Positions 1 through 56,169 of a stretch of 56,169 nucleotides of DNA are shown here, in pieces; within the stretch, counting starts at the first letter, position 1, and every line of letters begins with the position of its first letter. The stretch covers positions 1-56,169 of IMG/VR virus record IMGVR_UViG_3300048548_000892; one strand, 5' to 3'. The notes below the pieces were generated by a model. The model was not told where the DNA came from, did not search any database, and saw only the letters and a list, made by a program, of their open reading frames with translations. Origin of the DNA: a virus. The translations under genes and the position numbers were made by a program.

Positions 1-1
1 T

Positions 2-283
2 AACGAATGCGCTGGATATTGTGACTATGATGAAGAAGATTGTATAACATTATTTGTTAATCCAAAACTTAAAAAGAAAATGGTAATCACAACACTCTTT
101 CACGAGTTTGTCCATGCAAAGCAATACATAAATGGTGAGCTTGAAATAGGTGAAGGCAAAGCGCCATCGCGTTGGAATGGCGAACCATTTGACGGAGATT
201 ACTATTCTTTACCGTGGGAAAAAGAAGCATACGAATTAGAAACAGTAATGTCAGACATATTTTTTAATGAAGTATTTAAATAA
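2..283 (+). CDS. HExxH metallopeptidase-like protein, 5' partial
   Basis: The reading frame is open to the left window edge, so the start lies outside. The visible part carries HEFVHAKQY, an HExxH zinc-binding motif typical of minimal gluzincin or SprT-like metallopeptidases, followed by a Trp/Glu-rich segment that ends in an EKEAYELE helix, which could supply the third zinc ligand. It resembles the protein encoded at 1291-1677 (HEIVHIKQY, then WEKEAREKS), so the two are paralogues separated by four small genes. Substrate is unknown; an anti-host or protein-processing role is only a guess. An early promoter begins four bases after the stop. Confidence 0.6.
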   Translation, partial: NECAGYCDYDEEDCITLFVNPKLKKKMVITTLFHEFVHAKQYINGELEIGEGKAPSRWNGEPFDGDYYSLPWEKEAYELETVMSDIFFNEVFK

Positions 284-286
284 CTA

Positions 287-315
287 TTGACATTCTATCG
301 CGAATCAGATAGTAT
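287..315 (+). promoter_or_regulatory. sigma70-type early promoter with GAATC in the spacer
   Basis: TTGACA at 287-292, a 17-base spacer and TAGTAT at 310-315. The spacer holds GAATC at 302-306, exactly three bases upstream of the -10, as in the other early promoters of this window. It drives the small genes starting at 342. Confidence 0.8.
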
Positions 316-341
316 AGTTCTATAAATGGAAGGAACTATAC

Positions 342-515
342 ATGATTGAACTTATTGTAATTGCCGAACGTCTTCGTAGTTTATCTCGCCGCGCTGATAA
401 CTTTGGTAAATCGCGGCAGGAACTCCTCGAAGAAATTATTATGATTGCTGAAGATTATGAAGATCGCGCCGAGCGTCTTGAAATGGCTCAAATTGTTGAG
501 GCTCAAGCAGTATGA
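342..515 (+). CDS. small helical protein, early, 57 aa
   Basis: Encodes 57 residues starting at ATG 342, preceded by GGAAGGA at about nine bases. The product is almost entirely charged and helical (RLRSLSRRADNF, then EELLEEIIMIAEDYEDRAER), so it is probably a short helical hairpin. The stop overlaps the next start (ATGA at 512-515), so the two genes are translationally coupled. It is the first gene after the early promoter at 287. I do not recognise a family; a host-takeover peptide is plausible by position only. Confidence 0.6.
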   Translation: MIELIVIAERLRSLSRRADNFGKSRQELLEEIIMIAEDYEDRAERLEMAQIVEAQAV

Positions 516-718
516 TATTTTCTACTTCATTGGTAAACACTAAAAACCATTGGGCTGTTGGTACAGAATGGCAATATGCTAAAGGTACAGTAAAAATGCA
601 TAACGAAGGTTTTAGTTGCTCATGCAAAAAGAAACCACGTAAAGCGTGTAGTCATATTCGTAACGTAAAGCTACGGCTGCATGGAACTTTTGATGAATAT
701 TATAAGGAGGCTGCGTGA
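512..718 (+). CDS. small SWIM-type zinc finger protein
   Basis: A 68-residue protein. Its second half contains FSCSCKKKPRKACSHI, which fits the SWIM zinc finger pattern CxC...CxH. In cellular proteins SWIM fingers bind DNA or protein partners and are normally part of large proteins, so a stand-alone version is unusual. It starts inside the stop of the previous gene and ends in TGATG overlapping the next start, within an early operon. The motif assignment is from the sequence; the function is inference. Confidence 0.6.
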   Translation: MIFSTSLVNTKNHWAVGTEWQYAKGTVKMHNEGFSCSCKKKPRKACSHIRNVKLRLHGTFDEYYKEAA

Positions 719-795
719 TGGGAGCTTTTATTGGATGCAGTGTTTTCTTTATTACATTGGTAGCTGTTACAGCTGTATACGAAACATTTTTTTAA
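718..795 (+). CDS. 25-residue membrane peptide
   Basis: ATG 718 overlaps the previous stop (TGATG) and follows AAGGAGG at 703-709, a near-perfect ribosome binding site, which argues that this very short frame is translated. The 25 residues form one hydrophobic segment (GCSVFFITLVAVTAVYETFF), consistent with a single membrane span. Function unknown. Confidence 0.5.
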   Translation: MGAFIGCSVFFITLVAVTAVYETFF

Positions 796-806
796 AGGAG
801 AAATAA

Positions 807-1301
807 ATGCCTAACTGGTGTATGAACGATGTTCTTATTAGTGGACCTAAAGAAAAGATTACTGATCTGTATAATAAAATAATGGATACAGGTGGTCTTT
901 TAGAAGTTATGTCACCTCAAGGAGAATGGGATTATAGTAATGCAGTTGATAAGTGGGGTACCAAGTGGGATGTAGATCCTGAAAATCTTGAAATTGAATT
1001 TGAGAAAGAAGAAGGCTCAATTTCAGGTACTGTGGACAGCGCATGGAGTCCTCCTGTAGAAGCATTTAAAACCTTTTTGAATAATAACCCAGAATGTGTT
1101 GCTGAGCTTAGATATTACGAATCAGGTATGGAATTCATTGGAATATTTGCTGATGGCAAAAATGAATATTTTGAATATGATTCAAACGATATTAATTCGT
1201 TAGACTCGATTCCTAAAGATCTTGTAGAACACTTTAATCTTGAAGAAGAACTACAAATGAACTTTGATGAAAGTGAAGAAATTTGGGAAGATGAATATTA
1301 A
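807..1301 (+). CDS. DUF1281/Api92-like protein
   Basis: A 164-residue acidic protein beginning MPNWCMNDVLISG and containing a WGTKWD segment and SAWSPP. This is the pattern of the Api92/DUF1281 family (ferredoxin-like fold), small proteins widespread in phages and plasmids with no established function. Ribosome binding site AAAGGAG lies seven bases before the start. The C-terminus is very acidic (FDESEEIWEDEY). The next gene starts within its last codons. Confidence 0.65.
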   Translation: MPNWCMNDVLISGPKEKITDLYNKIMDTGGLLEVMSPQGEWDYSNAVDKWGTKWDVDPENLEIEFEKEEGSISGTVDSAWSPPVEAFKTFLNNNPECVAELRYYESGMEFIGIFADGKNEYFEYDSNDINSLDSIPKDLVEHFNLEEELQMNFDESEEIWEDEY

Positions 1302-1677
1302 AGTAGATAATTTAGATGATTCTTTAACAAAAGACTTTGTTAATTTTTGTTGTAAAGAGCTTAATATAAAACCTCATAGCATTGAAGTTGTTGGCGCTGC
1401 GTATTTAGCAGGTAAAGACAGAACAGGAATGTGTATAGATCTTGACGAACAAAGCTATATAATAATGACTGCAGTTAAAGATCGTACTCTTACTGAAATA
1501 TATACTACTGTTGCACATGAAATAGTTCACATCAAACAATACATGGAAAATAATCTCGGTAAATTACTCGACAGCAACAAACCAAAATACGAAGATCGTT
1601 GGTGGGAAAAGGAAGCAAGAGAAAAAAGTTTGGTTTTTGTGAAAAAATTTGTTGACATTCTTGATAGAATCAGATAG
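1291..1677 (+). CDS. HExxH metallopeptidase-like protein
   Basis: About 128 residues from ATG 1291, overlapping the previous gene by 11 bases; an upstream in-frame ATG would overlap more and has no better ribosome site. The core is TVAHEIVHIKQYM (HExxH) with a downstream WWEKEAREKS helix that could hold the third metal ligand. It is a full-length paralogue of the partial gene at the left window edge. No signal peptide or membrane segment, so probably a cytoplasmic minimal metallopeptidase. Target unknown. The next early promoter starts inside its 3' end. Confidence 0.6.
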   Translation: MNIKVDNLDDSLTKDFVNFCCKELNIKPHSIEVVGAAYLAGKDRTGMCIDLDEQSYIIMTAVKDRTLTEIYTTVAHEIVHIKQYMENNLGKLLDSNKPKYEDRWWEKEAREKSLVFVKKFVDILDRIR

Positions 1678-1680
1678 ATT
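1652..1680 (+). promoter_or_regulatory. sigma70-type early promoter with GAATC in the spacer
   Basis: TTGACA at 1652-1657, 17-base spacer, TAGATT at 1675-1680. GAATC lies at 1667-1671, three bases before the -10. The -35 is embedded in the end of the upstream coding region. A second GAATC occurs in the ribosome binding site AAAAAGGAATCA of the gene at 1711. Confidence 0.75.
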
Positions 1681-1710
1681 ATATATATCAAATGGAAAAA
1701 AGGAATCACC

Positions 1711-1935
1711 ATGAACATTACATTTTTTGAACAAACTCCTCAGCAACGTGTAATTGCTAACTTTGGCCGTAAAATGATGTGGTTTTCAGAAAGCGGAGAA
1801 AATATGAATGTGCCTTTGGCAATTCTAAACGCGTTTTCAGATGTAGGAGAGCATCTTGCAGAGACAGCTTCAACTAAAGGTTTAAACGACGCTCAGCTCT
1901 TAACTATTAAATATGCTAAAAAGGTTATGAAATAA
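1711..1935 (+). CDS. hypothetical early protein, 74 aa
   Basis: A 74-residue protein with no recognised domain. The N-terminus (MNITFFEQTPQQRVIANFGRK) and a helical remainder suggest a small soluble fold. Ribosome site AAAAAGGAATCA precedes the start; the promoter at 1652 lies just upstream. The stop overlaps the next start (TAATG), indicating coupling. Confidence 0.6.
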   Translation: MNITFFEQTPQQRVIANFGRKMMWFSESGENMNVPLAILNAFSDVGEHLAETASTKGLNDAQLLTIKYAKKVMK

Positions 1936-2174
1936 TGTTTAAGTTTGGTAAAGATTTAGATCTCGAAGAAGAGTTTAAAGAATTTAAAGTTATTGATTGG
2001 ATGTTTGACACTTTTGATGCGCAAGAGCGTGAAGAAATACAAGACATGTCACGCCAGATCGCGATGAATAAATATCTGTCTGAGTACAATTCAGATATAG
2101 ATATCAGCTTTGAGTGTGATGGTTCGTCAGAGCCGTTTGATGAATGGGATTTTAGTAGTGAATATGTTGATTGA
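1935..2174 (+). CDS. hypothetical acidic early protein, 79 aa
   Basis: A 79-residue very acidic protein (FGKDLDLEEEFKEFK at the start, SSEPFDEWDFSSEYVD at the end). Its charge pattern recalls small phage proteins that mimic nucleic acid or bind basic host proteins, but there is no direct evidence for this. Coupled to the previous gene by TAATG. Confidence 0.6.
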   Translation: MFKFGKDLDLEEEFKEFKVIDWMFDTFDAQEREEIQDMSRQIAMNKYLSEYNSDIDISFECDGSSEPFDEWDFSSEYVD

Positions 2175-2286
2175 AATAATTCTTCCTAACATTGTTTTTT
2201 GGTGTGTATACGGCTGGGTTTGTTATTTACCCTACAAAATCTTTCAAAACGCAATAGACAACCATAAAGGATATAACAATGTCTAA
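2164..2286 (+). CDS. 40-residue membrane peptide overlapping both neighbours
   Basis: ATG 2164 opens a 40-codon frame (MLIEIILPNIVFWCVYGWVC and on) ending at 2286, overlapping the previous gene by 11 bases and the next by 8. The N-terminal half is a hydrophobic segment with aromatic residues, consistent with one membrane span. It fills what would otherwise be a 104-base gap in a tightly packed region. Support is the frame and composition only. Confidence 0.4.
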   Translation: MLIEIILPNIVFWCVYGWVCYLPYKIFQNAIDNHKGYNNV

Positions 2287-2749
2287 GTTCATTATTACAG
2301 CAAGCCTATTGTTGGCTGCAACAACTGCAACCGCAGACGCAAAAACAAAAATGGTTGGTGTACAAGATTATTACGCAACTCAAGTTATTTCTGAACCTTA
2401 CTCTGTCAAGGAATGTTATACTGTAGAGACCCCGATTTATGGCAGACAGCAAGGCGGTGACGCTGGTGCTGGCGCTTTAGGCGGTATGATCCTCGGTGGC
2501 ATCCTCGGCAAAGGCCTGACCGGTGATGACGGAGGCGCAGCTGCAGGAGCTGTCCTTGGCGGTATTATTGGCGCAAATGAAGCGCAAAATAGTACTAAGC
2601 GAGTCATCACCGGTTACAGGCAAGAACGTAAGTGCGATAAGGTAACAAGATACCGCGATAAAACGCGTCGTGTTTATGACTATTCAGTTGTCACCTTCAA
2701 ACAAAATGGTAGAACATACGAGCTACAATTTATTGATGTAACAAAGTGA
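2279..2749 (+). CDS. exported glycine-zipper (2TM) protein
   Basis: 156 residues with an N-terminal signal peptide (SKFIITASLLLAATTATADA). The middle has a long Gly/Ala stretch (GALGGMILGGILGKG, then AAAGAVLGGIIGANEA), the glycine-zipper pattern found in the 17 kDa-antigen-like and SlyB-like outer membrane families. Two Cys residues flank the zipper and may form a disulfide in the periplasm. It probably inserts in or spans a host envelope membrane. Ribosome site AAAGGA precedes the start. It is followed immediately by two tRNA genes. Confidence 0.65.
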   Translation: MSKFIITASLLLAATTATADAKTKMVGVQDYYATQVISEPYSVKECYTVETPIYGRQQGGDAGAGALGGMILGGILGKGLTGDDGGAAAGAVLGGIIGANEAQNSTKRVITGYRQERKCDKVTRYRDKTRRVYDYSVVTFKQNGRTYELQFIDVTK

Positions 2750-2751
2750 TA

Positions 2752-2829
2752 GGTCTCTTAGCTCAGCCGGATTAGAGCAAGTGCCTTCTAAGCACTAGGT
2801 CGTAGGTTCGAGTCCTACAGAGATCACCA
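2752..2829 (+). tRNA. tRNA-Arg (TCT)
   Basis: Acceptor stem GGTCTCT pairs with AGAGATC (one G-U pair). Anticodon stem AGTGC/GCACT encloses the loop CTTCTAA, giving anticodon TCT for AGA codons. T-arm GTAGG TTCGAGT CCTAC is perfect and CCA is encoded. AGA is a favoured codon in this AT-rich genome, so the gene fits codon compensation. Confidence 0.9.
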
Positions 2830-2831
2830 AT

Positions 2832-2916
2832 ACTCGCATGTTGGAATTGGTAGACAATGAAGACTTAAAATCTTTTGCCTTAGGGCGTACCGGTTCGAGT
2901 CCGGTTGCGAGTACCA
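2832..2916 (+). tRNA. tRNA-Leu (TAA)
   Basis: Acceptor ACTCGCA pairs with TGCGAGT. The anticodon stem GAAGA/TCTTT encloses CTTAAAA, anticodon TAA reading TTA. A long variable arm (class II) and the T-arm ACCGG TTCGAGT CCGGT follow, with encoded CCA. It lies two bases after tRNA-Arg, so both are likely processed from one transcript. Confidence 0.9.
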
Positions 2917-2934
2917 AATAGAAAGAATGATTAA

Positions 2935-3123
2935 ATGTGGGCCCTTGTCTTTATATACTTTTACGATACTATACCTTATGCCGAATTGGTAACAACTCAT
3001 TCTACGATGACAGAATGTTTTTACGCCCGTGAAGCTCTTAGTGATGATGTAGGAAAGGGTGGAGGTTATTTCAAACTAGGGCAACAGGCTTTATGTATTA
3101 ATTTAAATGAAAGATCAATATAA
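2935..3123 (+). CDS. hypothetical protein, 62 aa
   Basis: 62 residues with a hydrophobic, aromatic N-terminus (MWALVFIYFYDTIPYAELV) followed by a polar segment with two Cys. The first 20 residues could be an uncleaved signal or a membrane anchor. Coupled to the next gene by TAATG at 3121-3125. No family recognised. Confidence 0.5.
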   Translation: MWALVFIYFYDTIPYAELVTTHSTMTECFYAREALSDDVGKGGGYFKLGQQALCINLNERSI

Positions 3124-3413
3124 TGTATAAAACAAATGATATTGTTACAGTACTAACAACCAACGGTGAATATGTTGGAAAATTAGTATCACAAGATAAC
3201 GATAAGGTGGAACTTAAAGATCCTAGGTTTGTGTCTATTAGTGACCAAGGAATGGGATTTGCAAATGGTATTTCTATGACAGGCCACGCAAATCCAAAAG
3301 AAGTTACTCTCTATAATATTTCATGTATTATGGAAACAAACGAACAAGTACAAGATGCGTATCGTCAAATGACAAGTGGACTTGTAACGCCAAAAACAAA
3401 TCTAATTGTATAG
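3123..3413 (+). CDS. hypothetical protein with possible Sm-like fold
   Basis: 96 residues. The first part (DIVTVLTTNGEYVGKLVSQ, then DKVELKDPRFVSIS) has the strand-turn-Gly pattern of an Sm1 motif, and a later PKEVTLYNISCI resembles the second Sm strand pair. Sm-like (Hfq-type) proteins bind RNA as rings. The match is by eye and weak. It lies just after two tRNA genes in a coupled run of small genes. Confidence 0.5.
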   Translation: MYKTNDIVTVLTTNGEYVGKLVSQDNDKVELKDPRFVSISDQGMGFANGISMTGHANPKEVTLYNISCIMETNEQVQDAYRQMTSGLVTPKTNLIV

Positions 3414-3423
3414 GAGAAAGAAA

Positions 3424-3627
3424 ATGGAATTACGAGATCAAATGATAGCAGCTCTAAAAGACCACGCGCGCGCTCATATCGAAAAACATCGTATGAATGC
3501 AGAAATTTATTTGCGGAACCCAGTAGGAGTTGGCGAGCATTCAGAAGTTATGGAAGAAATTGAAAAGCAGCTTGAAGAAATGGCTAAGTATGAAGACCAA
3601 TTGGACATGCTAACTAATTATTTCTAA
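3424..3627 (+). CDS. hypothetical coiled-coil protein, 67 aa
   Basis: ATG 3424 follows AGGAGAAAGAAA at a good distance; an in-frame ATG 18 bases upstream would overlap that ribosome site and is less likely. The product is charged and helical (EVMEEIEKQLEEMAKYEDQL), a short coiled coil. It ends in TAATGG overlapping the glycosyltransferase start. Confidence 0.55.
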   Translation: MELRDQMIAALKDHARAHIEKHRMNAEIYLRNPVGVGEHSEVMEEIEKQLEEMAKYEDQLDMLTNYF

Positions 3628-4439
3628 TGGAGCCAAAACTAAAAGGATTTCCAAAGTGCTACGTTGTTAACCTTGAAGAAAGTGTTGAACGTAGAGACTA
3701 TATGAATTCCGAGTTTAATAGACTCGGTTTAGATGGAACCGTCCTACAATACAAAAGACTTGAAGACAGCGATTTAAAGATTGCTGGCGACCGTGACACC
3801 TTGGACATACTACCATTAGGTGCTACTACTTCTCATCTCCTGACCATTAAGTGGTGGTATGAAAATACTGATGATGAACAAGCCGCATTCTTTGAAGACG
3901 ACTGTGACTTTAGCACTATTCAACATTGGAACTTTGTTTATGAGGATTATGTTAAGGAGTTTGGCGTATTGTGGGATGGTCTCCAACTTTGCTGCATGCA
4001 CGAAGGCTGGGCTGTTATGTATCCACGCCACCGCAACGGCCACGATCATGGACTTCAATGCTATGTAATTAAGCGCCATTATGCTAAAAAAATTATAGAC
4101 TATTATTTTGTAAATGATAACACAATACATTTTAAAATGCCGTATGTATTAAAGAGTGAAGATAGTAAAAAGTATAAACCTACTATAGAAAATGTTGTAT
4201 ATGGATTAGGCACTTTCTATATTCACCCGTTATTTAATCATAACGTACCAAAATTTCCATCAACAGTTCACGATCCAAATTCACAACATTTAAAAGATGT
4301 TGCTAATCACGCATATGGATATGTTAAACAGTGGTGGGAAACCAAAGGAGGAACTGGTAACCTTAATGAATTATTTACTTATGAGTGGTGTTGTCCACCA
4401 CCTCAAACATTTTCCCAAGTCATGCATATTGATAGGTAG
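3627..4439 (+). CDS. glycosyltransferase family 25-like
   Basis: 270 residues. CYVVNLEESVERRDYM near the N-terminus and FFEDDCDF about residue 90 match the hallmarks of family 25 transferases (LPS/collagen type), where the acidic EDD motif binds the metal and sugar nucleotide. Such enzymes add sugars to surface glycans. It sits in a run with an epimerase, an oxygenase and an FkbM methyltransferase, suggesting host surface or virion glycan modification. The 3' end overlaps the next gene in another frame. Confidence 0.7.
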   Translation: MEPKLKGFPKCYVVNLEESVERRDYMNSEFNRLGLDGTVLQYKRLEDSDLKIAGDRDTLDILPLGATTSHLLTIKWWYENTDDEQAAFFEDDCDFSTIQHWNFVYEDYVKEFGVLWDGLQLCCMHEGWAVMYPRHRNGHDHGLQCYVIKRHYAKKIIDYYFVNDNTIHFKMPYVLKSEDSKKYKPTIENVVYGLGTFYIHPLFNHNVPKFPSTVHDPNSQHLKDVANHAYGYVKQWWETKGGTGNLNELFTYEWCCPPPQTFSQVMHIDR

Positions 4440-4899
4440 TCTTGCAGGCTGTTCAATACTTTCTGAAGAACACGATTTATCACACCCTGATTATATAAAA
4501 TTAGGTGCTGAATACATAGGATATTCAGAAACAGAGCATCGCTCTGATTTGAGAAACTTTCTAAAAGTAGATCCTGTCAACACAGAATGGTGCGCAGCGT
4601 ATGTTAATGCTGTGCTTCGTGATTCTGATATCCCTGGTTCCGAAACAGTATCAGAAAATCCATATATGGCAAGAAGCTTTATGGATTTGGGATATAAAGT
4701 TAATACTCCAGAACACGGAGACATTGTTGTCTTAAAGCGAGGAGAGCCTTGGGAAGGTCATGTCGGTTTTTATCTTGACCTTAAGATTATAGGCGGAGAT
4801 GTTTATTATCAAATTCTTGGCGGTAATCAAGATAACTCAGTGTCAATTCAATTATTTAGAGCTGACCGTGTTGTAGCAGTTAGAAGGTTAATACTATGA
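4381..4899 (+). CDS. lipoprotein CHAP/NlpC-like cell-wall hydrolase (TIGR02594-like)
   Basis: From ATG 4381 the protein begins with a basic/His segment, then CILIGSLAGC, in which LAGC is a lipobox, so it is probably exported and lipid-anchored. The mature part has NTEWCAAYVNAVL with the candidate catalytic Cys and EGHVGFY with the His, as in small CHAP/NlpC-type amidases of the TIGR02594 group. It probably cuts peptidoglycan from the periplasmic side. The signal region overlaps the end of the GT25 gene. The exact start is uncertain because several in-frame starts exist upstream. Confidence 0.65.
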   Translation: MSGVVHHLKHFPKSCILIGSLAGCSILSEEHDLSHPDYIKLGAEYIGYSETEHRSDLRNFLKVDPVNTEWCAAYVNAVLRDSDIPGSETVSENPYMARSFMDLGYKVNTPEHGDIVVLKRGEPWEGHVGFYLDLKIIGGDVYYQILGGNQDNSVSIQLFRADRVVAVRRLIL

Positions 4900-5759
4900 A
4901 AGTATTAGTAACAGGTGCAACAGGTTATATTGGTAGTCATGTTTGCAAACAATTAAAAGAACACGGTCATGAAGTGCACGGCTTTGATTTGAACATACAC
5001 GGCGAATATAACAACGTTGAAAAGTATTGCGATAAGTTTTGGGTACAAGACCTTATGGATCATTGGCTTATGGGTTGGGGAGACGCAGTAGTTCACCTAG
5101 CAGGCCGTAGCGTTGTTCCTCAATCACTAAAAGAACCATCAGCGTATTATCGTACTAACATAATGGGTACAAAAAATGCTGTTGAAAAGCTCAGAACAGA
5201 AAATTTTATATTTGCAAGTACAAGTTCTGCGTTTGAAATGGCTTCTCCATACGCAAGAAGTAAGGTAGGAGCAGAAGATGTAATTAAGGAGAAAGCAGAT
5301 GGGTATACTATTTTTCGCTTTTTTAACGTCAGCGGTACTGATGGTGTTAACCGCCAACTTGGTGTGGCTTCCCATCTTATCCGTGTTGCTGCTATGGTGG
5401 CTGCTGGCAAAATTCCCAATATTAAGGTCTTTGGTAACGATTATGATACTAGGGACGGTACTTGCATTCGCGATTATATACACGTTAGTGATCTTAGCCG
5501 TTCTATAATTAATGCGGTTGAAGCTGGTCCTAGCAATACTCCATACGAGTGTTTAGGTTCTCAAAGCGGTTGGACTGTACATGAAGTACTTGATACAATG
5601 GAAAGAGTTACAGGCGTTAGTATGAACCGTGAAATCGTTGGCAGGAGATTGGGCGATCAAGCTGCCGCAGTCGCGACTCCGTCAACATTATGCAAATTAA
5701 CTAAAACATTAGAAGATATGTGTTTAGACCAATTTACTTTAGAAATGAATAATCCATGA
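4896..5759 (+). CDS. NAD-dependent sugar epimerase/dehydratase (GalE-like)
   Basis: 287 residues of the extended short-chain dehydrogenase family. GATGYIGSHVC at the N-terminus is the NAD-binding Gly motif, VVHLAGRSVVPQS the next strand, and SPYARSK the YxxxK catalytic pair. RDYIHVSDL and a GWTVHEVLD segment are typical of UDP-glucose 4-epimerases. It probably interconverts nucleotide sugars. The start overlaps the previous stop (ATGA). It may feed the neighbouring transferases or the distant sugar genes at 42-47 kb. Confidence 0.8.
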   Translation: MKVLVTGATGYIGSHVCKQLKEHGHEVHGFDLNIHGEYNNVEKYCDKFWVQDLMDHWLMGWGDAVVHLAGRSVVPQSLKEPSAYYRTNIMGTKNAVEKLRTENFIFASTSSAFEMASPYARSKVGAEDVIKEKADGYTIFRFFNVSGTDGVNRQLGVASHLIRVAAMVAAGKIPNIKVFGNDYDTRDGTCIRDYIHVSDLSRSIINAVEAGPSNTPYECLGSQSGWTVHEVLDTMERVTGVSMNREIVGRRLGDQAAAVATPSTLCKLTKTLEDMCLDQFTLEMNNP

Positions 5760-6460
5760 AAATACAAAATATTGCCTTGTTTCCAACGAATGTAACTCAC
5801 GCACAACATGAGGTTAGCAAAGAAGAACAAGATCTTTGGTTTGATTTGTATTTAAAACATTCTAATGAAGATGGGAGAACTCATGACCTTTTAGGATATG
5901 AACAAATCCAATTAGAGCCAAGCCTAGAAGGTTTCTTTAAGCATAAAGTAATGCCGAGTGTACGTGAATATTTCAAAACGTTAAGTGTTGACTCAAACAA
6001 GTTTAACGTCCATATAACTAAAACTTTCTTTAACGTTGTTGACGATAACGGAATCAATAAACACAACCACGAAGAAAACCATATATCATTTACTTATTAT
6101 CCATATATAAAACCAGGAAAAGAAAGAAGTATTATATTATATGATACTAAATCTTGCCATTCAAACGAAATAAACACAAGTTGGTTTTTTCATTATGTTG
6201 ATAAATGGACTGAAATGAATTGTACTAATTTTTCTATACCAGTAGGTCAAGGTTCTATGCTTATTTTTCCAAGCAATATGAACCATGATATCACAAAAGA
6301 AAAACATGAAAGTACAGTTATAAATTCGTTTAAAACTAAAGAGGATTTACTTGAAAGCCGGTTTTGTGTTGCAGGTGATATGATCATTACAAAAAAACCA
6401 GAAGCAAAAGTTTATATGAGAACTTTATCATCTCCTGAAAATTGGAAAACATTTGGTTGA
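5756..6460 (+). CDS. putative 2OG-Fe(II) oxygenase
   Basis: 234 residues. NKHNHEENHISFTYYPYI supplies an HxH/E-type metal motif, and GSMLIFPSNMNHDITK has the distal His of the double-stranded beta-helix fold, with a basic region after it. This is the arrangement of the phage-encoded putative 2OG-Fe(II) oxygenases (TIGR02466-like). Substrate unknown. Coupled to the epimerase by ATGA, so it may hydroxylate a sugar nucleotide or glycan. One of about seven such genes in the window. Confidence 0.6.
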   Translation: MKIQNIALFPTNVTHAQHEVSKEEQDLWFDLYLKHSNEDGRTHDLLGYEQIQLEPSLEGFFKHKVMPSVREYFKTLSVDSNKFNVHITKTFFNVVDDNGINKHNHEENHISFTYYPYIKPGKERSIILYDTKSCHSNEINTSWFFHYVDKWTEMNCTNFSIPVGQGSMLIFPSNMNHDITKEKHESTVINSFKTKEDLLESRFCVAGDMIITKKPEAKVYMRTLSSPENWKTFG

Positions 6461-6484
6461 CATTCTAAAAGAATCAGTATAAAT
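6457..6484 (+). promoter_or_regulatory. early promoter with GAATC in a shortened spacer
   Basis: TTGACA at 6457-6462, overlapping the upstream stop codon, then GAATC at 6471-6475. The -10 is either TATAAA at 6478 (15-base spacer) or ATAAAT at 6479 (16). It is one base shorter than its relatives upstream of GAATC, so it may be weaker or more activator-dependent. Confidence 0.6.
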
Positions 6485-6509
6485 TAAATATATCTAAAGG
6501 AGAATAGAT

Positions 6510-6734
6510 ATGGATAAGCAAGCTGAAATAGCTACAGAGTTAGCAATTGATATCATGATGAACGGTTTTCATCAGCCTTTAGTAAATGGTAAAGCTAATG
6601 TAGAAAAAATTGAAGACGAAATAGTTAAAGGTATATATGCTCGTGAAATAAAAGACGTTAATCAAGAAACGGTTAATATGGCAGTTATGTTTGTTAACGA
6701 TATAATAAAAGAGTTTGGAGAATTAGATGGGTAA
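6510..6734 (+). CDS. hypothetical protein, 74 aa
   Basis: A 74-residue helical protein (DKQAEIATELAIDIMMNGF start, MFVNDIIKEFGELDG end). Ribosome site AAAGGAG at about eight bases before ATG 6510, and a promoter just upstream. Overlaps the FkbM gene by eight bases. No family recognised. Confidence 0.6.
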   Translation: MDKQAEIATELAIDIMMNGFHQPLVNGKANVEKIEDEIVKGIYAREIKDVNQETVNMAVMFVNDIIKEFGELDG

Positions 6735-7449
6735 TTATCAAATCAATCATAAAGAAGTTACCTTGGAAGGTCATACGTATTTTATTCCTTCATACGCGTT
6801 ACGACGCCCTGCGGCAGAAGTAATGATAAATGGATATCGTTATGAAGCAAGGACACACGAGTTTGTTGTTGGAGTATTAAAAGATACTAAAATGTCTATG
6901 ATCCATGGTGGTACGTTCTTTGGTGATATGGTTCCAAATTTTTCTGTACATTGCGAAGGTACATTATATGCCTTTGAGCCGGTATTAGAAAACTACGTTC
7001 TTACGAGACGTTGCGTTCAAGAAAACAATTTGACTAATGTTATGTTATTTAATGCAGCTATGAGTCTTGAAACTGGTTACGCGTATATGCAAACATTTGA
7101 CAATGGCCACATGGGTGGCGCATCACAAATTACAGAAGATGACAATAAGAAAACACAATTAGTTAATACGATCGCAATTGATGATTTGGCTATTAAAGAA
7201 TTATCAATTATGCATTTGGATTTAGAAAACCATGAGCCTCCTGCAATCAAAGGAGCAAAGAATACAATAATGCAAAATGAACCTATTGTAATTATGGAAG
7301 ACTATTATGATAAAGCTGGTGATGTTCTTAAAGAATGGGGATACGAATATATTGGACAGCTAAAGTTCTCCCCTCACAATTGGTTAAATATATGGTCAAC
7401 AGAAAAGTTTAAAGATGTCGCAACCAATAATTTACAAACACAATCATAA
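6727..7449 (+). CDS. FkbM-family methyltransferase
   Basis: 240 residues. Although the classical GGxxGDM motif is altered to GGTFFGDMVPNF, the order is that of FkbM methyltransferases: SAM-binding loop, YAFEPVLENYVLTRR with the acidic residue after strand 2, LMFNAAMS-type strand, TIAIDDL and MHLDLENHEPPAIKGA (usually DVEGxExxVLKGA). FkbM enzymes O-methylate sugars or lipids. It lies in a sugar-modification neighbourhood. Confidence 0.7.
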   Translation: MGNYQINHKEVTLEGHTYFIPSYALRRPAAEVMINGYRYEARTHEFVVGVLKDTKMSMIHGGTFFGDMVPNFSVHCEGTLYAFEPVLENYVLTRRCVQENNLTNVMLFNAAMSLETGYAYMQTFDNGHMGGASQITEDDNKKTQLVNTIAIDDLAIKELSIMHLDLENHEPPAIKGAKNTIMQNEPIVIMEDYYDKAGDVLKEWGYEYIGQLKFSPHNWLNIWSTEKFKDVATNNLQTQS

Positions 7450-7558
7450 AGAGTTTTTAAAACTGCAGCGGTTTAAGAAAGAAACTCTCAAATTAAAACG
7501 AATGCGTAAAAGGGATTTGAAAGAATATGTCCTTAAAAATAATCCAGTTCATAGCTAA
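7415..7558 (+). CDS. small basic protein, 47 aa, overlapping both neighbours
   Basis: ATG 7415 opens a 47-codon frame ending at 7558, overlapping the end of the FkbM gene and the start of the thioredoxin-like gene. It fills a 77-base gap. The product is strongly basic (FLKLQRFKKETLKLKRMRK) and helical, so it could bind nucleic acid. Evidence is the frame and the gap only. Confidence 0.35.
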   Translation: MSQPIIYKHNHKEFLKLQRFKKETLKLKRMRKRDLKEYVLKNNPVHS

Positions 7559-7781
7559 TTACTCGAACTCAGCAAAACTGTTAGATAAGCAAATAGCAGG
7601 TAAAGATTTTGGTGTACCTATTGAAAAGGTAGACATAATGGGAAACGTTGGTTTAGCAGGTAGCTATGGTGTTAAAACATTACCGTGTTTTATACTATTA
7701 AAGGATGGTGTTGAAATTGATAGAGTTCAAGGTACAATTCCGCCGCGTTTAATAACTGAAATGATTAATCGTCATTCCTAA
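7527..7781 (+). CDS. thioredoxin-fold protein lacking the CxxC
   Basis: 84 residues with the thioredoxin order: a first strand KIIQFIANYSNSAKLL, a VEKVDIM-type strand 2, the cis-proline loop VKTLPCFILLKDG and a C-terminal helix. The active-site position, normally CxxC, reads NSAK, so no dithiol chemistry is possible. It may be a structural or binding module, as thioredoxin serves T7 polymerase. Its 3' end overlaps the convergent methyltransferase gene by 17 bases. Confidence 0.6.
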   Translation: MSLKIIQFIANYSNSAKLLDKQIAGKDFGVPIEKVDIMGNVGLAGSYGVKTLPCFILLKDGVEIDRVQGTIPPRLITEMINRHS

Positions 7782-8340
7782 AAAATATATTGCAATTTCT
7801 AACGTGATTAATGTTTCTTTTATTGCATGCTTTCTTTTGTATATCAGAACTTATCTTGTCTCTGCGGTATCCACGCCTTTCCCACTCATCAATCCATTCT
7901 CTTTCGTGCCTTTCAGCAATATGACCATTGCCGCCTTGCCCAGGCCTTGCGGCTGAAAACAAAACGACGCGTGGATTTTTAGAAACAAGATAGTCAAATA
8001 TTTCAGCATGGAATTTTTTGTCAATATGTTCCATAACTTCAATAGACACAATTGCGTCATAAGTTGGTAATATTGGTGATGGTTCAGGATCTTTAGTTAT
8101 ATCCCAAACAATATTTTCACAACCTTCATTTTGAAACATATTAGGATCCATCGGGGCAGGTTCTACGCCATGAACGATTGGAATATCGGAATTGGACATG
8201 TAATTACAATAATGCCCAATTCCGCAACCAAACTCAAAAACCGAAGTTGGTTTAAATTTATCTACAAAGGACCTTATCATGCCATCGTCAAAGTTATTAG
8301 GATACCATTTTTTATGGTCTTCAAAAGTCCAGTGTGCCAT
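7765..8340 (-). CDS. class I SAM-dependent methyltransferase
   Basis: 191 residues. VFEFGCGIGHYCNYM is motif I for SAM binding, HGVEPAPMD motif II, and YDAIVSIEVMEHIDK the motif IV/V region typical of small-molecule methyltransferases of the UbiG/COQ5-like superfamily. The N-terminus (HWTFEDHKKWYPNNF) is usual for phage versions. Substrate unknown. It is the most downstream gene of the minus-strand late operon and converges on the thioredoxin-like gene. Confidence 0.7.
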   Translation of the reverse strand: MAHWTFEDHKKWYPNNFDDGMIRSFVDKFKPTSVFEFGCGIGHYCNYMSNSDIPIVHGVEPAPMDPNMFQNEGCENIVWDITKDPEPSPILPTYDAIVSIEVMEHIDKKFHAEIFDYLVSKNPRVVLFSAARPGQGGNGHIAERHEREWIDEWERRGYRRDKISSDIQKKACNKRNINHVRNCNIFFRNDD

Positions 8341-8343
8341 GGT

Positions 8344-8502
8344 TTATTCTTTACGCCAGATTGTCCATGCTCCCCAAGCAATTGCTGCATAAGCAATCAT
8401 TTGAGTTAGCGGGCTGAATACAATAATGGCAGCACCAGCGGCAACCATTAAAATTCCGTCCATACTTGAACGCTCTGTAAGTTTTGATTTTAACCAATTC
8501 AT
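8344..8502 (-). CDS. small membrane protein, 52 aa
   Basis: A 52-residue frame from ATG 8502 with an amphipathic N-terminus and two hydrophobic stretches (GILMVAAGAAIIVFSP and MIAYAAIAWGAWTIW), so a two-span hairpin. The start overlaps the previous stop by four bases, and three bases separate its end from the methyltransferase gene. Ribosome site GGAGACC precedes it. Holin-like size and topology, but no direct evidence. Confidence 0.55.
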   Translation of the reverse strand: MNWLKSKLTERSSMDGILMVAAGAAIIVFSPLTQMIAYAAIAWGAWTIWRKE

Positions 8503-8813
8503 TTTTTGGTCTCCTTCTGTTTTATTACTTTTGCTTTAGATCCAGCTTCTAGCGTTCGCAGCCGCAATTCTAAATCATCAATTTTCTTTGTGACTTTAGG
8601 ATAGCGTTTACGCCAAGCTTCAGGATCGTCTTGTAGCCAATCCCAACCAAAGCGGTCTACTAAATAATCTAAAAATGCATCAAACTTCGACATCAGATAA
8701 AGTGCTGCGTGTGTATTTCTGAACCATGCCAAAAATGCTGCGCCAATTACTGATCCGCCGATAGCTGTATATATCCACAGCGTATCGCCAAACATTCTAG
8801 TTAACATTTCCAT
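8499..8813 (-). CDS. membrane-anchored coiled-coil protein
   Basis: 104 residues: an N-terminal hydrophobic span (TLWIYTAIGGSVIGAAFLAWF), a middle region with Trp-rich DRFGWDWLQDDPEAWRKRYPK, then a C-terminal heptad-like helix (KKIDDLELRLRTLEAGSKAK) with a basic tail. Spanin- or holin-like topologies are possible, but no motif decides. Coupled on both sides in the late minus operon. Confidence 0.5.
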   Translation of the reverse strand: MEMLTRMFGDTLWIYTAIGGSVIGAAFLAWFRNTHAALYLMSKFDAFLDYLVDRFGWDWLQDDPEAWRKRYPKVTKKIDDLELRLRTLEAGSKAKVIKQKETKK

Positions 8814-9005
8814 TTATTTATCCTTATGATTATGAGTTCCGTTTCCGTGCGTATGACCATGACCAACATATGACCATATAGCCCATCCACCTAAACCAAC
8901 CGGTACAGCATGTAATAATAAATGCAAGATAAAAAGTATTGTACTTATAGCATAAGTTATATGTGCTGCTTTACTGTGAAAAAAATTGTCGAATAATTTA
9001 GCCAC
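8814..9005 (-). CDS. small membrane protein with His-rich tail
   Basis: 63 residues with two hydrophobic stretches (AAHITYAISTILFILHLLLH, then VPVGLGGWAIWSYV) and a C-terminal HGHTHGNGTHNHKDK tail. The His-rich tail could bind metal ions. Follows the previous gene closely, with a short overlap. Function unknown. Confidence 0.5.
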   Translation of the reverse strand: MAKLFDNFFHSKAAHITYAISTILFILHLLLHAVPVGLGGWAIWSYVGHGHTHGNGTHNHKDK

Positions 9006-9240
9006 CGAAAGTACTCATTATCATTGGACCAAAGGCTGTTGCAACAAAACCTAGTATTGCAATAGCTATAAGACCAAGGATAAGCCACTTTGCTTTGAAA
9101 TCGTCGACTCGCATTGCAAATCCAATAACTTCGTTGTTCATTATTCTAAAACTTAAATCAAAAGTTCCTTCTGGTGTATCTTCATCTTTTAATGGTACAG
9201 GTTTTTGTAATATTTTTGGTACTTCAATTTCATCAGACAT
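8998..9240 (-). CDS. membrane protein with one C-terminal span
   Basis: About 80 residues: a polar N-terminal half (IEVPKILQKPVPLKDEDTPE) and one long C-terminal hydrophobic segment (WLILGLIAIAILGFVATAFG). ATG 9240 is preferred over ATG 9246 because of spacing from the weak GAAAG site. Overlaps the lipase gene by eight bases. No family recognised. Confidence 0.5.
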   Translation of the reverse strand: MSDEIEVPKILQKPVPLKDEDTPEGTFDLSFRIMNNEVIGFAMRVDDFKAKWLILGLIAIAILGFVATAFGPMIMSTFGG

Positions 9241-9970
9241 TTTCATTTTCTTTCGTGTATTTACAATAATGGTTCATACCGTGATCGTATGCCCCGTCGA
9301 ATGGCATTCCTTTTTTAAATGCACGTAATCTTCCACGCCATTTATCTTTTGTTCTTTGCCATCTACTCATTTTTCTAATATTACCGAAGTAGTTGATGTA
9401 CCGCGGTTGCGAATGGTGTCTATATCCCATTGCAGCAAAAGGAACACAAGTGACCAAGTCGTTATTGTTAACATGGCGGAAATGAGGTATATGAGCAAAC
9501 GATTTAACAAATTTTCTAGTCCCTACTCTTGGCGACCCATATGTATATAAAGCTGTAACTTTATCGCCGAGTCGGCTTGTTGCAATTGTTGCCATTGCAG
9601 CTCCTAAAGAATGGCCGCAAATAAACAAATGTTTTCCATCTGTTTTCATTTTAGATAAAGCCTTTTCAATGTCAGGCCATACTTTGTTTACTTCTTCTTG
9701 AAACCCGTTATGTACTAATCCGTGTCCATTGTTTGGTTTATCTGGAAAGGCGTTTAAATCTGCCTTAATATCAGAAAACTCTTTTGGTTCGGTACCGCGA
9801 AATGCAATTGTTATTTCTTCTTTGTTTGAAATGATGTGGCATTGTGCACCGTTTACTTCAACAAACTTGTGGGCTACATAACCTAATTTTTTATATTTAG
9901 GTTTTGCCTCAGGTCCGTCTAAGTATGCAAGCTCAGCTACTTCTGCCATCTTTGCACAATTTTCTAACAT
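9233..9970 (-). CDS. class 3 lipase (alpha/beta hydrolase)
   Basis: 245 residues. ITIAFRGTEP supplies the oxyanion strand, ICGHSLGAAMA the nucleophile elbow with Ser121, YGSPRVG the next strand, HVNNNDLVTCVP the Asp (about 171) and GYRHHSQ the His (about 185). This is the full catalytic triad of the Lipase_3 family. No signal peptide is evident. It may hydrolyse host membrane lipids or storage esters, acting at lysis or in the virion. It lies among late membrane-protein genes. Confidence 0.85.
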   Translation of the reverse strand: MLENCAKMAEVAELAYLDGPEAKPKYKKLGYVAHKFVEVNGAQCHIISNKEEITIAFRGTEPKEFSDIKADLNAFPDKPNNGHGLVHNGFQEEVNKVWPDIEKALSKMKTDGKHLFICGHSLGAAMATIATSRLGDKVTALYTYGSPRVGTRKFVKSFAHIPHFRHVNNNDLVTCVPFAAMGYRHHSQPRYINYFGNIRKMSRWQRTKDKWRGRLRAFKKGMPFDGAYDHGMNHYCKYTKENENV

Positions 9971-9972
9971 TG

Positions 9973-10314
9973 TTACTCCCCTGCTGCTAACATTTTTTCT
10001 AATATATCATCTTGTCTCATTTCCATGATATCTATTTGTATTTGTTGCATGTCGTGAAACGTTTCATGCCTTGCATATTTTGAAGCGATTGCTCCTGATA
10101 ATTCAAGATGATTCATCTCAGTTTGCTTTTTTAATTCTTTAACTTGAATTTCTAATTTTTCCGTATTAATTATAAGATTATTAATTTGTTCTTGCTGCTT
10201 TATACTTTCTGCAGTATTTTGTTCTTGAAAATAACCTAATGTCGCTACTTCGTTTTCCAAGTTGTTAATAGTGTTTCCCATAGCAAAAAACGTTATGAAT
10301 GCTAAAATTTCCAT
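9973..10314 (-). CDS. hypothetical coiled-coil protein
   Basis: 113 residues: a hydrophobic N-terminus (MEILAFITFFAMGNTIN) then long heptads (NLIINTEKLEIQVKELKKQT and IQIDIMEMRQDDILEKML). It looks like a membrane-anchored or exported coiled-coil rod. Three bases separate it from the lipase gene. Function unknown. Confidence 0.55.
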   Translation of the reverse strand: MEILAFITFFAMGNTINNLENEVATLGYFQEQNTAESIKQQEQINNLIINTEKLEIQVKELKKQTEMNHLELSGAIASKYARHETFHDMQQIQIDIMEMRQDDILEKMLAAGE

Positions 10315-10527
10315 TTACTTACCTTTGCTTAACAGTTTTGCTTTAATGGCTTCGCTTGGACTGACCGGAACATCGGCCGGTCGCCGTGGCGATTCTTCCA
10401 CTTTTCCATCTTTTCGTGTAGTACTGCGTCGTGGCGAATTACCAGAAATTTGAGCTCTGAGTTCTGCAATTCTTCTTCTGATATCTCGAATTTGTTTTCT
10501 AGTACTTTCATAATAGTCATTAGTCAT
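10315..10527 (-). CDS. hypothetical basic protein, 70 aa
   Basis: 70 residues: an Arg-rich helical N-terminus (STRKQIRDIRRRIAELRAQI) followed by a low-complexity Pro/Ser/Arg linker (NSPRRSTTRKDGKVEESPRR). The shape suggests an intrinsically disordered, nucleic-acid- or membrane-binding protein. The start overlaps the end of the 39-residue Cys-rich gene. Confidence 0.5.
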   Translation of the reverse strand: MTNDYYESTRKQIRDIRRRIAELRAQISGNSPRRSTTRKDGKVEESPRRPADVPVSPSEAIKAKLLSKGK

Positions 10528-10639
10528 TTTTCTTGCAGCTGCATTTTATGCATACGTCATTTTGGCAATCTTTACAGTCAGGTCTATAACAATGGCAATC
10601 ATGGCCGCACGACGTACATGTTCTTTTTGATTCTTGCAT
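10520..10639 (-). CDS. 39-residue Cys/His-rich mini-protein
   Basis: ATG 10639 opens a 39-codon frame preceded by GGAG at about six bases, ending at 10520 with an eight-base overlap of the next gene. The product has closely spaced Cys and His pairs (CTSCGHDCHCYRPDCKDCQ, then CIKCSC), so it should bind one or two zinc ions or be disulfide-knotted. It exactly fills the gap between its neighbours. Confidence 0.55.
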   Translation of the reverse strand: MQESKRTCTSCGHDCHCYRPDCKDCQNDVCIKCSCKKND

Positions 10640-10648
10640 GTGTATCTC

Positions 10649-11344
10649 CTATTCTGATAACGGATTATCTAATGCTTCTTGTATTGTTTCTTTGAGGTCC
10701 TTTTCTAATAATCTCATTTCACTATCAATATTAGTTTGTGTATCACGCATAGTATTACGTACGTCTTTTTCAGACGCTCTTATCGTCGCTTCAACTTCAC
10801 GGATAGACGAAGTTACGTCTTTTTGAAGTTCGTTCATTTCAGTACGAATACCTTCAAGAGTACCACCAATACTATTTTGTGTATTCTTAATTCTTGCTTC
10901 TGAATTGTCAAGGTTAGTTGAAATTGTATCTCTTAAGTTTGCCATTGTATCTTGGTTATCTTTAAGAGTTATTCTTAGCCTTTCTTCGAAGGCATCAAGT
11001 TTTGCGTATATATCTTTACGCAAATCTCTTACGGTGGTTTCAGCCGCAATAACCTGATCTTCTAATACTCCTATTAAATTTTCAGAACGGGCAATGTCAC
11101 CTTTTAAATCGTCTTTAATATCTTGTGTATATCCTATAGCGTCTTCAAGCTTTTGTAGTTGCAATGCATTTGCTGCGGCGATTTCGTCAATGTCAATGTT
11201 TTGAACAATTTCTTTCATGTCCATATAGTCCGCATAAAATTCAAAACCGGCCCATGCGCCACCACCTAAAGTAGATAGTGCGGTTAAGACAGCAAACATT
11301 TTACCACCTTTAAACGTGGTTCCGGCAAATTCAAATTCAGCCAT
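10649..11344 (-). CDS. membrane-anchored long coiled-coil protein
   Basis: 231 residues: a short polar N-terminus, a hydrophobic span (MFAVLTALSTLGGGAWAGFEF, near residues 18-38) and then about 180 residues of uninterrupted heptads with repeated NLRDTI/IKNTQNS/IRASEKDVRNTM blocks. The repeats recall methyl-accepting or laminin-like rods, suggesting a periplasm-spanning or tail-rod element. Part of the late minus operon. Confidence 0.55.
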   Translation of the reverse strand: MAEFEFAGTTFKGGKMFAVLTALSTLGGGAWAGFEFYADYMDMKEIVQNIDIDEIAAANALQLQKLEDAIGYTQDIKDDLKGDIARSENLIGVLEDQVIAAETTVRDLRKDIYAKLDAFEERLRITLKDNQDTMANLRDTISTNLDNSEARIKNTQNSIGGTLEGIRTEMNELQKDVTSSIREVEATIRASEKDVRNTMRDTQTNIDSEMRLLEKDLKETIQEALDNPLSE

Positions 11345-11347
11345 ATA

Positions 11348-11758
11348 TTACTCCTCGAAAGATAATTCTTTCAACTGCTGAAGCTCTCTTCTTAAACGTT
11401 CTAATTCCAGCGATTTTAACTGTAATTCCATTTCATATAATCTATTACAATCAATTCTTTCTTTAGGTCTTGCGCCGAGTGGTATAACAATCCTTGCATA
11501 TACACCAACGTTATCAACTCTCCTATCATTAACATATCGATTCACATCATCATAATAACCGCCGTCAATAAGACCAGTTACACCGAGCTCAAGTTGTGTA
11601 GCCGATCCGATGGCATTAGAACAATCTAAATCACCAGCCCTAAATTTATCGGATTGGTAATTACCTGGTGCACTCGGTAATGCCAAACTTACCGAACCAG
11701 AGTCTGCGTTTACTGTTGTCGTAAACAACATTAAACACAATGAAATAATATAACGCAT
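11348..11758 (-). CDS. exported protein with C-terminal coiled coil
   Basis: 136 residues. The N-terminus (MRYIISLCLMLFTTTVNADS) is a classical signal peptide with cleavage after ADA-like NAD. The mature domain has two Cys and a short beta-rich part (IGSATQLELGVTGLIDGGYY, GVYARIVIPLG), then a Leu-rich helix (LKSLELERLRRELQQLKE). Probably periplasmic. One of five consecutive signal-peptide genes. Confidence 0.6.
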   Translation of the reverse strand: MRYIISLCLMLFTTTVNADSGSVSLALPSAPGNYQSDKFRAGDLDCSNAIGSATQLELGVTGLIDGGYYDDVNRYVNDRRVDNVGVYARIVIPLGARPKERIDCNRLYEMELQLKSLELERLRRELQQLKELSFEE

Positions 11759-11765
11759 AATGTTC

Positions 11766-12140
11766 TCACTTTAATTTGGAGCATATCCTTGATTTTACTC
11801 CGGTTGATAGTACATCATCCCTCAAAAGTTTAGAGGTAGTACATATATATACAGCCTTAGCTTTGTGTTCACTTTTGATATAAACCTCAAATTGTTTCTT
11901 TTCTAAATAACCAAGCTTTATAACTTTATCTTGTGAAGCAAACGGAAGTGCCTCCCAATATTTATCAAAGACTTCTATTTCGTAATACTCTACATCTGTT
12001 CTTCTATTCCATATATCCATAGTTGTCACCAACACACCATCTACGTACGCAGGTCGTAACTCAGGGTATGTTGGCGTCAATTCGTGTGATGTAACCGCAG
12101 TACTTATTAACACAAAAATCAAACTCACTAGGTATTTCAT
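11766..12140 (-). CDS. exported hypothetical protein
   Basis: 124 residues with signal peptide MKYLVSLIFVLISTAVTSHE. The mature domain is beta-rich (VLVTTMDIWNRRTDVEYYEI, KQFEVYIKSEHKAKAVYICT) and looks like a single Ig/FnIII-type or pilus-chaperone-like sandwich with a possible C-terminal disulfide (two Cys). Eight bases from the next gene in the operon. Confidence 0.6.
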   Translation of the reverse strand: MKYLVSLIFVLISTAVTSHELTPTYPELRPAYVDGVLVTTMDIWNRRTDVEYYEIEVFDKYWEALPFASQDKVIKLGYLEKKQFEVYIKSEHKAKAVYICTTSKLLRDDVLSTGVKSRICSKLK

Positions 12141-12179
12141 TTTTAATCCTTCACTTTACTCTTTACGCAAATTAACACC

Positions 12180-12683
12180 TTAGTCTGCGATACACTCTGC
12201 AACAACATTAGCTTTATATTCACCACCTGGTAGTGATTTGCCTACGCCATACTTTGCTTCTGATTCAACTTGAAACCAAGTAGACCCAGCTACACTAAGA
12301 TCGTATTCAGTGTGATTATCGTATTCAATTTTAGCTGCTTCATATCCTGACATATTAGTATCTGATGTATTAGATACTGTAACTTCGCCATCCCACGTTA
12401 CTGAGTCACTAAGACTCGGTGCGGAAGTAAACGATGTTGGCCAGGAAATTTTAGCGGTATAGTAGTCTGCAATAGCAACGTCATAGCGTACAACTGGATA
12501 AACACCGCCGTCCGCTGGGATTGTGCTCAATTCGTCTGGTGTAGGGTTACCATAAACCCCAGCTGTGTCTGTAAAAATTGAGCATTTTGACGCAACGTTA
12601 CCGGTGATTGGAGTTTCTGCTGCGCCTACAGATCCGCCTAGCATAATAGCTGCTACGCTACTAAATATTAGATGTTTGAACAT
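12180..12683 (-). CDS. exported beta-sandwich protein, fimbrial subunit-like
   Basis: Starts at ATG 12683 after AAGGAGAAATAT; the longer frame lacks a ribosome site and would bury the signal peptide MFKHLIFSSVAAIMLGGSVG. The mature part (ITGNVASKCSIFTDTAGVYG, then alternating strands and a conserved C-terminal AECIAD) has two Cys that bracket the domain, as in chaperone-usher pilins and spore coat U-like proteins. It could be a surface-exposed subunit. Family assignment is by pattern only. Confidence 0.55.
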   Translation of the reverse strand: MFKHLIFSSVAAIMLGGSVGAAETPITGNVASKCSIFTDTAGVYGNPTPDELSTIPADGGVYPVVRYDVAIADYYTAKISWPTSFTSAPSLSDSVTWDGEVTVSNTSDTNMSGYEAAKIEYDNHTEYDLSVAGSTWFQVESEAKYGVGKSLPGGEYKANVVAECIAD

Positions 12684-12693
12684 ATATTTCTCC

Positions 12694-13593
12694 TTATCGT
12701 TCATATTGAGAGCGTACCATAGATTTATGATTAGCATCAGATGCCAAGTTTCTCATCGCTCTTCGGTTGTCTGGATAACTAGATGAAGGCAATACTAAAG
12801 TATCTTCGTATATACCTCCAGGAATAGTTATTTCATAATATGGTACAATCTTTGGATTTAACGATAAATCAGCTAAGATTTTTTGTTGCGCGGTACTATC
12901 GACTAATTTGTCAATATTATTATTACCGCCAAGCTGTTCTTCCAAATCATCCTCTACTTCATTATTGGTTGTTTGTTCTATTTCTTCTTCGTCTTCTACA
13001 TTTGCTTCACGGTTCAATTCAGCCTGAACCCATTCATCATAATAAGGATCTCCAATTGACGGTGGAACGGCAAGTGAAGCTAAATATTCTTGTAATGCTG
13101 TCGAATATCCAGGACAACTTGGATCTGATAATGGTGAAAGACATTTATAACTATCATCTACCACCATCTTATAATTATAAACCACAAATGGATCCGTAAC
13201 CGTACCTTCTCCTTCAACACTTATTTCTCCATCTCCCCACCTAGAAGAATCTGTATATCCAAATCTAAAAAATTTTCTTACAGACCCACCTGGGTTACCA
13301 CTCCAATCATCTGTTTCTTCAAAAATATTTTGCCCAGGATTTGCAAGGTCTTCGTTTGAAATTGTAACCTTTGCGTCTGCCTCAGGATCTTTTACCATTG
13401 TATATTGATAAGCTAAACCATTTACTTCTACTGTAATATAAGGTGAAGCTGAATCAGGTAATACATTTTTCATTGCCCACGCTAAAGCATCCGCTGCGGC
13501 GTTATTTGTTGAATGATACGTTGTATCAGAGTAACAATAAGAGGAGGAGGCCGCCAACAATGCCACCGCCGAACAAAGTAGACTTAGTCTCAT
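12694..13593 (-). CDS. large exported protein
   Basis: 299 residues. The N-terminus LSLLCSAVALLAASSSYCYS is a signal peptide. The mature protein has a WSGNPGGSVRKFFRFGYTD beta-rich region, an acidic low-complexity stretch (VEDEEEIEQTTNNEVEDDLE) and a C-terminal PGGIYEDTLVLPSSSYPDNR segment. Its first 68 bases overlap the previous gene in another frame. Unknown function; co-expressed with four other exported proteins. Confidence 0.6.
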   Translation of the reverse strand: MRLSLLCSAVALLAASSSYCYSDTTYHSTNNAAADALAWAMKNVLPDSASPYITVEVNGLAYQYTMVKDPEADAKVTISNEDLANPGQNIFEETDDWSGNPGGSVRKFFRFGYTDSSRWGDGEISVEGEGTVTDPFVVYNYKMVVDDSYKCLSPLSDPSCPGYSTALQEYLASLAVPPSIGDPYYDEWVQAELNREANVEDEEEIEQTTNNEVEDDLEEQLGGNNNIDKLVDSTAQQKILADLSLNPKIVPYYEITIPGGIYEDTLVLPSSSYPDNRRAMRNLASDANHKSMVRSQYER

Positions 13594-14098
13594 CGTTCAT
13601 ATCCTTTATTATATTACTTTGCGGATCTTCAGGTTGTTCATCGCGATTTGCTATCCATGCTGCTTTAGCTGCGTCCCCAATCATACCATCATAAGGGCAA
13701 GGTGTTCCTGCATCCATCATAGCGTTAAATACGCGAGGATCTTGGCACATCACTGAAACCGCAGCAACTTTCATTCCCATATCATATAATGTTTTAGCGT
13801 TCTTTAACTTTTCACAATTCATATCACGAACCATCTTGGCACCTGATATACCCAATATTTGTGTTTGGACTGCGCCGGAAACTCCAACTGTACATAAGTC
13901 TGAGTTAGCTGAATTAATCGAAGGGGCGATCGCCGACGGCGGTGGAGAATTAACTGTAGTCTCCGATGTACTATTACTATTGATAGTACTTTCTGTTGTA
14001 CTTTCTGTAACTATTGGCTCTGCCTCCACTGCGGTTGTTCCAATGAAAGGTATAAATAATAAAAACAGAAAGAGTAAATGTTTAGTCATAATGTTCAT
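13526..14098 (-). CDS. exported protein with C-terminal hydrophobic tail
   Basis: 190 residues: a long signal peptide (LLFLFLLFIPFIGTTAVEA), a Ser/Thr-rich linker, a central domain with paired Cys (MNCEKLKNAKTLYDMGMK, MCQDPRVF, TPCPYDG) and a C-terminal hydrophobic tail ending in LLLLLLL. The tail is encoded by bases shared with the signal peptide of the next gene. First gene of the late minus operon, with a TATAAATA promoter 44 bases upstream. Confidence 0.6.
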   Translation of the reverse strand: MNIMTKHLLFLFLLFIPFIGTTAVEAEPIVTESTTESTINSNSTSETTVNSPPPSAIAPSINSANSDLCTVGVSGAVQTQILGISGAKMVRDMNCEKLKNAKTLYDMGMKVAAVSVMCQDPRVFNAMMDAGTPCPYDGMIGDAAKAAWIANRDEQPEDPQSNIIKDMNDETKSTLFGGGIVGGLLLLLLL

Positions 14099-14141
14099 CC
14101 CATATTAGTAATGATAAAAGCATACTTTACTCTATTATATA

Positions 14142-14149
14142 TATTTATA
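14142..14149 (-). promoter_or_regulatory. T4-type late promoter TATAAATA
   Basis: The minus strand reads TATAAATA, the sole element needed by T4-type late sigma factor (gp55). It lies 44 bases before the first gene of the minus-strand operon that runs from 14098 down to about 7765, and indicates late expression of the exported and membrane proteins. Confidence 0.8.
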
Positions 14150-14161
14150 AGTTTTTTAAGA

Positions 14162-14179
14162 GTGTCAAAGTTTTGACAC
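14162..14179. repeat. 8-bp perfect inverted repeat in the divergent intergenic region
   Basis: GTGTCAAA, two bases (GT), then TTTGACAC: a perfect palindrome between the divergent operons, 25 bases before ATG 14204. Its size and symmetry fit a dimeric regulator's operator. It also contains a TTGACA, but no well-placed -10 follows. Could equally be a small transcript hairpin. Confidence 0.5.
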
Positions 14180-14203
14180 ATAATATAATTTGACAGTTGC
14201 AAA

Positions 14204-15532
14204 ATGAAAACAATCGTTAACAAAATAAAAATTTGGACGTGGGATATAGCTGTTTGCCCGGTGCACAAGACGGCAATGTGGTATGGACCAGAGTCTCAAA
14301 AATTTGGCGAATCTTTGGATCAAGTTAAAACAATTTGGTATGATAAAAAAATACGAGAACAGTTTTTTAAATATTTTGCAGACGAACAAGACGAAGAATG
14401 TTATGGAGAATTTAGACCTTCATACAAAATAATAAATCAAGATGTAGTCAACGATAACGATATAAATCTTATAATTTTACCAGGTGATGATACTCGTACT
14501 TTAGCTGAAATTCCTGGGTTATTATTAAAAAATCAAGACTTAATAAACTTTGCAAATAACAATAATGTTACGATAGTTATAGCATGGATATTCGAGCATA
14601 TATCGTTAAATCCTGATTACTATATAGGTAATCCTGATTTTAAAAATTTCTTTTTAGAATTTGATAAATTGTGTGAACAGTTACCACCAAGCAAATTTCA
14701 ATGGCTGTTAAATTCATACGATACAAACCACAAACATCTTGATATTGGAACACACCTTGAAAAATATAAACCATATGTAACACACATTGATTGTTTTGAT
14801 AAGATTTCTCATTTTCCATATATTCAGTGGGATCCGTATGCAAATCATGAATACAAGTTATCAGTGCCAGTTGGAATGATAGACGGAAGGTGGCTACGTT
14901 TAGACTTAATTGCTGAATTGATTGAAAGAAACATATTATGGCAAGATGACGTAATACATACGCAAAACGTACCAAACCCAGAAGCATCTATTAAAAAATA
15001 TTTAGAAAATCCAGACCCAGTATTAAAACAATCTGTACACGATACTGTAAACCGCGTAGGTCCTGAAAATGTTTTTAAACACCGTATTTTAAATGATAAT
15101 GGCGAAGATATTAAAACGAGTTGGATGAAAGTTGCAACAGGACAATTTTGGTATAGGACTCCACCGCAATTTATAGATTCGCAATTTCAAGTTGTAATTG
15201 AATCAAGAACTCATATACCATCAATTACTGAAAAAATTTATAGGCCATTAATGCTAGGGCAACCTTTTCTGTGGATTGGTGCGTCAGGTATAAAAACATA
15301 TTTGGAAAGTAAAGGATATAAGTTTTATCCATGGATTGACTATTCGTTTGACGCGGAGCATAACCAATTATATCGCTTTAACATGGTAATGGATGAAGTA
15401 GAAAGATTGTATCATACTGATTTGTCGCAGTATTTAATTGACAGCGATGAGATAAATATACATAATATAAAGGCATTTAGATATAATGAAAATGATATAT
15501 CTGATATGGAAAGGTTTTTAAATGATTTATAA
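14204..15532 (+). CDS. glycosyltransferase-like protein
   Basis: 442 residues. The C-terminal half has ITEKIYRPLMLGQPFLWIG, the pattern of fucosyltransferase/exostosin-like GT-B enzymes (an SEKIY...xxxPV motif that binds the nucleotide sugar). The N-terminal half has no clear motif. Probably a transferase acting on a host surface or virion glycan. Followed by a 2OG oxygenase with an 11-base overlap and by an acyl carrier protein, suggesting that a modified glycan or acyl group is assembled here. Confidence 0.55.
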   Translation: MKTIVNKIKIWTWDIAVCPVHKTAMWYGPESQKFGESLDQVKTIWYDKKIREQFFKYFADEQDEECYGEFRPSYKIINQDVVNDNDINLIILPGDDTRTLAEIPGLLLKNQDLINFANNNNVTIVIAWIFEHISLNPDYYIGNPDFKNFFLEFDKLCEQLPPSKFQWLLNSYDTNHKHLDIGTHLEKYKPYVTHIDCFDKISHFPYIQWDPYANHEYKLSVPVGMIDGRWLRLDLIAELIERNILWQDDVIHTQNVPNPEASIKKYLENPDPVLKQSVHDTVNRVGPENVFKHRILNDNGEDIKTSWMKVATGQFWYRTPPQFIDSQFQVVIESRTHIPSITEKIYRPLMLGQPFLWIGASGIKTYLESKGYKFYPWIDYSFDAEHNQLYRFNMVMDEVERLYHTDLSQYLIDSDEINIHNIKAFRYNENDISDMERFLNDL

Positions 15533-16067
15533 AATAAAACTAAGACATGATTTTTCAACCTTTTTGAATGCTGATTACGAAAAACACAAAGGTAGTTGTA
15601 TAAGTTACCAAGTTCGCGAACAAGAAGATATTCATAAAACATTTGGTGGATTTCCGGAAAGTTACTCCAAAGAAAACACAAAGATCCAACAACTATGGTT
15701 TGATCCTATTGATGTAGACTTTGAAGAGCTTGGCAATAAATTAAAGATTGAGCCAGTTACAATAAGTACGATATTGCAACCGCCTGGGAATACTATTACA
15801 ATGCATAGGGACACGTTTTTTAAAATAAATAAATTGTTTCCTGATGATAAACGTAAAAAGGTAAGAGCTAATATTTACTTAGAAGATTGGGCTCCCGGCC
15901 ATTTTATAAATTATCAAGATCATTACAAAAAATGGCAAACAAGTACTCATTGGAAAGCTGGTGATGGGTTTGTTTGGGATAGTGATCATTTACACCTTAG
16001 CGCAAATGCTGGCTTAACGCCAAAATATACTTTACAGATTAGTGGATTTTATAATGGAAGGGAATAA
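15522..16067 (+). CDS. 2OG-Fe(II) oxygenase / Asp hydroxylase-like
   Basis: 181 residues. ITMHRDTFF gives the HxD metal pair, followed by a VRANIYLEDW strand, GHFINYQD, and the distal His in WDSDHLHLSANAG. A basic residue (LTPKYTLQ) follows for 2-oxoglutarate. The arrangement matches the aspartyl/asparaginyl hydroxylase-like group. Substrate unknown. It starts inside the transferase gene and is two bases from the acyl carrier protein gene. Confidence 0.65.
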   Translation: MIYKIKLRHDFSTFLNADYEKHKGSCISYQVREQEDIHKTFGGFPESYSKENTKIQQLWFDPIDVDFEELGNKLKIEPVTISTILQPPGNTITMHRDTFFKINKLFPDDKRKKVRANIYLEDWAPGHFINYQDHYKKWQTSTHWKAGDGFVWDSDHLHLSANAGLTPKYTLQISGFYNGRE

Positions 16068-16069
16068 CT

Positions 16070-16333
16070 ATGAGCAAACCAATTAATGAATTAGAAGGTT
16101 GGGTATTTGAATATTTAAAAAATGAAACAGGTGAAGATTTAACAAGAGAACACTTGATTAGTAATTATATTGATTCTTTAGACGTAATGAATATTGTTAT
16201 GGAAGCCGAAGACGTATTTTATCCAGGAAAAGAAATTCCTGATAACGTAGTTAGAGAATGGATACAAAACATGGGTACCATTGGTGAATTCATCGATAAT
16301 GTACATTCTTATGCAGTAAGACTTCAAACTTAA
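16070..16333 (+). CDS. acyl carrier protein-like
   Basis: 87 residues. The segment SNYIDSLDVMNIVMEAEDVF has the DSL phosphopantetheine attachment site (Ser36) followed by the recognition helix II of acyl carrier proteins, and GKEIPDNV and TIGEFIDNV match the later ACP signatures. The protein should carry an acyl or amino-acyl group on a phosphopantetheine arm supplied by a host transferase. It may donate an acyl group to a modification enzyme nearby. Confidence 0.7.
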   Translation: MSKPINELEGWVFEYLKNETGEDLTREHLISNYIDSLDVMNIVMEAEDVFYPGKEIPDNVVREWIQNMGTIGEFIDNVHSYAVRLQT

Positions 16334-16391
16334 AATAAATATATGGCGATAATCGCATTCCGATAACAATTATAATAAATGAGGAAATAAA

Positions 16392-16874
16392 ATGAGCCAT
16401 CAAAACGAATATGACGTGACTGTCGTTAAAGTAGTCGACGGTGATACTGTAGATGTAGATATTGATCTAGGTTTTGGTATTTGCCTAAAAGATGAAAGGG
16501 TACGCATCATGGGTATTGATACACCTGAGTCAAGAACGTCAGACCGTGTAGAAAAACTATTCGGTAAAGCATCAAGTAAAAGACTCGGCGAGCTTTTAGA
16601 AAAAGACGCAAAACTTATCACAACTGAAAACAAACATGGCGAGGATATGAAAGGCAAATTTGGTCGTATCCTTGGTGATTTCAGAGCAGCCGATGGGCGT
16701 TTAATAACAGAAATCATGGCTGAAGAAGGACACTGCGTTCCGTATTTTGGTGGATCAAAAGAAGACACTCAAGCAGCTCATATGGCCAATCGTGAACGTT
16801 TACTCGCTGAAGGATTAGTTAATCGTGAAGATTACGATAAGATGGTTATTGCAGAAGCCAACGAAAAAAAATAA
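16392..16874 (+). CDS. thermonuclease (SNase-like)
   Basis: 160 residues of the staphylococcal nuclease fold: VVKVVDGDTVDVDIDLG with the Ca-binding Asp residues, VRIMGIDTPESR with the catalytic Arg and Glu, and KFGRILGDFR with the second Arg. No signal peptide, so it works in the cytoplasm, probably on host DNA or RNA. A weak AATAAATA late-like element lies at 16334-16341. Ribosome site GAGGAAATAAA. Confidence 0.8.
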   Translation: MSHQNEYDVTVVKVVDGDTVDVDIDLGFGICLKDERVRIMGIDTPESRTSDRVEKLFGKASSKRLGELLEKDAKLITTENKHGEDMKGKFGRILGDFRAADGRLITEIMAEEGHCVPYFGGSKEDTQAAHMANRERLLAEGLVNREDYDKMVIAEANEKK

Positions 16875-16896
16875 TTCGTTTTCACTAAAAAAGTTG

Positions 16897-16925
16897 TTGA
16901 CATTTGGTTTAGAATCAGTTATATT
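16897..16925 (+). promoter_or_regulatory. sigma70-type early promoter with GAATC in the spacer
   Basis: TTGACA 16897-16902, 17-base spacer, TATATT 16920-16925; GAATC at 16912-16916, three bases before the -10. Drives the small genes from 16957. Confidence 0.85.
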
Positions 16926-16956
16926 GTTTATATAAGGTAAACAAAGGAACAACCAA

Positions 16957-17187
16957 ATGTCAACAATTACACATCTTCCAAACGGTTCAATGATTAAAGC
17001 TGATGTTGTCGAGAGCTTTCAAAAAGCAATCCGCAACGATTTTAACTTGCGCCCTGGTTTTGGTTCAACAGATTTTTGGAATTTTGTTGAGTCTGATATG
17101 TATATGGATCTTGCTGGAATTTACGCTTCAACATACATCGACGAATGCTTTGAAGCATTGGCTGATCTTGAAATGGAGACAGTATAA
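16957..17187 (+). CDS. hypothetical early protein, 76 aa
   Basis: 76 residues, acidic C-terminus (EALADLEMETV). Starts at ATG 16957 after AAAGGAACAA. Coupled to the next gene by TAATGG. Contains a STDFWNFVESDMYMDLAGIY segment with aromatic residues. No family recognised; early-promoter context suggests host takeover. Confidence 0.6.
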   Translation: MSTITHLPNGSMIKADVVESFQKAIRNDFNLRPGFGSTDFWNFVESDMYMDLAGIYASTYIDECFEALADLEMETV

Positions 17188-17426
17188 TGGAACCTTGGAT
17201 TCAAGAAACTCGCAATGGCTTTGAAATGGCTGAAGAAGAAATTAATCGTATTGAAGCTCGGCCTGCCCAAGGTGAACAGTCTTGCATGGTTCAGTCTGAT
17301 ATGAAACAGTGGGCTCTTAAAAAGGGTCTGTGGCCATCCGAACCATATAAGAATATGATTGTTCTGCACGCAATTGACCGTGGTTGGTTACAAGAAAACT
17401 TTACTGGAATGGAGATCGTAGAATGA
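17187..17426 (+). CDS. hypothetical early protein, 79 aa
   Basis: 79 residues with a helical, acidic N-terminus (MEPWIQETRNGFEMAEEEIN) and QWALKKGLWPSEPYKN in the middle. Start and stop both overlap neighbours (TAATGG, ATGA). No family recognised. Confidence 0.6.
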   Translation: MEPWIQETRNGFEMAEEEINRIEARPAQGEQSCMVQSDMKQWALKKGLWPSEPYKNMIVLHAIDRGWLQENFTGMEIVE

Positions 17427-17665
17427 ATAGTGTTGAAAATCCTTACATGGAAGACGTAATTGTAACTGAAGGATTACCACGCCACGGGTCGCCTCAAGAT
17501 CGCGGTAGTGCAGATGCTTATTACCATCGTCCTTATGATCCTCATTACTATGTTGGTGATTCTATTACTTCGGAAAGAGTAGAAAAAGACAATATGACTG
17601 TTGGTGAAATTGAGGCTTATAAATACGGTTATGATAATGAAGACGATCGTAAGGATTGGGGATGA
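17423..17665 (+). CDS. hypothetical early protein, 80 aa
   Basis: Starts at ATG 17423, overlapping the previous stop (ATGA); the in-frame ATG 39 bases upstream would overlap more and is less likely. Hydrophilic, with repeated Tyr/Pro (AYYHRPYDPHYYVGD) and an acidic C-terminus (GYDNEDDRKDWG). No family recognised. Confidence 0.55.
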   Translation: MNSVENPYMEDVIVTEGLPRHGSPQDRGSADAYYHRPYDPHYYVGDSITSERVEKDNMTVGEIEAYKYGYDNEDDRKDWG

Positions 17666-17775
17666 TTTATTGTATTAACGGCAAACGCTTTGATTGTGTT
17701 CTTGACGCCATAGAATACAGAGATATTCTTGATGCTCATTATATTAAAGTGGTATGGAAGCAAATTAACTATTGA
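17662..17775 (+). CDS. 37-residue protein
   Basis: ATG 17662 overlaps the previous stop (ATGA) and the frame runs 37 codons to a TGA that is part of the next promoter's TTGACA. Product MIYCINGKRFDCVLDAIEYR and on looks like a small beta-beta-alpha unit. Coupling suggests real translation. Confidence 0.45.
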   Translation: MIYCINGKRFDCVLDAIEYRDILDAHYIKVVWKQINY

Positions 17776-17800
17776 CATTCTGTTTAGAATCAGTTATATT
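17772..17800 (+). promoter_or_regulatory. sigma70-type early promoter with GAATC in the spacer
   Basis: TTGACA 17772-17777 (overlapping a stop codon), 17-base spacer, TATATT 17795-17800; GAATC at 17787-17791. Strong match to consensus. Upstream of the small membrane gene at 17832 and of the folded RNAs and tRNA-Pro, which it may transcribe. A second GAATC lies in the ribosome site AAAAAGGAATCA. Confidence 0.85.
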
Positions 17801-17831
17801 AGTTATATCAAATGGAAAAAAGGAATCAGTT

Positions 17832-17963
17832 ATGGAACAGTTTATCACATTAGGCGGCATCATCTTTCTTAGTGGTGTTATTGGATATATTCTTGGTAAC
17901 CGCTCTGGTTGGGCAAGCGCTAAAGAAATTTATGGAAAAGATAATCCATATGTAGATGTATAA
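17832..17963 (+). CDS. small membrane protein, 43 aa
   Basis: ATG 17832 follows AAAAAGGAATCAGTT; an earlier in-frame TTG overlaps the promoter and is excluded. The product is one hydrophobic segment (FITLGGIIFLSGVIGYILG) and a short polar tail. It is the only protein before a 500-base non-coding region, so its promoter probably serves the RNAs too. Confidence 0.6.
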   Translation: MEQFITLGGIIFLSGVIGYILGNRSGWASAKEIYGKDNPYVDV

Positions 17964-18186
17964 GGACTACTTTACTCAGCGTCCGTGTAGAGGGAACCGG
18001 ACCTAGAAGCACTTGGAAGAAATCGACTTACAAATGACGACGGTGCTATCTAACAATCGTATTAGATAGTAAATATAGCGAAACTAGTAAGTTAGATCCA
18101 ATTGGTTTCAATCAAACTAGAGCGGCAATGTCAATAAGGCCGTGCGGAGAGATTGGAGATACTAGGGGCGTTGAGTAAAGTAGTTT
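17964..18186 (+). ncRNA. putative structured RNA closed by a 16-18 bp stem
   Basis: No coding frame of note. The ends pair: bases 17966-17981 with 18169-18184 (16 pairs, one G-U), extendable by two G-U pairs. Inside are GTCCG/CGGAC (17981-17985 with 17998-18002), AGCACT/GGTGCT, CTATCTAA/TTAGATAG with an 8-base loop, CTAGT/ACTAG, and GCGGC/GCCGT. TCCAAT and a later ATTGGA could form a long-range pair. This many nested helices with a perfect closing stem argue for a selected RNA. It ends four bases before tRNA-Pro. I cannot match it to tmRNA, RNase P or group I introns; T4's stable RNAs C and D near tRNA genes are an analogy only. Confidence 0.6.
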
Positions 18187-18190
18187 ATCA

Positions 18191-18267
18191 CTCGGTGTAG
18201 CTTAGCTTGGTAAAGCGCCTGGTTTGGGACCAGGAGACCGTAGGTTCAAATCCTACTTCCGAGACCA
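18191..18267 (+). tRNA. tRNA-Pro (TGG)
   Basis: Acceptor CTCGG pairs with CCGAG (outer five pairs; the innermost two are a mismatch and a wobble). Anticodon stem CCTGG/CCAGG encloses TTTGGGA, anticodon TGG. T-arm GTAGG TTCAAAT CCTAC is perfect and CCA is encoded. It lies between two folded non-coding RNAs and was probably processed from the same transcript. Confidence 0.88.
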
Positions 18268-18448
18268 AAGGATAATGAGGAAAACCCGACTAGCAGGTAA
18301 GAACTCATTATACTAAACCCTATATGTGGTTCGAGGCGCGTCGGACATATAGGTCGGTAAAAAGCACTGGTACCGTAAAAAAACCCAGTCGGTTGTTGCA
18401 TACGTCAAATGCAAATAAGGGGAGAGGCACTGCAGAAAGCCTCTCCCT
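18268..18448 (+). ncRNA. putative structured RNA downstream of tRNA-Pro
   Basis: Non-coding. Helices visible: ATAATGAG/CTCATTAT (18272-18279 with 18304-18311), CTATATGT/ACATATAG (18320-18327 with 18345-18352), TTGCAT/ATGCAA (18396-18401 with 18409-18414), and a 9-10 bp GGGAGAGGC/GCCTCTCCC hairpin (18420-18428 with 18439-18447). The first loop holds CCCGAC, and GTCGG occurs three times downstream, so pseudoknots are possible. The last hairpin lacks a U-run, so it is not a standard terminator, and sits 27 bases before the next start. May be a stable RNA or a long structured leader. Confidence 0.55.
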
Positions 18449-18474
18449 CGAAAACTATACAAGGATAAAATATT

Positions 18475-19248
18475 ATGTTTTGGAAAAAGAATCCAGTAAT
18501 TAAATTTCATATACCGGATGATATGAATATAAAGCCATATCACCCTGTACCGGCTGATCGTAGTATTCCGGAATGGTTTGTAAAGACACCAAAAGGTTGC
18601 CCAGCAGGAAAGCTACCAAAAGGCCAAGATCCAAATAAAGATTCTACAATTAAAACATGTATGCCTGTTCTTGATGCAATGACTGGAGGATATGTTGTAA
18701 AATCTCCAGTAGATATGAACATAAGAGCTTGGAAAGAAGATGGTGACGTTCATTTTGGTTGTGAATGGGCTAAAAGCGGTATGTCAACACATGATTTTAT
18801 TAATTTTCATGGTACATGGCAATTAGGAAAACACTCATTATTTGATAAAACACCACCAGACGCAGTTGCTCTAAAACTTATTACTTGGTTTTGTATTGAA
18901 ACACCACCTGGATATAGTATCTTGGTTAATAGCCATCACAATAACGATCATTTAAAAGATCTAGGAATAGAATTTATGACTGGTATTATAGACTCAGACA
19001 AATATACATTAGAAATTAATTTTCCATTTATATTTACAAATTTTTCTAAAGAAGGTGTATTTGTACCACAAGGTACTCCACTTTTACAATTATTTCCATT
19101 TAAAAGAGAAGCCTGGAACCATGAAATTATTAGCATGATCCCAGGCGACGAGTTTAGTAAAAAACGCCACCGCAACATTACTGCATTACAGAGTATGTTT
19201 CGCGCTGGCTATCGTAAAAATTTTCGTTCTGTCAAAAAGTTTAAATAA
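18475..19248 (+). CDS. conserved-looking phage protein of unknown function
   Basis: 257 residues starting MFWKKNPVIKFHIPDD after AAGGATAAAATATT. Pro-rich N-terminus (YHPVPADRSIPEWF), then beta-rich segments (IRAWKEDGDVHFGCEW, ITWFCIETPPGYSILV, GVFVPQGTPLLQLFPF), which suggests a cupin- or jelly-roll-like barrel. No catalytic residues evident. I do not assign a function. It ends directly against the convergent gene at 19249. Confidence 0.55.
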   Translation: MFWKKNPVIKFHIPDDMNIKPYHPVPADRSIPEWFVKTPKGCPAGKLPKGQDPNKDSTIKTCMPVLDAMTGGYVVKSPVDMNIRAWKEDGDVHFGCEWAKSGMSTHDFINFHGTWQLGKHSLFDKTPPDAVALKLITWFCIETPPGYSILVNSHHNNDHLKDLGIEFMTGIIDSDKYTLEINFPFIFTNFSKEGVFVPQGTPLLQLFPFKREAWNHEIISMIPGDEFSKKRHRNITALQSMFRAGYRKNFRSVKKFK

Positions 19249-19599
19249 TTAGTCGTCGCTACTTCCGCCGCGGCCTTTCAATGCATCAGCACCAAAGAAG
19301 GCTGAAACTAAGACTGCAATTGAAGCAAAATATGTTGGGGCAATATCTGCAATTAATTGTGCAGCAGTATCTAATCCTAACCAGGATGTTAACATTATCC
19401 CAATTGGATAAAGTAAAAGACCGAATAGAGCAAACCACGCCATTTTACGTATGGCATCGCGTTGTGCATCGGCATCTTCCATTTCTAGCATTTTACGCTG
19501 CATATCGAGTTCTTCATTAGTGATCACTCCATCGCCATTATAATCCGCTGCTTTTGGATCATATTTAGATGGCGCAGCTGCTTTTTTCTTACCTGCCAT
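19249..19599 (-). CDS. EF-hand membrane protein (holin-like topology)
   Basis: 116 residues. Residues about 14-30 (DPKAADYNGDGVITNEELD) are a canonical EF-hand Ca2+ loop (DxNGDGxITxxE). Two hydrophobic stretches follow (MAWFALFGLLLYPIGIMLTS and YFASIAVLVSAFFGAD) with a Ser/Asp tail. Two spans plus a calcium-binding head would be a calcium-responsive membrane protein; a holin is one option. A late promoter on the minus strand precedes it. Confidence 0.65.
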   Translation of the reverse strand: MAGKKKAAAPSKYDPKAADYNGDGVITNEELDMQRKMLEMEDADAQRDAIRKMAWFALFGLLLYPIGIMLTSWLGLDTAAQLIADIAPTYFASIAVLVSAFFGADALKGRGGSSDD

Positions 19600-19648
19600 T
19601 TCATTCTCCTATAAAATTTTGAATTGCATGACAAATAACTCACGTTTT

Positions 19649-19660
19649 TATTTATAAATA
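19649..19660. promoter_or_regulatory. divergent T4-type late promoters, overlapping
   Basis: TATTTATAAATA reads TATAAATA on both strands: plus strand at 19653-19660, minus strand at 19649-19656. One near-palindromic site can therefore drive the EF-hand gene leftwards and the DUF1289 gene rightwards. Confidence 0.75.
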
Positions 19661-19679
19661 AAGAAAAGGAGGTTTGTTT

Positions 19680-19877
19680 TTGTATATAACACCCTGTGTA
19701 TCAGTATGCCAAGTTGACGCTTTTACTGGTGTTTGCATTGGTTGTAAAAGAACGCAAAAGCAAATAAATCGCTGGAACGATTATACAGATGACCAACGTA
19801 TGGAAGTAATGAAGTCGTTGGGTTACGGAAAACGTATGAGCAAAGAAGAGCGATTACGAAGGTATGATCGCGGATAA
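19680..19877 (+). CDS. DUF1289 protein (probable Fe-S or zinc knuckle)
   Basis: About 65 residues. The pattern TPCVSVCQVDAFTGVCIGC, then RWNDYTDDQR, is that of DUF1289 (PF06945), small proteobacterial proteins with four conserved Cys, probably a metal site. The start is probably TTG 19680, seven bases after AAGGAGG; TTG 19674 lies too close to it. Common in Proteobacteria, so it supports a proteobacterial host. Function unknown. Confidence 0.8.
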   Translation: MYITPCVSVCQVDAFTGVCIGCKRTQKQINRWNDYTDDQRMEVMKSLGYGKRMSKEERLRRYDRG

Positions 19878-19880
19878 ATA
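19873..19880 (+). promoter_or_regulatory. late promoter-like GATAAATA
   Basis: GATAAATA lies 36 bases before ATG 19917, and the same variant precedes the paralogous pair at 21085. The first base differs from the T4 late consensus TATAAATA. Repetition ahead of the two pairs supports it. Confidence 0.5.
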
Positions 19881-19916
19881 AAACGTAGCCTAGTCGAATT
19901 ATAGGAGGAGATGAAA

Positions 19917-20099
19917 ATGGCATTACAAACAGACGGTACAACTCGCATTACAAATGCTGGCGAGCTAGCAAATATTTCAGGAACGGACTCAGTTTCTGAT
20001 GCTGCAATCAATACTGCTATTAAAAACCAAAACAATGTTCTAAGAATTTATAACGCTGCGGGTACTGAAGTTAAAACTTTATTCTGCGCTCAAAACTAA
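19917..20099 (+). CDS. small structural-type protein A1, 60 aa
   Basis: Start ATG 19917 is placed eight bases after AGGAGG, in line with its paralogue at 21110; an ATG six bases upstream is possible. 60 residues with a NISGTDSVSDAAINTAIKNQ segment, matching NGITGTDDTTQTAINNAI in the second copy. Both end in GTxVKT and a short tail. Probably a virion component expressed late. Family not recognised. Confidence 0.6.
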   Translation: MALQTDGTTRITNAGELANISGTDSVSDAAINTAIKNQNNVLRIYNAAGTEVKTLFCAQN

Positions 20100-20111
20100 A
20101 AGGTTTTTAAC

Positions 20112-21086
20112 ATGACAGTTAGGGCACCGGCGTATTTAGACACGTCCAATACTTTTATCACATATGTATACTCTGCTAATTCCGTTCAAATGGAAAGCGT
20201 TTATAATTATGCGGCATATCGTTATACTACTAGTACAGCTGTAGAATTATCTGTTGTTTCATCTGGCGGTAATCTTGGAAATATGACTGACAGAAGAAAG
20301 CAAGCGGGTGATGCTGGATCTAATTCTGGAGCAGGACAAACATTTCCAACAGAAGCAGTTACTGATGATATTAGCAATGTTGATACTACAGCTGCAACTA
20401 TTTCCCAAACCGTTAATGTGACTAGTGAGCCAACATACACCGATGAAAACTACGCGTTTCCTGCATATGTTACCGCATCAGGTAATTTGCAGAATATGAC
20501 CAAAGCTGACTTTTATGACACATACATATATCCAACAATTACTAGAATGACTGCTGGCGGATCTGGGGCCGACGCCGATAGAACTGGTACTTATATTATT
20601 AGTACCTTAAGTTCCATCACAGGGGCGCAATTGGTTTCAGCTACTCCTGTATTTACGGATACCCGTGCAAATGCTGCAAGCTACACGGCTGCAGGTATTG
20701 CAGAAAATAACGACCAGCCTGTTGACATCAACGATTATTATTTACATCAAATTGTTCAAGTGCAACTAGCACCAGCTGAAATTCCATTTTATATTAACAG
20801 TAGTGGTGAAATGAGACAATATAGTACAACTGCCTGGCGAAATATGTTAAGAGATCATTTAAAATATGTAGCATCTTCTGTTACTCCTTATAGAATACGC
20901 TATAATATTAACGGCGGCGGAAACAACTGTGGTACTGGTATGGCTGATACATATTTGTCTGGTACATCGGCTCAAGGTTACACTACAAGGTTTGACTCGG
21001 CCACAACTACATATTATGCTCAGGAATTTCCGAATGGTACACCAGCAACAAGAATAACATATTATTTAAGAATAACCGCGGATTGA
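20112..21086 (+). CDS. large structural-type protein B1, 324 aa
   Basis: 324 residues, Thr/Ser/Ala/Gly-rich, beta-strand rich. Shares STLSSITGAQLVSATP and YYAQEFPNGTPATRITYYL with its paralogue at 21305, and a common VVSSGG...MTDxRxKAG block early on. Likely a virion fibre, decoration or neck protein. The paired small gene is 12 bases upstream. Confidence 0.6.
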   Translation: MTVRAPAYLDTSNTFITYVYSANSVQMESVYNYAAYRYTTSTAVELSVVSSGGNLGNMTDRRKQAGDAGSNSGAGQTFPTEAVTDDISNVDTTAATISQTVNVTSEPTYTDENYAFPAYVTASGNLQNMTKADFYDTYIYPTITRMTAGGSGADADRTGTYIISTLSSITGAQLVSATPVFTDTRANAASYTAAGIAENNDQPVDINDYYLHQIVQVQLAPAEIPFYINSSGEMRQYSTTAWRNMLRDHLKYVASSVTPYRIRYNINGGGNNCGTGMADTYLSGTSAQGYTTRFDSATTTYYAQEFPNGTPATRITYYLRITAD

Positions 21087-21092
21087 TAAATA
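21085..21092 (+). promoter_or_regulatory. late promoter-like GATAAATA
   Basis: GATAAATA overlaps the end of the first large gene and lies 18 bases before ATG 21110. It is placed equivalently to the site at 19873. Confidence 0.45.
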
Positions 21093-21109
21093 TCTGATAG
21101 GAGAAAAAC

Positions 21110-21295
21110 ATGGCAATTAAAGTAGGAACTGACACGGTTATCACCGACCTTAAAGCGCTCAACGGTATAACTGGAACAGATGATACAACACAAACAGCAA
21201 TTAATAATGCAATAGTAGCTGTTGATAATAAGCTCGTTATTAAAGATGCAACAGGTACGGCTGTAAAAACAATTTATGGCGGACAATCCGCGTAA
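21110..21295 (+). CDS. small structural-type protein A2, 61 aa
   Basis: 61 residues starting MAIKVGTDTVITDLKALN after GGAGAAAAAC. Paralogue of the small protein at 19917: same length, same GTD...AINxAI core, and same GTxVKTxxxxQ C-terminus. Second member of a duplicated two-gene unit. Confidence 0.6.
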   Translation: MAIKVGTDTVITDLKALNGITGTDDTTQTAINNAIVAVDNKLVIKDATGTAVKTIYGGQSA

Positions 21296-21304
21296 GGAAA
21301 AATC

Positions 21305-22252
21305 ATGGCGGCTAGATCACCATTATATTACAGTGGCGGAGAAATATTAACCGCGACTAATCTTGACACAGTCGTGGATCAAGTTGTGCGAGCATATGGC
21401 CAAAACCCAGGTGTTACGCTTACAGTTGTTTCATCAGGCGGCGATGCAAAATTTGAAATGACTGATACGAGATACAAAGCAGGCGCGGTTTCAGTCGGCG
21501 ATGGAGCATATCTTCCAGCAGGACAAACACCTGATATTGAGGCTATAGAAACAACCGCTTCAAATATTACAGAAACCGCCGCTTCAGTTACCCAACCCGC
21601 TGCTTCTTCTAATCCAAGATCGTTTCCTGTGTATTATAATAATGCCGGCGAAATACAAGCTATGACTGAAACTGATTTTATTGATACGTTCATTAAGCCT
21701 GCCTTGGACGAAATTGTTGCAAATAATAGTGCAGGCGAATATTTCGTTTCAACTTTGTCTACTATTACCGGTGCAACAAGAGTTTCAGCTACTCCAATAT
21801 TTGTTGATACTCGTGCTGATGAAACTTTATATGATGATGTTGGTATTACAGGCGAGACTTTAGATCAGCCTGAAACAGTAAATTCATATTACTTATTTCA
21901 AAGAGATGCAGGTGACACTCAATATGGAGAAACAGGTTGGGTAGATCTTATGTATATTGACACAGATGGTAGCTTAAGAGTATATAGCGACTCTGATATT
22001 TCTGCATTATTTGGTGATTATGTTAGGTATGCGGCTTCAAATACAGTAGGCGCTAGACTTTCTTATAGTATTAATGGATCAGGTACAACAAAAGGTACTG
22101 GCATGATTGATACCGTTTTGGATGGAACTTCGGCAGAAGGTTATACAGAGGGTGACGTTGATCCAGATACAAATTACTACTATGCTCAGGAATTTCCAAA
22201 CGGCGAGCCTACAGCTTTAACTACATATTATTTAAAACTTACAACATACTAA
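21305..22252 (+). CDS. large structural-type protein B2, 315 aa
   Basis: 315 residues, paralogue of the large protein at 20112. Shared blocks: VVSSGG...MTDTRYKAG near residue 50, STLSTITGATRVSATPIFVD in the middle, YYAQEFPNGEPTALTTYYLK at the end. Divergence is substantial elsewhere, so the copies probably have different partners. Likely a virion protein. Confidence 0.6.
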   Translation: MAARSPLYYSGGEILTATNLDTVVDQVVRAYGQNPGVTLTVVSSGGDAKFEMTDTRYKAGAVSVGDGAYLPAGQTPDIEAIETTASNITETAASVTQPAASSNPRSFPVYYNNAGEIQAMTETDFIDTFIKPALDEIVANNSAGEYFVSTLSTITGATRVSATPIFVDTRADETLYDDVGITGETLDQPETVNSYYLFQRDAGDTQYGETGWVDLMYIDTDGSLRVYSDSDISALFGDYVRYAASNTVGARLSYSINGSGTTKGTGMIDTVLDGTSAEGYTEGDVDPDTNYYYAQEFPNGEPTALTTYYLKLTTY

Positions 22253-22266
22253 AAGGTGATTATACA

Positions 22267-22932
22267 ATGGCAATTTTTTCAGGCCGCATTGAAGATGCGC
22301 ACTACATTAACGAAAAATACGATACAATAGAAATACTCTTTAAATCCGACGATCCTGAAGACACTAAACTTTATAAACATATTATTGAAGCAGATCCTAA
22401 ATCTAAGGATTTTCAAGAATTACAAGCTGATGGTTGGGGTGATAAAGAATTATTAGATGCAACCGCAGAATTTAAAAGACAACACGCAGCTACTTTCAAT
22501 AATGCAGTTCAACAAAGAGCGAGCGCAATTGCTCGTGAAATGATTGGTTTAAACAATCTTAAAAGAGAACGAGATACGTTAGAAAAAGAACGAGATAAAG
22601 TTAAAAACGATATTGAGCGACACCACGGCTGGCTTGAAGAAAAAAGAACCCTTATCAAAAAGAGTGATGAAAAGATTGACGAGCAGCAGGAAGAGTTAGC
22701 ATACACTGAAAGCAAAATTAAAAAAACAGAGTTTCATGTTGATAATGCCTTACTTGAAATTGTTATGAATCATAACGAACAAGGCGACGAACTATTTAAA
22801 TTCAAACTTTGGGCTTTGGAGCAAGAATTTGTAAAATCAGCTCCAAAGGAAGTTAAATCAAAGATCCGTAGAGTAAAACGTATTACACAAGGAATTGCAA
22901 TATTAGACGAGTTGATTGAGACAAACGAATAA
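22267..22932 (+). CDS. hypothetical protein with central coiled coil
   Basis: 221 residues. An N-terminal beta-rich segment (MAIFSGRIEDAHYINEKYDTI), a middle coiled coil (LKRERDTLEKERDKVKNDIE, DEKIDEQQEELAYTESKI) and a basic helical end. Probably a virion or chaperone-like protein. Its stop overlaps the first radical SAM start (TAATG), so it belongs to the same translational unit. Confidence 0.55.
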   Translation: MAIFSGRIEDAHYINEKYDTIEILFKSDDPEDTKLYKHIIEADPKSKDFQELQADGWGDKELLDATAEFKRQHAATFNNAVQQRASAIAREMIGLNNLKRERDTLEKERDKVKNDIERHHGWLEEKRTLIKKSDEKIDEQQEELAYTESKIKKTEFHVDNALLEIVMNHNEQGDELFKFKLWALEQEFVKSAPKEVKSKIRRVKRITQGIAILDELIETNE

Positions 22933-24131
22933 TGAAATGCATGGTTCCTGAAACGGGCATTACAATTAATCCAATAGGCGAAATGGTTTTATGCTGTGCC
23001 GGTGATAATGTTGCGGTTTCTCACATTAAAGATATTGATAACTTATCAGACTTTTTTAATGGTCCAATATATGATAAGTTAAGAAAAGATTTCAAAGAAC
23101 AAAACTTTCCAAAACAATGTGATGTATGCTGGCGTCATTATAACGCAGGTCGTATTGCGCGATTTGATTCCTATAATCGTTTTAATTTTCCAACATATGA
23201 AGAAGATCTTGCGTCTGACGTAATACCAATTCGTTTTCTTGAAATTACAACAAGTAATATCTGTAACCAAATGTGCGTTACTTGCTCAGGTAAGTATTCT
23301 TCAAAGTGGGCGCCATACGAACAGATGGCAGTTGATTATGGTTTAGATTGGAGAAACGAAAACCATAAATTCCATACTGAAACATATAAGATGACAACGG
23401 CTGATGTTGACAAAGTACTTGAAATTGTTCCTGGGTTGCAACACTTAACTATTAAAGGTGGCGAACCTTTTGCAGATCAGAACAATATAAAAATATTAAG
23501 AAAGCTTGCAGACACAAATCCAAATTGCCGCGTTGAGATTTGTACTAATATGCAATTAGTAACAAACACAGTCATTGAATTATTACATCGCATTAATGAG
23601 GTTCATATACAAGCAAGTATAGACGGTGTTGGAGAAATATACGATTGGATTCGTGGTGGTAATTTTGCTAAGACCGCTAATAATATTAAAAGATATCACG
23701 CGCATTCAGGTCGCAAAGTGGTAATCGTATCAACCGTTTCAGTATATAATTGGATGCACTTACCTGAACTTATTGATTATTGGAGAGACGTAGATGGTGT
23801 TGATAGAATTAGTATGGCAAATATGGTAACGTTTCCAAAGTATTGCTCTCCTTTATATTTGTATAATCATCATATTGAAGAAGGCTTAAACAAATTCTTT
23901 GAATATTTGGACAGTAAATATACAAAATCAAATGATTCTTTATATCATAGTGATAAGCTATTGGTAAGCGGTATTAACAATATGCTTAGTGTTAAGCCAG
24001 ATTTTGAGGCAGATGAAAAACCAAGGTGGCAGGAACGCATGGTAAAGTGGATTGACTATTGTCATGTGGCGCGAGAAAATAACGAAGACATTTGGGAATT
24101 GGCTCCTTACTTACAGGAATATAGAAAATGA
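22932..24131 (+). CDS. twitch-domain radical SAM protein 1
   Basis: 399 residues. The radical SAM core has CNQMCVTC (Cys111, 115, 118; CxxxCxxC) for the 4Fe-4S/SAM cluster and IKGGEPFAD for SAM binding. The N-terminal section (CM...GEMVLCCAG...FPKQCDVCW) matches the twitch half of a SPASM domain that binds an auxiliary Fe-S cluster, here placed before rather than after the barrel. Such enzymes modify peptides or small molecules by radical chemistry. Substrate unknown. First of five in a coupled operon. Confidence 0.85.
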   Translation: MKCMVPETGITINPIGEMVLCCAGDNVAVSHIKDIDNLSDFFNGPIYDKLRKDFKEQNFPKQCDVCWRHYNAGRIARFDSYNRFNFPTYEEDLASDVIPIRFLEITTSNICNQMCVTCSGKYSSKWAPYEQMAVDYGLDWRNENHKFHTETYKMTTADVDKVLEIVPGLQHLTIKGGEPFADQNNIKILRKLADTNPNCRVEICTNMQLVTNTVIELLHRINEVHIQASIDGVGEIYDWIRGGNFAKTANNIKRYHAHSGRKVVIVSTVSVYNWMHLPELIDYWRDVDGVDRISMANMVTFPKYCSPLYLYNHHIEEGLNKFFEYLDSKYTKSNDSLYHSDKLLVSGINNMLSVKPDFEADEKPRWQERMVKWIDYCHVARENNEDIWELAPYLQEYRK

Positions 24132-25294
24132 AATACGTAGATGTTGTAAATAAGTATAGATCTGATAACTTTCCAGATATGTATAAGCCTATAACTTGCT
24201 GGTCTCCATTTCAAGCTATGCATATTAATAAAAAAGGGGATGTTCGATCGTGTCCTTTTCAAATGAAAAAAGGAAGTGATAGATATTTTACTCGTGAAGA
24301 CGGAACGACATACAGAGGTGAAAATATCGCAATTGAAACTTGGTCACCTGAAAAAAGCTTGCTTGATATATGGAATGGCAAACCTTTTGAAGCTATGAGA
24401 TTAGAATCTATGGAAGGTAGCCTACATGATTTTTGTCTTTATTGTATAAACCAATGTAAACAAGATAAGCCTCCTAGTAGCTTAGATTTTGATTGGGTTG
24501 GCGGCGAAAGAAGTATTTCTCACGAATATCCACGAGAAATAGAATTAGAACTTTCAAATAGTTGCAATTATCATTGTGCATTTTGCAGTCCTTTTCATTC
24601 ATCTCAACATATGGAAGCAATGGGATTACAGGATGATCCAAGATTTAAAAGCGTTTTTGACGATACAGAAATTAAAGAAGCTTTTATTGAAGATTTAAGA
24701 AGTATTATTCATAACATTTATAGGCTTAACTTTACAGGTGGCGAGCCATTTGCACAAAGGGTTGTATATGATATTCTTAAAATGATTGATGAAGAACAGC
24801 CTGAAAATTTAGGCGTTCATTTTACAACTAATGGTAGTATTATGAATGGCGCCGTTCGCAAAATAGCTCAAAGAAATAATGTAAGATTTACAGTATCATT
24901 AGACTCATTAGATCCAGAAACATATCCTCAATTAAGAATTAACGGTAATTTAGAAAACGTTTTAAATAATATCGAAACACTTAGACAAACCCAAGCCTAC
25001 ATCGGTTGTTCCTTTGTGATAAGTAAGATGAACGTTAGGGAATTGCCTAATATTATTTCATGGTGTAACGAAAAACAAATTGAATTTTCTTATCATCTTA
25101 TTGTTCCGATGATGAACGAAAAAAAGTTTAGAGATATTGTTTATCCTCAATCGGTTGAACTTCAATCAAAAGAATATATACAAGAACTTAAAAGTTATTT
25201 AGGAAATGCTGAAATTTATATGAATAAGAAAAATGATTACTTGTCGAATAAAAACTTGACTATGTTTAAACAATATATTGAAAGATTAAAATGA
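24128..25294 (+). CDS. twitch-domain radical SAM protein 2
   Basis: 388 residues. CNYHCAFC is the cluster motif, NFTGGEPFAQ the SAM motif. N-terminal twitch-type Cys are visible (VRSCPF, FCLYCINQC). Start overlaps the previous stop (ATGA). It is closer to protein 3 than to protein 1 by eye (SLDPETYPQLRINGN and similar blocks). Confidence 0.85.
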   Translation: MKYVDVVNKYRSDNFPDMYKPITCWSPFQAMHINKKGDVRSCPFQMKKGSDRYFTREDGTTYRGENIAIETWSPEKSLLDIWNGKPFEAMRLESMEGSLHDFCLYCINQCKQDKPPSSLDFDWVGGERSISHEYPREIELELSNSCNYHCAFCSPFHSSQHMEAMGLQDDPRFKSVFDDTEIKEAFIEDLRSIIHNIYRLNFTGGEPFAQRVVYDILKMIDEEQPENLGVHFTTNGSIMNGAVRKIAQRNNVRFTVSLDSLDPETYPQLRINGNLENVLNNIETLRQTQAYIGCSFVISKMNVRELPNIISWCNEKQIEFSYHLIVPMMNEKKFRDIVYPQSVELQSKEYIQELKSYLGNAEIYMNKKNDYLSNKNLTMFKQYIERLK

Positions 25295-26391
25295 TTAAAA
25301 ATTGGGATAAGTTTCAGGCGAGACGAAGAATACCTGAAGAACATAAAATGATTGGTTGTTATGCTGCATTCAATCATATGAGAATTTCAAAAGACGCTTC
25401 AGTGCATCCGTGTTGTTTTAATAACAAAAGACATAATTGGTTGCATGACGGTAGTTTAAAGGAATATTGGTTTAATGGATTAAACGTAGAATACCAAGAT
25501 GCATTTTTAAATCAAGAACTACATGAAGGATGTCAAATTTGTTTGCAGAGAATTGAAGCAGACTCTCATCCTGCCATTGTTGAATATGATTACAATATGG
25601 GAGATGATAGATTAGAATACGCAATGAATTCTGGTAATTATCCTAAAATTATTGAATTTGAAATATCAGATTTGTGCAATTTAGAATGTGAGATGTGCCA
25701 TGCAGGATTATCATCAAAATTGAGAATGGGAAGAGATAAGCATTTAGTTTCTAAACATCCATACTATCGCCAAACAAATGAGTTTGATAAAGAAGAAAAT
25801 ATGAATGAGTTAATTGAGCAACTAAAAGAATTTATCCCTCATCTTGAAGAAATTAGATTTGTTGGTGGAGAGCCTTTCGCCCATAAAGGTATGTTTAAAT
25901 TAGCAAAAGTTATTTCAGAAATTAACCCATCTGTTGTATTAAGGGTTTGTACTAATGGCACAATATTCAATAAGCAAGTAAAAAGCATATGTGAAAATAA
26001 TAATTTAAAAGTAACTATCTCTTGTGATACCGTTATAGAAGAAGAATATAAGCAAATTAGAATTGGCGCAAACTACAAAAATACATATGATAATATTCAA
26101 AAATTTAAAGAAGCAATTGGTACTGAAAATGTAACAATTAACGCGACATTTATGTCAGTAAATGCCGAAAATATGGATAAATTTTTTGAGTATGCTATTG
26201 AAAATGGTTTTAATACATTTATTAATGTCTATGTTAGAGAATGGAGAGAGCATACAAAGGATTGGAGAATTGAAACCATGTCCGATGAGGTTAAACGATC
26301 TGCATTAAATAAAATGAAAGAACTTTTAAATAAAACCAACAAGTCTAATCACGTGGCTGAAATTAATAAAGTTATAGGATTGTTGAGTTGA
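25291..26391 (+). CDS. twitch-domain radical SAM protein 3
   Basis: 366 residues. CNLECEMC cluster motif, RFVGGEPFAH SAM motif, N-terminal Cys pairs (VHPCCFNN, HEGCQICLQR) for an auxiliary cluster. ATGA overlap with protein 2. Resembles protein 2 in spacing and in the region after the barrel. Confidence 0.85.
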   Translation: MIKNWDKFQARRRIPEEHKMIGCYAAFNHMRISKDASVHPCCFNNKRHNWLHDGSLKEYWFNGLNVEYQDAFLNQELHEGCQICLQRIEADSHPAIVEYDYNMGDDRLEYAMNSGNYPKIIEFEISDLCNLECEMCHAGLSSKLRMGRDKHLVSKHPYYRQTNEFDKEENMNELIEQLKEFIPHLEEIRFVGGEPFAHKGMFKLAKVISEINPSVVLRVCTNGTIFNKQVKSICENNNLKVTISCDTVIEEEYKQIRIGANYKNTYDNIQKFKEAIGTENVTINATFMSVNAENMDKFFEYAIENGFNTFINVYVREWREHTKDWRIETMSDEVKRSALNKMKELLNKTNKSNHVAEINKVIGLLS

Positions 26392-27455
26392 AACCGTGCT
26401 ATTGGCCTGATCATGGAGCTGTTATAGATTCGCAGGGGTTTATCAAGCCGTGTTGCATGATGGGCGGTTATGAGATGTTAAATAATAATCACAACGTTTT
26501 AGATGGTATACATATAGACCATACTGATTCTATAAATGAATATTTTTATAGTGATTTTTTAATCTATTTAAGAAAAAGTTTACAAGAAAACAACATTGAA
26601 GGCACACCAGAATGCCATAATTGTAAGCTGCAAATAGAAAATAACGTAGGTCGGCATTTTCAGCAATCATACGAGTATTCAGACTATGCGATGGATGGAT
26701 CTATTAAATTTTTAGAAATTACCACGAGTAATATATGCAATCAAACATGCGTTACGTGTAACAGCTATTTTAGTTCTAAGTGGGAAACAATAGAACAACT
26801 GTTTAATGATAAATTTCAAAAACGAAAACAGTTTAATTTGTCCAATGATGCAATGGATAAAATTATTAAAGTTTTACCTGAGCTAAAAGTTCTTAATATA
26901 AAAGGTGGAGAACCTTTCGCTGATATTAGAAACGCAAAAATTTTGGAAAAATTAGTAGAAGTAAATCCAGATTGCCAGGTTTGGATATTATCAAACGCGT
27001 CTATTATTTCTAATAGATTTATAAAAGTACTAAAAAGAATTAAAAACTTAAGCTTAACTGCTAGCTTAGATCATATTGGTAAAAAATATGAGTGGATACG
27101 AAGTACTCCTTTTGACCAGACTCTATATACACTTAAAAGAATATATGAAGAAACTGGTATCAGATTTAGTGTTTCGCCTACAATATCATATTTTAATATA
27201 TTAGATATGGAAGAAATTAAAAGCTTTTACGAAGATTTTGAGTATACAAAATGGCATATTCAAAATTATAATGATTACAATTTTGTTCGTTGGCCAGCTG
27301 AGATGGATTGTCTTAATACGAGAACTCAAGAAGAGTTAGACTCTATAGATCGCGGACTAATATCTAAGTTTAATCCTCATAAATATAACGAGTTACAAAA
27401 TAAAATTAATATTATGAATGAAATAAGAGGATTTGATTGGTCAGATGAATTATAA
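26388..27455 (+). CDS. twitch-domain radical SAM protein 4
   Basis: 355 residues starting at TTG 26388, which overlaps the previous stop (TTGA); no ATG is suitably placed. CNQTCVTC cluster motif, NIKGGEPFAD SAM motif, N-terminal IKPCCMMGG and TPECHNCKL Cys pairs. Strongly similar to protein 1 (IxFLEITTSNICNQ and KGGEPFAD blocks), so they are paralogues. Confidence 0.85.
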   Translation: MKPCYWPDHGAVIDSQGFIKPCCMMGGYEMLNNNHNVLDGIHIDHTDSINEYFYSDFLIYLRKSLQENNIEGTPECHNCKLQIENNVGRHFQQSYEYSDYAMDGSIKFLEITTSNICNQTCVTCNSYFSSKWETIEQLFNDKFQKRKQFNLSNDAMDKIIKVLPELKVLNIKGGEPFADIRNAKILEKLVEVNPDCQVWILSNASIISNRFIKVLKRIKNLSLTASLDHIGKKYEWIRSTPFDQTLYTLKRIYEETGIRFSVSPTISYFNILDMEEIKSFYEDFEYTKWHIQNYNDYNFVRWPAEMDCLNTRTQEELDSIDRGLISKFNPHKYNELQNKINIMNEIRGFDWSDEL

Positions 27456-28629
27456 GAGATGGCAATGGCATAACTTAACGTTTGACGTTGAACTTACTAC
27501 GCACTGTAATCTCAAGTGCCCACAGTGTTCAAGGACAGATCATAGGAATAATTTAAATAAGATGGAGTGGTTACCGCTTACGTCTGTTAGCCTAAAAGAT
27601 TTCATGAAATGGTTTCCTCCGACTATTATACAATCAATTGGGTGTATTCATTTTTCAGGAACTTACGGCGATCCTGGGATGTGTAAAGATCTAATGGATA
27701 TTGTTAAGTATCTTGCGTTAGAAGGTACTTGCCGTATTTCTATAAATACAAATGGATCCATGAGAGATGAAGAGTTTTGGTTTAACCTTGCGGCTTGGGG
27801 TGGTTCAAGACTTCAACTTATATTTGATGTTGACGGTATTGACCAAGAAATGCATAGCTTTTATCGCCGAGGATCCGATCTCAATAAAGTATTAGATGCA
27901 ATAGAAGTAACCTCAGGTACTGATGCAAATATCAAAGTACTTACTGTTTTATTTAAACACAATCAAGACTATCTTGAAGATATTCGTAATATGGTTAACG
28001 AACGCGTACAAAAGCCAATTAAGTTTGATGAAGTAGAAGGAAATAACTTTCAGCATACTGGATCTAAATATGAATTTTTAAACGAGAATGGCGAGACTGA
28101 AATTCTTGAGCAGGTTACACGACAAGATAGAGAACAAGGATTAGAACGTAGAACTCGTCGAGTACGTGATCATCGCCATAAAGATATTGTTACCAATATT
28201 AAATCAAATGAATCTAATTTATTACCTATTGAGGATAAACCTATTATACCACAGGTAGTTGAGCCTGTCAAACAAAAAACGAAAGAATACGAAATAAATT
28301 GTTTAGCTGTTGGCGAGAATAATATCAAAGTACAAGCAAGTGGTATGGTATCGCCATGCTGTTATCTTTCAACATCGTTAGAGCGAGCTGCTATCTACCA
28401 AAAAGATCAAGACACTCAATATATGATTACGTCAACTGGCAAACATGCTGATCCCAAACATCCATTAATGCAAGAATATGTTGACAATTGGAAAGATTTT
28501 AATTTACATTATAGTAGTATCTATGATATAATGGAATCAACGTGGTTTAAAGAAAAGCTTCCTGAGCATTGGGAAACTCCTGAAACGGCTTGCCACGCTT
28601 GTGTTAAAGTATGCGGAAAATTAAAATGA
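27445..28629 (+). CDS. radical SAM/SPASM-type protein 5
   Basis: About 394 residues from ATG 27445. Here the core is N-terminal (CNLKCPQC, residues about 18-25; FSGTYGDPG replaces the usual GGEP) and the accessory Cys are C-terminal (GMVSPCCYLS, ACHACVKVCG), the classical SPASM/twitch order. A basic linker of about 60 residues (RRTRRVRDHRHKDIVTN) separates the halves. It diverges from the other four and may be the catalytic partner of another step. Confidence 0.85.
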   Translation: MNYKRWQWHNLTFDVELTTHCNLKCPQCSRTDHRNNLNKMEWLPLTSVSLKDFMKWFPPTIIQSIGCIHFSGTYGDPGMCKDLMDIVKYLALEGTCRISINTNGSMRDEEFWFNLAAWGGSRLQLIFDVDGIDQEMHSFYRRGSDLNKVLDAIEVTSGTDANIKVLTVLFKHNQDYLEDIRNMVNERVQKPIKFDEVEGNNFQHTGSKYEFLNENGETEILEQVTRQDREQGLERRTRRVRDHRHKDIVTNIKSNESNLLPIEDKPIIPQVVEPVKQKTKEYEINCLAVGENNIKVQASGMVSPCCYLSTSLERAAIYQKDQDTQYMITSTGKHADPKHPLMQEYVDNWKDFNLHYSSIYDIMESTWFKEKLPEHWETPETACHACVKVCGKLK

Positions 28630-29234
28630 ATATTATATTTGTAAAGCACGGAGATAAGTACCACGCAGGTCATGTAAATCGACTTTATTCTCAGCTTGTT
28701 CAATATTACCCAAATGCAAAATTTCATTGTTATACAGAATACCCACAAGGTATTGATGAACAAGTAAATATCATTTGGTGTTTTAACAAGCCATCATTAA
28801 AGTATTGGTGGAACAAGCTTGCGCTGTTCAGTGAAGATCTTCCTGTAGAAGGTAAGTGTTTGTTCTTTGATTTGGATATGGATATTAAAAGAGATCCGTC
28901 TGAGTTTATTACATGGAAAGGTCTAACAGTCATACGTGATTATTGGAAAGACGATTTGTATATGGCTCCGCATGCTTATGATGTACACATAAATAGTTCT
29001 GTAATTACATGGACTGCTGGTGAACAGCGCGATGTATGGGAACACTTTTTAGAAAATAAAGATTACTTTATGCGTAAGTATAAAGGTATAGACAGATTTA
29101 TTGTTCACGAAAAGGTACCACACAATACGTTTGAACAAGGCTTAGTGAATAGTGTTAAATCACCTGCAACATGGGATGCGCCAATTGATATGTATAATGG
29201 ATTGAAATATGAGTTACCGCGAAAATCTTTATAA
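28626..29234 (+). CDS. GT-A-like glycosyltransferase
   Basis: About 202 residues from ATG 28626 overlapping the previous stop (ATGA). FFDLDMDIKRDP has the DxD motif of GT-A enzymes that binds metal and nucleotide sugar; HVNRLYSQLVQYYPNAKFHC at the start and NSSVITW further on fit a short family. Continues the radical SAM operon; the sugar acceptor could be a product of those enzymes. Confidence 0.65.
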   Translation: MNIIFVKHGDKYHAGHVNRLYSQLVQYYPNAKFHCYTEYPQGIDEQVNIIWCFNKPSLKYWWNKLALFSEDLPVEGKCLFFDLDMDIKRDPSEFITWKGLTVIRDYWKDDLYMAPHAYDVHINSSVITWTAGEQRDVWEHFLENKDYFMRKYKGIDRFIVHEKVPHNTFEQGLVNSVKSPATWDAPIDMYNGLKYELPRKSL

Positions 29235-29877
29235 AAATGCGCTTAAAATAATAGAGCAAATATACCAACAAAGTAAATACGATCCTTCCGTGGATCTTTA
29301 TAGAAGCTTTGATGTTATGAATGCTGTTAACGATCCACAACTTGATAGTAAAGAATGGCTTGTTAATAATCTCCTCCCATTCATTAATAAAAAAAGATTT
29401 TGGCCTGATACGAATGGCGAACTAAAAGACATTTTAGTTATGGGCAGCTGGTATAGTGTTATTGGGATGATATTAAAAAATCATATAAGTCCTGATGTTA
29501 AAATACATAATGTAGATATGGATCCATTGTGTGAAGAATATTCCCATAAACTAATAAATGGTGATTACGAAAACATATGGCCTATTACTGACGACGCAAT
29601 GGAATACTATTTTGAAAGAACAGATCATTTTCAGCTCATTATCAATACAAGTTGCGAGCATATGGAAAAGGATGATATTCAATTGGTATTAAGACAAAAG
29701 CCTTATAATACCTTAATATGTTTTCAAAGCAATAACTATCATGCAGAACCTGAACATATTAATACTCACGACAGCTTAGATTCGTTTGTAAAAGAGTTAA
29801 ATTTAAATGCAGTATATTGGAAAGGCGAACTAAAACCGTCTAAAGATTACACAAGATATATGGTAATTGGAAAATGA
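29209..29877 (+). CDS. SAM methyltransferase-like protein
   Basis: 222 residues overlapping the previous gene by 26 bases. ILVMGSWYSVIGMIL is a degenerate motif I, IHNVDMDPLCEEYS motif II and LIINTSCEHMEKD motif IV, together suggesting a Rossmann methyltransferase-like fold. The Gly-rich loop is poorly conserved, so activity is uncertain. In the coupled operon. Confidence 0.55.
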   Translation: MSYRENLYKNALKIIEQIYQQSKYDPSVDLYRSFDVMNAVNDPQLDSKEWLVNNLLPFINKKRFWPDTNGELKDILVMGSWYSVIGMILKNHISPDVKIHNVDMDPLCEEYSHKLINGDYENIWPITDDAMEYYFERTDHFQLIINTSCEHMEKDDIQLVLRQKPYNTLICFQSNNYHAEPEHINTHDSLDSFVKELNLNAVYWKGELKPSKDYTRYMVIGK

Positions 29878-31619
29878 AAAGAGTAATTTTTAGTTGTTAC
29901 GATGAAATTGACGATATGGTCCATGACGAGGAACGTCATTGGATTTTTATGGCAAACGAACAGTCAGTAGAAGAATACTTTGATAGATTAGTTGAAAACA
30001 AAAAAGAGTATTGCGAAAAGATCGGTGTTGATTGGATTTTTTATCGCAACGAAATAAAAGACTTTGACGTTAAAGATGAAATGCAATTTACAAAGGTCAA
30101 CTTATATAAACACCACTTGTTTGCTAAACTTGCAGAAGAATACGATGAAGTTATGTATGTTGATATGGATGTGGTATTTAATACAGACCTAAATGTATTT
30201 GATGAATTGGATTTATCAAAAGGTATTGCAGTTAAAGATATGGATAATGAAATTCAATCAAAAGAAGTTAATGAAGTTTTATATTCTTCTGTTGGTATGC
30301 GAAATCCGACTCTTAAATACCATATTACAAAAGACCTTTTAGATGGCGGAGATAATCACGTCATAAACACTGGCATTATGATTGGTAAAAGCAAGCATAT
30401 TAAACAAATTAAATATGTTGAAAGAATGCAAGAAGCTTACTCCAAAATACAAGAGATTAGACTTTACGAACCCGAAGATCCTGATAATAAAGACGATAGA
30501 AATTTAGCATACTTAAGAATAAACTATTATGCTAACAACGAGTCTATCTTTTCGTATATCCTTGAAAAATACAAAGTACCGTATCAAATCATGGATGATA
30601 AGTGGCATTGGATTGTAGATCACAGACCTAACGATAGTAAAATAGAAGATGTAAATATAATTCATTTTATCAATAAAAAATTTAATGCATTCTTTAACGA
30701 TAAAACGACTGCTATATATTCAATACATATAGATATTCCTGATGATAAACTCGATGACCCTGTTGGTCCTGACGACGATAAAGTAAATAAAAGTAAAAGA
30801 ACTAAGGATCGTCTTGGAAAATATAAAGATAGGTTAATTGAAAACCATAAGTGGTATGCAAAAGAAACAGGTTCCGAATATATTCATTTTGGGCGTGATG
30901 AACAATACGAAGAATTTTTTAATAGATTTCCTGATCTTTCAGAATACGATGTGGTTAATTTGTATAAGGTTTGGTTACTTGATAAATTAACACACGAATA
31001 TGATTTAGTTTTGTATGTTGATCTTGACGTTTATTTTGCAAAACCATATAATATTTTTAATTATGTACCTGCTAGTACAACTTTTTGTTGTCAGGTTCAA
31101 ACAGCAAGAAACGCAGGCGTTCGTAAAACAAGTAATGAATATTATAAATGGTATAACTTTGATTTTAGGAGTCCGCATAGTAAATTTTGGAACGCCCACG
31201 CTATGCTTGAAGAAGAAGGCTATGAACCTGACCAATACATTTTTAATACCGGTATCATGGCGGCCAGTCGTGCTGTTATGGAACAAATAGATTACTTCAG
31301 CGATATTGATGATGTTATTGAATTGATGAAAGATTTAAAGGAAGACGAGTTTTCAATGTATCTTCCTCAAATTCGCTCCGCGTTTGGTTATGATAATGAA
31401 ACTATTATGGCATATAAAACTAAAAAGAATAATGTTAAGCTATATCCATTACCAAAACGTTGGCACCACAAACATTTATATAGAAACCTAAAATCGTTTA
31501 CATATGATACTAAAGAGCATGGAATGTCAAAGCGTGAATTGCAAACAGAAATAGCAGTTGAAGATATCGCAATGATCCACCTTATATCGAAAAATTTTGA
31601 ATTAGTGTTTGATAAATAA
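29874..31619 (+). CDS. tandem-domain glycosyltransferase (GT8-like)
   Basis: 581 residues with two similar halves. Half 1 has YVDMDVVFNTDL (DxD at about 97-99) and HVINTGIMIGKS; half 2 has YVDLDVYFAKPY (DxD about 383-385) and FNTGIMAASRA. Both are GT-A/GT8-type domains joined by an acidic linker (IPDDKLDDPVGPDDD). A duplicated transferase could add two sugars in turn. Last gene of the coupled operon that starts at 22267. Confidence 0.7.
   Translation: MKRVIFSCYDEIDDMVHDEERHWIFMANEQSVEEYFDRLVENKKEYCEKIGVDWIFYRNEIKDFDVKDEMQFTKVNLYKHHLFAKLAEEYDEVMYVDMDVVFNTDLNVFDELDLSKGIAVKDMDNEIQSKEVNEVLYSSVGMRNPTLKYHITKDLLDGGDNHVINTGIMIGKSKHIKQIKYVERMQEAYSKIQEIRLYEPEDPDNKDDRNLAYLRINYYANNESIFSYILEKYKVPYQIMDDKWHWIVDHRPNDSKIEDVNIIHFINKKFNAFFNDKTTAIYSIHIDIPDDKLDDPVGPDDDKVNKSKRTKDRLGKYKDRLIENHKWYAKETGSEYIHFGRDEQYEEFFNRFPDLSEYDVVNLYKVWLLDKLTHEYDLVLYVDLDVYFAKPYNIFNYVPASTTFCCQVQTARNAGVRKTSNEYYKWYNFDFRSPHSKFWNAHAMLEEEGYEPDQYIFNTGIMAASRAVMEQIDYFSDIDDVIELMKDLKEDEFSMYLPQIRSAFGYDNETIMAYKTKKNNVKLYPLPKRWHHKHLYRNLKSFTYDTKEHGMSKRELQTEIAVEDIAMIHLISKNFELVFDK
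31611..31618 (+). promoter_or_regulatory. late promoter-like GATAAATA
   Basis: GATAAATA overlaps the stop of the tandem glycosyltransferase and lies 30 bases before ATG 31649. Same variant as 19873 and 21085. Its overlap with the stop region makes chance possible. Confidence 0.35.
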
Positions 31620-31648
31620 ATAACGTATAAACAATCGATTGGTATTTG

Positions 31649-32203
31649 ATGTCACTTGAAATAATAGATATATTACATGATAAAGATACTTTATTTGAAG
31701 TAACAGATAGAGCTGCTGAGATTCACCCAGAAAATTTTAAAACCTTTAGAGATAGAGTAAATGGATACAGTCATTTCTTTGCAGTAAAATTAGAAGGGGA
31801 AATTGTTGCTATATCTGGAATATGGCGATACAAATATTGGCCAGATAATTATTTTAGAGTTGGTGATAGAAGTTTTTATTTTCCGTCCATACGTCAGTAC
31901 AATCTAGGTAATCCGTACTATAAACCTAATAAAGCCATTAGCAGCCAAATTTTAATGCCAATGCAAACAGAAATAGTATTAAAACAAGGTGGAATTCCAT
32001 TTTATAGTATGCTAAATCATATTAATGCTTTAAAAAGATCTGTTAATATTCAAAATGAAGTGGTAAAAAACAAGTATAAAGTTATAGATGGTTTATATTG
32101 GACTTGTCCATCTAGTCCAAATAAAAATGAAAAAAGTTGTTGGCAAAACATAGCTACGTTAGAAGGGTTTAAAAATGATTTTAAATTACCAAGACTTTAT
32201 TAA
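31649..32203 (+). CDS. hypothetical protein, possibly acetyltransferase-like
   Basis: About 184 residues from ATG 31649 (a TTG lies one codon earlier). HFFAVKLEGEIVAISGIWRY recalls strands 2-4 of GNAT acetyltransferases, but the Gly-rich acetyl-CoA loop is missing. YWTCPSSPNKNEKSCWQN near the end has two Cys. Function not assigned. Its end overlaps the next gene by 29 bases. Confidence 0.45.
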   Translation: MSLEIIDILHDKDTLFEVTDRAAEIHPENFKTFRDRVNGYSHFFAVKLEGEIVAISGIWRYKYWPDNYFRVGDRSFYFPSIRQYNLGNPYYKPNKAISSQILMPMQTEIVLKQGGIPFYSMLNHINALKRSVNIQNEVVKNKYKVIDGLYWTCPSSPNKNEKSCWQNIATLEGFKNDFKLPRLY

Positions 32204-32690
32204 TCATATAGAATTAAAATATGATAAAGAAGCTTTGATTAAAGAATTCGATTCAACTGAGCTAGTTCCTTATACACCTAGTCGCCAAACCAAAGGTGAA
32301 ACGTGGTTTTCTTATCAACCAGATTGGCTGACAAGGACCATTGATGATTATCGTTTCCTTCCTGAAATGGATAAGATTAGAGAGTATATTGCTTCTGTCT
32401 ATGGTTTTGAACCTGTTGGTAAAATGTTTCAGTTATCTGAAAATATTGAAATACCACCACACAAAGATATGGGTCATAGAGCTTGTATTAATATAGTTCT
32501 TTCTGAAGATCCTGCTCCAGTGTATTATAAAGACTTTGGAGAAATAACTTATACGTGTGCTATATTAAACGTTGCACGAAGACATGGTGTTAAATCTGGC
32601 CCAAAAAGAAAAATGATTAAATTTCAATTAGGTAATCTATTTTATAGTGAAGCTGTAGGGATATGGAACACAAAGCACTCTATCACATAA
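32175..32690 (+). CDS. putative 2OG-Fe(II) oxygenase
   Basis: 171 residues. IPPHKDMGHRACINIV provides HxD and a strand, and ILNVARRHGVKSGPKRKMIK gives the distal His and a basic residue for 2-oxoglutarate. The order fits the double-stranded beta-helix. Overlaps both neighbours by about 28 bases in other frames. Confidence 0.6.
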   Translation: MILNYQDFINHIELKYDKEALIKEFDSTELVPYTPSRQTKGETWFSYQPDWLTRTIDDYRFLPEMDKIREYIASVYGFEPVGKMFQLSENIEIPPHKDMGHRACINIVLSEDPAPVYYKDFGEITYTCAILNVARRHGVKSGPKRKMIKFQLGNLFYSEAVGIWNTKHSIT

Positions 32691-33142
32691 ACTTTCCAAT
32701 TTCAAAAGAACTATTACTTAATGAAGCCATGTCTTTTGATGATTATCAACCTTATCATGATGCAAAGAATAATCGCTATTTGGATGATTGGTTGCAAAAA
32801 CATACAAATGAAGGTTTGGCTTGGGACTTAGCACAGAAATATAAAACTGATCTTGATCTTAGTGACATACGACCAAGATATTATATTCAGAAAAGTGGCT
32901 TTACTCTCCCTTGGCATAAAGATAGAGGAACTGGGTGCAGCTTTAACTTTGTTCTTGATGGAACATCATCAATTAGTTTTCGAGATGGCGACTTCTATTA
33001 TAAGTCAGCAATATTAAACACTCAAGTAGAACACGCAGTATTCCAAACAGAAAAAGACACTGACCGAGTGCTTCTCAAATTCAGTGTCTTTGATTTATCT
33101 TTTGATGAAGTTGTAAAGAGATATCAGGTTAAGTATATGTAA
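32663..33142 (+). CDS. putative 2OG-Fe(II) oxygenase
   Basis: 159 residues. FTLPWHKDRGTGCSFNFV (HxD) and ILNTQVEHAVFQTEKDTDRV (His and Arg). Paralogous in layout to the previous gene. It converges with the minus-strand gene at 33129 with a 14-base overlap. Confidence 0.6.
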   Translation: MEHKALYHINFPISKELLLNEAMSFDDYQPYHDAKNNRYLDDWLQKHTNEGLAWDLAQKYKTDLDLSDIRPRYYIQKSGFTLPWHKDRGTGCSFNFVLDGTSSISFRDGDFYYKSAILNTQVEHAVFQTEKDTDRVLLKFSVFDLSFDEVVKRYQVKYM

Positions 33143-33434
33143 TATCTACAGTAAAGCCAGCTTGTTCCCAAGCAGCTTTAGCAGTATCATAAAATGCTTT
33201 TACTTGATCACTATGAACTGCATCATAGGTTCTTGTGACATTAATAGTATTATTATTTGAGAAATCACGAGACCAACTTTCTGGCTGAAGAGTTTCCCAA
33301 ATAAATTCCCACATTGCAACATCATCAACTTCAATGGAGTTAATCAAAACTTCAGAAGTTGCGGATATCATATCATCCTCTTGTGCATAAGTTTCTGATG
33401 ATGCAATAATTATTGTCTGTGTTTCTGTTGTCAT
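33129..33434 (-). CDS. hypothetical protein, 101 aa
   Basis: 101 residues, acidic, no Cys or clear domain. The C-terminal helix (DQVKAFYDTAKAAWEQAGF) and beta ending (TVDITYT) suggest a small alpha/beta fold. Ribosome site AAAAGGAGATT precedes the start, and a late promoter lies upstream. Confidence 0.55.
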   Translation of the reverse strand: MTTETQTIIIASSETYAQEDDMISATSEVLINSIEVDDVAMWEFIWETLQPESWSRDFSNNNTINVTRTYDAVHSDQVKAFYDTAKAAWEQAGFTVDITYT

Positions 33435-33452
33435 CGATAATCTCCTTTTGAT

Positions 33453-33460
33453 TATTTATA
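33453..33460 (-). promoter_or_regulatory. T4-type late promoter TATAAATA
   Basis: Minus strand reads TATAAATA 19 bases before the start at 33434. Late expression of the 101-residue protein is likely. Confidence 0.65.
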
Positions 33461-33506
33461 ACAATTGTTGCTGTCTTTAAATTAATATCATAATATACTG
33501 CTTCCA

Positions 33507-34094
33507 TTATAAATCATCCTGTCCATTAATGCATAGAATTAATCGAATATCATCTGTACCACCAATATTCCAGGCACTATGCAAACAACCTGGATTTACA
33601 AACCAAGCACTACCATCTGCTTTTAAATGTCTGACTTCTGGTATTTCATCAGTCTTACTTTTCACTGCAGTCATAGCCCAAGGATTTGTTTTGAGTGGAA
33701 TATAAACTCGAATACTATAGTTTGTATCATAATCAATATGTGGAAGAATCATAGCACCTGGTTCTTTTACGATCAGTCTGCTACGAGTGATTGGTGACTT
33801 AAACATACCAATCACTTCTTCAACATATGTTCCTTTGTATTCTGGTAAGATTTCACCATAGCATCTCTCATCTTCATTACCATTACTAAGATACGTCAGC
33901 TCACCTTTGACTCCAGTAACTGGTGTTTGCTTATACTTGTCATTCAGATAAGGACTACCACAGACCTCACTAATTGAATCTTGTTCATGATGGAAGTTTT
34001 CAAAACACTTTAAGAGACGATCTACATCAACTTGAACGTGTTCTATTTTTTTAAAATTTGGAAGCTCATGTCTTCTCTTAAGTGTGGTGGTCAT
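33507..34094 (-). CDS. aspartyl/asparaginyl beta-hydroxylase-like oxygenase
   Basis: About 195 residues from ATG 34094, after GAAGGAAATC; a longer frame lacks a ribosome site. AMILPHIDYDTNYSIRVYIP holds HxD, and WFVNPGCLHSAWNIGG the distal His, followed by DDIRLILCING with the 2OG-binding Arg. This is the layout of the Asp/Asn hydroxylase family. Its start lies within the 3' end of the desaturase gene. Confidence 0.7.
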   Translation of the reverse strand: MTTTLKRRHELPNFKKIEHVQVDVDRLLKCFENFHHEQDSISEVCGSPYLNDKYKQTPVTGVKGELTYLSNGNEDERCYGEILPEYKGTYVEEVIGMFKSPITRSRLIVKEPGAMILPHIDYDTNYSIRVYIPLKTNPWAMTAVKSKTDEIPEVRHLKADGSAWFVNPGCLHSAWNIGGTDDIRLILCINGQDDL

Positions 34095-34626
34095 AATGAT
34101 TTCCTTCAAAAGGTGCAAAAATATTTATCCACCATTTATTAGTTGGTCCATTTTCGTCATGTCCAAAAAAGTTTATTAGACCGAAACTAACAAATGATAT
34201 GGGTAAAAGTGCTGCTAAGTAAAGCAGAACGATTGGATTTATCAAATACGCTATTAAATAAGTTACCAATAAAATAATCCACATAAACTTGTGTAAAAAC
34301 ATTGCTCTAGGATTTTTGTATAAAGATTTTATAAATTTTCTAGGAATAGACTTTACTCTAAACGTTGAAAACAAAACTGTTATCGCTCCTTTATGTTTTG
34401 GGCTGTGAGGGTCTAATTCAGTATCAGAATAAGCATGATGCATTCTATGCATAGCAGCCCAAGTCAACGGAGATCTTGCGCAACATAGCAATCCAATGTA
34501 CAAAACAAAAAATTCTAAAATAGGATTTAATTTTAGTTCATTGTGCGATAAACATCTATGATAACCGATAGTTAATCCTATAGCAGCCATTATCCAATAA
34601 AATACGTACAACATTATCAAACTCAT
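34078..34626 (-). CDS. fatty-acid desaturase-like protein, C-terminally short
   Basis: 182 residues from ATG 34626 (ATGA overlap with the upstream gene). Three His boxes of membrane di-iron desaturases are visible: HRCLSH (residues 23-28), HRMHH (60-64) and the third, HYDHH, at the very end. Hydrophobic spans lie between them. Cellular delta-9 desaturases are roughly 280 residues or more; here the protein stops right after the third box. It may still fold as a minimal enzyme or be a remnant. Acts in the membrane on acyl chains, if active. Confidence 0.7.
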   Translation of the reverse strand: MSLIMLYVFYWIMAAIGLTIGYHRCLSHNELKLNPILEFFVLYIGLLCCARSPLTWAAMHRMHHAYSDTELDPHSPKHKGAITVLFSTFRVKSIPRKFIKSLYKNPRAMFLHKFMWIILLVTYLIAYLINPIVLLYLAALLPISFVSFGLINFFGHDENGPTNKWWINIFAPFEGNHYDHHT

Positions 34627-35336
34627 TTTAACACCTCGTAAGCATTGACCTGAAGAGCAAAAAAGAAAGTATATACTCTTTCCGCAGTCGAGTAAGCGTG
34701 ATGCCATTTTGCTGTATCAGCCAGATATAATCTGCCTTTTTCAACGTTTTCTTCTTCTATATATTCTTGTTTTTCTTCATCCCAAAAACAAAAATGATTA
34801 TTTTCTGGATCGTTAGTTCCCCATATTCTCAAATTTGCAGGAGGAATAGTTACATCAATGTGTGGTTTGAAATGTGCCCCCGTGTTCCATTTTAATATAG
34901 TACAACGTGCTAACATTCCGTCAAATATTTGCATAGGATCTAAAGATTTCATATTTTTCATTATTTCATTTGGATATTTGAAATCTGTATCAAACAATGG
35001 GTTGTCTGGATGTTCTAAACACCACACATCCATTGGCCAATTAACTGGACTTGGTTTCATATCAATTGGATTTTCAAGGTCTGTAAGTCCAAGAGAATAC
35101 CTTTCTAAGTCAGTATGAGTAGGTCCAAATTGCTCGAATAAATGGTCGTATCTTTTTATCTCTTCTTCAAATAAATCACAATCAATTTTTATATCCAAAG
35201 GAACAAGATTTTTAGTGTGAATTTCTCTATACTTTTCTTCAGGTAATCTATCTCGAGATAAAGAAAGATTTCTAAAATGTTCCCATTCCGGCCAGTTTGA
35301 TAGTTTATCATAATTAGATCCAGGTTCATAATTCAT
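34623..35336 (-). CDS. putative 2OG-Fe(II) oxygenase
   Basis: 237 residues. GAHFKPHIDVTIPPANLRIW has HxD, and LADTAKWHHAYSTAERVYTF has the distal His and the Arg. Aspartyl hydroxylase-like layout. The N-terminal 120 residues carry a family-specific helical region. Coupled by ATGA to the genes on either side. Confidence 0.65.
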   Translation of the reverse strand: MNYEPGSNYDKLSNWPEWEHFRNLSLSRDRLPEEKYREIHTKNLVPLDIKIDCDLFEEEIKRYDHLFEQFGPTHTDLERYSLGLTDLENPIDMKPSPVNWPMDVWCLEHPDNPLFDTDFKYPNEIMKNMKSLDPMQIFDGMLARCTILKWNTGAHFKPHIDVTIPPANLRIWGTNDPENNHFCFWDEEKQEYIEEENVEKGRLYLADTAKWHHAYSTAERVYTFFFALQVNAYEVLK

Positions 35337-35869
35337 AGTAAAACTCCAACCAAATGAATTCTTTCTGATCTACTACCATTAAAGGCTGCATGCATTTTTT
35401 CTGTATTAGTAATCCACCACTCATTATAAGGAATATGAAATACCTCATTTTCTATTACCATCTTGCAGGATTGATCTGTTTTTATTGGGTAATGCAATCT
35501 TTTACTAACATCTTTATGCCAACTAGTACAAGCAAAAGGAACACTGCGCATTAGTCTTAATCTTCCTATTGTGTATCGATCATTTAGAAGATTAAAAACT
35601 TCTTCGAAAATTGTTCCTCTAAAAACATCACACAGAACAATAAAATCTTCATCGTATAGCGGATGTTCAAATTTTGGTAAACGAACTATGTTTCCTGCTT
35701 TATCTTTAACTACTTTATCCCAATTGTAATATAAGCTTTTACATCCTATAGTCCAGTCATGAGATTTTCCTCCCGGAGCATTCAAGCAAATTTGGTTAAG
35801 ATTCCAATTTACCAAACCTTTTGATATGAGCTGTCTTAACTCGTCTTCTAAATTTTCAAAAATTGGCAA
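35333..35869 (-). CDS. putative 2OG-Fe(II) oxygenase
   Basis: 178 residues. CTSWHKDVSKRLHYPIKTDQ (HxD), and WWITNTEKMHAAFNGSRSER (distal His and Arg). Similar layout to its neighbour. Four-base overlap with the downstream gene. Substrate unknown. Confidence 0.65.
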   Translation of the reverse strand: MPIFENLEDELRQLISKGLVNWNLNQICLNAPGGKSHDWTIGCKSLYYNWDKVVKDKAGNIVRLPKFEHPLYDEDFIVLCDVFRGTIFEEVFNLLNDRYTIGRLRLMRSVPFACTSWHKDVSKRLHYPIKTDQSCKMVIENEVFHIPYNEWWITNTEKMHAAFNGSRSERIHLVGVLL

Positions 35870-35892
35870 GTCGTTTAATTTAGAAAAGTGTT

Positions 35893-36495
35893 CTATTTTG
35901 AAACTCCTTCCAATTGTTTATATGCCCAGATTTTTTCTCTGCATTGCCAACATTCTTTGCATTCATTAATAGTATTTGTAAGGCAACTCATTGTATTTGA
36001 TAAATCTATATTTAACTTATTTGCTAGATCTATAATGTGATATTTATATAAATGAAGAAAAGGCGCGATTAGTTTATCGTTATTTTGTATTCTCCAAGGT
36101 CTGTAAGGAGCACCGTCTTTTAAATCTGGAAAATAATGACTCGGTGGAGTATGATTTATTCCAATGTATAATTGATCATATTTACTTTGAATGGAAGCAA
36201 TGGCTTCTTTTATCCTCAAATCTGGATTTAAAGTAGTTTCTTTAAATCTATGAACTTTTTGATTTGTTAAGGACTCTACTCGAGATGGATTGTCGAATCC
36301 ATCTTTTCTATCTATAGTGTACACATCTGGATTATACGACTTAATTAAATTATATAAAACTAAACTATCTATACCGCCTGACATCATAAGAGCAATTTTT
36401 CCAGCAGGAGATATAGTAACTAATCTTCTATCCCAAGTTGGACCGACTTTATGCATGGTTTTTATATTTGGAATAGTTTCACCAACTTTAATCAT
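35893..36495 (-). CDS. PP-loop ATPase, QueC-like
   Basis: About 200 residues from ATG 36495, after AAAAGGTG. ALMMSGGIDSLVLYNLI has the SGGxDS pyrophosphate loop (about 39-44). The C-terminus SCLTNTINECKECWQCREK has the Cys-x(n)-Cys-x2-Cys-x2-Cys zinc site typical of QueC, the 7-cyano-7-deazaguanine synthase. If so, it makes preQ0, a queuosine and DNA-modification precursor. No QueD or QueE is visible in the window. Other PP-loop enzymes are possible. Confidence 0.6.
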   Translation of the reverse strand: MIKVGETIPNIKTMHKVGPTWDRRLVTISPAGKIALMMSGGIDSLVLYNLIKSYNPDVYTIDRKDGFDNPSRVESLTNQKVHRFKETTLNPDLRIKEAIASIQSKYDQLYIGINHTPPSHYFPDLKDGAPYRPWRIQNNDKLIAPFLHLYKYHIIDLANKLNIDLSNTMSCLTNTINECKECWQCREKIWAYKQLEGVSK

Positions 36496-36548
36496 ATTAC
36501 GAAACACCTTTTACTTTTGCGACCATACTAAAAAATAATGTATACGTA

Positions 36549-36556
36549 TATTTATA
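36549..36556 (-). promoter_or_regulatory. T4-type late promoter TATAAATA
   Basis: Minus strand reads TATAAATA 54 bases before the PP-loop gene. Probable promoter of the minus-strand block down to 33507. Confidence 0.65.
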
Positions 36557-36569
36557 CGAAAAAAAACAG

Positions 36570-36598
36570 TTGACATATCGTTTTGCCTGTGGTATACT
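36570..36598 (+). promoter_or_regulatory. early promoter with GATTC just after the -10
   Basis: TTGACA 36570-36575, 17-base spacer without GANTC, TATACT 36593-36598. GATTC follows at once (36599-36603). Drives the gene at 36625. Confidence 0.8.
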
Positions 36599-36624
36599 GA
36601 TTCTATAAACAGAAAGGATACAAG

Positions 36625-36804
36625 ATGAAAATGTGGAAAAGATTTTACGAAATAACAGTTACATCTTCTGAAGGAAAACTTCTACATAAGTCAGAAGAAT
36701 ATTCCGGATATTCAACATCTGAAGAACTAATGTATCTTGATAAGCAATATCCTGGTTGTAAAGTTGAAGCTGAGTTCAAAGAATATGAAATTAATTCAAA
36801 TTAA
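36625..36804 (+). CDS. hypothetical early protein, 59 aa
   Basis: 59 residues from ATG 36625, preceded by AGAAAGGATACAAG. Beta-rich (RFYEITVTSSEGKLLHKSEE) with an acidic end. Promoter at 36570 is upstream. No family recognised. Confidence 0.55.
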   Translation: MKMWKRFYEITVTSSEGKLLHKSEEYSGYSTSEELMYLDKQYPGCKVEAEFKEYEINSN

Positions 36805-36807
36805 CTA

Positions 36808-36836
36808 TTGACATTTCGTTTAGAATCAGTTATATT
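36808..36836 (+). promoter_or_regulatory. sigma70-type early promoter with GAATC in the spacer
   Basis: TTGACA 36808-36813, 17-base spacer, TATATT 36831-36836; GAATC at 36823-36827, three bases before the -10. Its leader also has AAAAGGAATCA as ribosome site for the gene at 36868. Confidence 0.85.
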
Positions 36837-36867
36837 AATAGTATAACAAAATGAAAAGGAATCAGTA

Positions 36868-37275
36868 ATGGCTTTTACATACTCAGACGATTGTATCTCA
36901 GATCTTCATAAAGAAGTTTACGGCTACCGTCCTCGCGGTGCTTTCTTCGATGATTGGTCTAACTGTACTCCTGCTGAAAAGCAAAAGACGTGGGATGAAT
37001 ATTGCCGTGCTCTTGAAATTCAAATGGCTGAAACCAAATCTCAGGAAGAGCAAGACGTCGCCAAGTTTGAAGCTCGAGTTCAAGACGTAATTGGTCTTGG
37101 CGCCAACGACCGTAAAACAGCGCTTAGCTGGATTACTGGTTCTGAAACCTTTTATCACTCTCAAGATGTTGAACATTTTGTGTGGGAGCAAGGAATTTTG
37201 TTTACTCAATACGGTAAGCAGTTAGTTAAAGATCTTTTGAAGATCGTTGAATATAAGGAATATGATTATGCTTAA
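36868..37275 (+). CDS. hypothetical early protein, 135 aa
   Basis: 135 residues, acidic, with YGYRPRGAFFDDWSNCTPAE at the start and helical segments afterwards. Unrecognised. Early-promoter context. Overlaps the next small gene by eight bases. Confidence 0.6.
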   Translation: MAFTYSDDCISDLHKEVYGYRPRGAFFDDWSNCTPAEKQKTWDEYCRALEIQMAETKSQEEQDVAKFEARVQDVIGLGANDRKTALSWITGSETFYHSQDVEHFVWEQGILFTQYGKQLVKDLLKIVEYKEYDYA

Positions 37276-37441
37276 TAAGTACTTTAGAATTGAAGCTTTT
37301 TCTTTTGAAGATGGCGAATACAAGTTGCAAGAGTTCGCAACTGGTTTTGCTCATAAGCAAGCCGCTGATTACTTTCGTCGCCTGCATGATACTAATGAAT
37401 TTGCTAAGATCACTATGAAACCTGTAAAGGCAGCTGCGTAA
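37268..37441 (+). CDS. hypothetical early protein, 57 aa
   Basis: ATG 37268 lies seven bases after AAGGA; the in-frame ATG at 37262 is too close to it. 57 residues (LNKYFRIEAFSFEDGEYKLQ and on) with an HKQAADYFRR helix. The stop overlaps the next start (TAATG). Confidence 0.55.
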   Translation: MLNKYFRIEAFSFEDGEYKLQEFATGFAHKQAADYFRRLHDTNEFAKITMKPVKAAA

Positions 37442-37575
37442 TGACTGAAAGATTAATATACGGAACTGCAATTGCAATTGCTCTTGTGTTATGTGGATGG
37501 TATATAATCCACATTTGGTCTGATTGTTTAAACGAAAACTCAGTGTTTACTTGTATGCGGATGCTTAATAAATGA
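37441..37575 (+). CDS. small membrane protein, 44 aa
   Basis: 44 residues with one hydrophobic span (LIYGTAIAIALVLCGWYIIH) and a short Cys-containing tail. Start shares TAATG with the previous stop; end shares ATGA with the next. Function unknown. Confidence 0.5.
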   Translation: MTERLIYGTAIAIALVLCGWYIIHIWSDCLNENSVFTCMRMLNK

Positions 37576-37823
37576 CAAAGCTAACAAACCCTCTCGAGAT
37601 TTCAGAATACAAACAGCGTTGGATGCGAGAAGGATCGCATTCAGTTCAAATCCATAGTGATCTTCGTAACAAAGCGTTAGACTATTGTAAAGTTCAAATG
37701 TTCAGACAACAGTGGGTTCATAGGAAGTATACAGATGTATATGAAGATACATTCTTTTTTGAGCAATTGCTTGACGCAAAAGCTTTTGCAAATTATTTTA
37801 AAGAATGGGTAATTAACGATTGA
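37572..37823 (+). CDS. hypothetical early protein, 83 aa
   Basis: 83 residues, basic, with a QRWMREGSHSVQIHSDLR start and a long helix with VQMFRQQWVHRKYTD. Promoter at 37820 begins in its last codon. No family recognised. Confidence 0.55.
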   Translation: MTKLTNPLEISEYKQRWMREGSHSVQIHSDLRNKALDYCKVQMFRQQWVHRKYTDVYEDTFFFEQLLDAKAFANYFKEWVIND

Positions 37824-37848
37824 CATTCGTTATGAAATAGTATAGAGT
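37820..37848 (+). promoter_or_regulatory. degenerate early promoter
   Basis: TTGACA 37820-37825, then GTTATGAAATAG (where others have GAATCAG) and TATAGA 37841 (15-base spacer) or TAGAGT 37843 (17-base). The GANTC is mutated to GAAAT. A GAATC remains in the ribosome site AAAGGAATCACT of the gene at 37875. Confidence 0.5.
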
Positions 37849-37874
37849 AATTTTACAACAAAAGGAATCACTCT

Positions 37875-38069
37875 ATGACACTATACACTAAAAAATCCGA
37901 AATTCTTTTTAACTATCTTGTACTTCCTCACTGGGAAAACCGTGAGGATTTTGGTCTTGTACATCTTGACACCAATGAAACAATCTATGAAGGTACCTGT
38001 TTTGAGTGCTGGACTTATCTTGCTAAAATCCAACCAAAGTGTCGTTGGTTACAAAAATATGTGAAATAA
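37875..38069 (+). CDS. hypothetical early protein, 64 aa
   Basis: 64 residues with many aromatic residues (YLVLPHWENREDFGLVHLDT, then CWTYLAKIQPKCRWL) and three Cys. Good ribosome site AAAGGAATCA. No family recognised. Confidence 0.55.
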   Translation: MTLYTKKSEILFNYLVLPHWENREDFGLVHLDTNETIYEGTCFECWTYLAKIQPKCRWLQKYVK

Positions 38070-38072
38070 CTA

Positions 38073-38101
38073 TTGACATTCCGTCGCGAATCAGATATAT
38101 T
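38073..38101 (+). promoter_or_regulatory. sigma70-type early promoter with GAATC in the spacer
   Basis: TTGACA 38073-38078, 17-base spacer, TATATT 38096-38101; GAATC at 38088-38092. Drives the genes from 38131. Confidence 0.85.
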
Positions 38102-38130
38102 GTATATATCAAATGAAAAGGAACTATATC

Positions 38131-38412
38131 ATGGCTTATGTAACTTACAAAAATCGCTCATCATCAGACTATCGTTTTACTTGTAAATCTCTTGATGATC
38201 CTGAGATTGCAAATCTTAAAGAAATACTTGTTAACCGCAACAGCTTCATTAAACGTGCCCGCAAACAAACGGGTATGATGAGTTTTTATGGGAAACAAAA
38301 AACACAAGGACTTCGTATTCGTCCTCGTGGTCCTCGTCCGTCTCAGTGGGCAAAAGATACGCCTTGGGAAAACGCTACTCATTATGACGTTTACATCCGG
38401 GATTATTCATAA
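38131..38412 (+). CDS. hypothetical early protein, 93 aa
   Basis: The start is ATG 38131, eight bases after AAAAGGA; an in-frame ATG at 38113 sits on that ribosome site and is unlikely. 93 basic residues with a KRARKQTGMMSFYGKQK centre and RPRGPRPSQWAKD, suggestive of nucleic-acid binding. The stop overlaps the next start (TAATGG). Confidence 0.55.
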   Translation: MAYVTYKNRSSSDYRFTCKSLDDPEIANLKEILVNRNSFIKRARKQTGMMSFYGKQKTQGLRIRPRGPRPSQWAKDTPWENATHYDVYIRDYS

Positions 38413-38570
38413 TGGATTATAAAGATCTTGTAAAAAAGTTTGTCTCTGAAGGCGGTTCCATTACAAAGTGTGAACCGTCAAAGAAACGTTTCAAAACATT
38501 CCGCGGCAAGGCGGGAGCCTACAATCGTGGTGCTAAGAAAATCAATTTGCAGGATAAAGGTATTGCATAA
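38412..38570 (+). CDS. hypothetical early protein, 52 aa
   Basis: 52 residues, basic (MDYKDLVKKFVSEGGSITKC, then PSKKRFKTFRGKAGAYN). Coupled at both ends (TAATGG, TAATG). Similar small Lys/Arg proteins are common in T4-like phages; function not known. Confidence 0.55.
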   Translation: MDYKDLVKKFVSEGGSITKCEPSKKRFKTFRGKAGAYNRGAKKINLQDKGIA

Positions 38571-39103
38571 TGTGTAAATCTGCTATTAAAAATCTCGCAT
38601 CTTTACTTCGCACTGAAGTCTTCGACAAAATTGATTCCTATTGGACTGAGGCTGAAACTTATAGTATTATTGAACTCAGAGATTTAGGTAGCGGATATTA
38701 CGACGAAGATCGTTATCAAGTTAATCATATTGTTGCTCCTAAAAGGAGCGGTAGATCTATTGATGCAAATAGTGCCAAAGGCGTATACATTTGGTATCAC
38801 GGAGATCAGATTATGTATGTTGGTAAAACAGACGCGCCTTCAACGAGTATTCACAAACGGCAATATGCCCACTCGCGTAGCTTTACAACACCACACGAAA
38901 GACACGAATCTTCAGGACGTAAATATCGCGAGTTTTTAAAAGAAAATAATTTACATTCTATGGATATTGTGATAAAATATATTAATACTGATAAGTTTGA
39001 TATTGAAGGTATGGCAGAACTCATTGAAACTGCAACTATTAATAATTATCAGCCATTACTTAATCGTGAAATTAAAGGGAGAGGCCAGAGAGAATGCTAT
39101 TAA
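38570..39103 (+). CDS. GIY-YIG endonuclease-like protein
   Basis: 177 residues. GVYIWYHGDQIMYVGKT corresponds to the GIY-YIG signature (written GVY...YVG), with the Arg in RQYAHSRSF and the Glu in GMAELIETATI-type positions downstream, then QPLLNREI. A freestanding nuclease of this class may be a homing endonuclease (SegA-like) or a host-DNA nuclease. Overlaps the kinase gene by ten bases. Confidence 0.65.
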   Translation: MCKSAIKNLASLLRTEVFDKIDSYWTEAETYSIIELRDLGSGYYDEDRYQVNHIVAPKRSGRSIDANSAKGVYIWYHGDQIMYVGKTDAPSTSIHKRQYAHSRSFTTPHERHESSGRKYREFLKENNLHSMDIVIKYINTDKFDIEGMAELIETATINNYQPLLNREIKGRGQRECY

Positions 39104-39648
39104 TCATTGAAGGTATGGATCGCTGTGGTAAATCCACATTGGTACAAAACCTACGTAAAAAATATTTTAAAAATCCAAACATAATGGCTCACCATTCATC
39201 TTCTCCTCCTGACTTTGAAGATCCTAATGGTTGGGAAAAAGAACATTATGAGTCTTTGTTCATTGCATCTAAACGACTTGTAAATCAAATGAATTATGAT
39301 ATTATCTTTGACCGTTTCCATCTCGGTGCAATCGTCTATGGCGAAAAGTATCGTGCTGCAGACGGTAAAGACATTTATGAATTAGATCGAAGGTTTCTTA
39401 GCGGATATAAAAATGCCGCTCTAATTTTGTTGACTGATACTACTGACGGTATTATGTCTCGTGATGATGGCGATAGCCTTGAACAAAGTAAAGAAGATTT
39501 CTTATATAGTCGTAACGCGTTTTTGACTGCGTTCAACGAGTCAAGCTGTAAACATAAACTAAGCATAAATATAACAAAGAACGGTGGAGTGGGTAACACA
39601 TATGATACCGTTGTAAATTTTTTAGATGGAGTTCGTAATGAGAATTGA
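39094..39648 (+). CDS. deoxynucleoside monophosphate kinase, thymidylate kinase-like
   Basis: 184 residues. EGMDRCGKST is the P-loop of thymidylate kinases (EGxDGxGKST), DIIFDRFHLGAIVYGEK has the DRxHxGExxY signature of the family, and a LTD lid region follows. It phosphorylates dNMPs; next to gp42 it may handle hydroxymethyl-dCMP, as T4 gp1 does. Overlaps gp42 by 11 bases. Confidence 0.75.
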   Translation: MLLIIEGMDRCGKSTLVQNLRKKYFKNPNIMAHHSSSPPDFEDPNGWEKEHYESLFIASKRLVNQMNYDIIFDRFHLGAIVYGEKYRAADGKDIYELDRRFLSGYKNAALILLTDTTDGIMSRDDGDSLEQSKEDFLYSRNAFLTAFNESSCKHKLSINITKNGGVGNTYDTVVNFLDGVRNEN

Positions 39649-40336
39649 TAGTGTACATGACATTCGTGAGTTCTTTAAAGGCGAGCTAGCCGACGAAGCA
39701 TTTACAATTGATAAGACAGGCCAACGGACTATTGAATTAATTGGCGCAAACTTTCTTGCAACAGAACCTGCAATCTTTGGTGAACCAAGTCAAGCTTATA
39801 TTAACTCTGAGCTTGCTTGGTATGAGTCGCAATCAACAAACATTAATGATATCTATGGACCATCCAAACCTGCTCCTGCCGCATGGCAATATTCAGCAGA
39901 TCCACACGGTAATATTAATTCCAATTATGGTCATTTAGTATTCTCTAAAAAATATCATAACCAATTCCAAAATGCTTTTGATGAACTATGGAGTAACCCT
40001 GATAGCCGTCGTGCTCAAATGATTTACAATCGTCCATCTATTTGGGTTGAGTTTGACGAAGGTGGTAAGTCTGACTTTATTTGTACTAATGCACAAACGT
40101 TTTATATCCGCGATGGCATTCTGATGATGGTGTCACAAATGCGTTCTAACGACGCAATCTTTGGCTATAAAAACGACTATGCTTGGGCTCAATATCTTAT
40201 GGATAAGTTTGTTGCTCAATGGAACCAACAATGTAAACTTCCTGGCAATAAGCACTTTACTATTGATAAAGGTATGCTTACATGGCAAGCTATGAATTTG
40301 CACGTGTATGAGCGCCACTTTGACTTGGTTGTATAA
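39638..40336 (+). CDS. 42: dCMP hydroxymethylase (T4 gp42 homologue)
   Basis: 232 residues from ATG 39638. Member of the thymidylate synthase fold. Near-identical blocks to T4 gp42: DKTGQRTIELIG, INSNYG, NPDSRRAQMIYNRPS, SDFICTN with the catalytic Cys149, MRSNDAIFGYKNDYAW and LHVYERHFDLV. Asp180 takes the place of the Asn that selects dUMP in thymidylate synthase and is the residue specifying dCMP. It makes 5-hydroxymethyl-dCMP from dCMP and methylene-THF. The phage DNA should therefore contain hydroxymethylcytosine. Coupled to the kinase gene. Confidence 0.9.
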   Translation: MRIDSVHDIREFFKGELADEAFTIDKTGQRTIELIGANFLATEPAIFGEPSQAYINSELAWYESQSTNINDIYGPSKPAPAAWQYSADPHGNINSNYGHLVFSKKYHNQFQNAFDELWSNPDSRRAQMIYNRPSIWVEFDEGGKSDFICTNAQTFYIRDGILMMVSQMRSNDAIFGYKNDYAWAQYLMDKFVAQWNQQCKLPGNKHFTIDKGMLTWQAMNLHVYERHFDLVV

Positions 40337-40339
40337 ATA
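40332..40339 (+). promoter_or_regulatory. TATAAATA late promoter-like site
   Basis: TATAAATA overlaps the gp42 stop, but lies only two bases before ATG 40342, leaving no room for a leader; chance occurrence is possible, or it serves genes further downstream. Confidence 0.25.
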
Positions 40340-40341
40340 AC

Positions 40342-40593
40342 ATGAGTAAACTAATTCTTATTTCTGATATTATTGAGACGCGGCTTCGTAAAGAAAAAGA
40401 AATTGAATATTATCAGAAGCAACTTGAAAAAATACAAAACAAAATGTTCTTCCTCAAAAAGGATCTTGATATCACAACATTAATTATTGACATGATTGAA
40501 AAAGAAAAGGTTGTTGATTTTAAAGAACAGATGGAGGACAAAACTATTATGTTAGGAAACAATAATGTGGACAAAACCAAGACTGAAAACTAG
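40342..40593 (+). CDS. hypothetical coiled-coil protein, 83 aa
   Basis: 83 residues, mostly heptads (RKEKEIEYYQKQLEKIQNKM) then a Lys-rich tail. Lies between gp42 and the dCMP deaminase. Overlaps the next gene by 29 bases. Function not assigned. Confidence 0.5.
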   Translation: MSKLILISDIIETRLRKEKEIEYYQKQLEKIQNKMFFLKKDLDITTLIIDMIEKEKVVDFKEQMEDKTIMLGNNNVDKTKTEN

Positions 40594-40846
40594 GCTAAAA
40601 GAAGGTAAATTTCTTGTAACTTGGAATAAAAGTTCTAAGACTAATGCAAACACACCTAGCACAACAAGGTCGTGTGAAGTTACATTAAAGCCAGAATTAA
40701 TTCCAGAAGATAAACGCCATCGTTTACCTAATCCCCCGGCAACTGCAGATTACAGAGTTGGTGTATGGGATTGCGAATTAAATGTATGGCATGTCGATGG
40801 AATACCGGCAACAAGAGTTATATCTGTTGTAGAAGTAACCGATTAA
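40565..40846 (+). CDS. hypothetical protein, 93 aa, SH3/Sm-like
   Basis: 93 residues, basic. KLKTRLKEGKFLVTWNKSS-like start, then beta-rich EVTLKPELIP, YRVGVWDCELNVWHVDG, VISVVEV. Pattern of a small SH3 or Sm-like barrel as seen in several phage families, but not decisive. May bind nucleic acid. Confidence 0.45.
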   Translation: MWTKPRLKTRLKEGKFLVTWNKSSKTNANTPSTTRSCEVTLKPELIPEDKRHRLPNPPATADYRVGVWDCELNVWHVDGIPATRVISVVEVTD

Positions 40847-40864
40847 AAACTGAAAGATTATATT

Positions 40865-41374
40865 ATGGAAGAACGTGAGCCTTACGAGGCATACATGCGT
40901 AGGCGCAATTTAGAAGAAGACACCCGTGAATTAAAATGGGATAACCGCTTTATGGAATTGGCTAAAACAATTTCAGGATGGAGCAAAGATCCTTCGAGTA
41001 AAATTGGTGCAGTGGCAGTAAACGATGAACGCCGCATACTTGCGACTGGATATAACGGTTTCCCAAAAGGCATTGAAGATAGTCAAGAAAGACTAAACGA
41101 TAGAGAACAAAAATATCCGCTTATTGTTCACGCTGAAACAAACGCGTTGATGAATGCGCTTTATGCTGGTGTTTCTTTAAAAAATGCAACAATGTACGTT
41201 CATGGATTACCCGTGTGTCCTGACTGTACTAAGCTTATTATTCAAGCAGGCATTCGTAGAATTGTTATTAACAAATTCGTAATGAATACTCCAGAAAAAT
41301 GGGTTGAGCTATGGAATAGCAAATCAGGACCTATGTTTAAAGAGGCAGGCGTATTGGTAACACAGCTTGGCTAA
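40865..41374 (+). CDS. dCMP deaminase
   Basis: 169 residues. HAETNAL (His89, Glu91) and PVCPDC (Cys118, Cys121) form the zinc site of the cytidine/deoxycytidylate deaminase family, and GAVAVNDERRILATGYNGFPKG is the usual early strand. It converts dCMP to dUMP, feeding thymidylate synthesis and competing with gp42 for dCMP. Paired with the dUTPase at 50.8 kb it fits T4-like nucleotide economy. Confidence 0.85.
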   Translation: MEEREPYEAYMRRRNLEEDTRELKWDNRFMELAKTISGWSKDPSSKIGAVAVNDERRILATGYNGFPKGIEDSQERLNDREQKYPLIVHAETNALMNALYAGVSLKNATMYVHGLPVCPDCTKLIIQAGIRRIVINKFVMNTPEKWVELWNSKSGPMFKEAGVLVTQLG

Positions 41375-42029
41375 TAATTTAACTGATATATATGTTGGCG
41401 TTAAGAAAAACGATCCTAATCGTAAAAAGAATGACTTTTATCCAACTCCGCCTCTTGCCACATATGTATTGTGCAAGTATGGTAATCCTCCACAAAATTT
41501 AATTGAACCTTGTGCCGGTCGAGGTAACATAACAAGAGAATTAGTTCGTAACGGTCATAATGTTATATCGTATGACTTAAATGATTATAGTGATAAATTA
41601 GTACCTATTAAAACTACAGTTGATGCTATGGAATTACAAAAGCTTGATGGCTTTGATGGTGTAGTTACCAATCCCCCATATCATAAAGACTTGCCGCGGA
41701 AGATGGCGGAAAAATGGATAAAAGAATATGATTACGTCGCAATGTTTTTAAGACTAACTTTCTTTGAAGGAAAAAAACGAAATAAACTATTTACAAACTA
41801 CCCGCCTAGTGATATAATATTTTTATCAGATCGAGTTAGATTTGATTCTAATATTGTAGAACCAATTGAAAAGAAAGATCAGATCGGCGGCATGATTGCA
41901 TATGCTTGGTTCATTTGGAACAAAAAGTATCCGCAAGGATTAACTAAAATGCGTTGGGCAATGCTTGAAGATGAATATGACGAGTGGAGATTAAATTATG
42001 ATAAATGTAGTAATACCGGCAGCAGGTGA
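41367..42029 (+). CDS. N6-adenine DNA methyltransferase-like
   Basis: 220 residues starting at TTG 41367, overlapping the deaminase stop. LIEPCAGRGNITREL is the SAM motif I (EPxxGxG), ISYDLNDYSDKL motif II, and VVTNPPYHKDL the catalytic NPPY motif. Together these fit an amino-MTase acting on adenine. Target recognition unknown; it may protect phage DNA, possibly at GANTC-like sites, but that is speculation. Confidence 0.7.
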   Translation: MANNLTDIYVGVKKNDPNRKKNDFYPTPPLATYVLCKYGNPPQNLIEPCAGRGNITRELVRNGHNVISYDLNDYSDKLVPIKTTVDAMELQKLDGFDGVVTNPPYHKDLPRKMAEKWIKEYDYVAMFLRLTFFEGKKRNKLFTNYPPSDIIFLSDRVRFDSNIVEPIEKKDQIGGMIAYAWFIWNKKYPQGLTKMRWAMLEDEYDEWRLNYDKCSNTGSR

Positions 42030-43473
42030 GGCAACAAGATTAAAGCCATTAACTGCAAATTGCTCGAAGGCAATGATACGCGTACACGGTAAACCTACTA
42101 TTGAATATATTATTGAGTCAGTTCATAATAACGGCGCTGTAGTTAATCAAATCATTATAGTTGATGGCAAGCATGACGATATTCGTGAGTGGGTTGCAAA
42201 ATCAAAATATAATAATATTAAATGTGTAAAACAAGGATCTCTTAACGGTCCTCGTGATGCTATTGATGTTGGTATTAACAGTTTAGAAAATCCTACGTAT
42301 CCTTTAGTTGTATGGCTAGGGGATGCAATTATTCTTGAAGAAGAACTACCTTTAGGCACTGACTTTTTATTAACCAAAGAAGTTGAAGATCACTTTGCTT
42401 GGTGTATGTGGGATGGTAAAAAATACTTTAATAAACCAAAAGAAAATATTGAACAAGCTTCAGCTCTAGTAGGTCTATACAGTTTCAGTAGAGGATACGA
42501 AGCATATCACGCTTTTCACTACTCAAAAGGTTATGACATATCAGATGCTTTGGAGTTATATGAAGAACACGCTTCATTTAATAATATCAACACGGAAAAA
42601 TGGTATGACATCGGCGACATATCTTCATATCACAAAACTTGCGCAACTCTACTAACATTCAAAGCTCGTGAATTTAATTCGTTTGAATACAATTCAGATC
42701 TTAATATGATTACTAAATGGCCGCAGTCTGATAATAAATTTGCCGTTAAGACTATTATGAATGAAAAGAATTGGTATGAAAATCTGAGCCCACTGCAAAA
42801 TATGTTTGTTCCTAAAATTTTGCCAGATCCATATGCACTAACAATGTCATATGAGTCTGGTATTTTGCTATCTGATTTGTTTATGCATGAGGATCTAAGC
42901 CCGTCTACTATTGAATACTTAATTGAAAAGGTATTCATTATAATGAACAAGTACTTCCATAAAAAAGCAACACTTGAATTTGTCGCAGACTTTTGGGATA
43001 ACGCTGAAAAAATGTGGATTGATAAAACCAAAAATCGTGGCGCTGATGATTATTATCTTGATGTTGCAGAGCGCTGTCTTAGTAGAGCTCGCCCAGTTTC
43101 AGGTATGCACGGTGATTTGCATTTCGGTAATATTCTTTATAATCCATATAACGATAGCATTACCTTGTTAGATCCGCGTGGCTCTTATGGAGATCATGTT
43201 GGTTGCGGCGGAGATTGGATGTATGATATGTGCAAATTGTCACACGACCTTTTCCATGGATATAATGAATTAGTTTCCGGGCATAAATACCCTCAGACAG
43301 TACGTGAAACCTTTGGCCGATTGGTACTTAAATATTACCCTGACGCATATGATGATATTATTGACGGCGGCGCTTTGTTAATTGCAACTTGTTTGCCATT
43401 ACATTACGACTGTGAAGAACGCCAACAAAGAATGAGAGATTATATTAATGAATACGCAAACCTTAGTAGTTGA
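41998..43473 (+). CDS. nucleotidyltransferase-sugar/choline kinase fusion
   Basis: 491 residues, two domains. N-terminal (about 1-230): VVIPAAGEATRLKPLTANCS is the GxGxRxxPLT pyrophosphorylase loop, followed by VVWLGDAII. C-terminal: GMHGDLHFGNILYN (His371, Asp373) and LLDPRGSYGDH (Asp392) are Brenner-type catalytic and metal motifs of aminoglycoside/choline kinases. The pairing matches either LicC-LicA (choline activation) or MurU-AmgK (sugar 1-kinase plus uridylyltransferase), and would turn a free sugar or alcohol into a nucleotide-activated donor. Located between DNA methyltransferase and glycosyltransferase genes. Confidence 0.75.
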   Translation: MINVVIPAAGEATRLKPLTANCSKAMIRVHGKPTIEYIIESVHNNGAVVNQIIIVDGKHDDIREWVAKSKYNNIKCVKQGSLNGPRDAIDVGINSLENPTYPLVVWLGDAIILEEELPLGTDFLLTKEVEDHFAWCMWDGKKYFNKPKENIEQASALVGLYSFSRGYEAYHAFHYSKGYDISDALELYEEHASFNNINTEKWYDIGDISSYHKTCATLLTFKAREFNSFEYNSDLNMITKWPQSDNKFAVKTIMNEKNWYENLSPLQNMFVPKILPDPYALTMSYESGILLSDLFMHEDLSPSTIEYLIEKVFIIMNKYFHKKATLEFVADFWDNAEKMWIDKTKNRGADDYYLDVAERCLSRARPVSGMHGDLHFGNILYNPYNDSITLLDPRGSYGDHVGCGGDWMYDMCKLSHDLFHGYNELVSGHKYPQTVRETFGRLVLKYYPDAYDDIIDGGALLIATCLPLHYDCEERQQRMRDYINEYANLSS

Positions 43474-43807
43474 TATTGATGACACGATTTGTACTCCGTT
43501 GCATGGCAGATCTGAATCTGAAGTTAAGTACGGAATGGCAAATCCTAATCGCCCAATGATTGCAAGTTTACAAAAAGCAAAGAAAAACGGATATCGCATT
43601 GTACTTCATACCGCGCGACGAATGCTTACTCACGATGGTGACATAAATAAAATCATTAATGACGTCGGAAAAATAACCACAGACTGGTTGGATAAGTACG
43701 AAGTACCTTATGATGAAATTGTGTGGGGTAAACCACACGGTGTTTATTACATTGATGATAAAGCAATGACTCCTGAAGAGTTCGTTAAGATGATGGAATG
43801 GAAGTGA
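43448..43807 (+). CDS. HAD-type phosphatase, capsule-biosynthesis-like
   Basis: 119 residues. LVVDIDDTICTP has the DxDxT nucleophile motif; HTARRM is motif II, and KPHGVYYIDDKA motifs III and IV. Similar small HAD proteins occur in capsule loci. Probably dephosphorylates a sugar phosphate. Overlaps the fusion enzyme by 26 bases, so they are coupled. Confidence 0.7.
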   Translation: MNTQTLVVDIDDTICTPLHGRSESEVKYGMANPNRPMIASLQKAKKNGYRIVLHTARRMLTHDGDINKIINDVGKITTDWLDKYEVPYDEIVWGKPHGVYYIDDKAMTPEEFVKMMEWK

Positions 43808-43809
43808 TT

Positions 43810-45054
43810 ATGAAAAACATTGGTTTCGCAAAGATTGGTAAATCTATTAAATTTAAAACTAACAAGTACTCTCCCATTGGTGGAGATAATGAAGCGTCTT
43901 GCACTATACGAGCAATGGCAAACAACAACCCAGACAAAACGTTTTACCTAATTGGTCGTTCTGACTTTGGTGCATTGTCTGATACTGAACGTTTAGATTT
44001 GTTCCCATATGATAATGTAATTGACTGTTGGCACGGCGTTCCTTTGGCAATGTCAGAAACATATTATAATCATATTATTAATTATTTTAAAGACATTGAG
44101 CTTGACTTTTCTGTTATGATGATTGGGCAAATTAGTAATGTTACAATCCCAGATAAAATTTGGAAAGTACGTGAAAGTCAACAAGACGGCAAACCTGCTG
44201 CAACTCTTGATATGACTAAGTGGTACACAACTCCTATTACCAAATGGCTAAACGAAAGTAAGCCACGATGGATAGAAATTGTTAACGATCCACGATATGT
44301 TATCAAACAACCACGTGATGTATTTCATATGCCTTTCCGTTCTCTTGGACAATACGATTATGATTATGAAACATTTTCTATTACTGATTACGAAAACCAA
44401 GAAAGATTAGTACGGGTTGTTCATTCTGAATATGCAGGAATGGAAACTGCTTTTTGCGGCGATTATGAATACACTGAACAAGTAAACACGGATCGTAACA
44501 CAGACTTTATGGTTGTACTTAATGAAGGCAAACCGTCACGCTATAACTTACTTAAAAGCTGGGTACTTGATAAATTTGATAACGTTGATATATACGGTAA
44601 GTGGCTCGACGAACGTGCTGAAAGCGACGAAAGGTTTAAAGGATCATTACATATCAATGAGATCCAAGATAAACTACAGGATGTTAAGTTTACATTTATC
44701 ATTCCAATTAAAGAAGGTTGGACCACATCAAAATATATTGAAATGATTCACGCTGGTGTTATTCCTTTCCTTCATCCAACTTATGACGACCAAGGTCATT
44801 TGCCTATTCCTAACTTTCTTAGACCTAAAACGCCTGAAGAATTTTATACAAATATGCAAAGACTAATTGACAACCCAACAGAATACGAAACGGTTCTCAA
44901 TGGATTGCGTAAAGCAATTCTTAAACCAGAATATTATGATGGTAGCTTTATTAATGACAATATTATGAAAGCTGCTGACGAAAATTATAAAAGACCTGAC
45001 ATGTTGCAGTTTACAAAGAAAAAAGCTGCGACACTTGAAGACTTTTTTGCATAG
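43810..45054 (+). CDS. GT-B-like glycosyltransferase
   Basis: About 414 residues from ATG 43810; ATG 43798 is an alternative that overlaps the previous gene. C-terminal half: FTFIIPIKEGWTTSKYIEMI, then HAGVIPFLHPTYDD, the type of GT-B acceptor/donor arrangement seen in phage DNA glycosyltransferases such as T4 alpha-GT (a GTIPVFW segment near the same position). Next to gp42 and a sugar-activating enzyme, it is the best candidate for glycosylating hydroxymethylcytosine. Confidence 0.6.
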   Translation: MKNIGFAKIGKSIKFKTNKYSPIGGDNEASCTIRAMANNNPDKTFYLIGRSDFGALSDTERLDLFPYDNVIDCWHGVPLAMSETYYNHIINYFKDIELDFSVMMIGQISNVTIPDKIWKVRESQQDGKPAATLDMTKWYTTPITKWLNESKPRWIEIVNDPRYVIKQPRDVFHMPFRSLGQYDYDYETFSITDYENQERLVRVVHSEYAGMETAFCGDYEYTEQVNTDRNTDFMVVLNEGKPSRYNLLKSWVLDKFDNVDIYGKWLDERAESDERFKGSLHINEIQDKLQDVKFTFIIPIKEGWTTSKYIEMIHAGVIPFLHPTYDDQGHLPIPNFLRPKTPEEFYTNMQRLIDNPTEYETVLNGLRKAILKPEYYDGSFINDNIMKAADENYKRPDMLQFTKKKAATLEDFFA

Positions 45055-45064
45055 AGGATATAAA

Positions 45065-46276
45065 ATGAGCGAAATTACATGGGCCCCAATTATTCCACTA
45101 ATCGGTGGACAAATGCTAGGAGCAGAAAAAGCTTTTGGAAAACCACCTGAAGCTATCTATTCATACGCGGACTTTGAAGGAAACGATAGTCATTATGTTA
45201 ACTATCAGCAAAACGTCAAAGGGCGTGACGTACAATATAAAATGATACCTGAAAGTTCAAGTCGACATATAAGTGTTATTTCAGGCACACCACCTTGTGC
45301 GGCATTATCACAACTTAACACTGGTAAAACCGAAGCGGCAAAAGGTGCAAAATGCGAAAAGAACGAATGGATGTACGAAGTCTTTAAAGAAGGCATTAAC
45401 CGATTTTCAGCTAAAGCTATTGTTGTTGAAAACGCTCCTGCACTGTTTACTAAAAAAGGTAAAGAAGTAGCTGATAATTTGTTTGACATTTGCTCAAAAG
45501 CAGGGTATAGTTTAACTCTATATAAAACATCTACAAAATATCATGGTATCCCACAAGCTAGAGATCGTTGTTTTGCCATTGGTTGGAATTCAGAAACCGC
45601 TCCTATTATGAATTGGTACAAACGGCCTCGTAAAAAGTTTCACGAATATCTTTCGGATTTAACAGACGATATTCAACAAATGGATATTTTGTGTAACAAA
45701 AAACTTGATGAAGAACCTTACTATCAATACATCAAGTCACTTACAAACGAAGATCCTCGTAAGGTAATTATGGAAAGCGGACAGATTACGGCATTTAACT
45801 ATATTAATAAAAGTGGTAAATTGCCTGCTTGTAATAAATGGATGCATGATACAAATAACGAACGCGGTATCAAAGTATCAGACCATGCTGTTAAAAAGTT
45901 TGCAATGGGTAAAGGTATTTGGGATAGCTCAACACACGTCTTTGGAGATTGTATGAATGCAGTTATCGGTCGTAACCTTGCAGATACAATTCATCCAAAG
46001 TTTGATCGTTCTTTAACTATTCGTGAAGCGTTGTATCTTATGGGTTTCCCTCATGACTTTGAGCTTGTTGGCGGATTACCTAAAATGAATCATATTGCTC
46101 AAAACGTTCCTGTTCCAACATCAAGAGATATTCATACTGAAATCGGTAAGTTTATTCGTGGCGAGTTAACGATGTCAGATACTAATTACCATCGTCAAGA
46201 TAACCATAACGAACGGATGTGGTCTGATCCGGGTGGGAAAAACAACCAAGCAACACTTGAGGAGTTCATGGCTTGA
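45065..46276 (+). CDS. cytosine-C5 DNA methyltransferase-like
   Basis: About 403 residues from ATG 45065 after GAGGATATAAA. ISGTPPCAALS is motif IV with the catalytic Cys78 (Ala replaces the usual Gln after PC), AIVVENAP motif VI, GIPQARDRCFAIG motif VIII, and LTIREALYLMGFPHDFELVG motifs IX-X. The SAM motif I region (IIPLIGGQMLGAEKAF) is recognisable but unusual. A C5 methyltransferase with a hydroxymethylcytosine system is unexpected: it could act on unmodified cytosine or transfer another group. Confidence 0.75.
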   Translation: MSEITWAPIIPLIGGQMLGAEKAFGKPPEAIYSYADFEGNDSHYVNYQQNVKGRDVQYKMIPESSSRHISVISGTPPCAALSQLNTGKTEAAKGAKCEKNEWMYEVFKEGINRFSAKAIVVENAPALFTKKGKEVADNLFDICSKAGYSLTLYKTSTKYHGIPQARDRCFAIGWNSETAPIMNWYKRPRKKFHEYLSDLTDDIQQMDILCNKKLDEEPYYQYIKSLTNEDPRKVIMESGQITAFNYINKSGKLPACNKWMHDTNNERGIKVSDHAVKKFAMGKGIWDSSTHVFGDCMNAVIGRNLADTIHPKFDRSLTIREALYLMGFPHDFELVGGLPKMNHIAQNVPVPTSRDIHTEIGKFIRGELTMSDTNYHRQDNHNERMWSDPGGKNNQATLEEFMA

Positions 46277-46908
46277 AACACGACTTTATTATAGATTTTG
46301 AGACATTCGGCAAGGATGCTCAAAAGTGCGCAGTGATTGACTGTTCGGTGATGGTATTCAGTTGGGATAAAATGATTTCAGCTGATCCATATACTCTTGC
46401 AGATATATCAAAAACAAAACGATTTAAACTATCCGTGGTAGATCAAGTTAAAAATTATGGATGGGAAATTGATAAAGGAACAGTTACATGGTGGGAATCC
46501 TTAGGACCTGAAGTTCGTAGGAACATTAAACCACTTCCAACTGATTTAACTGTTGCTGATTTTACCAAGCAATTTCATGACTTTTTAATTGACTCGCCAA
46601 AGATTAGTAAATGGTGGTCTAGGTCAAATACATTTGACCCGATTATTCTTGGTCGTTTATTTCAATCACAAGATAAACTATTACATATGGAAGAGTACTT
46701 AAAGTATTGGGCAGTCCGCGATACACGTACTTATATTGATGCAAAGTTTGATTTTAAGCAAAAGAATGGGTTTATTCCATTTGCTGACGAACAGCGTTGG
46801 GAACAGATGTTTAAAGCTCACGACAGCTCGTGGGATATTTTAGCAGATGTATTACGCATGCAAGCAATTCGTAGGGCTGAGGAAGATTTAGAACAGGTGA
46901 CAACATGA
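46273..46908 (+). CDS. dexA: DexA-type 3'-5' exonuclease
   Basis: 211 residues starting at TTG 46273, overlapping the previous stop (TTGA). IIDFETFG is the DEDD motif I, WWSRSNTFDPIIL the second, and VRDTRTYID the third acidic group. These match T4 exonuclease A (DexA), which degrades DNA or RNA 3' to 5'. Coupled to the glycosyltransferase by ATGA. Confidence 0.8.
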   Translation: MKHDFIIDFETFGKDAQKCAVIDCSVMVFSWDKMISADPYTLADISKTKRFKLSVVDQVKNYGWEIDKGTVTWWESLGPEVRRNIKPLPTDLTVADFTKQFHDFLIDSPKISKWWSRSNTFDPIILGRLFQSQDKLLHMEEYLKYWAVRDTRTYIDAKFDFKQKNGFIPFADEQRWEQMFKAHDSSWDILADVLRMQAIRRAEEDLEQVTT

Positions 46909-47798
46909 ATTTAAACGTAACTATTGAAGACTTACAACAATATAAAATCTTTGTTGGTACACCAATGTATGGTGGACAATGCGCAGGCTTATTCACAAAG
47001 GCTTGTAACGATCTTGCTATGTTGTGTACGGCTAATAAAATTCCAATTAAGTTTTATTATCTTTTTAATGAAAGTTTGGTACAAAGAGCTCGTAACTATA
47101 TTGTTGATGAATTCCTACGCTCAGACTCAACGCATTTAATGTTTATTGATTCCGACATTGGTTTCAATCCAAGAGATGTTATTTCACTTATGGCAATATA
47201 TCATTCAGATCCTGATAAGTATGACATTTTGACCGGACCTTATCCTAAAAAGACTATTGCGTGGGAAAAAGTTCATATGGCCGCAAAGGCAGGTAAAGGC
47301 GATGAAAATCCTTTTGAGCTTAACGAATTTACTGGAGACTTTGTATTTAATCCAGTAGGTGGAGTTACTAGTTTTAAAATGGATGCACCACTTGAAGTTG
47401 GTGAAGCAGGTACAGGATTTATGTTAATACCTCGTAAAGTATTTGAAGATTACCGAGCTGCATACCCTGAATTGTCATATAAGCCAGACCACGCAAGAAC
47501 TGAAAACTTTGACGGAGAACGTGATATTACAGCATTCTTTGATTGTATAATTGATCCAAAAACACGGCGGTATTTGTCTGAGGATTACTTCTTTTGTCAA
47601 AAGGCAAGAGCAATACAAAAAAGAGTTTGGATGTGTCCATGGATGAGAATGACTCATGTTGGTTCTTATATGTTTAACGGTAATATGTCTGCTCTTGGAT
47701 CTTTAGGAGCGTCTCCAACCGCAAATAAACAAAGCAATTCTAAGAACTATAAAAAACCATTGACAAAAACCAAAAAACGTAATAAAATAAACAAATGA
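46905..47798 (+). CDS. GT-A-like glycosyltransferase
   Basis: 297 residues. MFIDSDIGFNP has a DxD, LTGPYPKKTIAW and GTGFMLIPRKVF mark the acceptor pocket, and YLSEDYFFCQKARA the late acidic catalytic motif (EDxxF) of GT-A family 2-like enzymes. WMCPWMRMTHVG near the end is typical of phage versions. C-terminus Lys-rich. With the GT-B gene, it may act on modified DNA or on a surface glycan. Between dexA and gp45. Confidence 0.65.
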   Translation: MNLNVTIEDLQQYKIFVGTPMYGGQCAGLFTKACNDLAMLCTANKIPIKFYYLFNESLVQRARNYIVDEFLRSDSTHLMFIDSDIGFNPRDVISLMAIYHSDPDKYDILTGPYPKKTIAWEKVHMAAKAGKGDENPFELNEFTGDFVFNPVGGVTSFKMDAPLEVGEAGTGFMLIPRKVFEDYRAAYPELSYKPDHARTENFDGERDITAFFDCIIDPKTRRYLSEDYFFCQKARAIQKRVWMCPWMRMTHVGSYMFNGNMSALGSLGASPTANKQSNSKNYKKPLTKTKKRNKINK

Positions 47799-47820
47799 TG
47801 ATTAACCTAGGAGCTATATA

Positions 47821-48486
47821 ATGAAATTTTCTGAACGCACTCTTACTATTCTTAAGAGTTTCTCTACTATCAACAAATCAATCCAAATGAAGCAAGGGAA
47901 TACCCTTCGTACCATTACACCTGAAAAAACACTGATTGCATCCGCAACAATCCCAGATCAGTTTCCATCAGAAGCATGTATTTACGATTTGTCAAGATTT
48001 TTATCAATTTTGTCACTTCATACTGCGCCAGACGTAGAGTTTCATGATAAATACTTTGTAATCACAGAAGGTAAACAGCGTACTCGTTACGCCTTTGCCG
48101 ACGTTTCCATGATACACGCAGCGCCTGAAAAAACCATTGAATTGCCGTCGGCTGATGTGGTTGTTGATGTATCTTGGAATGATTTGCAATCTGTTCAAAA
48201 AGCGGCAGGTGTTCTTCAGTTTAATGAAGTTGCATTTGTTGGCCAGGATGGAAAGTGTTACTTAAAGGCCATTGATAGTTCGTCTGCGGCAGCGGATGAC
48301 TACGGTGTAGAAATTGGCGATACTGCCGATGAGTTTAAAATTATTATTAAAACTGATAATTTGAAGCTCTTACCTCAAGATTACAGAGTTACGCTGTCAA
48401 GTAAAGGTATCTCTGAATTTAAAGGTGAAGACGTCACGTATTTCGTGGCTATTGATACAAAGTCGACTTATAAGAAAGGATCCTAA
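47821..48486 (+). CDS. 45: sliding clamp (gp45)
   Basis: 221 residues, close to T4 gp45 (228). MKFSERTLTILKSFSTINKS is a typical clamp start, and alternating strand segments such as DYRVTLSSKGISEFKGEDVT near the end are characteristic. Genes 44, 62 and regA follow, the conserved T4 order. It forms a trimeric ring that tethers polymerase and activates late transcription. Ribosome site TAGGAGCTATATA. Confidence 0.9.
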   Translation: MKFSERTLTILKSFSTINKSIQMKQGNTLRTITPEKTLIASATIPDQFPSEACIYDLSRFLSILSLHTAPDVEFHDKYFVITEGKQRTRYAFADVSMIHAAPEKTIELPSADVVVDVSWNDLQSVQKAAGVLQFNEVAFVGQDGKCYLKAIDSSSAAADDYGVEIGDTADEFKIIIKTDNLKLLPQDYRVTLSSKGISEFKGEDVTYFVAIDTKSTYKKGS

Positions 48487-48488
48487 TT

Positions 48489-48746
48489 ATGGATGAAAAT
48501 CAACAACCTGAAAATCCAGGTGGAATTAACCTACAAGATATGGCAACAGTTGTTCAAATCATTGACATTGCCTCGCGTCGTGGTGCTTTTGAAGGCCGTG
48601 AACTGCAAGGTGTTGGCATGCTTCGGAATAAAATTGAAGCGTTCTTACGTGCACAACAGCAACAGCCTGAAGGTATGATGCCGCCACCTGACGCAGCAGC
48701 AGATGTCCCTCAAGATGCACCACTTGCAGATAAAGTGACAAACTAA
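48489..48746 (+). CDS. hypothetical protein between gp45 and gp44
   Basis: 85 residues: helical N-terminal half (DMATVVQIIDIASRRGAFEG), then a Gln/Pro/Ala-rich disordered tail. T4-like cyanophages carry small genes here too. It may interact with the clamp or clamp loader, but I have no motif. Two bases after the gp45 stop. Confidence 0.55.
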   Translation: MDENQQPENPGGINLQDMATVVQIIDIASRRGAFEGRELQGVGMLRNKIEAFLRAQQQQPEGMMPPPDAAADVPQDAPLADKVTN

Positions 48747-48760
48747 TTGTTGAAACGAAC

Positions 48761-48788
48761 GCGGGCAATCGTTGTAAAACAAACCCGC
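48761..48788 (+). terminator. hairpin before gene 44, possible weak terminator
   Basis: GCGGG (48761-48765) pairs with CCCGC (48784-48788), and TTGT/ACAA inside extends the pairing; TTATTTTAT follows. It could attenuate transcription between the clamp and clamp-loader genes or protect the upstream RNA. Loop is long, so strength is uncertain. Confidence 0.4.
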
Positions 48789-48814
48789 ACCTTATTTTAT
48801 ATTATGGAGACAAT

Positions 48815-49768
48815 ATGTCTATTGATGCTAAACAAAATGAAGTGCTCTGGGTTGAGCGCTATCGGCCGCAACTTATCGCGGATACTATACTTCCTGAAAA
48901 AACTAAATCTATGTTCACAAAGTTTGTTACGGATAACAGCGTACCAAACTTATTGCTAACTGGCGGCCCAGGCGTTGGCAAAACTACAATTGCGAAAGCA
49001 ATGCTCGAAGAACTCGGCTGTGATTATATTGTAAAGAACGGCTCTTTGAATGTTAACATCGATACTCTTCGTTATGATATATCAACATATGCCTCTGCTG
49101 TATCGCTACAAGGTGGTCGCAAATATGTAATCTTTGACGAAGCTGATTACCTTAATGCTGCAAATGTTCAACCAGCTTTGCGTAATTTTATTGAAGAATA
49201 TTCTTCAAACTGTGGCTTTATTTTTACTTGTAACTTTAAGAATAGAATTATTCAGCCATTACGTTCTCGGTTGTCTGAAGTTGACTTTACAATTGAAACA
49301 TCTGACCGTCCTAAACTTGCAATGCAGTTTATGAAACGAGTTACGCAAATCCTCGAACAAGAACAAGTAGAATATGACCAATCTGTTGTTGCAAAGGTTA
49401 TTCAAAAACACTTCCCTGATTTCCGTCGTGTACTAACTGAACTGCAATCCTACTCAGCATCAGGTAAAATTGACGAAGGTATCTTTATCAATTTGAAGCA
49501 AGAGTCCATGGATGAATTGTTTCGTTTGTTAAAAGCTAAAGACTTTACTAATATGCGTAAATGGGTTGCAAAGAATAGCGATCAAGATATGAATGAAATG
49601 TTCCGTCGCATTTATGATATGGGATCTGATAAAGTTTTAATGAAATCATTACCTGGGTTTGTTGTAACTCTGGCAGATTATATGTATAAGGCAAACTTTG
49701 TTGCAGATCTTGAAGTCAATATGGTTGCATTCTTAACTGAAGTAATGATTGAAGCCGAATATAAATGA
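48815..49768 (+). CDS. 44: clamp loader large subunit (gp44)
   Basis: 317 residues (T4 gp44: 319). WVERYRPQ start, Walker A GGPGVGKTT (about 50-58), Walker B IFDEAD (about 106-111), sensor I FTCNFKNRI and the PLRSRL Arg finger region. The AAA+ ATPase that opens the clamp, in a 4:1 complex with gp62. Ribosome site TATGGAGACAAT. Confidence 0.93.
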   Translation: MSIDAKQNEVLWVERYRPQLIADTILPEKTKSMFTKFVTDNSVPNLLLTGGPGVGKTTIAKAMLEELGCDYIVKNGSLNVNIDTLRYDISTYASAVSLQGGRKYVIFDEADYLNAANVQPALRNFIEEYSSNCGFIFTCNFKNRIIQPLRSRLSEVDFTIETSDRPKLAMQFMKRVTQILEQEQVEYDQSVVAKVIQKHFPDFRRVLTELQSYSASGKIDEGIFINLKQESMDELFRLLKAKDFTNMRKWVAKNSDQDMNEMFRRIYDMGSDKVLMKSLPGFVVTLADYMYKANFVADLEVNMVAFLTEVMIEAEYK

Positions 49769-49971
49769 GTGAATGGATAAAAAAACTAATAGGTGTCCAC
49801 ACTTGTTTCAATTGTGAAAAATATATTGATAAGAAAGATATATACAATGTAGATCTTGATACGCTTGATGGAGTACTACACCTAAAGCTATGCCCAACTT
49901 GTGCTAAAGATTTTGATGATATGATGAAAGAATTGGAGGAAGTAATTGCCGAAAGAGATAACACCATTTGA
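49765..49971 (+). CDS. small zinc-ribbon protein
   Basis: 68 residues. HTCFNCEKYIDKKD and LKLCPTCAKDF give a four-Cys CxxC...CxxC zinc ribbon, then an acidic helix. Coupled to gp44 by ATGA and overlapping gp62. Role unknown; a replication accessory function is plausible by position. Confidence 0.6.
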   Translation: MSEWIKKLIGVHTCFNCEKYIDKKDIYNVDLDTLDGVLHLKLCPTCAKDFDDMMKELEEVIAERDNTI

Positions 49972-50362
49972 TTTTATGAATGCAGTATCCTTTACTAAAG
50001 AGGATCTGATTGGTAACCACGAAAACCCAGACCAAGCTGAAAAGCTATATGTTCCTTACATGGTCAATCGTGGCTTTGCAAACTTTGAAGATACCATACT
50101 CCATGCAAACGAATTGAATCAACGTGCTCATTTATTTGACCGTGCTCAATTTGACTATTATCGTGGAGCATTACGTAAACGTAAACGTTTTTCAAAATGG
50201 CCAAAAGCTGATAAAAACATAGACTTAGACGCTATTCAGGAAGTGTATCAATGTAATAGAACCATAGCAAAGCTTTACCTTAAGGCGTTAACAGTTGAAG
50301 ATTTAAAGACTATCCATACGAAGCTTGAGACAGGCGGTGTTGGCACCAAATCAAAGAAATGA
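49946..50362 (+). CDS. 62: clamp loader small subunit (gp62)
   Basis: 138 residues, start TTG 49946. ITPFDFMNAVSFTKEDL is the recognisable N-terminus of T4-like gp62; it is shorter than T4 gp62 (187), as in cyanophages. It bridges the gp44 tetramer to DNA and clamp. Preceded by TTGGAGGAAG. Confidence 0.8.
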   Translation: MPKEITPFDFMNAVSFTKEDLIGNHENPDQAEKLYVPYMVNRGFANFEDTILHANELNQRAHLFDRAQFDYYRGALRKRKRFSKWPKADKNIDLDAIQEVYQCNRTIAKLYLKALTVEDLKTIHTKLETGGVGTKSKK

Positions 50363-50368
50363 TAAATA
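50361..50368 (+). promoter_or_regulatory. late promoter-like GATAAATA
   Basis: GATAAATA directly at the gp62 stop, 57 bases before regA. Same variant as at 19873 and 21085. regA is normally an early/middle gene, so chance is possible. Confidence 0.3.
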
Positions 50369-50424
50369 TTGAGAATCGCAATTGAGCGTTCAGTGATAAT
50401 AATAATAAAAAAGGTGCTGTCGTT

Positions 50425-50832
50425 ATGCAATCTGAAGAAAACATTTTTAAAGGTGTTGGTATTGAGGTATCCCTCCCAACACAGGATAGTTTTTTAAAAA
50501 TTAAAGAAACTCTCACGCGTATTGGTATTTCATCCCGCAAAGAAAAGAAGCTGTATCAGTCTTGCCATATATTACACAAGCAAGGTCGATATTCAATTTT
50601 ACACTTTAAAGAACTATTTATTTTAGATGGTAAAAAAGATACATTTGCTGATGAAGACAAAGCAAGGCGTAACACAATTGTTAACCTACTTGAAGAATGG
50701 GGATTAGTTAATGTTATTGACACAGATAACGCACAAGACCCAATTGCCCCATTAAACCAAATTAAAATATTATCTCATAAAGAAAAAGGTAATTGGATAT
50801 TAGAGGCAAAATATAACATAGGAAAAAAATAA
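50425..50832 (+). CDS. regA: RegA translational repressor
   Basis: 135 residues. Strong resemblance to T4 RegA: IKETLTRIGISSRKEKKLYQ, SCHILHKQGRYSILHFKELF and LLEEWGLVNVI. It binds near ribosome sites of many early mRNAs, including genes 44 and 45, and represses translation. Starts at ATG 50425 after AAAAAAGGTGCTG. In its standard place after gp62. Confidence 0.92.
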   Translation: MQSEENIFKGVGIEVSLPTQDSFLKIKETLTRIGISSRKEKKLYQSCHILHKQGRYSILHFKELFILDGKKDTFADEDKARRNTIVNLLEEWGLVNVIDTDNAQDPIAPLNQIKILSHKEKGNWILEAKYNIGKK

Positions 50833-50835
50833 ATT

Positions 50836-51345
50836 ATGAATGTATATAAAGTGAATGAAAATGCTGAGTTGCCGGCATATGCAACAGATGGCTCAGCTTG
50901 TTTTGATATTAAAGCATGTTTTAAACGTGGTGATAAACTTTTAGCCTATAATAATTGGAATAAAGAAACACACGTGGCGGTTAAAGGTGTTGGGCGAGTT
51001 GCTGACGCGTTTCAAATTCCCCCGGATACTAGAGTCTTAATACCAACTGGCCTCGTGTTTGATATACCTGAAAACCACGTAATGAAAATGTACGTACGTT
51101 CAGGCGTTGCACTAAAAAAAGGATTGACATTAGCAAATAATGTTGGTATAATAGATTCAGACTATGTGGAACAGACTTTCATTATGATGATTAATCAAAC
51201 TGATAGTCTTGTTATGATTGAAAACGGTGAGAGACTGGCGCAGTGTCTTATTGAAAAGACTACAAAAATTGAAATTAATGAAACTGCTGAACCAATTGTT
51301 TCTAAGACAGATCGTGATGGAGGTTTTGGTAGTACAGGAGATTAA
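50836..51345 (+). CDS. dut: dUTPase (trimeric type)
   Basis: 169 residues with all five motifs: AYATDGSACFDI, MYVRSGVALKKG, LANNVGIIDSDYVEQ, ENGERLAQCLIEK and the C-terminal DRDGGFGSTG. Hydrolyses dUTP to dUMP, keeping uracil out of DNA and supplying dUMP. Works with the dCMP deaminase. Contains an unusual insert of about 25 residues (RGDKLLAYNNWNKETHVAVK) after motif 1. Confidence 0.9.
   Translation: MNVYKVNENAELPAYATDGSACFDIKACFKRGDKLLAYNNWNKETHVAVKGVGRVADAFQIPPDTRVLIPTGLVFDIPENHVMKMYVRSGVALKKGLTLANNVGIIDSDYVEQTFIMMINQTDSLVMIENGERLAQCLIEKTTKIEINETAEPIVSKTDRDGGFGSTGD
51124..51152 (+). promoter_or_regulatory. consensus-like promoter inside dut
   Basis: TTGACA 51124-51129, 17-base spacer, TATAAT 51147-51152, and GATTC at 51154-51158. 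It lies within conserved dUTPase codons (LTLANNVGIIDSDY), which limits inference, but it could drive the exported protein at 51347. Confidence 0.35.
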
Positions 51346-51346
51346 A

Positions 51347-51682
51347 ATGTTAAAATACATTACTTTAGGACTACTTGCTGCGAGCTCTGCTGTGGCACAA
51401 GAACAAGGTGATATCACACGACATCCTTGTGGATCGTTTGAAGAAGCTGGAGCAATTTTAAAATCAACAGGGCAAGATATGCTTTGGAAAGGCCGCGGCA
51501 CAACATTCCATATTAGCGGTGAGCAACAAACACCTGAAGTGGTATTCCATGTTAATCAGAAAACCGGTGCATGGAGTTTAGTATCGTTATATCCAGGAAA
51601 CATAGCTTGTTTAGTAATGGCGGGATGGGGGTTTGAGCCTTATTCAATTCCAACAAAAAAAATTGAAAAAAAATCCCCATAA
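51347..51682 (+). CDS. exported hypothetical protein
   Basis: 111 residues from ATG 51347, one base after the dut stop. Signal peptide MLKYITLGLLAASSAVAQEQ. Mature domain with two Cys (HPCGSF and GNIACLVMAG) likely to form a disulfide, and beta strands VVFHVNQKTGAWSLVSLYPG. Periplasmic. No family recognised. Confidence 0.6.
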   Translation: MLKYITLGLLAASSAVAQEQGDITRHPCGSFEEAGAILKSTGQDMLWKGRGTTFHISGEQQTPEVVFHVNQKTGAWSLVSLYPGNIACLVMAGWGFEPYSIPTKKIEKKSP

Positions 51683-51685
51683 CTA

Positions 51686-51713
51686 TTGACATTTAACTAA
51701 AAAGTATTATATA
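51686..51713 (+). promoter_or_regulatory. early promoter without GANTC
   Basis: TTGACA 51686-51691, spacer of 16, TATATA 51708-51713. No GANTC. Lies before Hsp20. The leader has a short AGTAGAC/GTCTATT hairpin about 51719-51743. Confidence 0.65.
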
Positions 51714-51775
51714 TAGATAGTAGACGCTCAACAGAGGTCTATTAAAATTAACTCGCTTATTTAAGGAGAACAAAA

Positions 51776-52234
51776 ATGACTAGAACTAAATTTAATGCGG
51801 CAGCGCTAAACGATCCATTGTTTATCGGATTTGACAGAATGTTAGAAAGAATGAATTCTGTTGATACAGTGCATCGCAACACGTCCAATTATCCCCCATA
51901 TAATATTGTAAAAGTAGACGAAGATAATTTTACTATAGAACTGGCATTAGCTGGTTTTAAAGATGAAGATATTGACGTTACACTAAAAGATGGAGTATTA
52001 TATGTTGAAGGTAACCAAGGTGATAACGATGAAAAAACATATTTGCATCGTGGGCTATCGGCTCGTTCCTTCCGTAGATCTTTTACAATAGCTGATACCA
52101 TTGTTGTTAATGGAGCAGATTTTGTAAATGGCATTCTAACCATTTCGTTAGAAAATGTAATTCCTGAAGAAAAGAAACCTCGAAAGATTGCTATCAACAA
52201 CGGAAATCATAAGGCTGAACTTCTCAACGGGTAA
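51776..52234 (+). CDS. small heat-shock protein (Hsp20)
   Basis: 152 residues: PPYNIVKVDEDNFTIELALA begins the alpha-crystallin domain, with GFKDEDIDVTLKDGVLYVEG, HRGLSARSFRRSFTIAD and NGILTISLENVIPEE as the later strands. Phage Hsp20 genes are common in T4-like cyanophages and are thought to help fold virion or photosystem proteins. Ribosome site AAGGAGAACAAAA. Confidence 0.9.
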   Translation: MTRTKFNAAALNDPLFIGFDRMLERMNSVDTVHRNTSNYPPYNIVKVDEDNFTIELALAGFKDEDIDVTLKDGVLYVEGNQGDNDEKTYLHRGLSARSFRRSFTIADTIVVNGADFVNGILTISLENVIPEEKKPRKIAINNGNHKAELLNG

Positions 52235-52240
52235 GTACTA

Positions 52241-52268
52241 TTGACAAAATAATAAACTATGTTATATT
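52241..52268 (+). promoter_or_regulatory. early promoter with GATTC just after the -10
   Basis: TTGACA 52241-52246, 16-base spacer, TATATT 52263-52268, then GATTC at 52269-52273, immediately after the -10 as at 36593. Confidence 0.75.
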
Positions 52269-52281
52269 GATTCTAATAACG

Positions 52282-52309
52282 GTCAAACCCTATACTGGGT
52301 TTGACTTTT
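52282..52309 (+). terminator. leader hairpin, possible attenuator
   Basis: GTCAAACCC (52282-52290), loop TATACT, GGGTTTGAC (52297-52305): nine perfect pairs, then TTTT. It would form within about 10-35 bases of the transcription start, so it can act as an early terminator/attenuator or an mRNA-stabilising 5' hairpin. Confidence 0.55.
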
Positions 52310-52328
52310 AACACACACGGAGAGTAAT

Positions 52329-52688
52329 ATGAAAAAGGTAAAACCCATTGGATGGGCAACCACATTGACTGAAATTGCAAGTATTCCTAAAGATATGTGG
52401 GATAGCGTAATGACAGTAGAAAAATCCCCACTACAAAATTTAGACCCTATGGTAGGACACATGATCTTTCAGTGTCTATTCTTTATTTGGTCTGGTATTT
52501 TTGCATTAATGGTAGGAAGTTATTTGGCATTTGGAATTAGTGCTGCGTTTCACCTATTGCTTATTAGCGGTATTACAATTACAGTTGTGACATTTCGTCA
52601 AGCAGAAAACAATCCCGAGTCTCTTAACAATCTTTTAAAATCAGGTCGTAAATATAATGGCCGTGCAAATGGTGGTGAGCATGAGTGA
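52329..52688 (+). CDS. membrane protein, 119 aa
   Basis: 119 residues: a polar N-terminal half (TTLTEIASIPKDMWDSVMTV), then two spans (HMIFQCLFFIWSGIFALMVG and FHLLLISGITITVVTF) and a polar tail. Ribosome site CGGAGAGTAAT. Overlaps the next small gene by eight bases. No family recognised. Confidence 0.55.
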   Translation: MKKVKPIGWATTLTEIASIPKDMWDSVMTVEKSPLQNLDPMVGHMIFQCLFFIWSGIFALMVGSYLAFGISAAFHLLLISGITITVVTFRQAENNPESLNNLLKSGRKYNGRANGGEHE

Positions 52689-52839
52689 GCAAACACAATA
52701 TTGCACAACCAAAGGCTTAGGCTGGGCATTCTTGATTATTATTATTATGATGGTAGGTTTACCTATTCTTGGTTCAGCAATTGCTTACCCAGATAATTGT
52801 AAGCAATCTATTCTTATTCCGTGTATAGGTTTAGAGTAA
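52681..52839 (+). CDS. small membrane protein, 52 aa
   Basis: ATG 52681 overlaps the previous stop; an in-frame upstream ATG would overlap more. One long hydrophobic span (GWAFLIIIIMMVGLPILGSA) and a tail with two Cys. Coupled to the next by TAATG. Confidence 0.5.
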   Translation: MSEQTQYCTTKGLGWAFLIIIIMMVGLPILGSAIAYPDNCKQSILIPCIGLE

Positions 52840-53018
52840 TGCATATTGTTAGAAAAAAATCTGGTGAAATAATTGCAATCGCATCACGTTTAGAAGATGC
52901 GATTTCAATTGCAGATGGTGCAAAAGTTGATAAAGAAGATTATGTTGTTCAAGAGTCAACTGACCAACAAGAACTCGCAGAAGTTTATCGTTCTTATTAT
53001 GGGACAAGATCACTATGA
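52839..53018 (+). CDS. hypothetical protein, 59 aa
   Basis: ATG 52839 shares the previous stop's A (TAATG). 59 residues, charged, with ASRLEDAISIADGAKVDK; probably soluble alpha/beta. No family recognised. Overlaps the next by four bases. Confidence 0.5.
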   Translation: MHIVRKKSGEIIAIASRLEDAISIADGAKVDKEDYVVQESTDQQELAEVYRSYYGTRSL

Positions 53019-53221
53019 CTGATGATGAAGTACGTGCAGCCGCTCAGAAAGAAGCGGAAAAAACCTTTGATGGCTTCATCTTATGGTCTAAACGAACTAC
53101 CTATGCTTCGATTGCATTTTTATTGATTGTAGCATCGTGTAACTTTGGGGTAGAGGACGACACCTATCCTGCCTATAATGGCGAACAATATAATCCGTCC
53201 AATCTTAATGTAAAGAAATAA
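53015..53221 (+). CDS. single-span membrane protein, 68 aa
   Basis: 68 residues: helical polar N-terminus (EVRAAAQKEAEKTFDG), a span (TYASIAFLLIVASCNFGV) and a polar, acidic C-terminal segment. The span contains SCNFG, which may be a lipobox-like site, but the preceding residues are atypical. Function unknown. Confidence 0.5.
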   Translation: MTDDEVRAAAQKEAEKTFDGFILWSKRTTYASIAFLLIVASCNFGVEDDTYPAYNGEQYNPSNLNVKK

Positions 53222-53236
53222 AGATAGGAAACAAAT

Positions 53237-53665
53237 ATGAAAAATTTAATTACCGCTAGTATTATGGCGCTTTTTGCAACAACGGCATATGCTGAAGATA
53301 TGACTGTTGAAATGTTGAACAAACGTGATGATGGCGCTAAGATGGTATATAGTGAAGATATCGCACGTATTGACGTAGGTGATACAATCACATGGGTACC
53401 AACATCAAAAGGTCACAATGTAGAATTTATTGCGGGCCCAGACGGATGGAAAGCACCAAAGAAATCAAAACTTAACAAAGAAGTGGCGATTACATTTGAT
53501 ACACCAGGCGTATATCTATATCAGTGTTCGCCACACAAAACAATGGGCATGATTGCCATTGTGGTTGTAGGTAAGCCAGAAGGTGAAGCTAAAGATCGTT
53601 TGAAAGATGTCAAAGTAAAAGGCAAGTCAAAGAAGAAGTTCAAAGAGTTACTGGCTGATCTATAA
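53237..53665 (+). CDS. pseudoazurin-like blue copper protein
   Basis: 142 residues with signal peptide MKNLITASIMALFATTAYAE. The type 1 copper ligands are all present: His60 in SKGHNVEF, then Cys97, His100 and Met105 in YQCSPHKTMGM, with the CxxHxxxxM spacing of pseudoazurins. The C-terminus is Lys-rich. It should shuttle electrons in the periplasm, as host pseudoazurins do for nitrite or nitrous-oxide reductases. Rare cargo for a phage; probably acquired from the host. Confidence 0.88.
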   Translation: MKNLITASIMALFATTAYAEDMTVEMLNKRDDGAKMVYSEDIARIDVGDTITWVPTSKGHNVEFIAGPDGWKAPKKSKLNKEVAITFDTPGVYLYQCSPHKTMGMIAIVVVGKPEGEAKDRLKDVKVKGKSKKKFKELLADL

Positions 53666-53955
53666 TGTGTCCAGCATGTTACATTAACGGACTTCTGTTG
53701 CTTATATTTGGAGCAACAGGGGCGCAATTAGCCAGCAACCCTTGGATTATTGCACTCAGTACAGTGCTTACTATTGGCGGCTTTTGGTGGATGTGGCGAG
53801 CATACAAACGCAGCAAAGGCAAAGGCGGACTAAAAAAGAATCTTAAGATTACGGCTTTGGTTTTATTTGCATTTGCGGCAGGCTATGTTACGGCAGCATA
53901 TCAAACACATGAGTATTGGCAAGAAGCATATGGTGCTGAGGATCATTTAGAATGA
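53665..53955 (+). CDS. membrane protein with N-terminal CPAC motif
   Basis: 96 residues beginning MCPACYINGLLLLIFGATG. A CxxC precedes the first span; two more hydrophobic stretches follow (WIIALSTVLTIGGFWWMWRA, ITALVLFAFAAGYVTAA). Could be a metal- or thiol-handling membrane protein; MerT-like membrane proteins are a distant thought. Immediately follows the pseudoazurin gene (TAATG), so a shared role is likely. Confidence 0.6.
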   Translation: MCPACYINGLLLLIFGATGAQLASNPWIIALSTVLTIGGFWWMWRAYKRSKGKGGLKKNLKITALVLFAFAAGYVTAAYQTHEYWQEAYGAEDHLE

Positions 53956-53965
53956 GCAAGCCGAA

Positions 53966-54367
53966 ATGAAAAGTTTAGTTGATAAAATACCAGAGTTTTG
54001 TATGAGCCATTGGTTACTTCGTATTCCATTGGCCATCGTATTCCTTCAACAGGGCCTTGATAAATGGCCCGTTGATGCTGGAACAGCAGAGTCCTTTGCA
54101 CTACCACTAATTGTTTGGGTCTTTGTTGTTTATGGTGAAATTGGTTCAGGAGTCGGATTACTCGTTGGCGGAGTACTTGCCAATTGGTTTAAAGAATTGG
54201 GCGATCTAACTACGCGGTTTAGTGGTATTACAATCTGTAGTATTATGACAGGCGTTATTTGGATCGGCGAACCTGAAAGCTTTATGGATGTAATTCTATA
54301 TGATAACTTTCATGTTTTATTATGGGTAGGTGGAATGTTTTTTGCACTAAGAGGTAATAGAACGTAA
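53966..54367 (+). CDS. DoxX-like membrane protein
   Basis: 133 residues with four hydrophobic spans. WLLRIPLAIVFLQQGLDKWP is the usual DoxX first helix; GEIGSGVGLLVGG and NFHVLLWVGGMFFAL are later ones. DoxX proteins are linked to quinone or thiol redox in membranes. With the pseudoazurin and CPAC protein, it suggests redox support of the host during infection. Confidence 0.7.
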   Translation: MKSLVDKIPEFCMSHWLLRIPLAIVFLQQGLDKWPVDAGTAESFALPLIVWVFVVYGEIGSGVGLLVGGVLANWFKELGDLTTRFSGITICSIMTGVIWIGEPESFMDVILYDNFHVLLWVGGMFFALRGNRT

Positions 54368-54561
54368 TGGTAAAACCTAATACCAGTTTCAACTTAGATG
54401 TTGATGATATAAATATGATTGATGAAGCGTTGATTGTATTACAACATCAGCGTACCGGCGTTGTAGGATTTGAAATAGAAGCTATTACAAATCTTAGAGC
54501 CAAAATTTTTCATCAAAAGAATTGGTATAAACCAAAGGACCGCTTCGCAGGAGGCGGATAA
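54367..54561 (+). CDS. hypothetical protein, 64 aa
   Basis: 64 residues, helical (DVDDINMIDEALIVLQHQRT), with a basic Gly-ending tail. Coupled by TAATGG to the DoxX-like gene. No family recognised. Confidence 0.5.
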   Translation: MVKPNTSFNLDVDDINMIDEALIVLQHQRTGVVGFEIEAITNLRAKIFHQKNWYKPKDRFAGGG

Positions 54562-54583
54562 CACAACACACAGGAGAACAAAA

Positions 54584-54793
54584 ATGTTTAACGACTTTAC
54601 AACTAACTACTTTATCGACCATATTCAATCTACAAAGAAAACAATGGTTGATACATTGGTAAAAGACGAAAAATTGTCTGCGCCACTACATGCTTTTATT
54701 GAAGCGCAAACATCTTTTACTAAAGTGGCAATGAAATCTATGACTGATTTTATGAATGCATCTGGTGAAACCGCAGCAAAGGTAATGAAATAA
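54584..54793 (+). CDS. phasin-like helical protein 1
   Basis: 69 residues, amphipathic helices (NYFIDHIQSTKKTMVDTLVK, SFTKVAMKSMTDFMNASGET). The composition and pattern resemble phasin domains that coat polyhydroxyalkanoate granules. Start after AGGAGAACAAAA; stop overlaps the next start (TAATG). Family by resemblance only. Confidence 0.55.
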   Translation: MFNDFTTNYFIDHIQSTKKTMVDTLVKDEKLSAPLHAFIEAQTSFTKVAMKSMTDFMNASGETAAKVMK

Positions 54794-55011
54794 TGAGTAA
54801 AAACCCTTTTGAAATTCGTGCAGATATGTTGCAGATGGCTAAAGAGTATATGGATCAAATCCATGAAACTAACCATATCTATGCAGCCAAAATGATGGAA
54901 TTAGGTCAAATTCAATTTGAAGAATATCAAAAGATGACTGAACTATATTCAGTCGAGGAGCTCACGAAAAAAGCTACAGAAATGTATTCGTTTGTTTCAA
55001 ATAAAGATTAA
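54793..55011 (+). CDS. phasin-like helical protein 2
   Basis: 72 residues. NPFEIRADMLQMAKEYMDQI is the start typical of short phasin-like proteins in proteobacteria, followed by QIQFEEYQKMTELYSVEELT. With its neighbour it may form a helical pair on PHA granules or membranes. Followed by a strong terminator. Confidence 0.6.
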   Translation: MSKNPFEIRADMLQMAKEYMDQIHETNHIYAAKMMELGQIQFEEYQKMTELYSVEELTKKATEMYSFVSNKD

Positions 55012-55015
55012 GGAA

Positions 55016-55042
55016 AAGGGGATCTTCGGGTCCCCTTTTTTT
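55016..55042 (+). terminator. intrinsic terminator with UUCG loop, possibly bidirectional
   Basis: AAGGGGATC, TTCG, GGTCCCCTT: nine pairs (one G-U) with a UUCG tetraloop at 55016-55037, then a T-run to 55042. Ends the plus-strand operon. The A-rich left flank gives only a weak U-run for the minus-strand gene. Confidence 0.92.
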
Positions 55043-55044
55043 AA

Positions 55045-56169
55045 TTAATCATACACGGTACCAGGATACGGACCTGATGCGTAAGTGTTCATATTTTTAT
55101 CCATATGACCACCGATAATGGTAGGAGCTTCAACAAATGCATCACCGCCTTTTTGTGTTATAACTGGTGAAACAGTTTGATCCCCACCTTTAATAATAAC
55201 AGTGTTACCATTTTGAAGAGCTAGATCCGCAATCGCGTCTAAAGCATTAGTTTCAAACCCTGGCGCAACATTCACAATTCTTCTTGCTTGAGCGCTGCTC
55301 AACCTTGCATTTGGATAAACCCTACCCGATCCTACTCCCATTCCAGATATAGCTGCGGCTGGCACGTCAAATAGACCTAGGCCGCCAGTACCCGGAGGTC
55401 CATAGTTTGCAGATGTAGTAGTTTGCCCACCACCTCCATATTTTGCTGCAGCTTCTGCCATCAGTTGTGAAGTGCCAAGAGCATCATTAATTTGAGATTG
55501 AACTTTGTTAATTTCACTTTGTGGCGGTGTTTCACCCAATGCCCATTCCACAATTTTAAGGCCAAGATAATCTCCAGCAAGACCGCCAAGAATTGCGCCA
55601 GCAATTCCACCTGCAGGAACTGTAAGCCACGCAAGTGGTCCGCCGAGCAGTCCAGCAGCGCCGCCAGCTAAACCGCCACCACCAGCACCAATAAAGCCGC
55701 CAAGCCATGTTCCTAATAGTTTTGTTCTCTGTGATTCTTCAGTCTGTTCCAACGCGCTTAAAATCATAATTAAGTCAACTACTTTAAATGCTACGTTTAC
55801 TCTATTCAAATAATCAAAGATTTTCATTAAAACATTACGCCATTTTGCAGGAATTTTATCATTGTAATCTTGCAACAATTTTTGTAGGTCGCTTTTTGTG
55901 GCTCTTCTATTAGTATTTGCAGGAGCTGCTTTTACAGCAGCAGTTGGTTTAAACGTGGTAGCGCCTTGGGGTTTTCCGATCTGCGTAGGACTATTATTAA
56001 AACCAGTCAATGGCTTGTCTATTGAAGGCACAATAGGTTTATTTTGATTAGCAGTTTGAAACCCTGCTACAGACATTCTGTCAGGCAAATACCCCGGGCC
56101 TTCTGGTGTAAATGTTGACAATTCTGGGGTAAACTGAGATACCATATTGGCTCTTCTGAATCTTTCGGT
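55045..56169 (-). CDS. probable structural protein, 5' possibly beyond window
   Basis: At least 366 residues from ATG 56145, but the frame is open to the window edge (reading TERFRRAN before that Met), so the true start may lie outside and the gene is treated as partial. Regions: Pro/Thr-rich N-terminus, helical middle (KLLQDYNDKIPAKWRNVLMK), a Gly/Ala zipper of about 50 residues (GGFIGAGGGGLAGGAAG and on), and a beta-rich C-terminus. The zipper suggests membrane insertion; a tail or injection protein is possible. Confidence 0.5.
   Translation of the reverse strand, partial: TERFRRANMVSQFTPELSTFTPEGPGYLPDRMSVAGFQTANQNKPIVPSIDKPLTGFNNSPTQIGKPQGATTFKPTAAVKAAPANTNRRATKSDLQKLLQDYNDKIPAKWRNVLMKIFDYLNRVNVAFKVVDLIMILSALEQTEESQRTKLLGTWLGGFIGAGGGGLAGGAAGLLGGPLAWLTVPAGGIAGAILGGLAGDYLGLKIVEWALGETPPQSEINKVQSQINDALGTSQLMAEAAAKYGGGGQTTTSANYGPPGTGGLGLFDVPAAAISGMGVGSGRVYPNARLSSAQARRIVNVAPGFETNALDAIADLALQNGNTVIIKGGDQTVSPVITQKGGDAFVEAPTIIGGHMDKNMNTYASGPYPGTVYD

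Follow-up and report, generated by a model that had tools for sequence, protein, structure and literature searches.

Organization of the window

The stretch of phage DNA analysed here (the window) is 56,169 bp long, with a GC content of 35.7%. It encodes T4-type replication genes (sliding clamp, clamp-loader subunits and RegA) and is probably part of the genome of a T4-like marine phage. The best named-phage matches to its clamp loader are only ∼55% identical, so the phage is without a named close relative; for comparison we used two relatives, G008 (221 kb) and G030 (201 kb).

A clear C5 cytosine methylase lies at 45035–46276, and there is a weak Eco57I-methylase-like match at 41367–42029. 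A run of ORFs at 22932–28629 has radical-SAM-like cysteine motifs, and ORFs at 32175–35869 resemble 2OG-Fe(II) oxygenases and a fatty-acid desaturase (the profile test covered the desaturase alone). Four tRNA genes (Arg, Leu, Asn, Pro) are predicted at 2752–2916, 3670–3756 and 18191–18267.

Promoters with GAATC in the spacer

The sequence-only reading had described seven TTGACA promoters carrying a GAATC site, all of which were borne out.

287–315, + strand: promoter 1; TTGACA 287–292, GAATC 302–306, −10 TAGTAT 310–315; 57-aa ORF at 342 downstream
1652–1680, + strand: promoter 2; TTGACA 1652–1657, GAATC 1667–1671, −10 TAGATT 1675–1680; ORF 1711–1935 downstream
6457–6483, + strand: promoter 3; TTGACA 6457–6462, GAATC 6471–6475, −10 TATAAA 6478–6483; spacer 15 or 16; ORF 6510–6734 downstream
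16897–16925, + strand: promoter 4; TTGACA 16897–16902, GAATC 16912–16916, −10 TATATT 16920–16925; ORF 16957–17187 downstream
17772–17800, + strand: promoter 5; TTGACA 17772–17777, GAATC 17787–17791, −10 TATATT 17795–17800
36808–36836, + strand: promoter 6; TTGACA 36808–36813, GAATC 36823–36827, −10 TATATT 36831–36836; ORF 36868–37275 downstream
38073–38101, + strand: promoter 7; TTGACA 38073–38078, GAATC 38088–38092, −10 TATATT 38096–38101; ORF 38113–38412 downstream

The σ70 elements are TTGACA in 7/7, an AT-rich −10 and a spacer of 15–17 bp, and the overall layout is TTGACATT-N5/6-GAATCAG. The finer claims also held. The spacer is 17 bp in six of the seven, the 6457 promoter having 15, or 16 if another −10 is chosen; GAATC ends 3 bp upstream of the −10 in the same six, and 2–3 bp upstream in the 6457 promoter; and the flanking bases are conserved, GAATCAG being invariant. 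Measured from the −10 box, GAATC thus starts at −8 in six promoters and at −7 in the short-spacer one. Searching the window for TTGACAN{8,14}GAATCAG gave seven forward matches, exactly these promoters, with none on the reverse strand and none for the reversed-pattern control. The genes behind them are presumably early, given the kind of promoter and the small, uncharacterized genes that follow.

The count of GANTC against a shuffled expectation, proposed when the promoters were first described, revealed overall depletion: 112 were observed in the window, as against 168 expected from dinucleotide shuffles and 157 or 145 from order-2 or order-3 Markov models. Because GANTC is depleted overall, the spacer GAATC is not a product of chance; the promoter feature is real and strongly non-random.

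GAATC also occurs shortly before start codons (AAAGGAATCA), at 1703, 17823, 36859 and 37865, the second of these being a further GAATC (17823–17827) in the ribosome-binding region behind promoter 5. In G002, a record from a separate T4-like phage group, TGATTCGTTATG is found at many start codons. Near start codons GAATC may be only ribosome-binding sequence.

Other σ70-like promoters

The seven are not the only strong σ70-like promoters of the window. When it was scanned for TTGACA without mismatches, followed by a good −10 and with a start codon close by, 15 candidates emerged: the spacer site is present in seven, GATTC follows the −10 immediately in three, and the other five have neither. 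One of the three, at 51124, lies inside a dUTPase-like ORF, and two of the five are convincing (47760 and 37820).

36570–36603, + strand: second class; TTGACA 36570–36575, −10 TATACT 36593–36598, GATTC 36599–36603 directly after the −10
52241–52273, + strand: second class; TTGACA 52241–52246, −10 TATATT 52263–52268, GATTC 52269–52273 directly after the −10
47760–47788, + strand: plain σ70-like promoter without GANTC, ahead of the sliding clamp; internal contrast
37820–37848, + strand: σ70-like promoter with TTGACATTC, lacking GANTC both in the spacer and immediately behind the −10; serves as internal contrast

The layout of the 52241 promoter recurs in G008, and the sliding-clamp promoter is plain in G008 and G030 also. 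The picture is best explained if the strong σ70 promoters of this phage form at least two classes, which we consider likely.

Positional enrichment in related phages

Enrichment was measured in 84 promoters from three marine genomes (the window, G008 and G030), retained after dropping those ≥75% alike. Relative to the −10, 11 of the 84 have a GANTC starting between −9 and −7, where 0.62 would be expected (P = 6e-11), and 8 have one starting at +6 or +7, where the expectation is 0.42 (P = 1e-8); both P-values assume independence, which the filtering secures only partly. Because the marine promoters are related sequences, raw counts overstate their independence; redundancy filtering reduced the marine upstream sites from 32 to 11. 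At both positions GANTC was the most enriched of the 256 XYNZW patterns. The fixed promoter position claimed in the sequence-only reading is therefore upheld, and the downstream position, immediately after the −10, is an addition to it.

The same motif was also sought in related phages, as that reading had suggested, and was found in G008, in G030 and in the separate group represented by G002. TTGACA-N7–9-GANTC sites numbered 13 in G008 and 15 in G030, with no match to the reversed controls. G002 yielded 14 non-redundant promoters, of which 4 have the upstream site against an expectation of 0.17 (P = 3e-5), and the whole record contains 11 TTGACA-GANTC sites, all on one strand, one of them GATTC.

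A scan for TTGACATN7GANTCAGNTA returned at least 120 stretches, many of them apparently matching by chance within coding sequence, and the clamp-loader neighbourhoods of 80 relatives yielded only four TTGACA-GANTC matches. The trait was absent from five named alphaproteobacterial phages (HTVC008M, phiM12, phiM9, Atu_ph07 and phiCbK); together with non-alphaproteobacterial T4-like phages these gave 0–3 matches each, or 14 altogether, the reversed control giving 11. As named phages are at the control level, the trait belongs to certain lineages. Promoter BLAST against named phages gave weak matches only, with none to an alphaproteobacterial phage among the matches listed.

Candidate hosts

One gene in the window serves as a host indicator.

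53237–53662, + strand: pseudoazurin-like gene; groups with Rhodobacteraceae (Paracoccaceae) copies in a tree

Its relatives are mostly alphaproteobacterial, and it suggests that the hosts are probably marine Rhodobacteraceae, an indication drawn from one gene family, two of whose nearest hits, L325 and L331, are apparent phage contigs in MAGs. L325 is filed under Muricauda sp. TMED12 and L331 under Rhodobacteraceae Water_Bin34. The pseudoazurin-like gene lies near a DoxX-family gene (53237–54367), an order repeated in L325 (3001–3821).

Of the candidate-host genomes tested, 17/20 contain GcrA and 15/16 a RAMA domain. In the Rhodobacteraceae genome G036, the RAMA protein scores 554 bits against Caulobacter CcrM (6PBD), and the GcrA resembles its Caulobacter counterpart, above all in the DNA-binding domain, which aligns over its whole length. 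The sequence-only reading could not have survived a host lacking CcrM or GcrA; candidate-host genomes encode close orthologues of both, the host itself being deduced from the phage gene. In the promoters of the candidate hosts themselves, the architecture was no commoner than the reversed pattern.

Sequence preference and the nature of the reader

Upstream sites from the four genomes (n = 41) comprise 40 GAATC and one GATTC; downstream sites (n = 14) are divided equally, seven of each, so that both orientations occur. Neither GACTC nor GAGTC was present among the 55 sites, N being A or T in all of them, whereas C and G together account for 41–56% of N in all GANTC of the three marine genomes and for 19% in G002. 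CcrM methylation alone would leave N free, and a sequence reader is therefore implied. The preference extends beyond the pentamer. GAATC has 2.0 bits of information, compared with 0.2–0.9 for the spacer bases five to three positions upstream, and one promoter class has the 7-bp element [A/C]GAATCA, equivalent to TGATTC[T/G], located within the spacer or immediately downstream of the −10. TGATTCG/YGAKTCK has been put forward as the extended motif for activation by GcrA in Caulobacter, a preference not observed in Brevundimonas (PMC7987155). YGAKTCK is fitted by all seven spacer sites of the window, by 41/41 upstream sites overall and by 11/14 downstream sites, as against 28–40% of all GANTC.

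We believe that the best explanation, with a probability of about 0.7, is that these are σ70 promoters activated by host GcrA at CcrM-methylated GANTC. This interpretation, already advanced in the sequence-only reading, gains support from the positional enrichment, the fit to the extended motif, the presence of both proteins in candidate hosts and the second enriched position.

Another host or phage transcription factor might instead bind TGATTC[T/G] beside the −10 regardless of methylation, its overlap with GANTC being incidental. Such a factor would account for a conserved unit that exceeds GANTC (GAATCAG in the marine clade) and for the restriction of N to A or T, a limit that CcrM alone would not need. 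However, the published motif for activation by GcrA accommodates this 7-mer, the sites flank the −10, beside the σ2 domain contacted by GcrA, and the analysis identified no such factor; we regard this alternative as unlikely.

Less probable again is a promoter cassette spread by duplication, in which GAATC hitchhikes or is favoured by σ70 contacts alone. TTGACATT and a AAATTAACTA-like upstream sequence are common to the marine copies, and several promoter pairs are near-identical. Nevertheless, enrichment holds after filtering at 75%, and GAATC is invariant whereas the bases between it and TTGACATT vary. GAATC is also common to differing promoters, both in the G002 set and ahead of homologues of the 36868 gene. 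Promoter 6 is kept ahead of close homologues of that gene; other homologues (L256, L257 and L271) have a differing promoter, TTGACAAGCTAAACGAATCATAG, and still have the GAATC site in common. In L247, whose copy of the gene is 95% identical, the spacer site is absent and GATTC is present after the −10. The existence of a second position, in both orientations, likewise argues against a copied cassette.

The most improbable alternative is that GANTC methylation blocks the promoters, or acts directly on polymerase, and unmethylated phage DNA is transcribed: GANTC is depleted overall in the window and in about half of pelagiphages (PMC9516812), which suggests that methylation or restriction at GANTC can matter to phages, but both where the site lies in the spacer and which motif is preferred agree with the activating class of GcrA sites.

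A model for activation by GcrA

If GcrA does activate these promoters, GANTC adenines in the phage DNA would be methylated by host CcrM, and host GcrA, held on domain 2 of σ in RNA polymerase, would read the methylated site beside the −10. It would then promote promoter opening, leading to more transcription of the small downstream genes. In the GcrA–polymerase structures 7YE1 and 7YE2 the site is reportedly placed both upstream and downstream of the −10. GcrA binds σ2 and recognizes methylated DNA, and at methylated promoters it stimulates formation of the open complex (PMC7403470); a cofactor held on σ2 could act from a site on either side of the −10. In Caulobacter, start sites that have GANTC between the −10 and −35 make up a separate temporal class (PMC4287350). 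Tuning of the phage genes to the cell cycle of the host is possible. The sequences themselves show the architecture, position and motif, their recurrence in relatives, and GcrA and CcrM in candidate hosts; we infer the host identity, the methylation of phage DNA, GcrA binding, activation and early timing.

A methylation clock is a doubtful extension of the model. Methylated parental DNA would be read by host GcrA and the genes would start at once; replication would then outrun CcrM, and promoters on under-methylated copies would be turned down.

Comparison with known systems

T4 early promoters are strong host-σ70 promoters ahead of small genes, and those described here resemble them in lying before small genes in a T4-like genome; unlike the window, the T4 record lacks any TTGACA-N7–9-GANTC. 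Other phages are known to act on the GcrA/CcrM system: phiCbK has a GcrA homologue and sinorhizobial phages have CcrM analogues, as cited in PMC9437464. Those phages carry the protein, whereas among 28 related phage records here GcrA was not found and a PF01555 methylase was present only in G018. The latter (L405, G018:C1:12887–14359) lies in a 534-aa open frame, and a TTGACA-GAATC promoter follows shortly downstream of it, at 14421.

Phage use of host CtrA is already known. CtrA-regulated promoters of alphaproteobacterial phages are similar to ours in apparently using a host cell-cycle regulator, and differ in having CtrA sites and in belonging to other phages; a survey of alphaproteobacterial phages found GcrA sites without positional bias (PMC9437464). 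Our literature search turned up no description of phage promoters organized around GcrA/CcrM sites. If our interpretation is correct, phage gene expression would be linked to host methylation state in marine bacteria, and the natural promoters, dozens of them with the site at one of two fixed positions, would provide a test set for how a methyl-reading σ cofactor works.

The closest parallel is with the GcrA/CcrM-dependent σ70 promoters of Caulobacter crescentus, in which GANTC is close to the −10, including between the −10 and −35, and the extended motif is TGATTCG/YGAKTCK (PMC7987155, PMC4287350, PMC7403470). The promoters described here differ from them in being phage promoters with a perfect TTGACA, in having the site at two narrow positions, and in that their methylation and GcrA binding are predicted.
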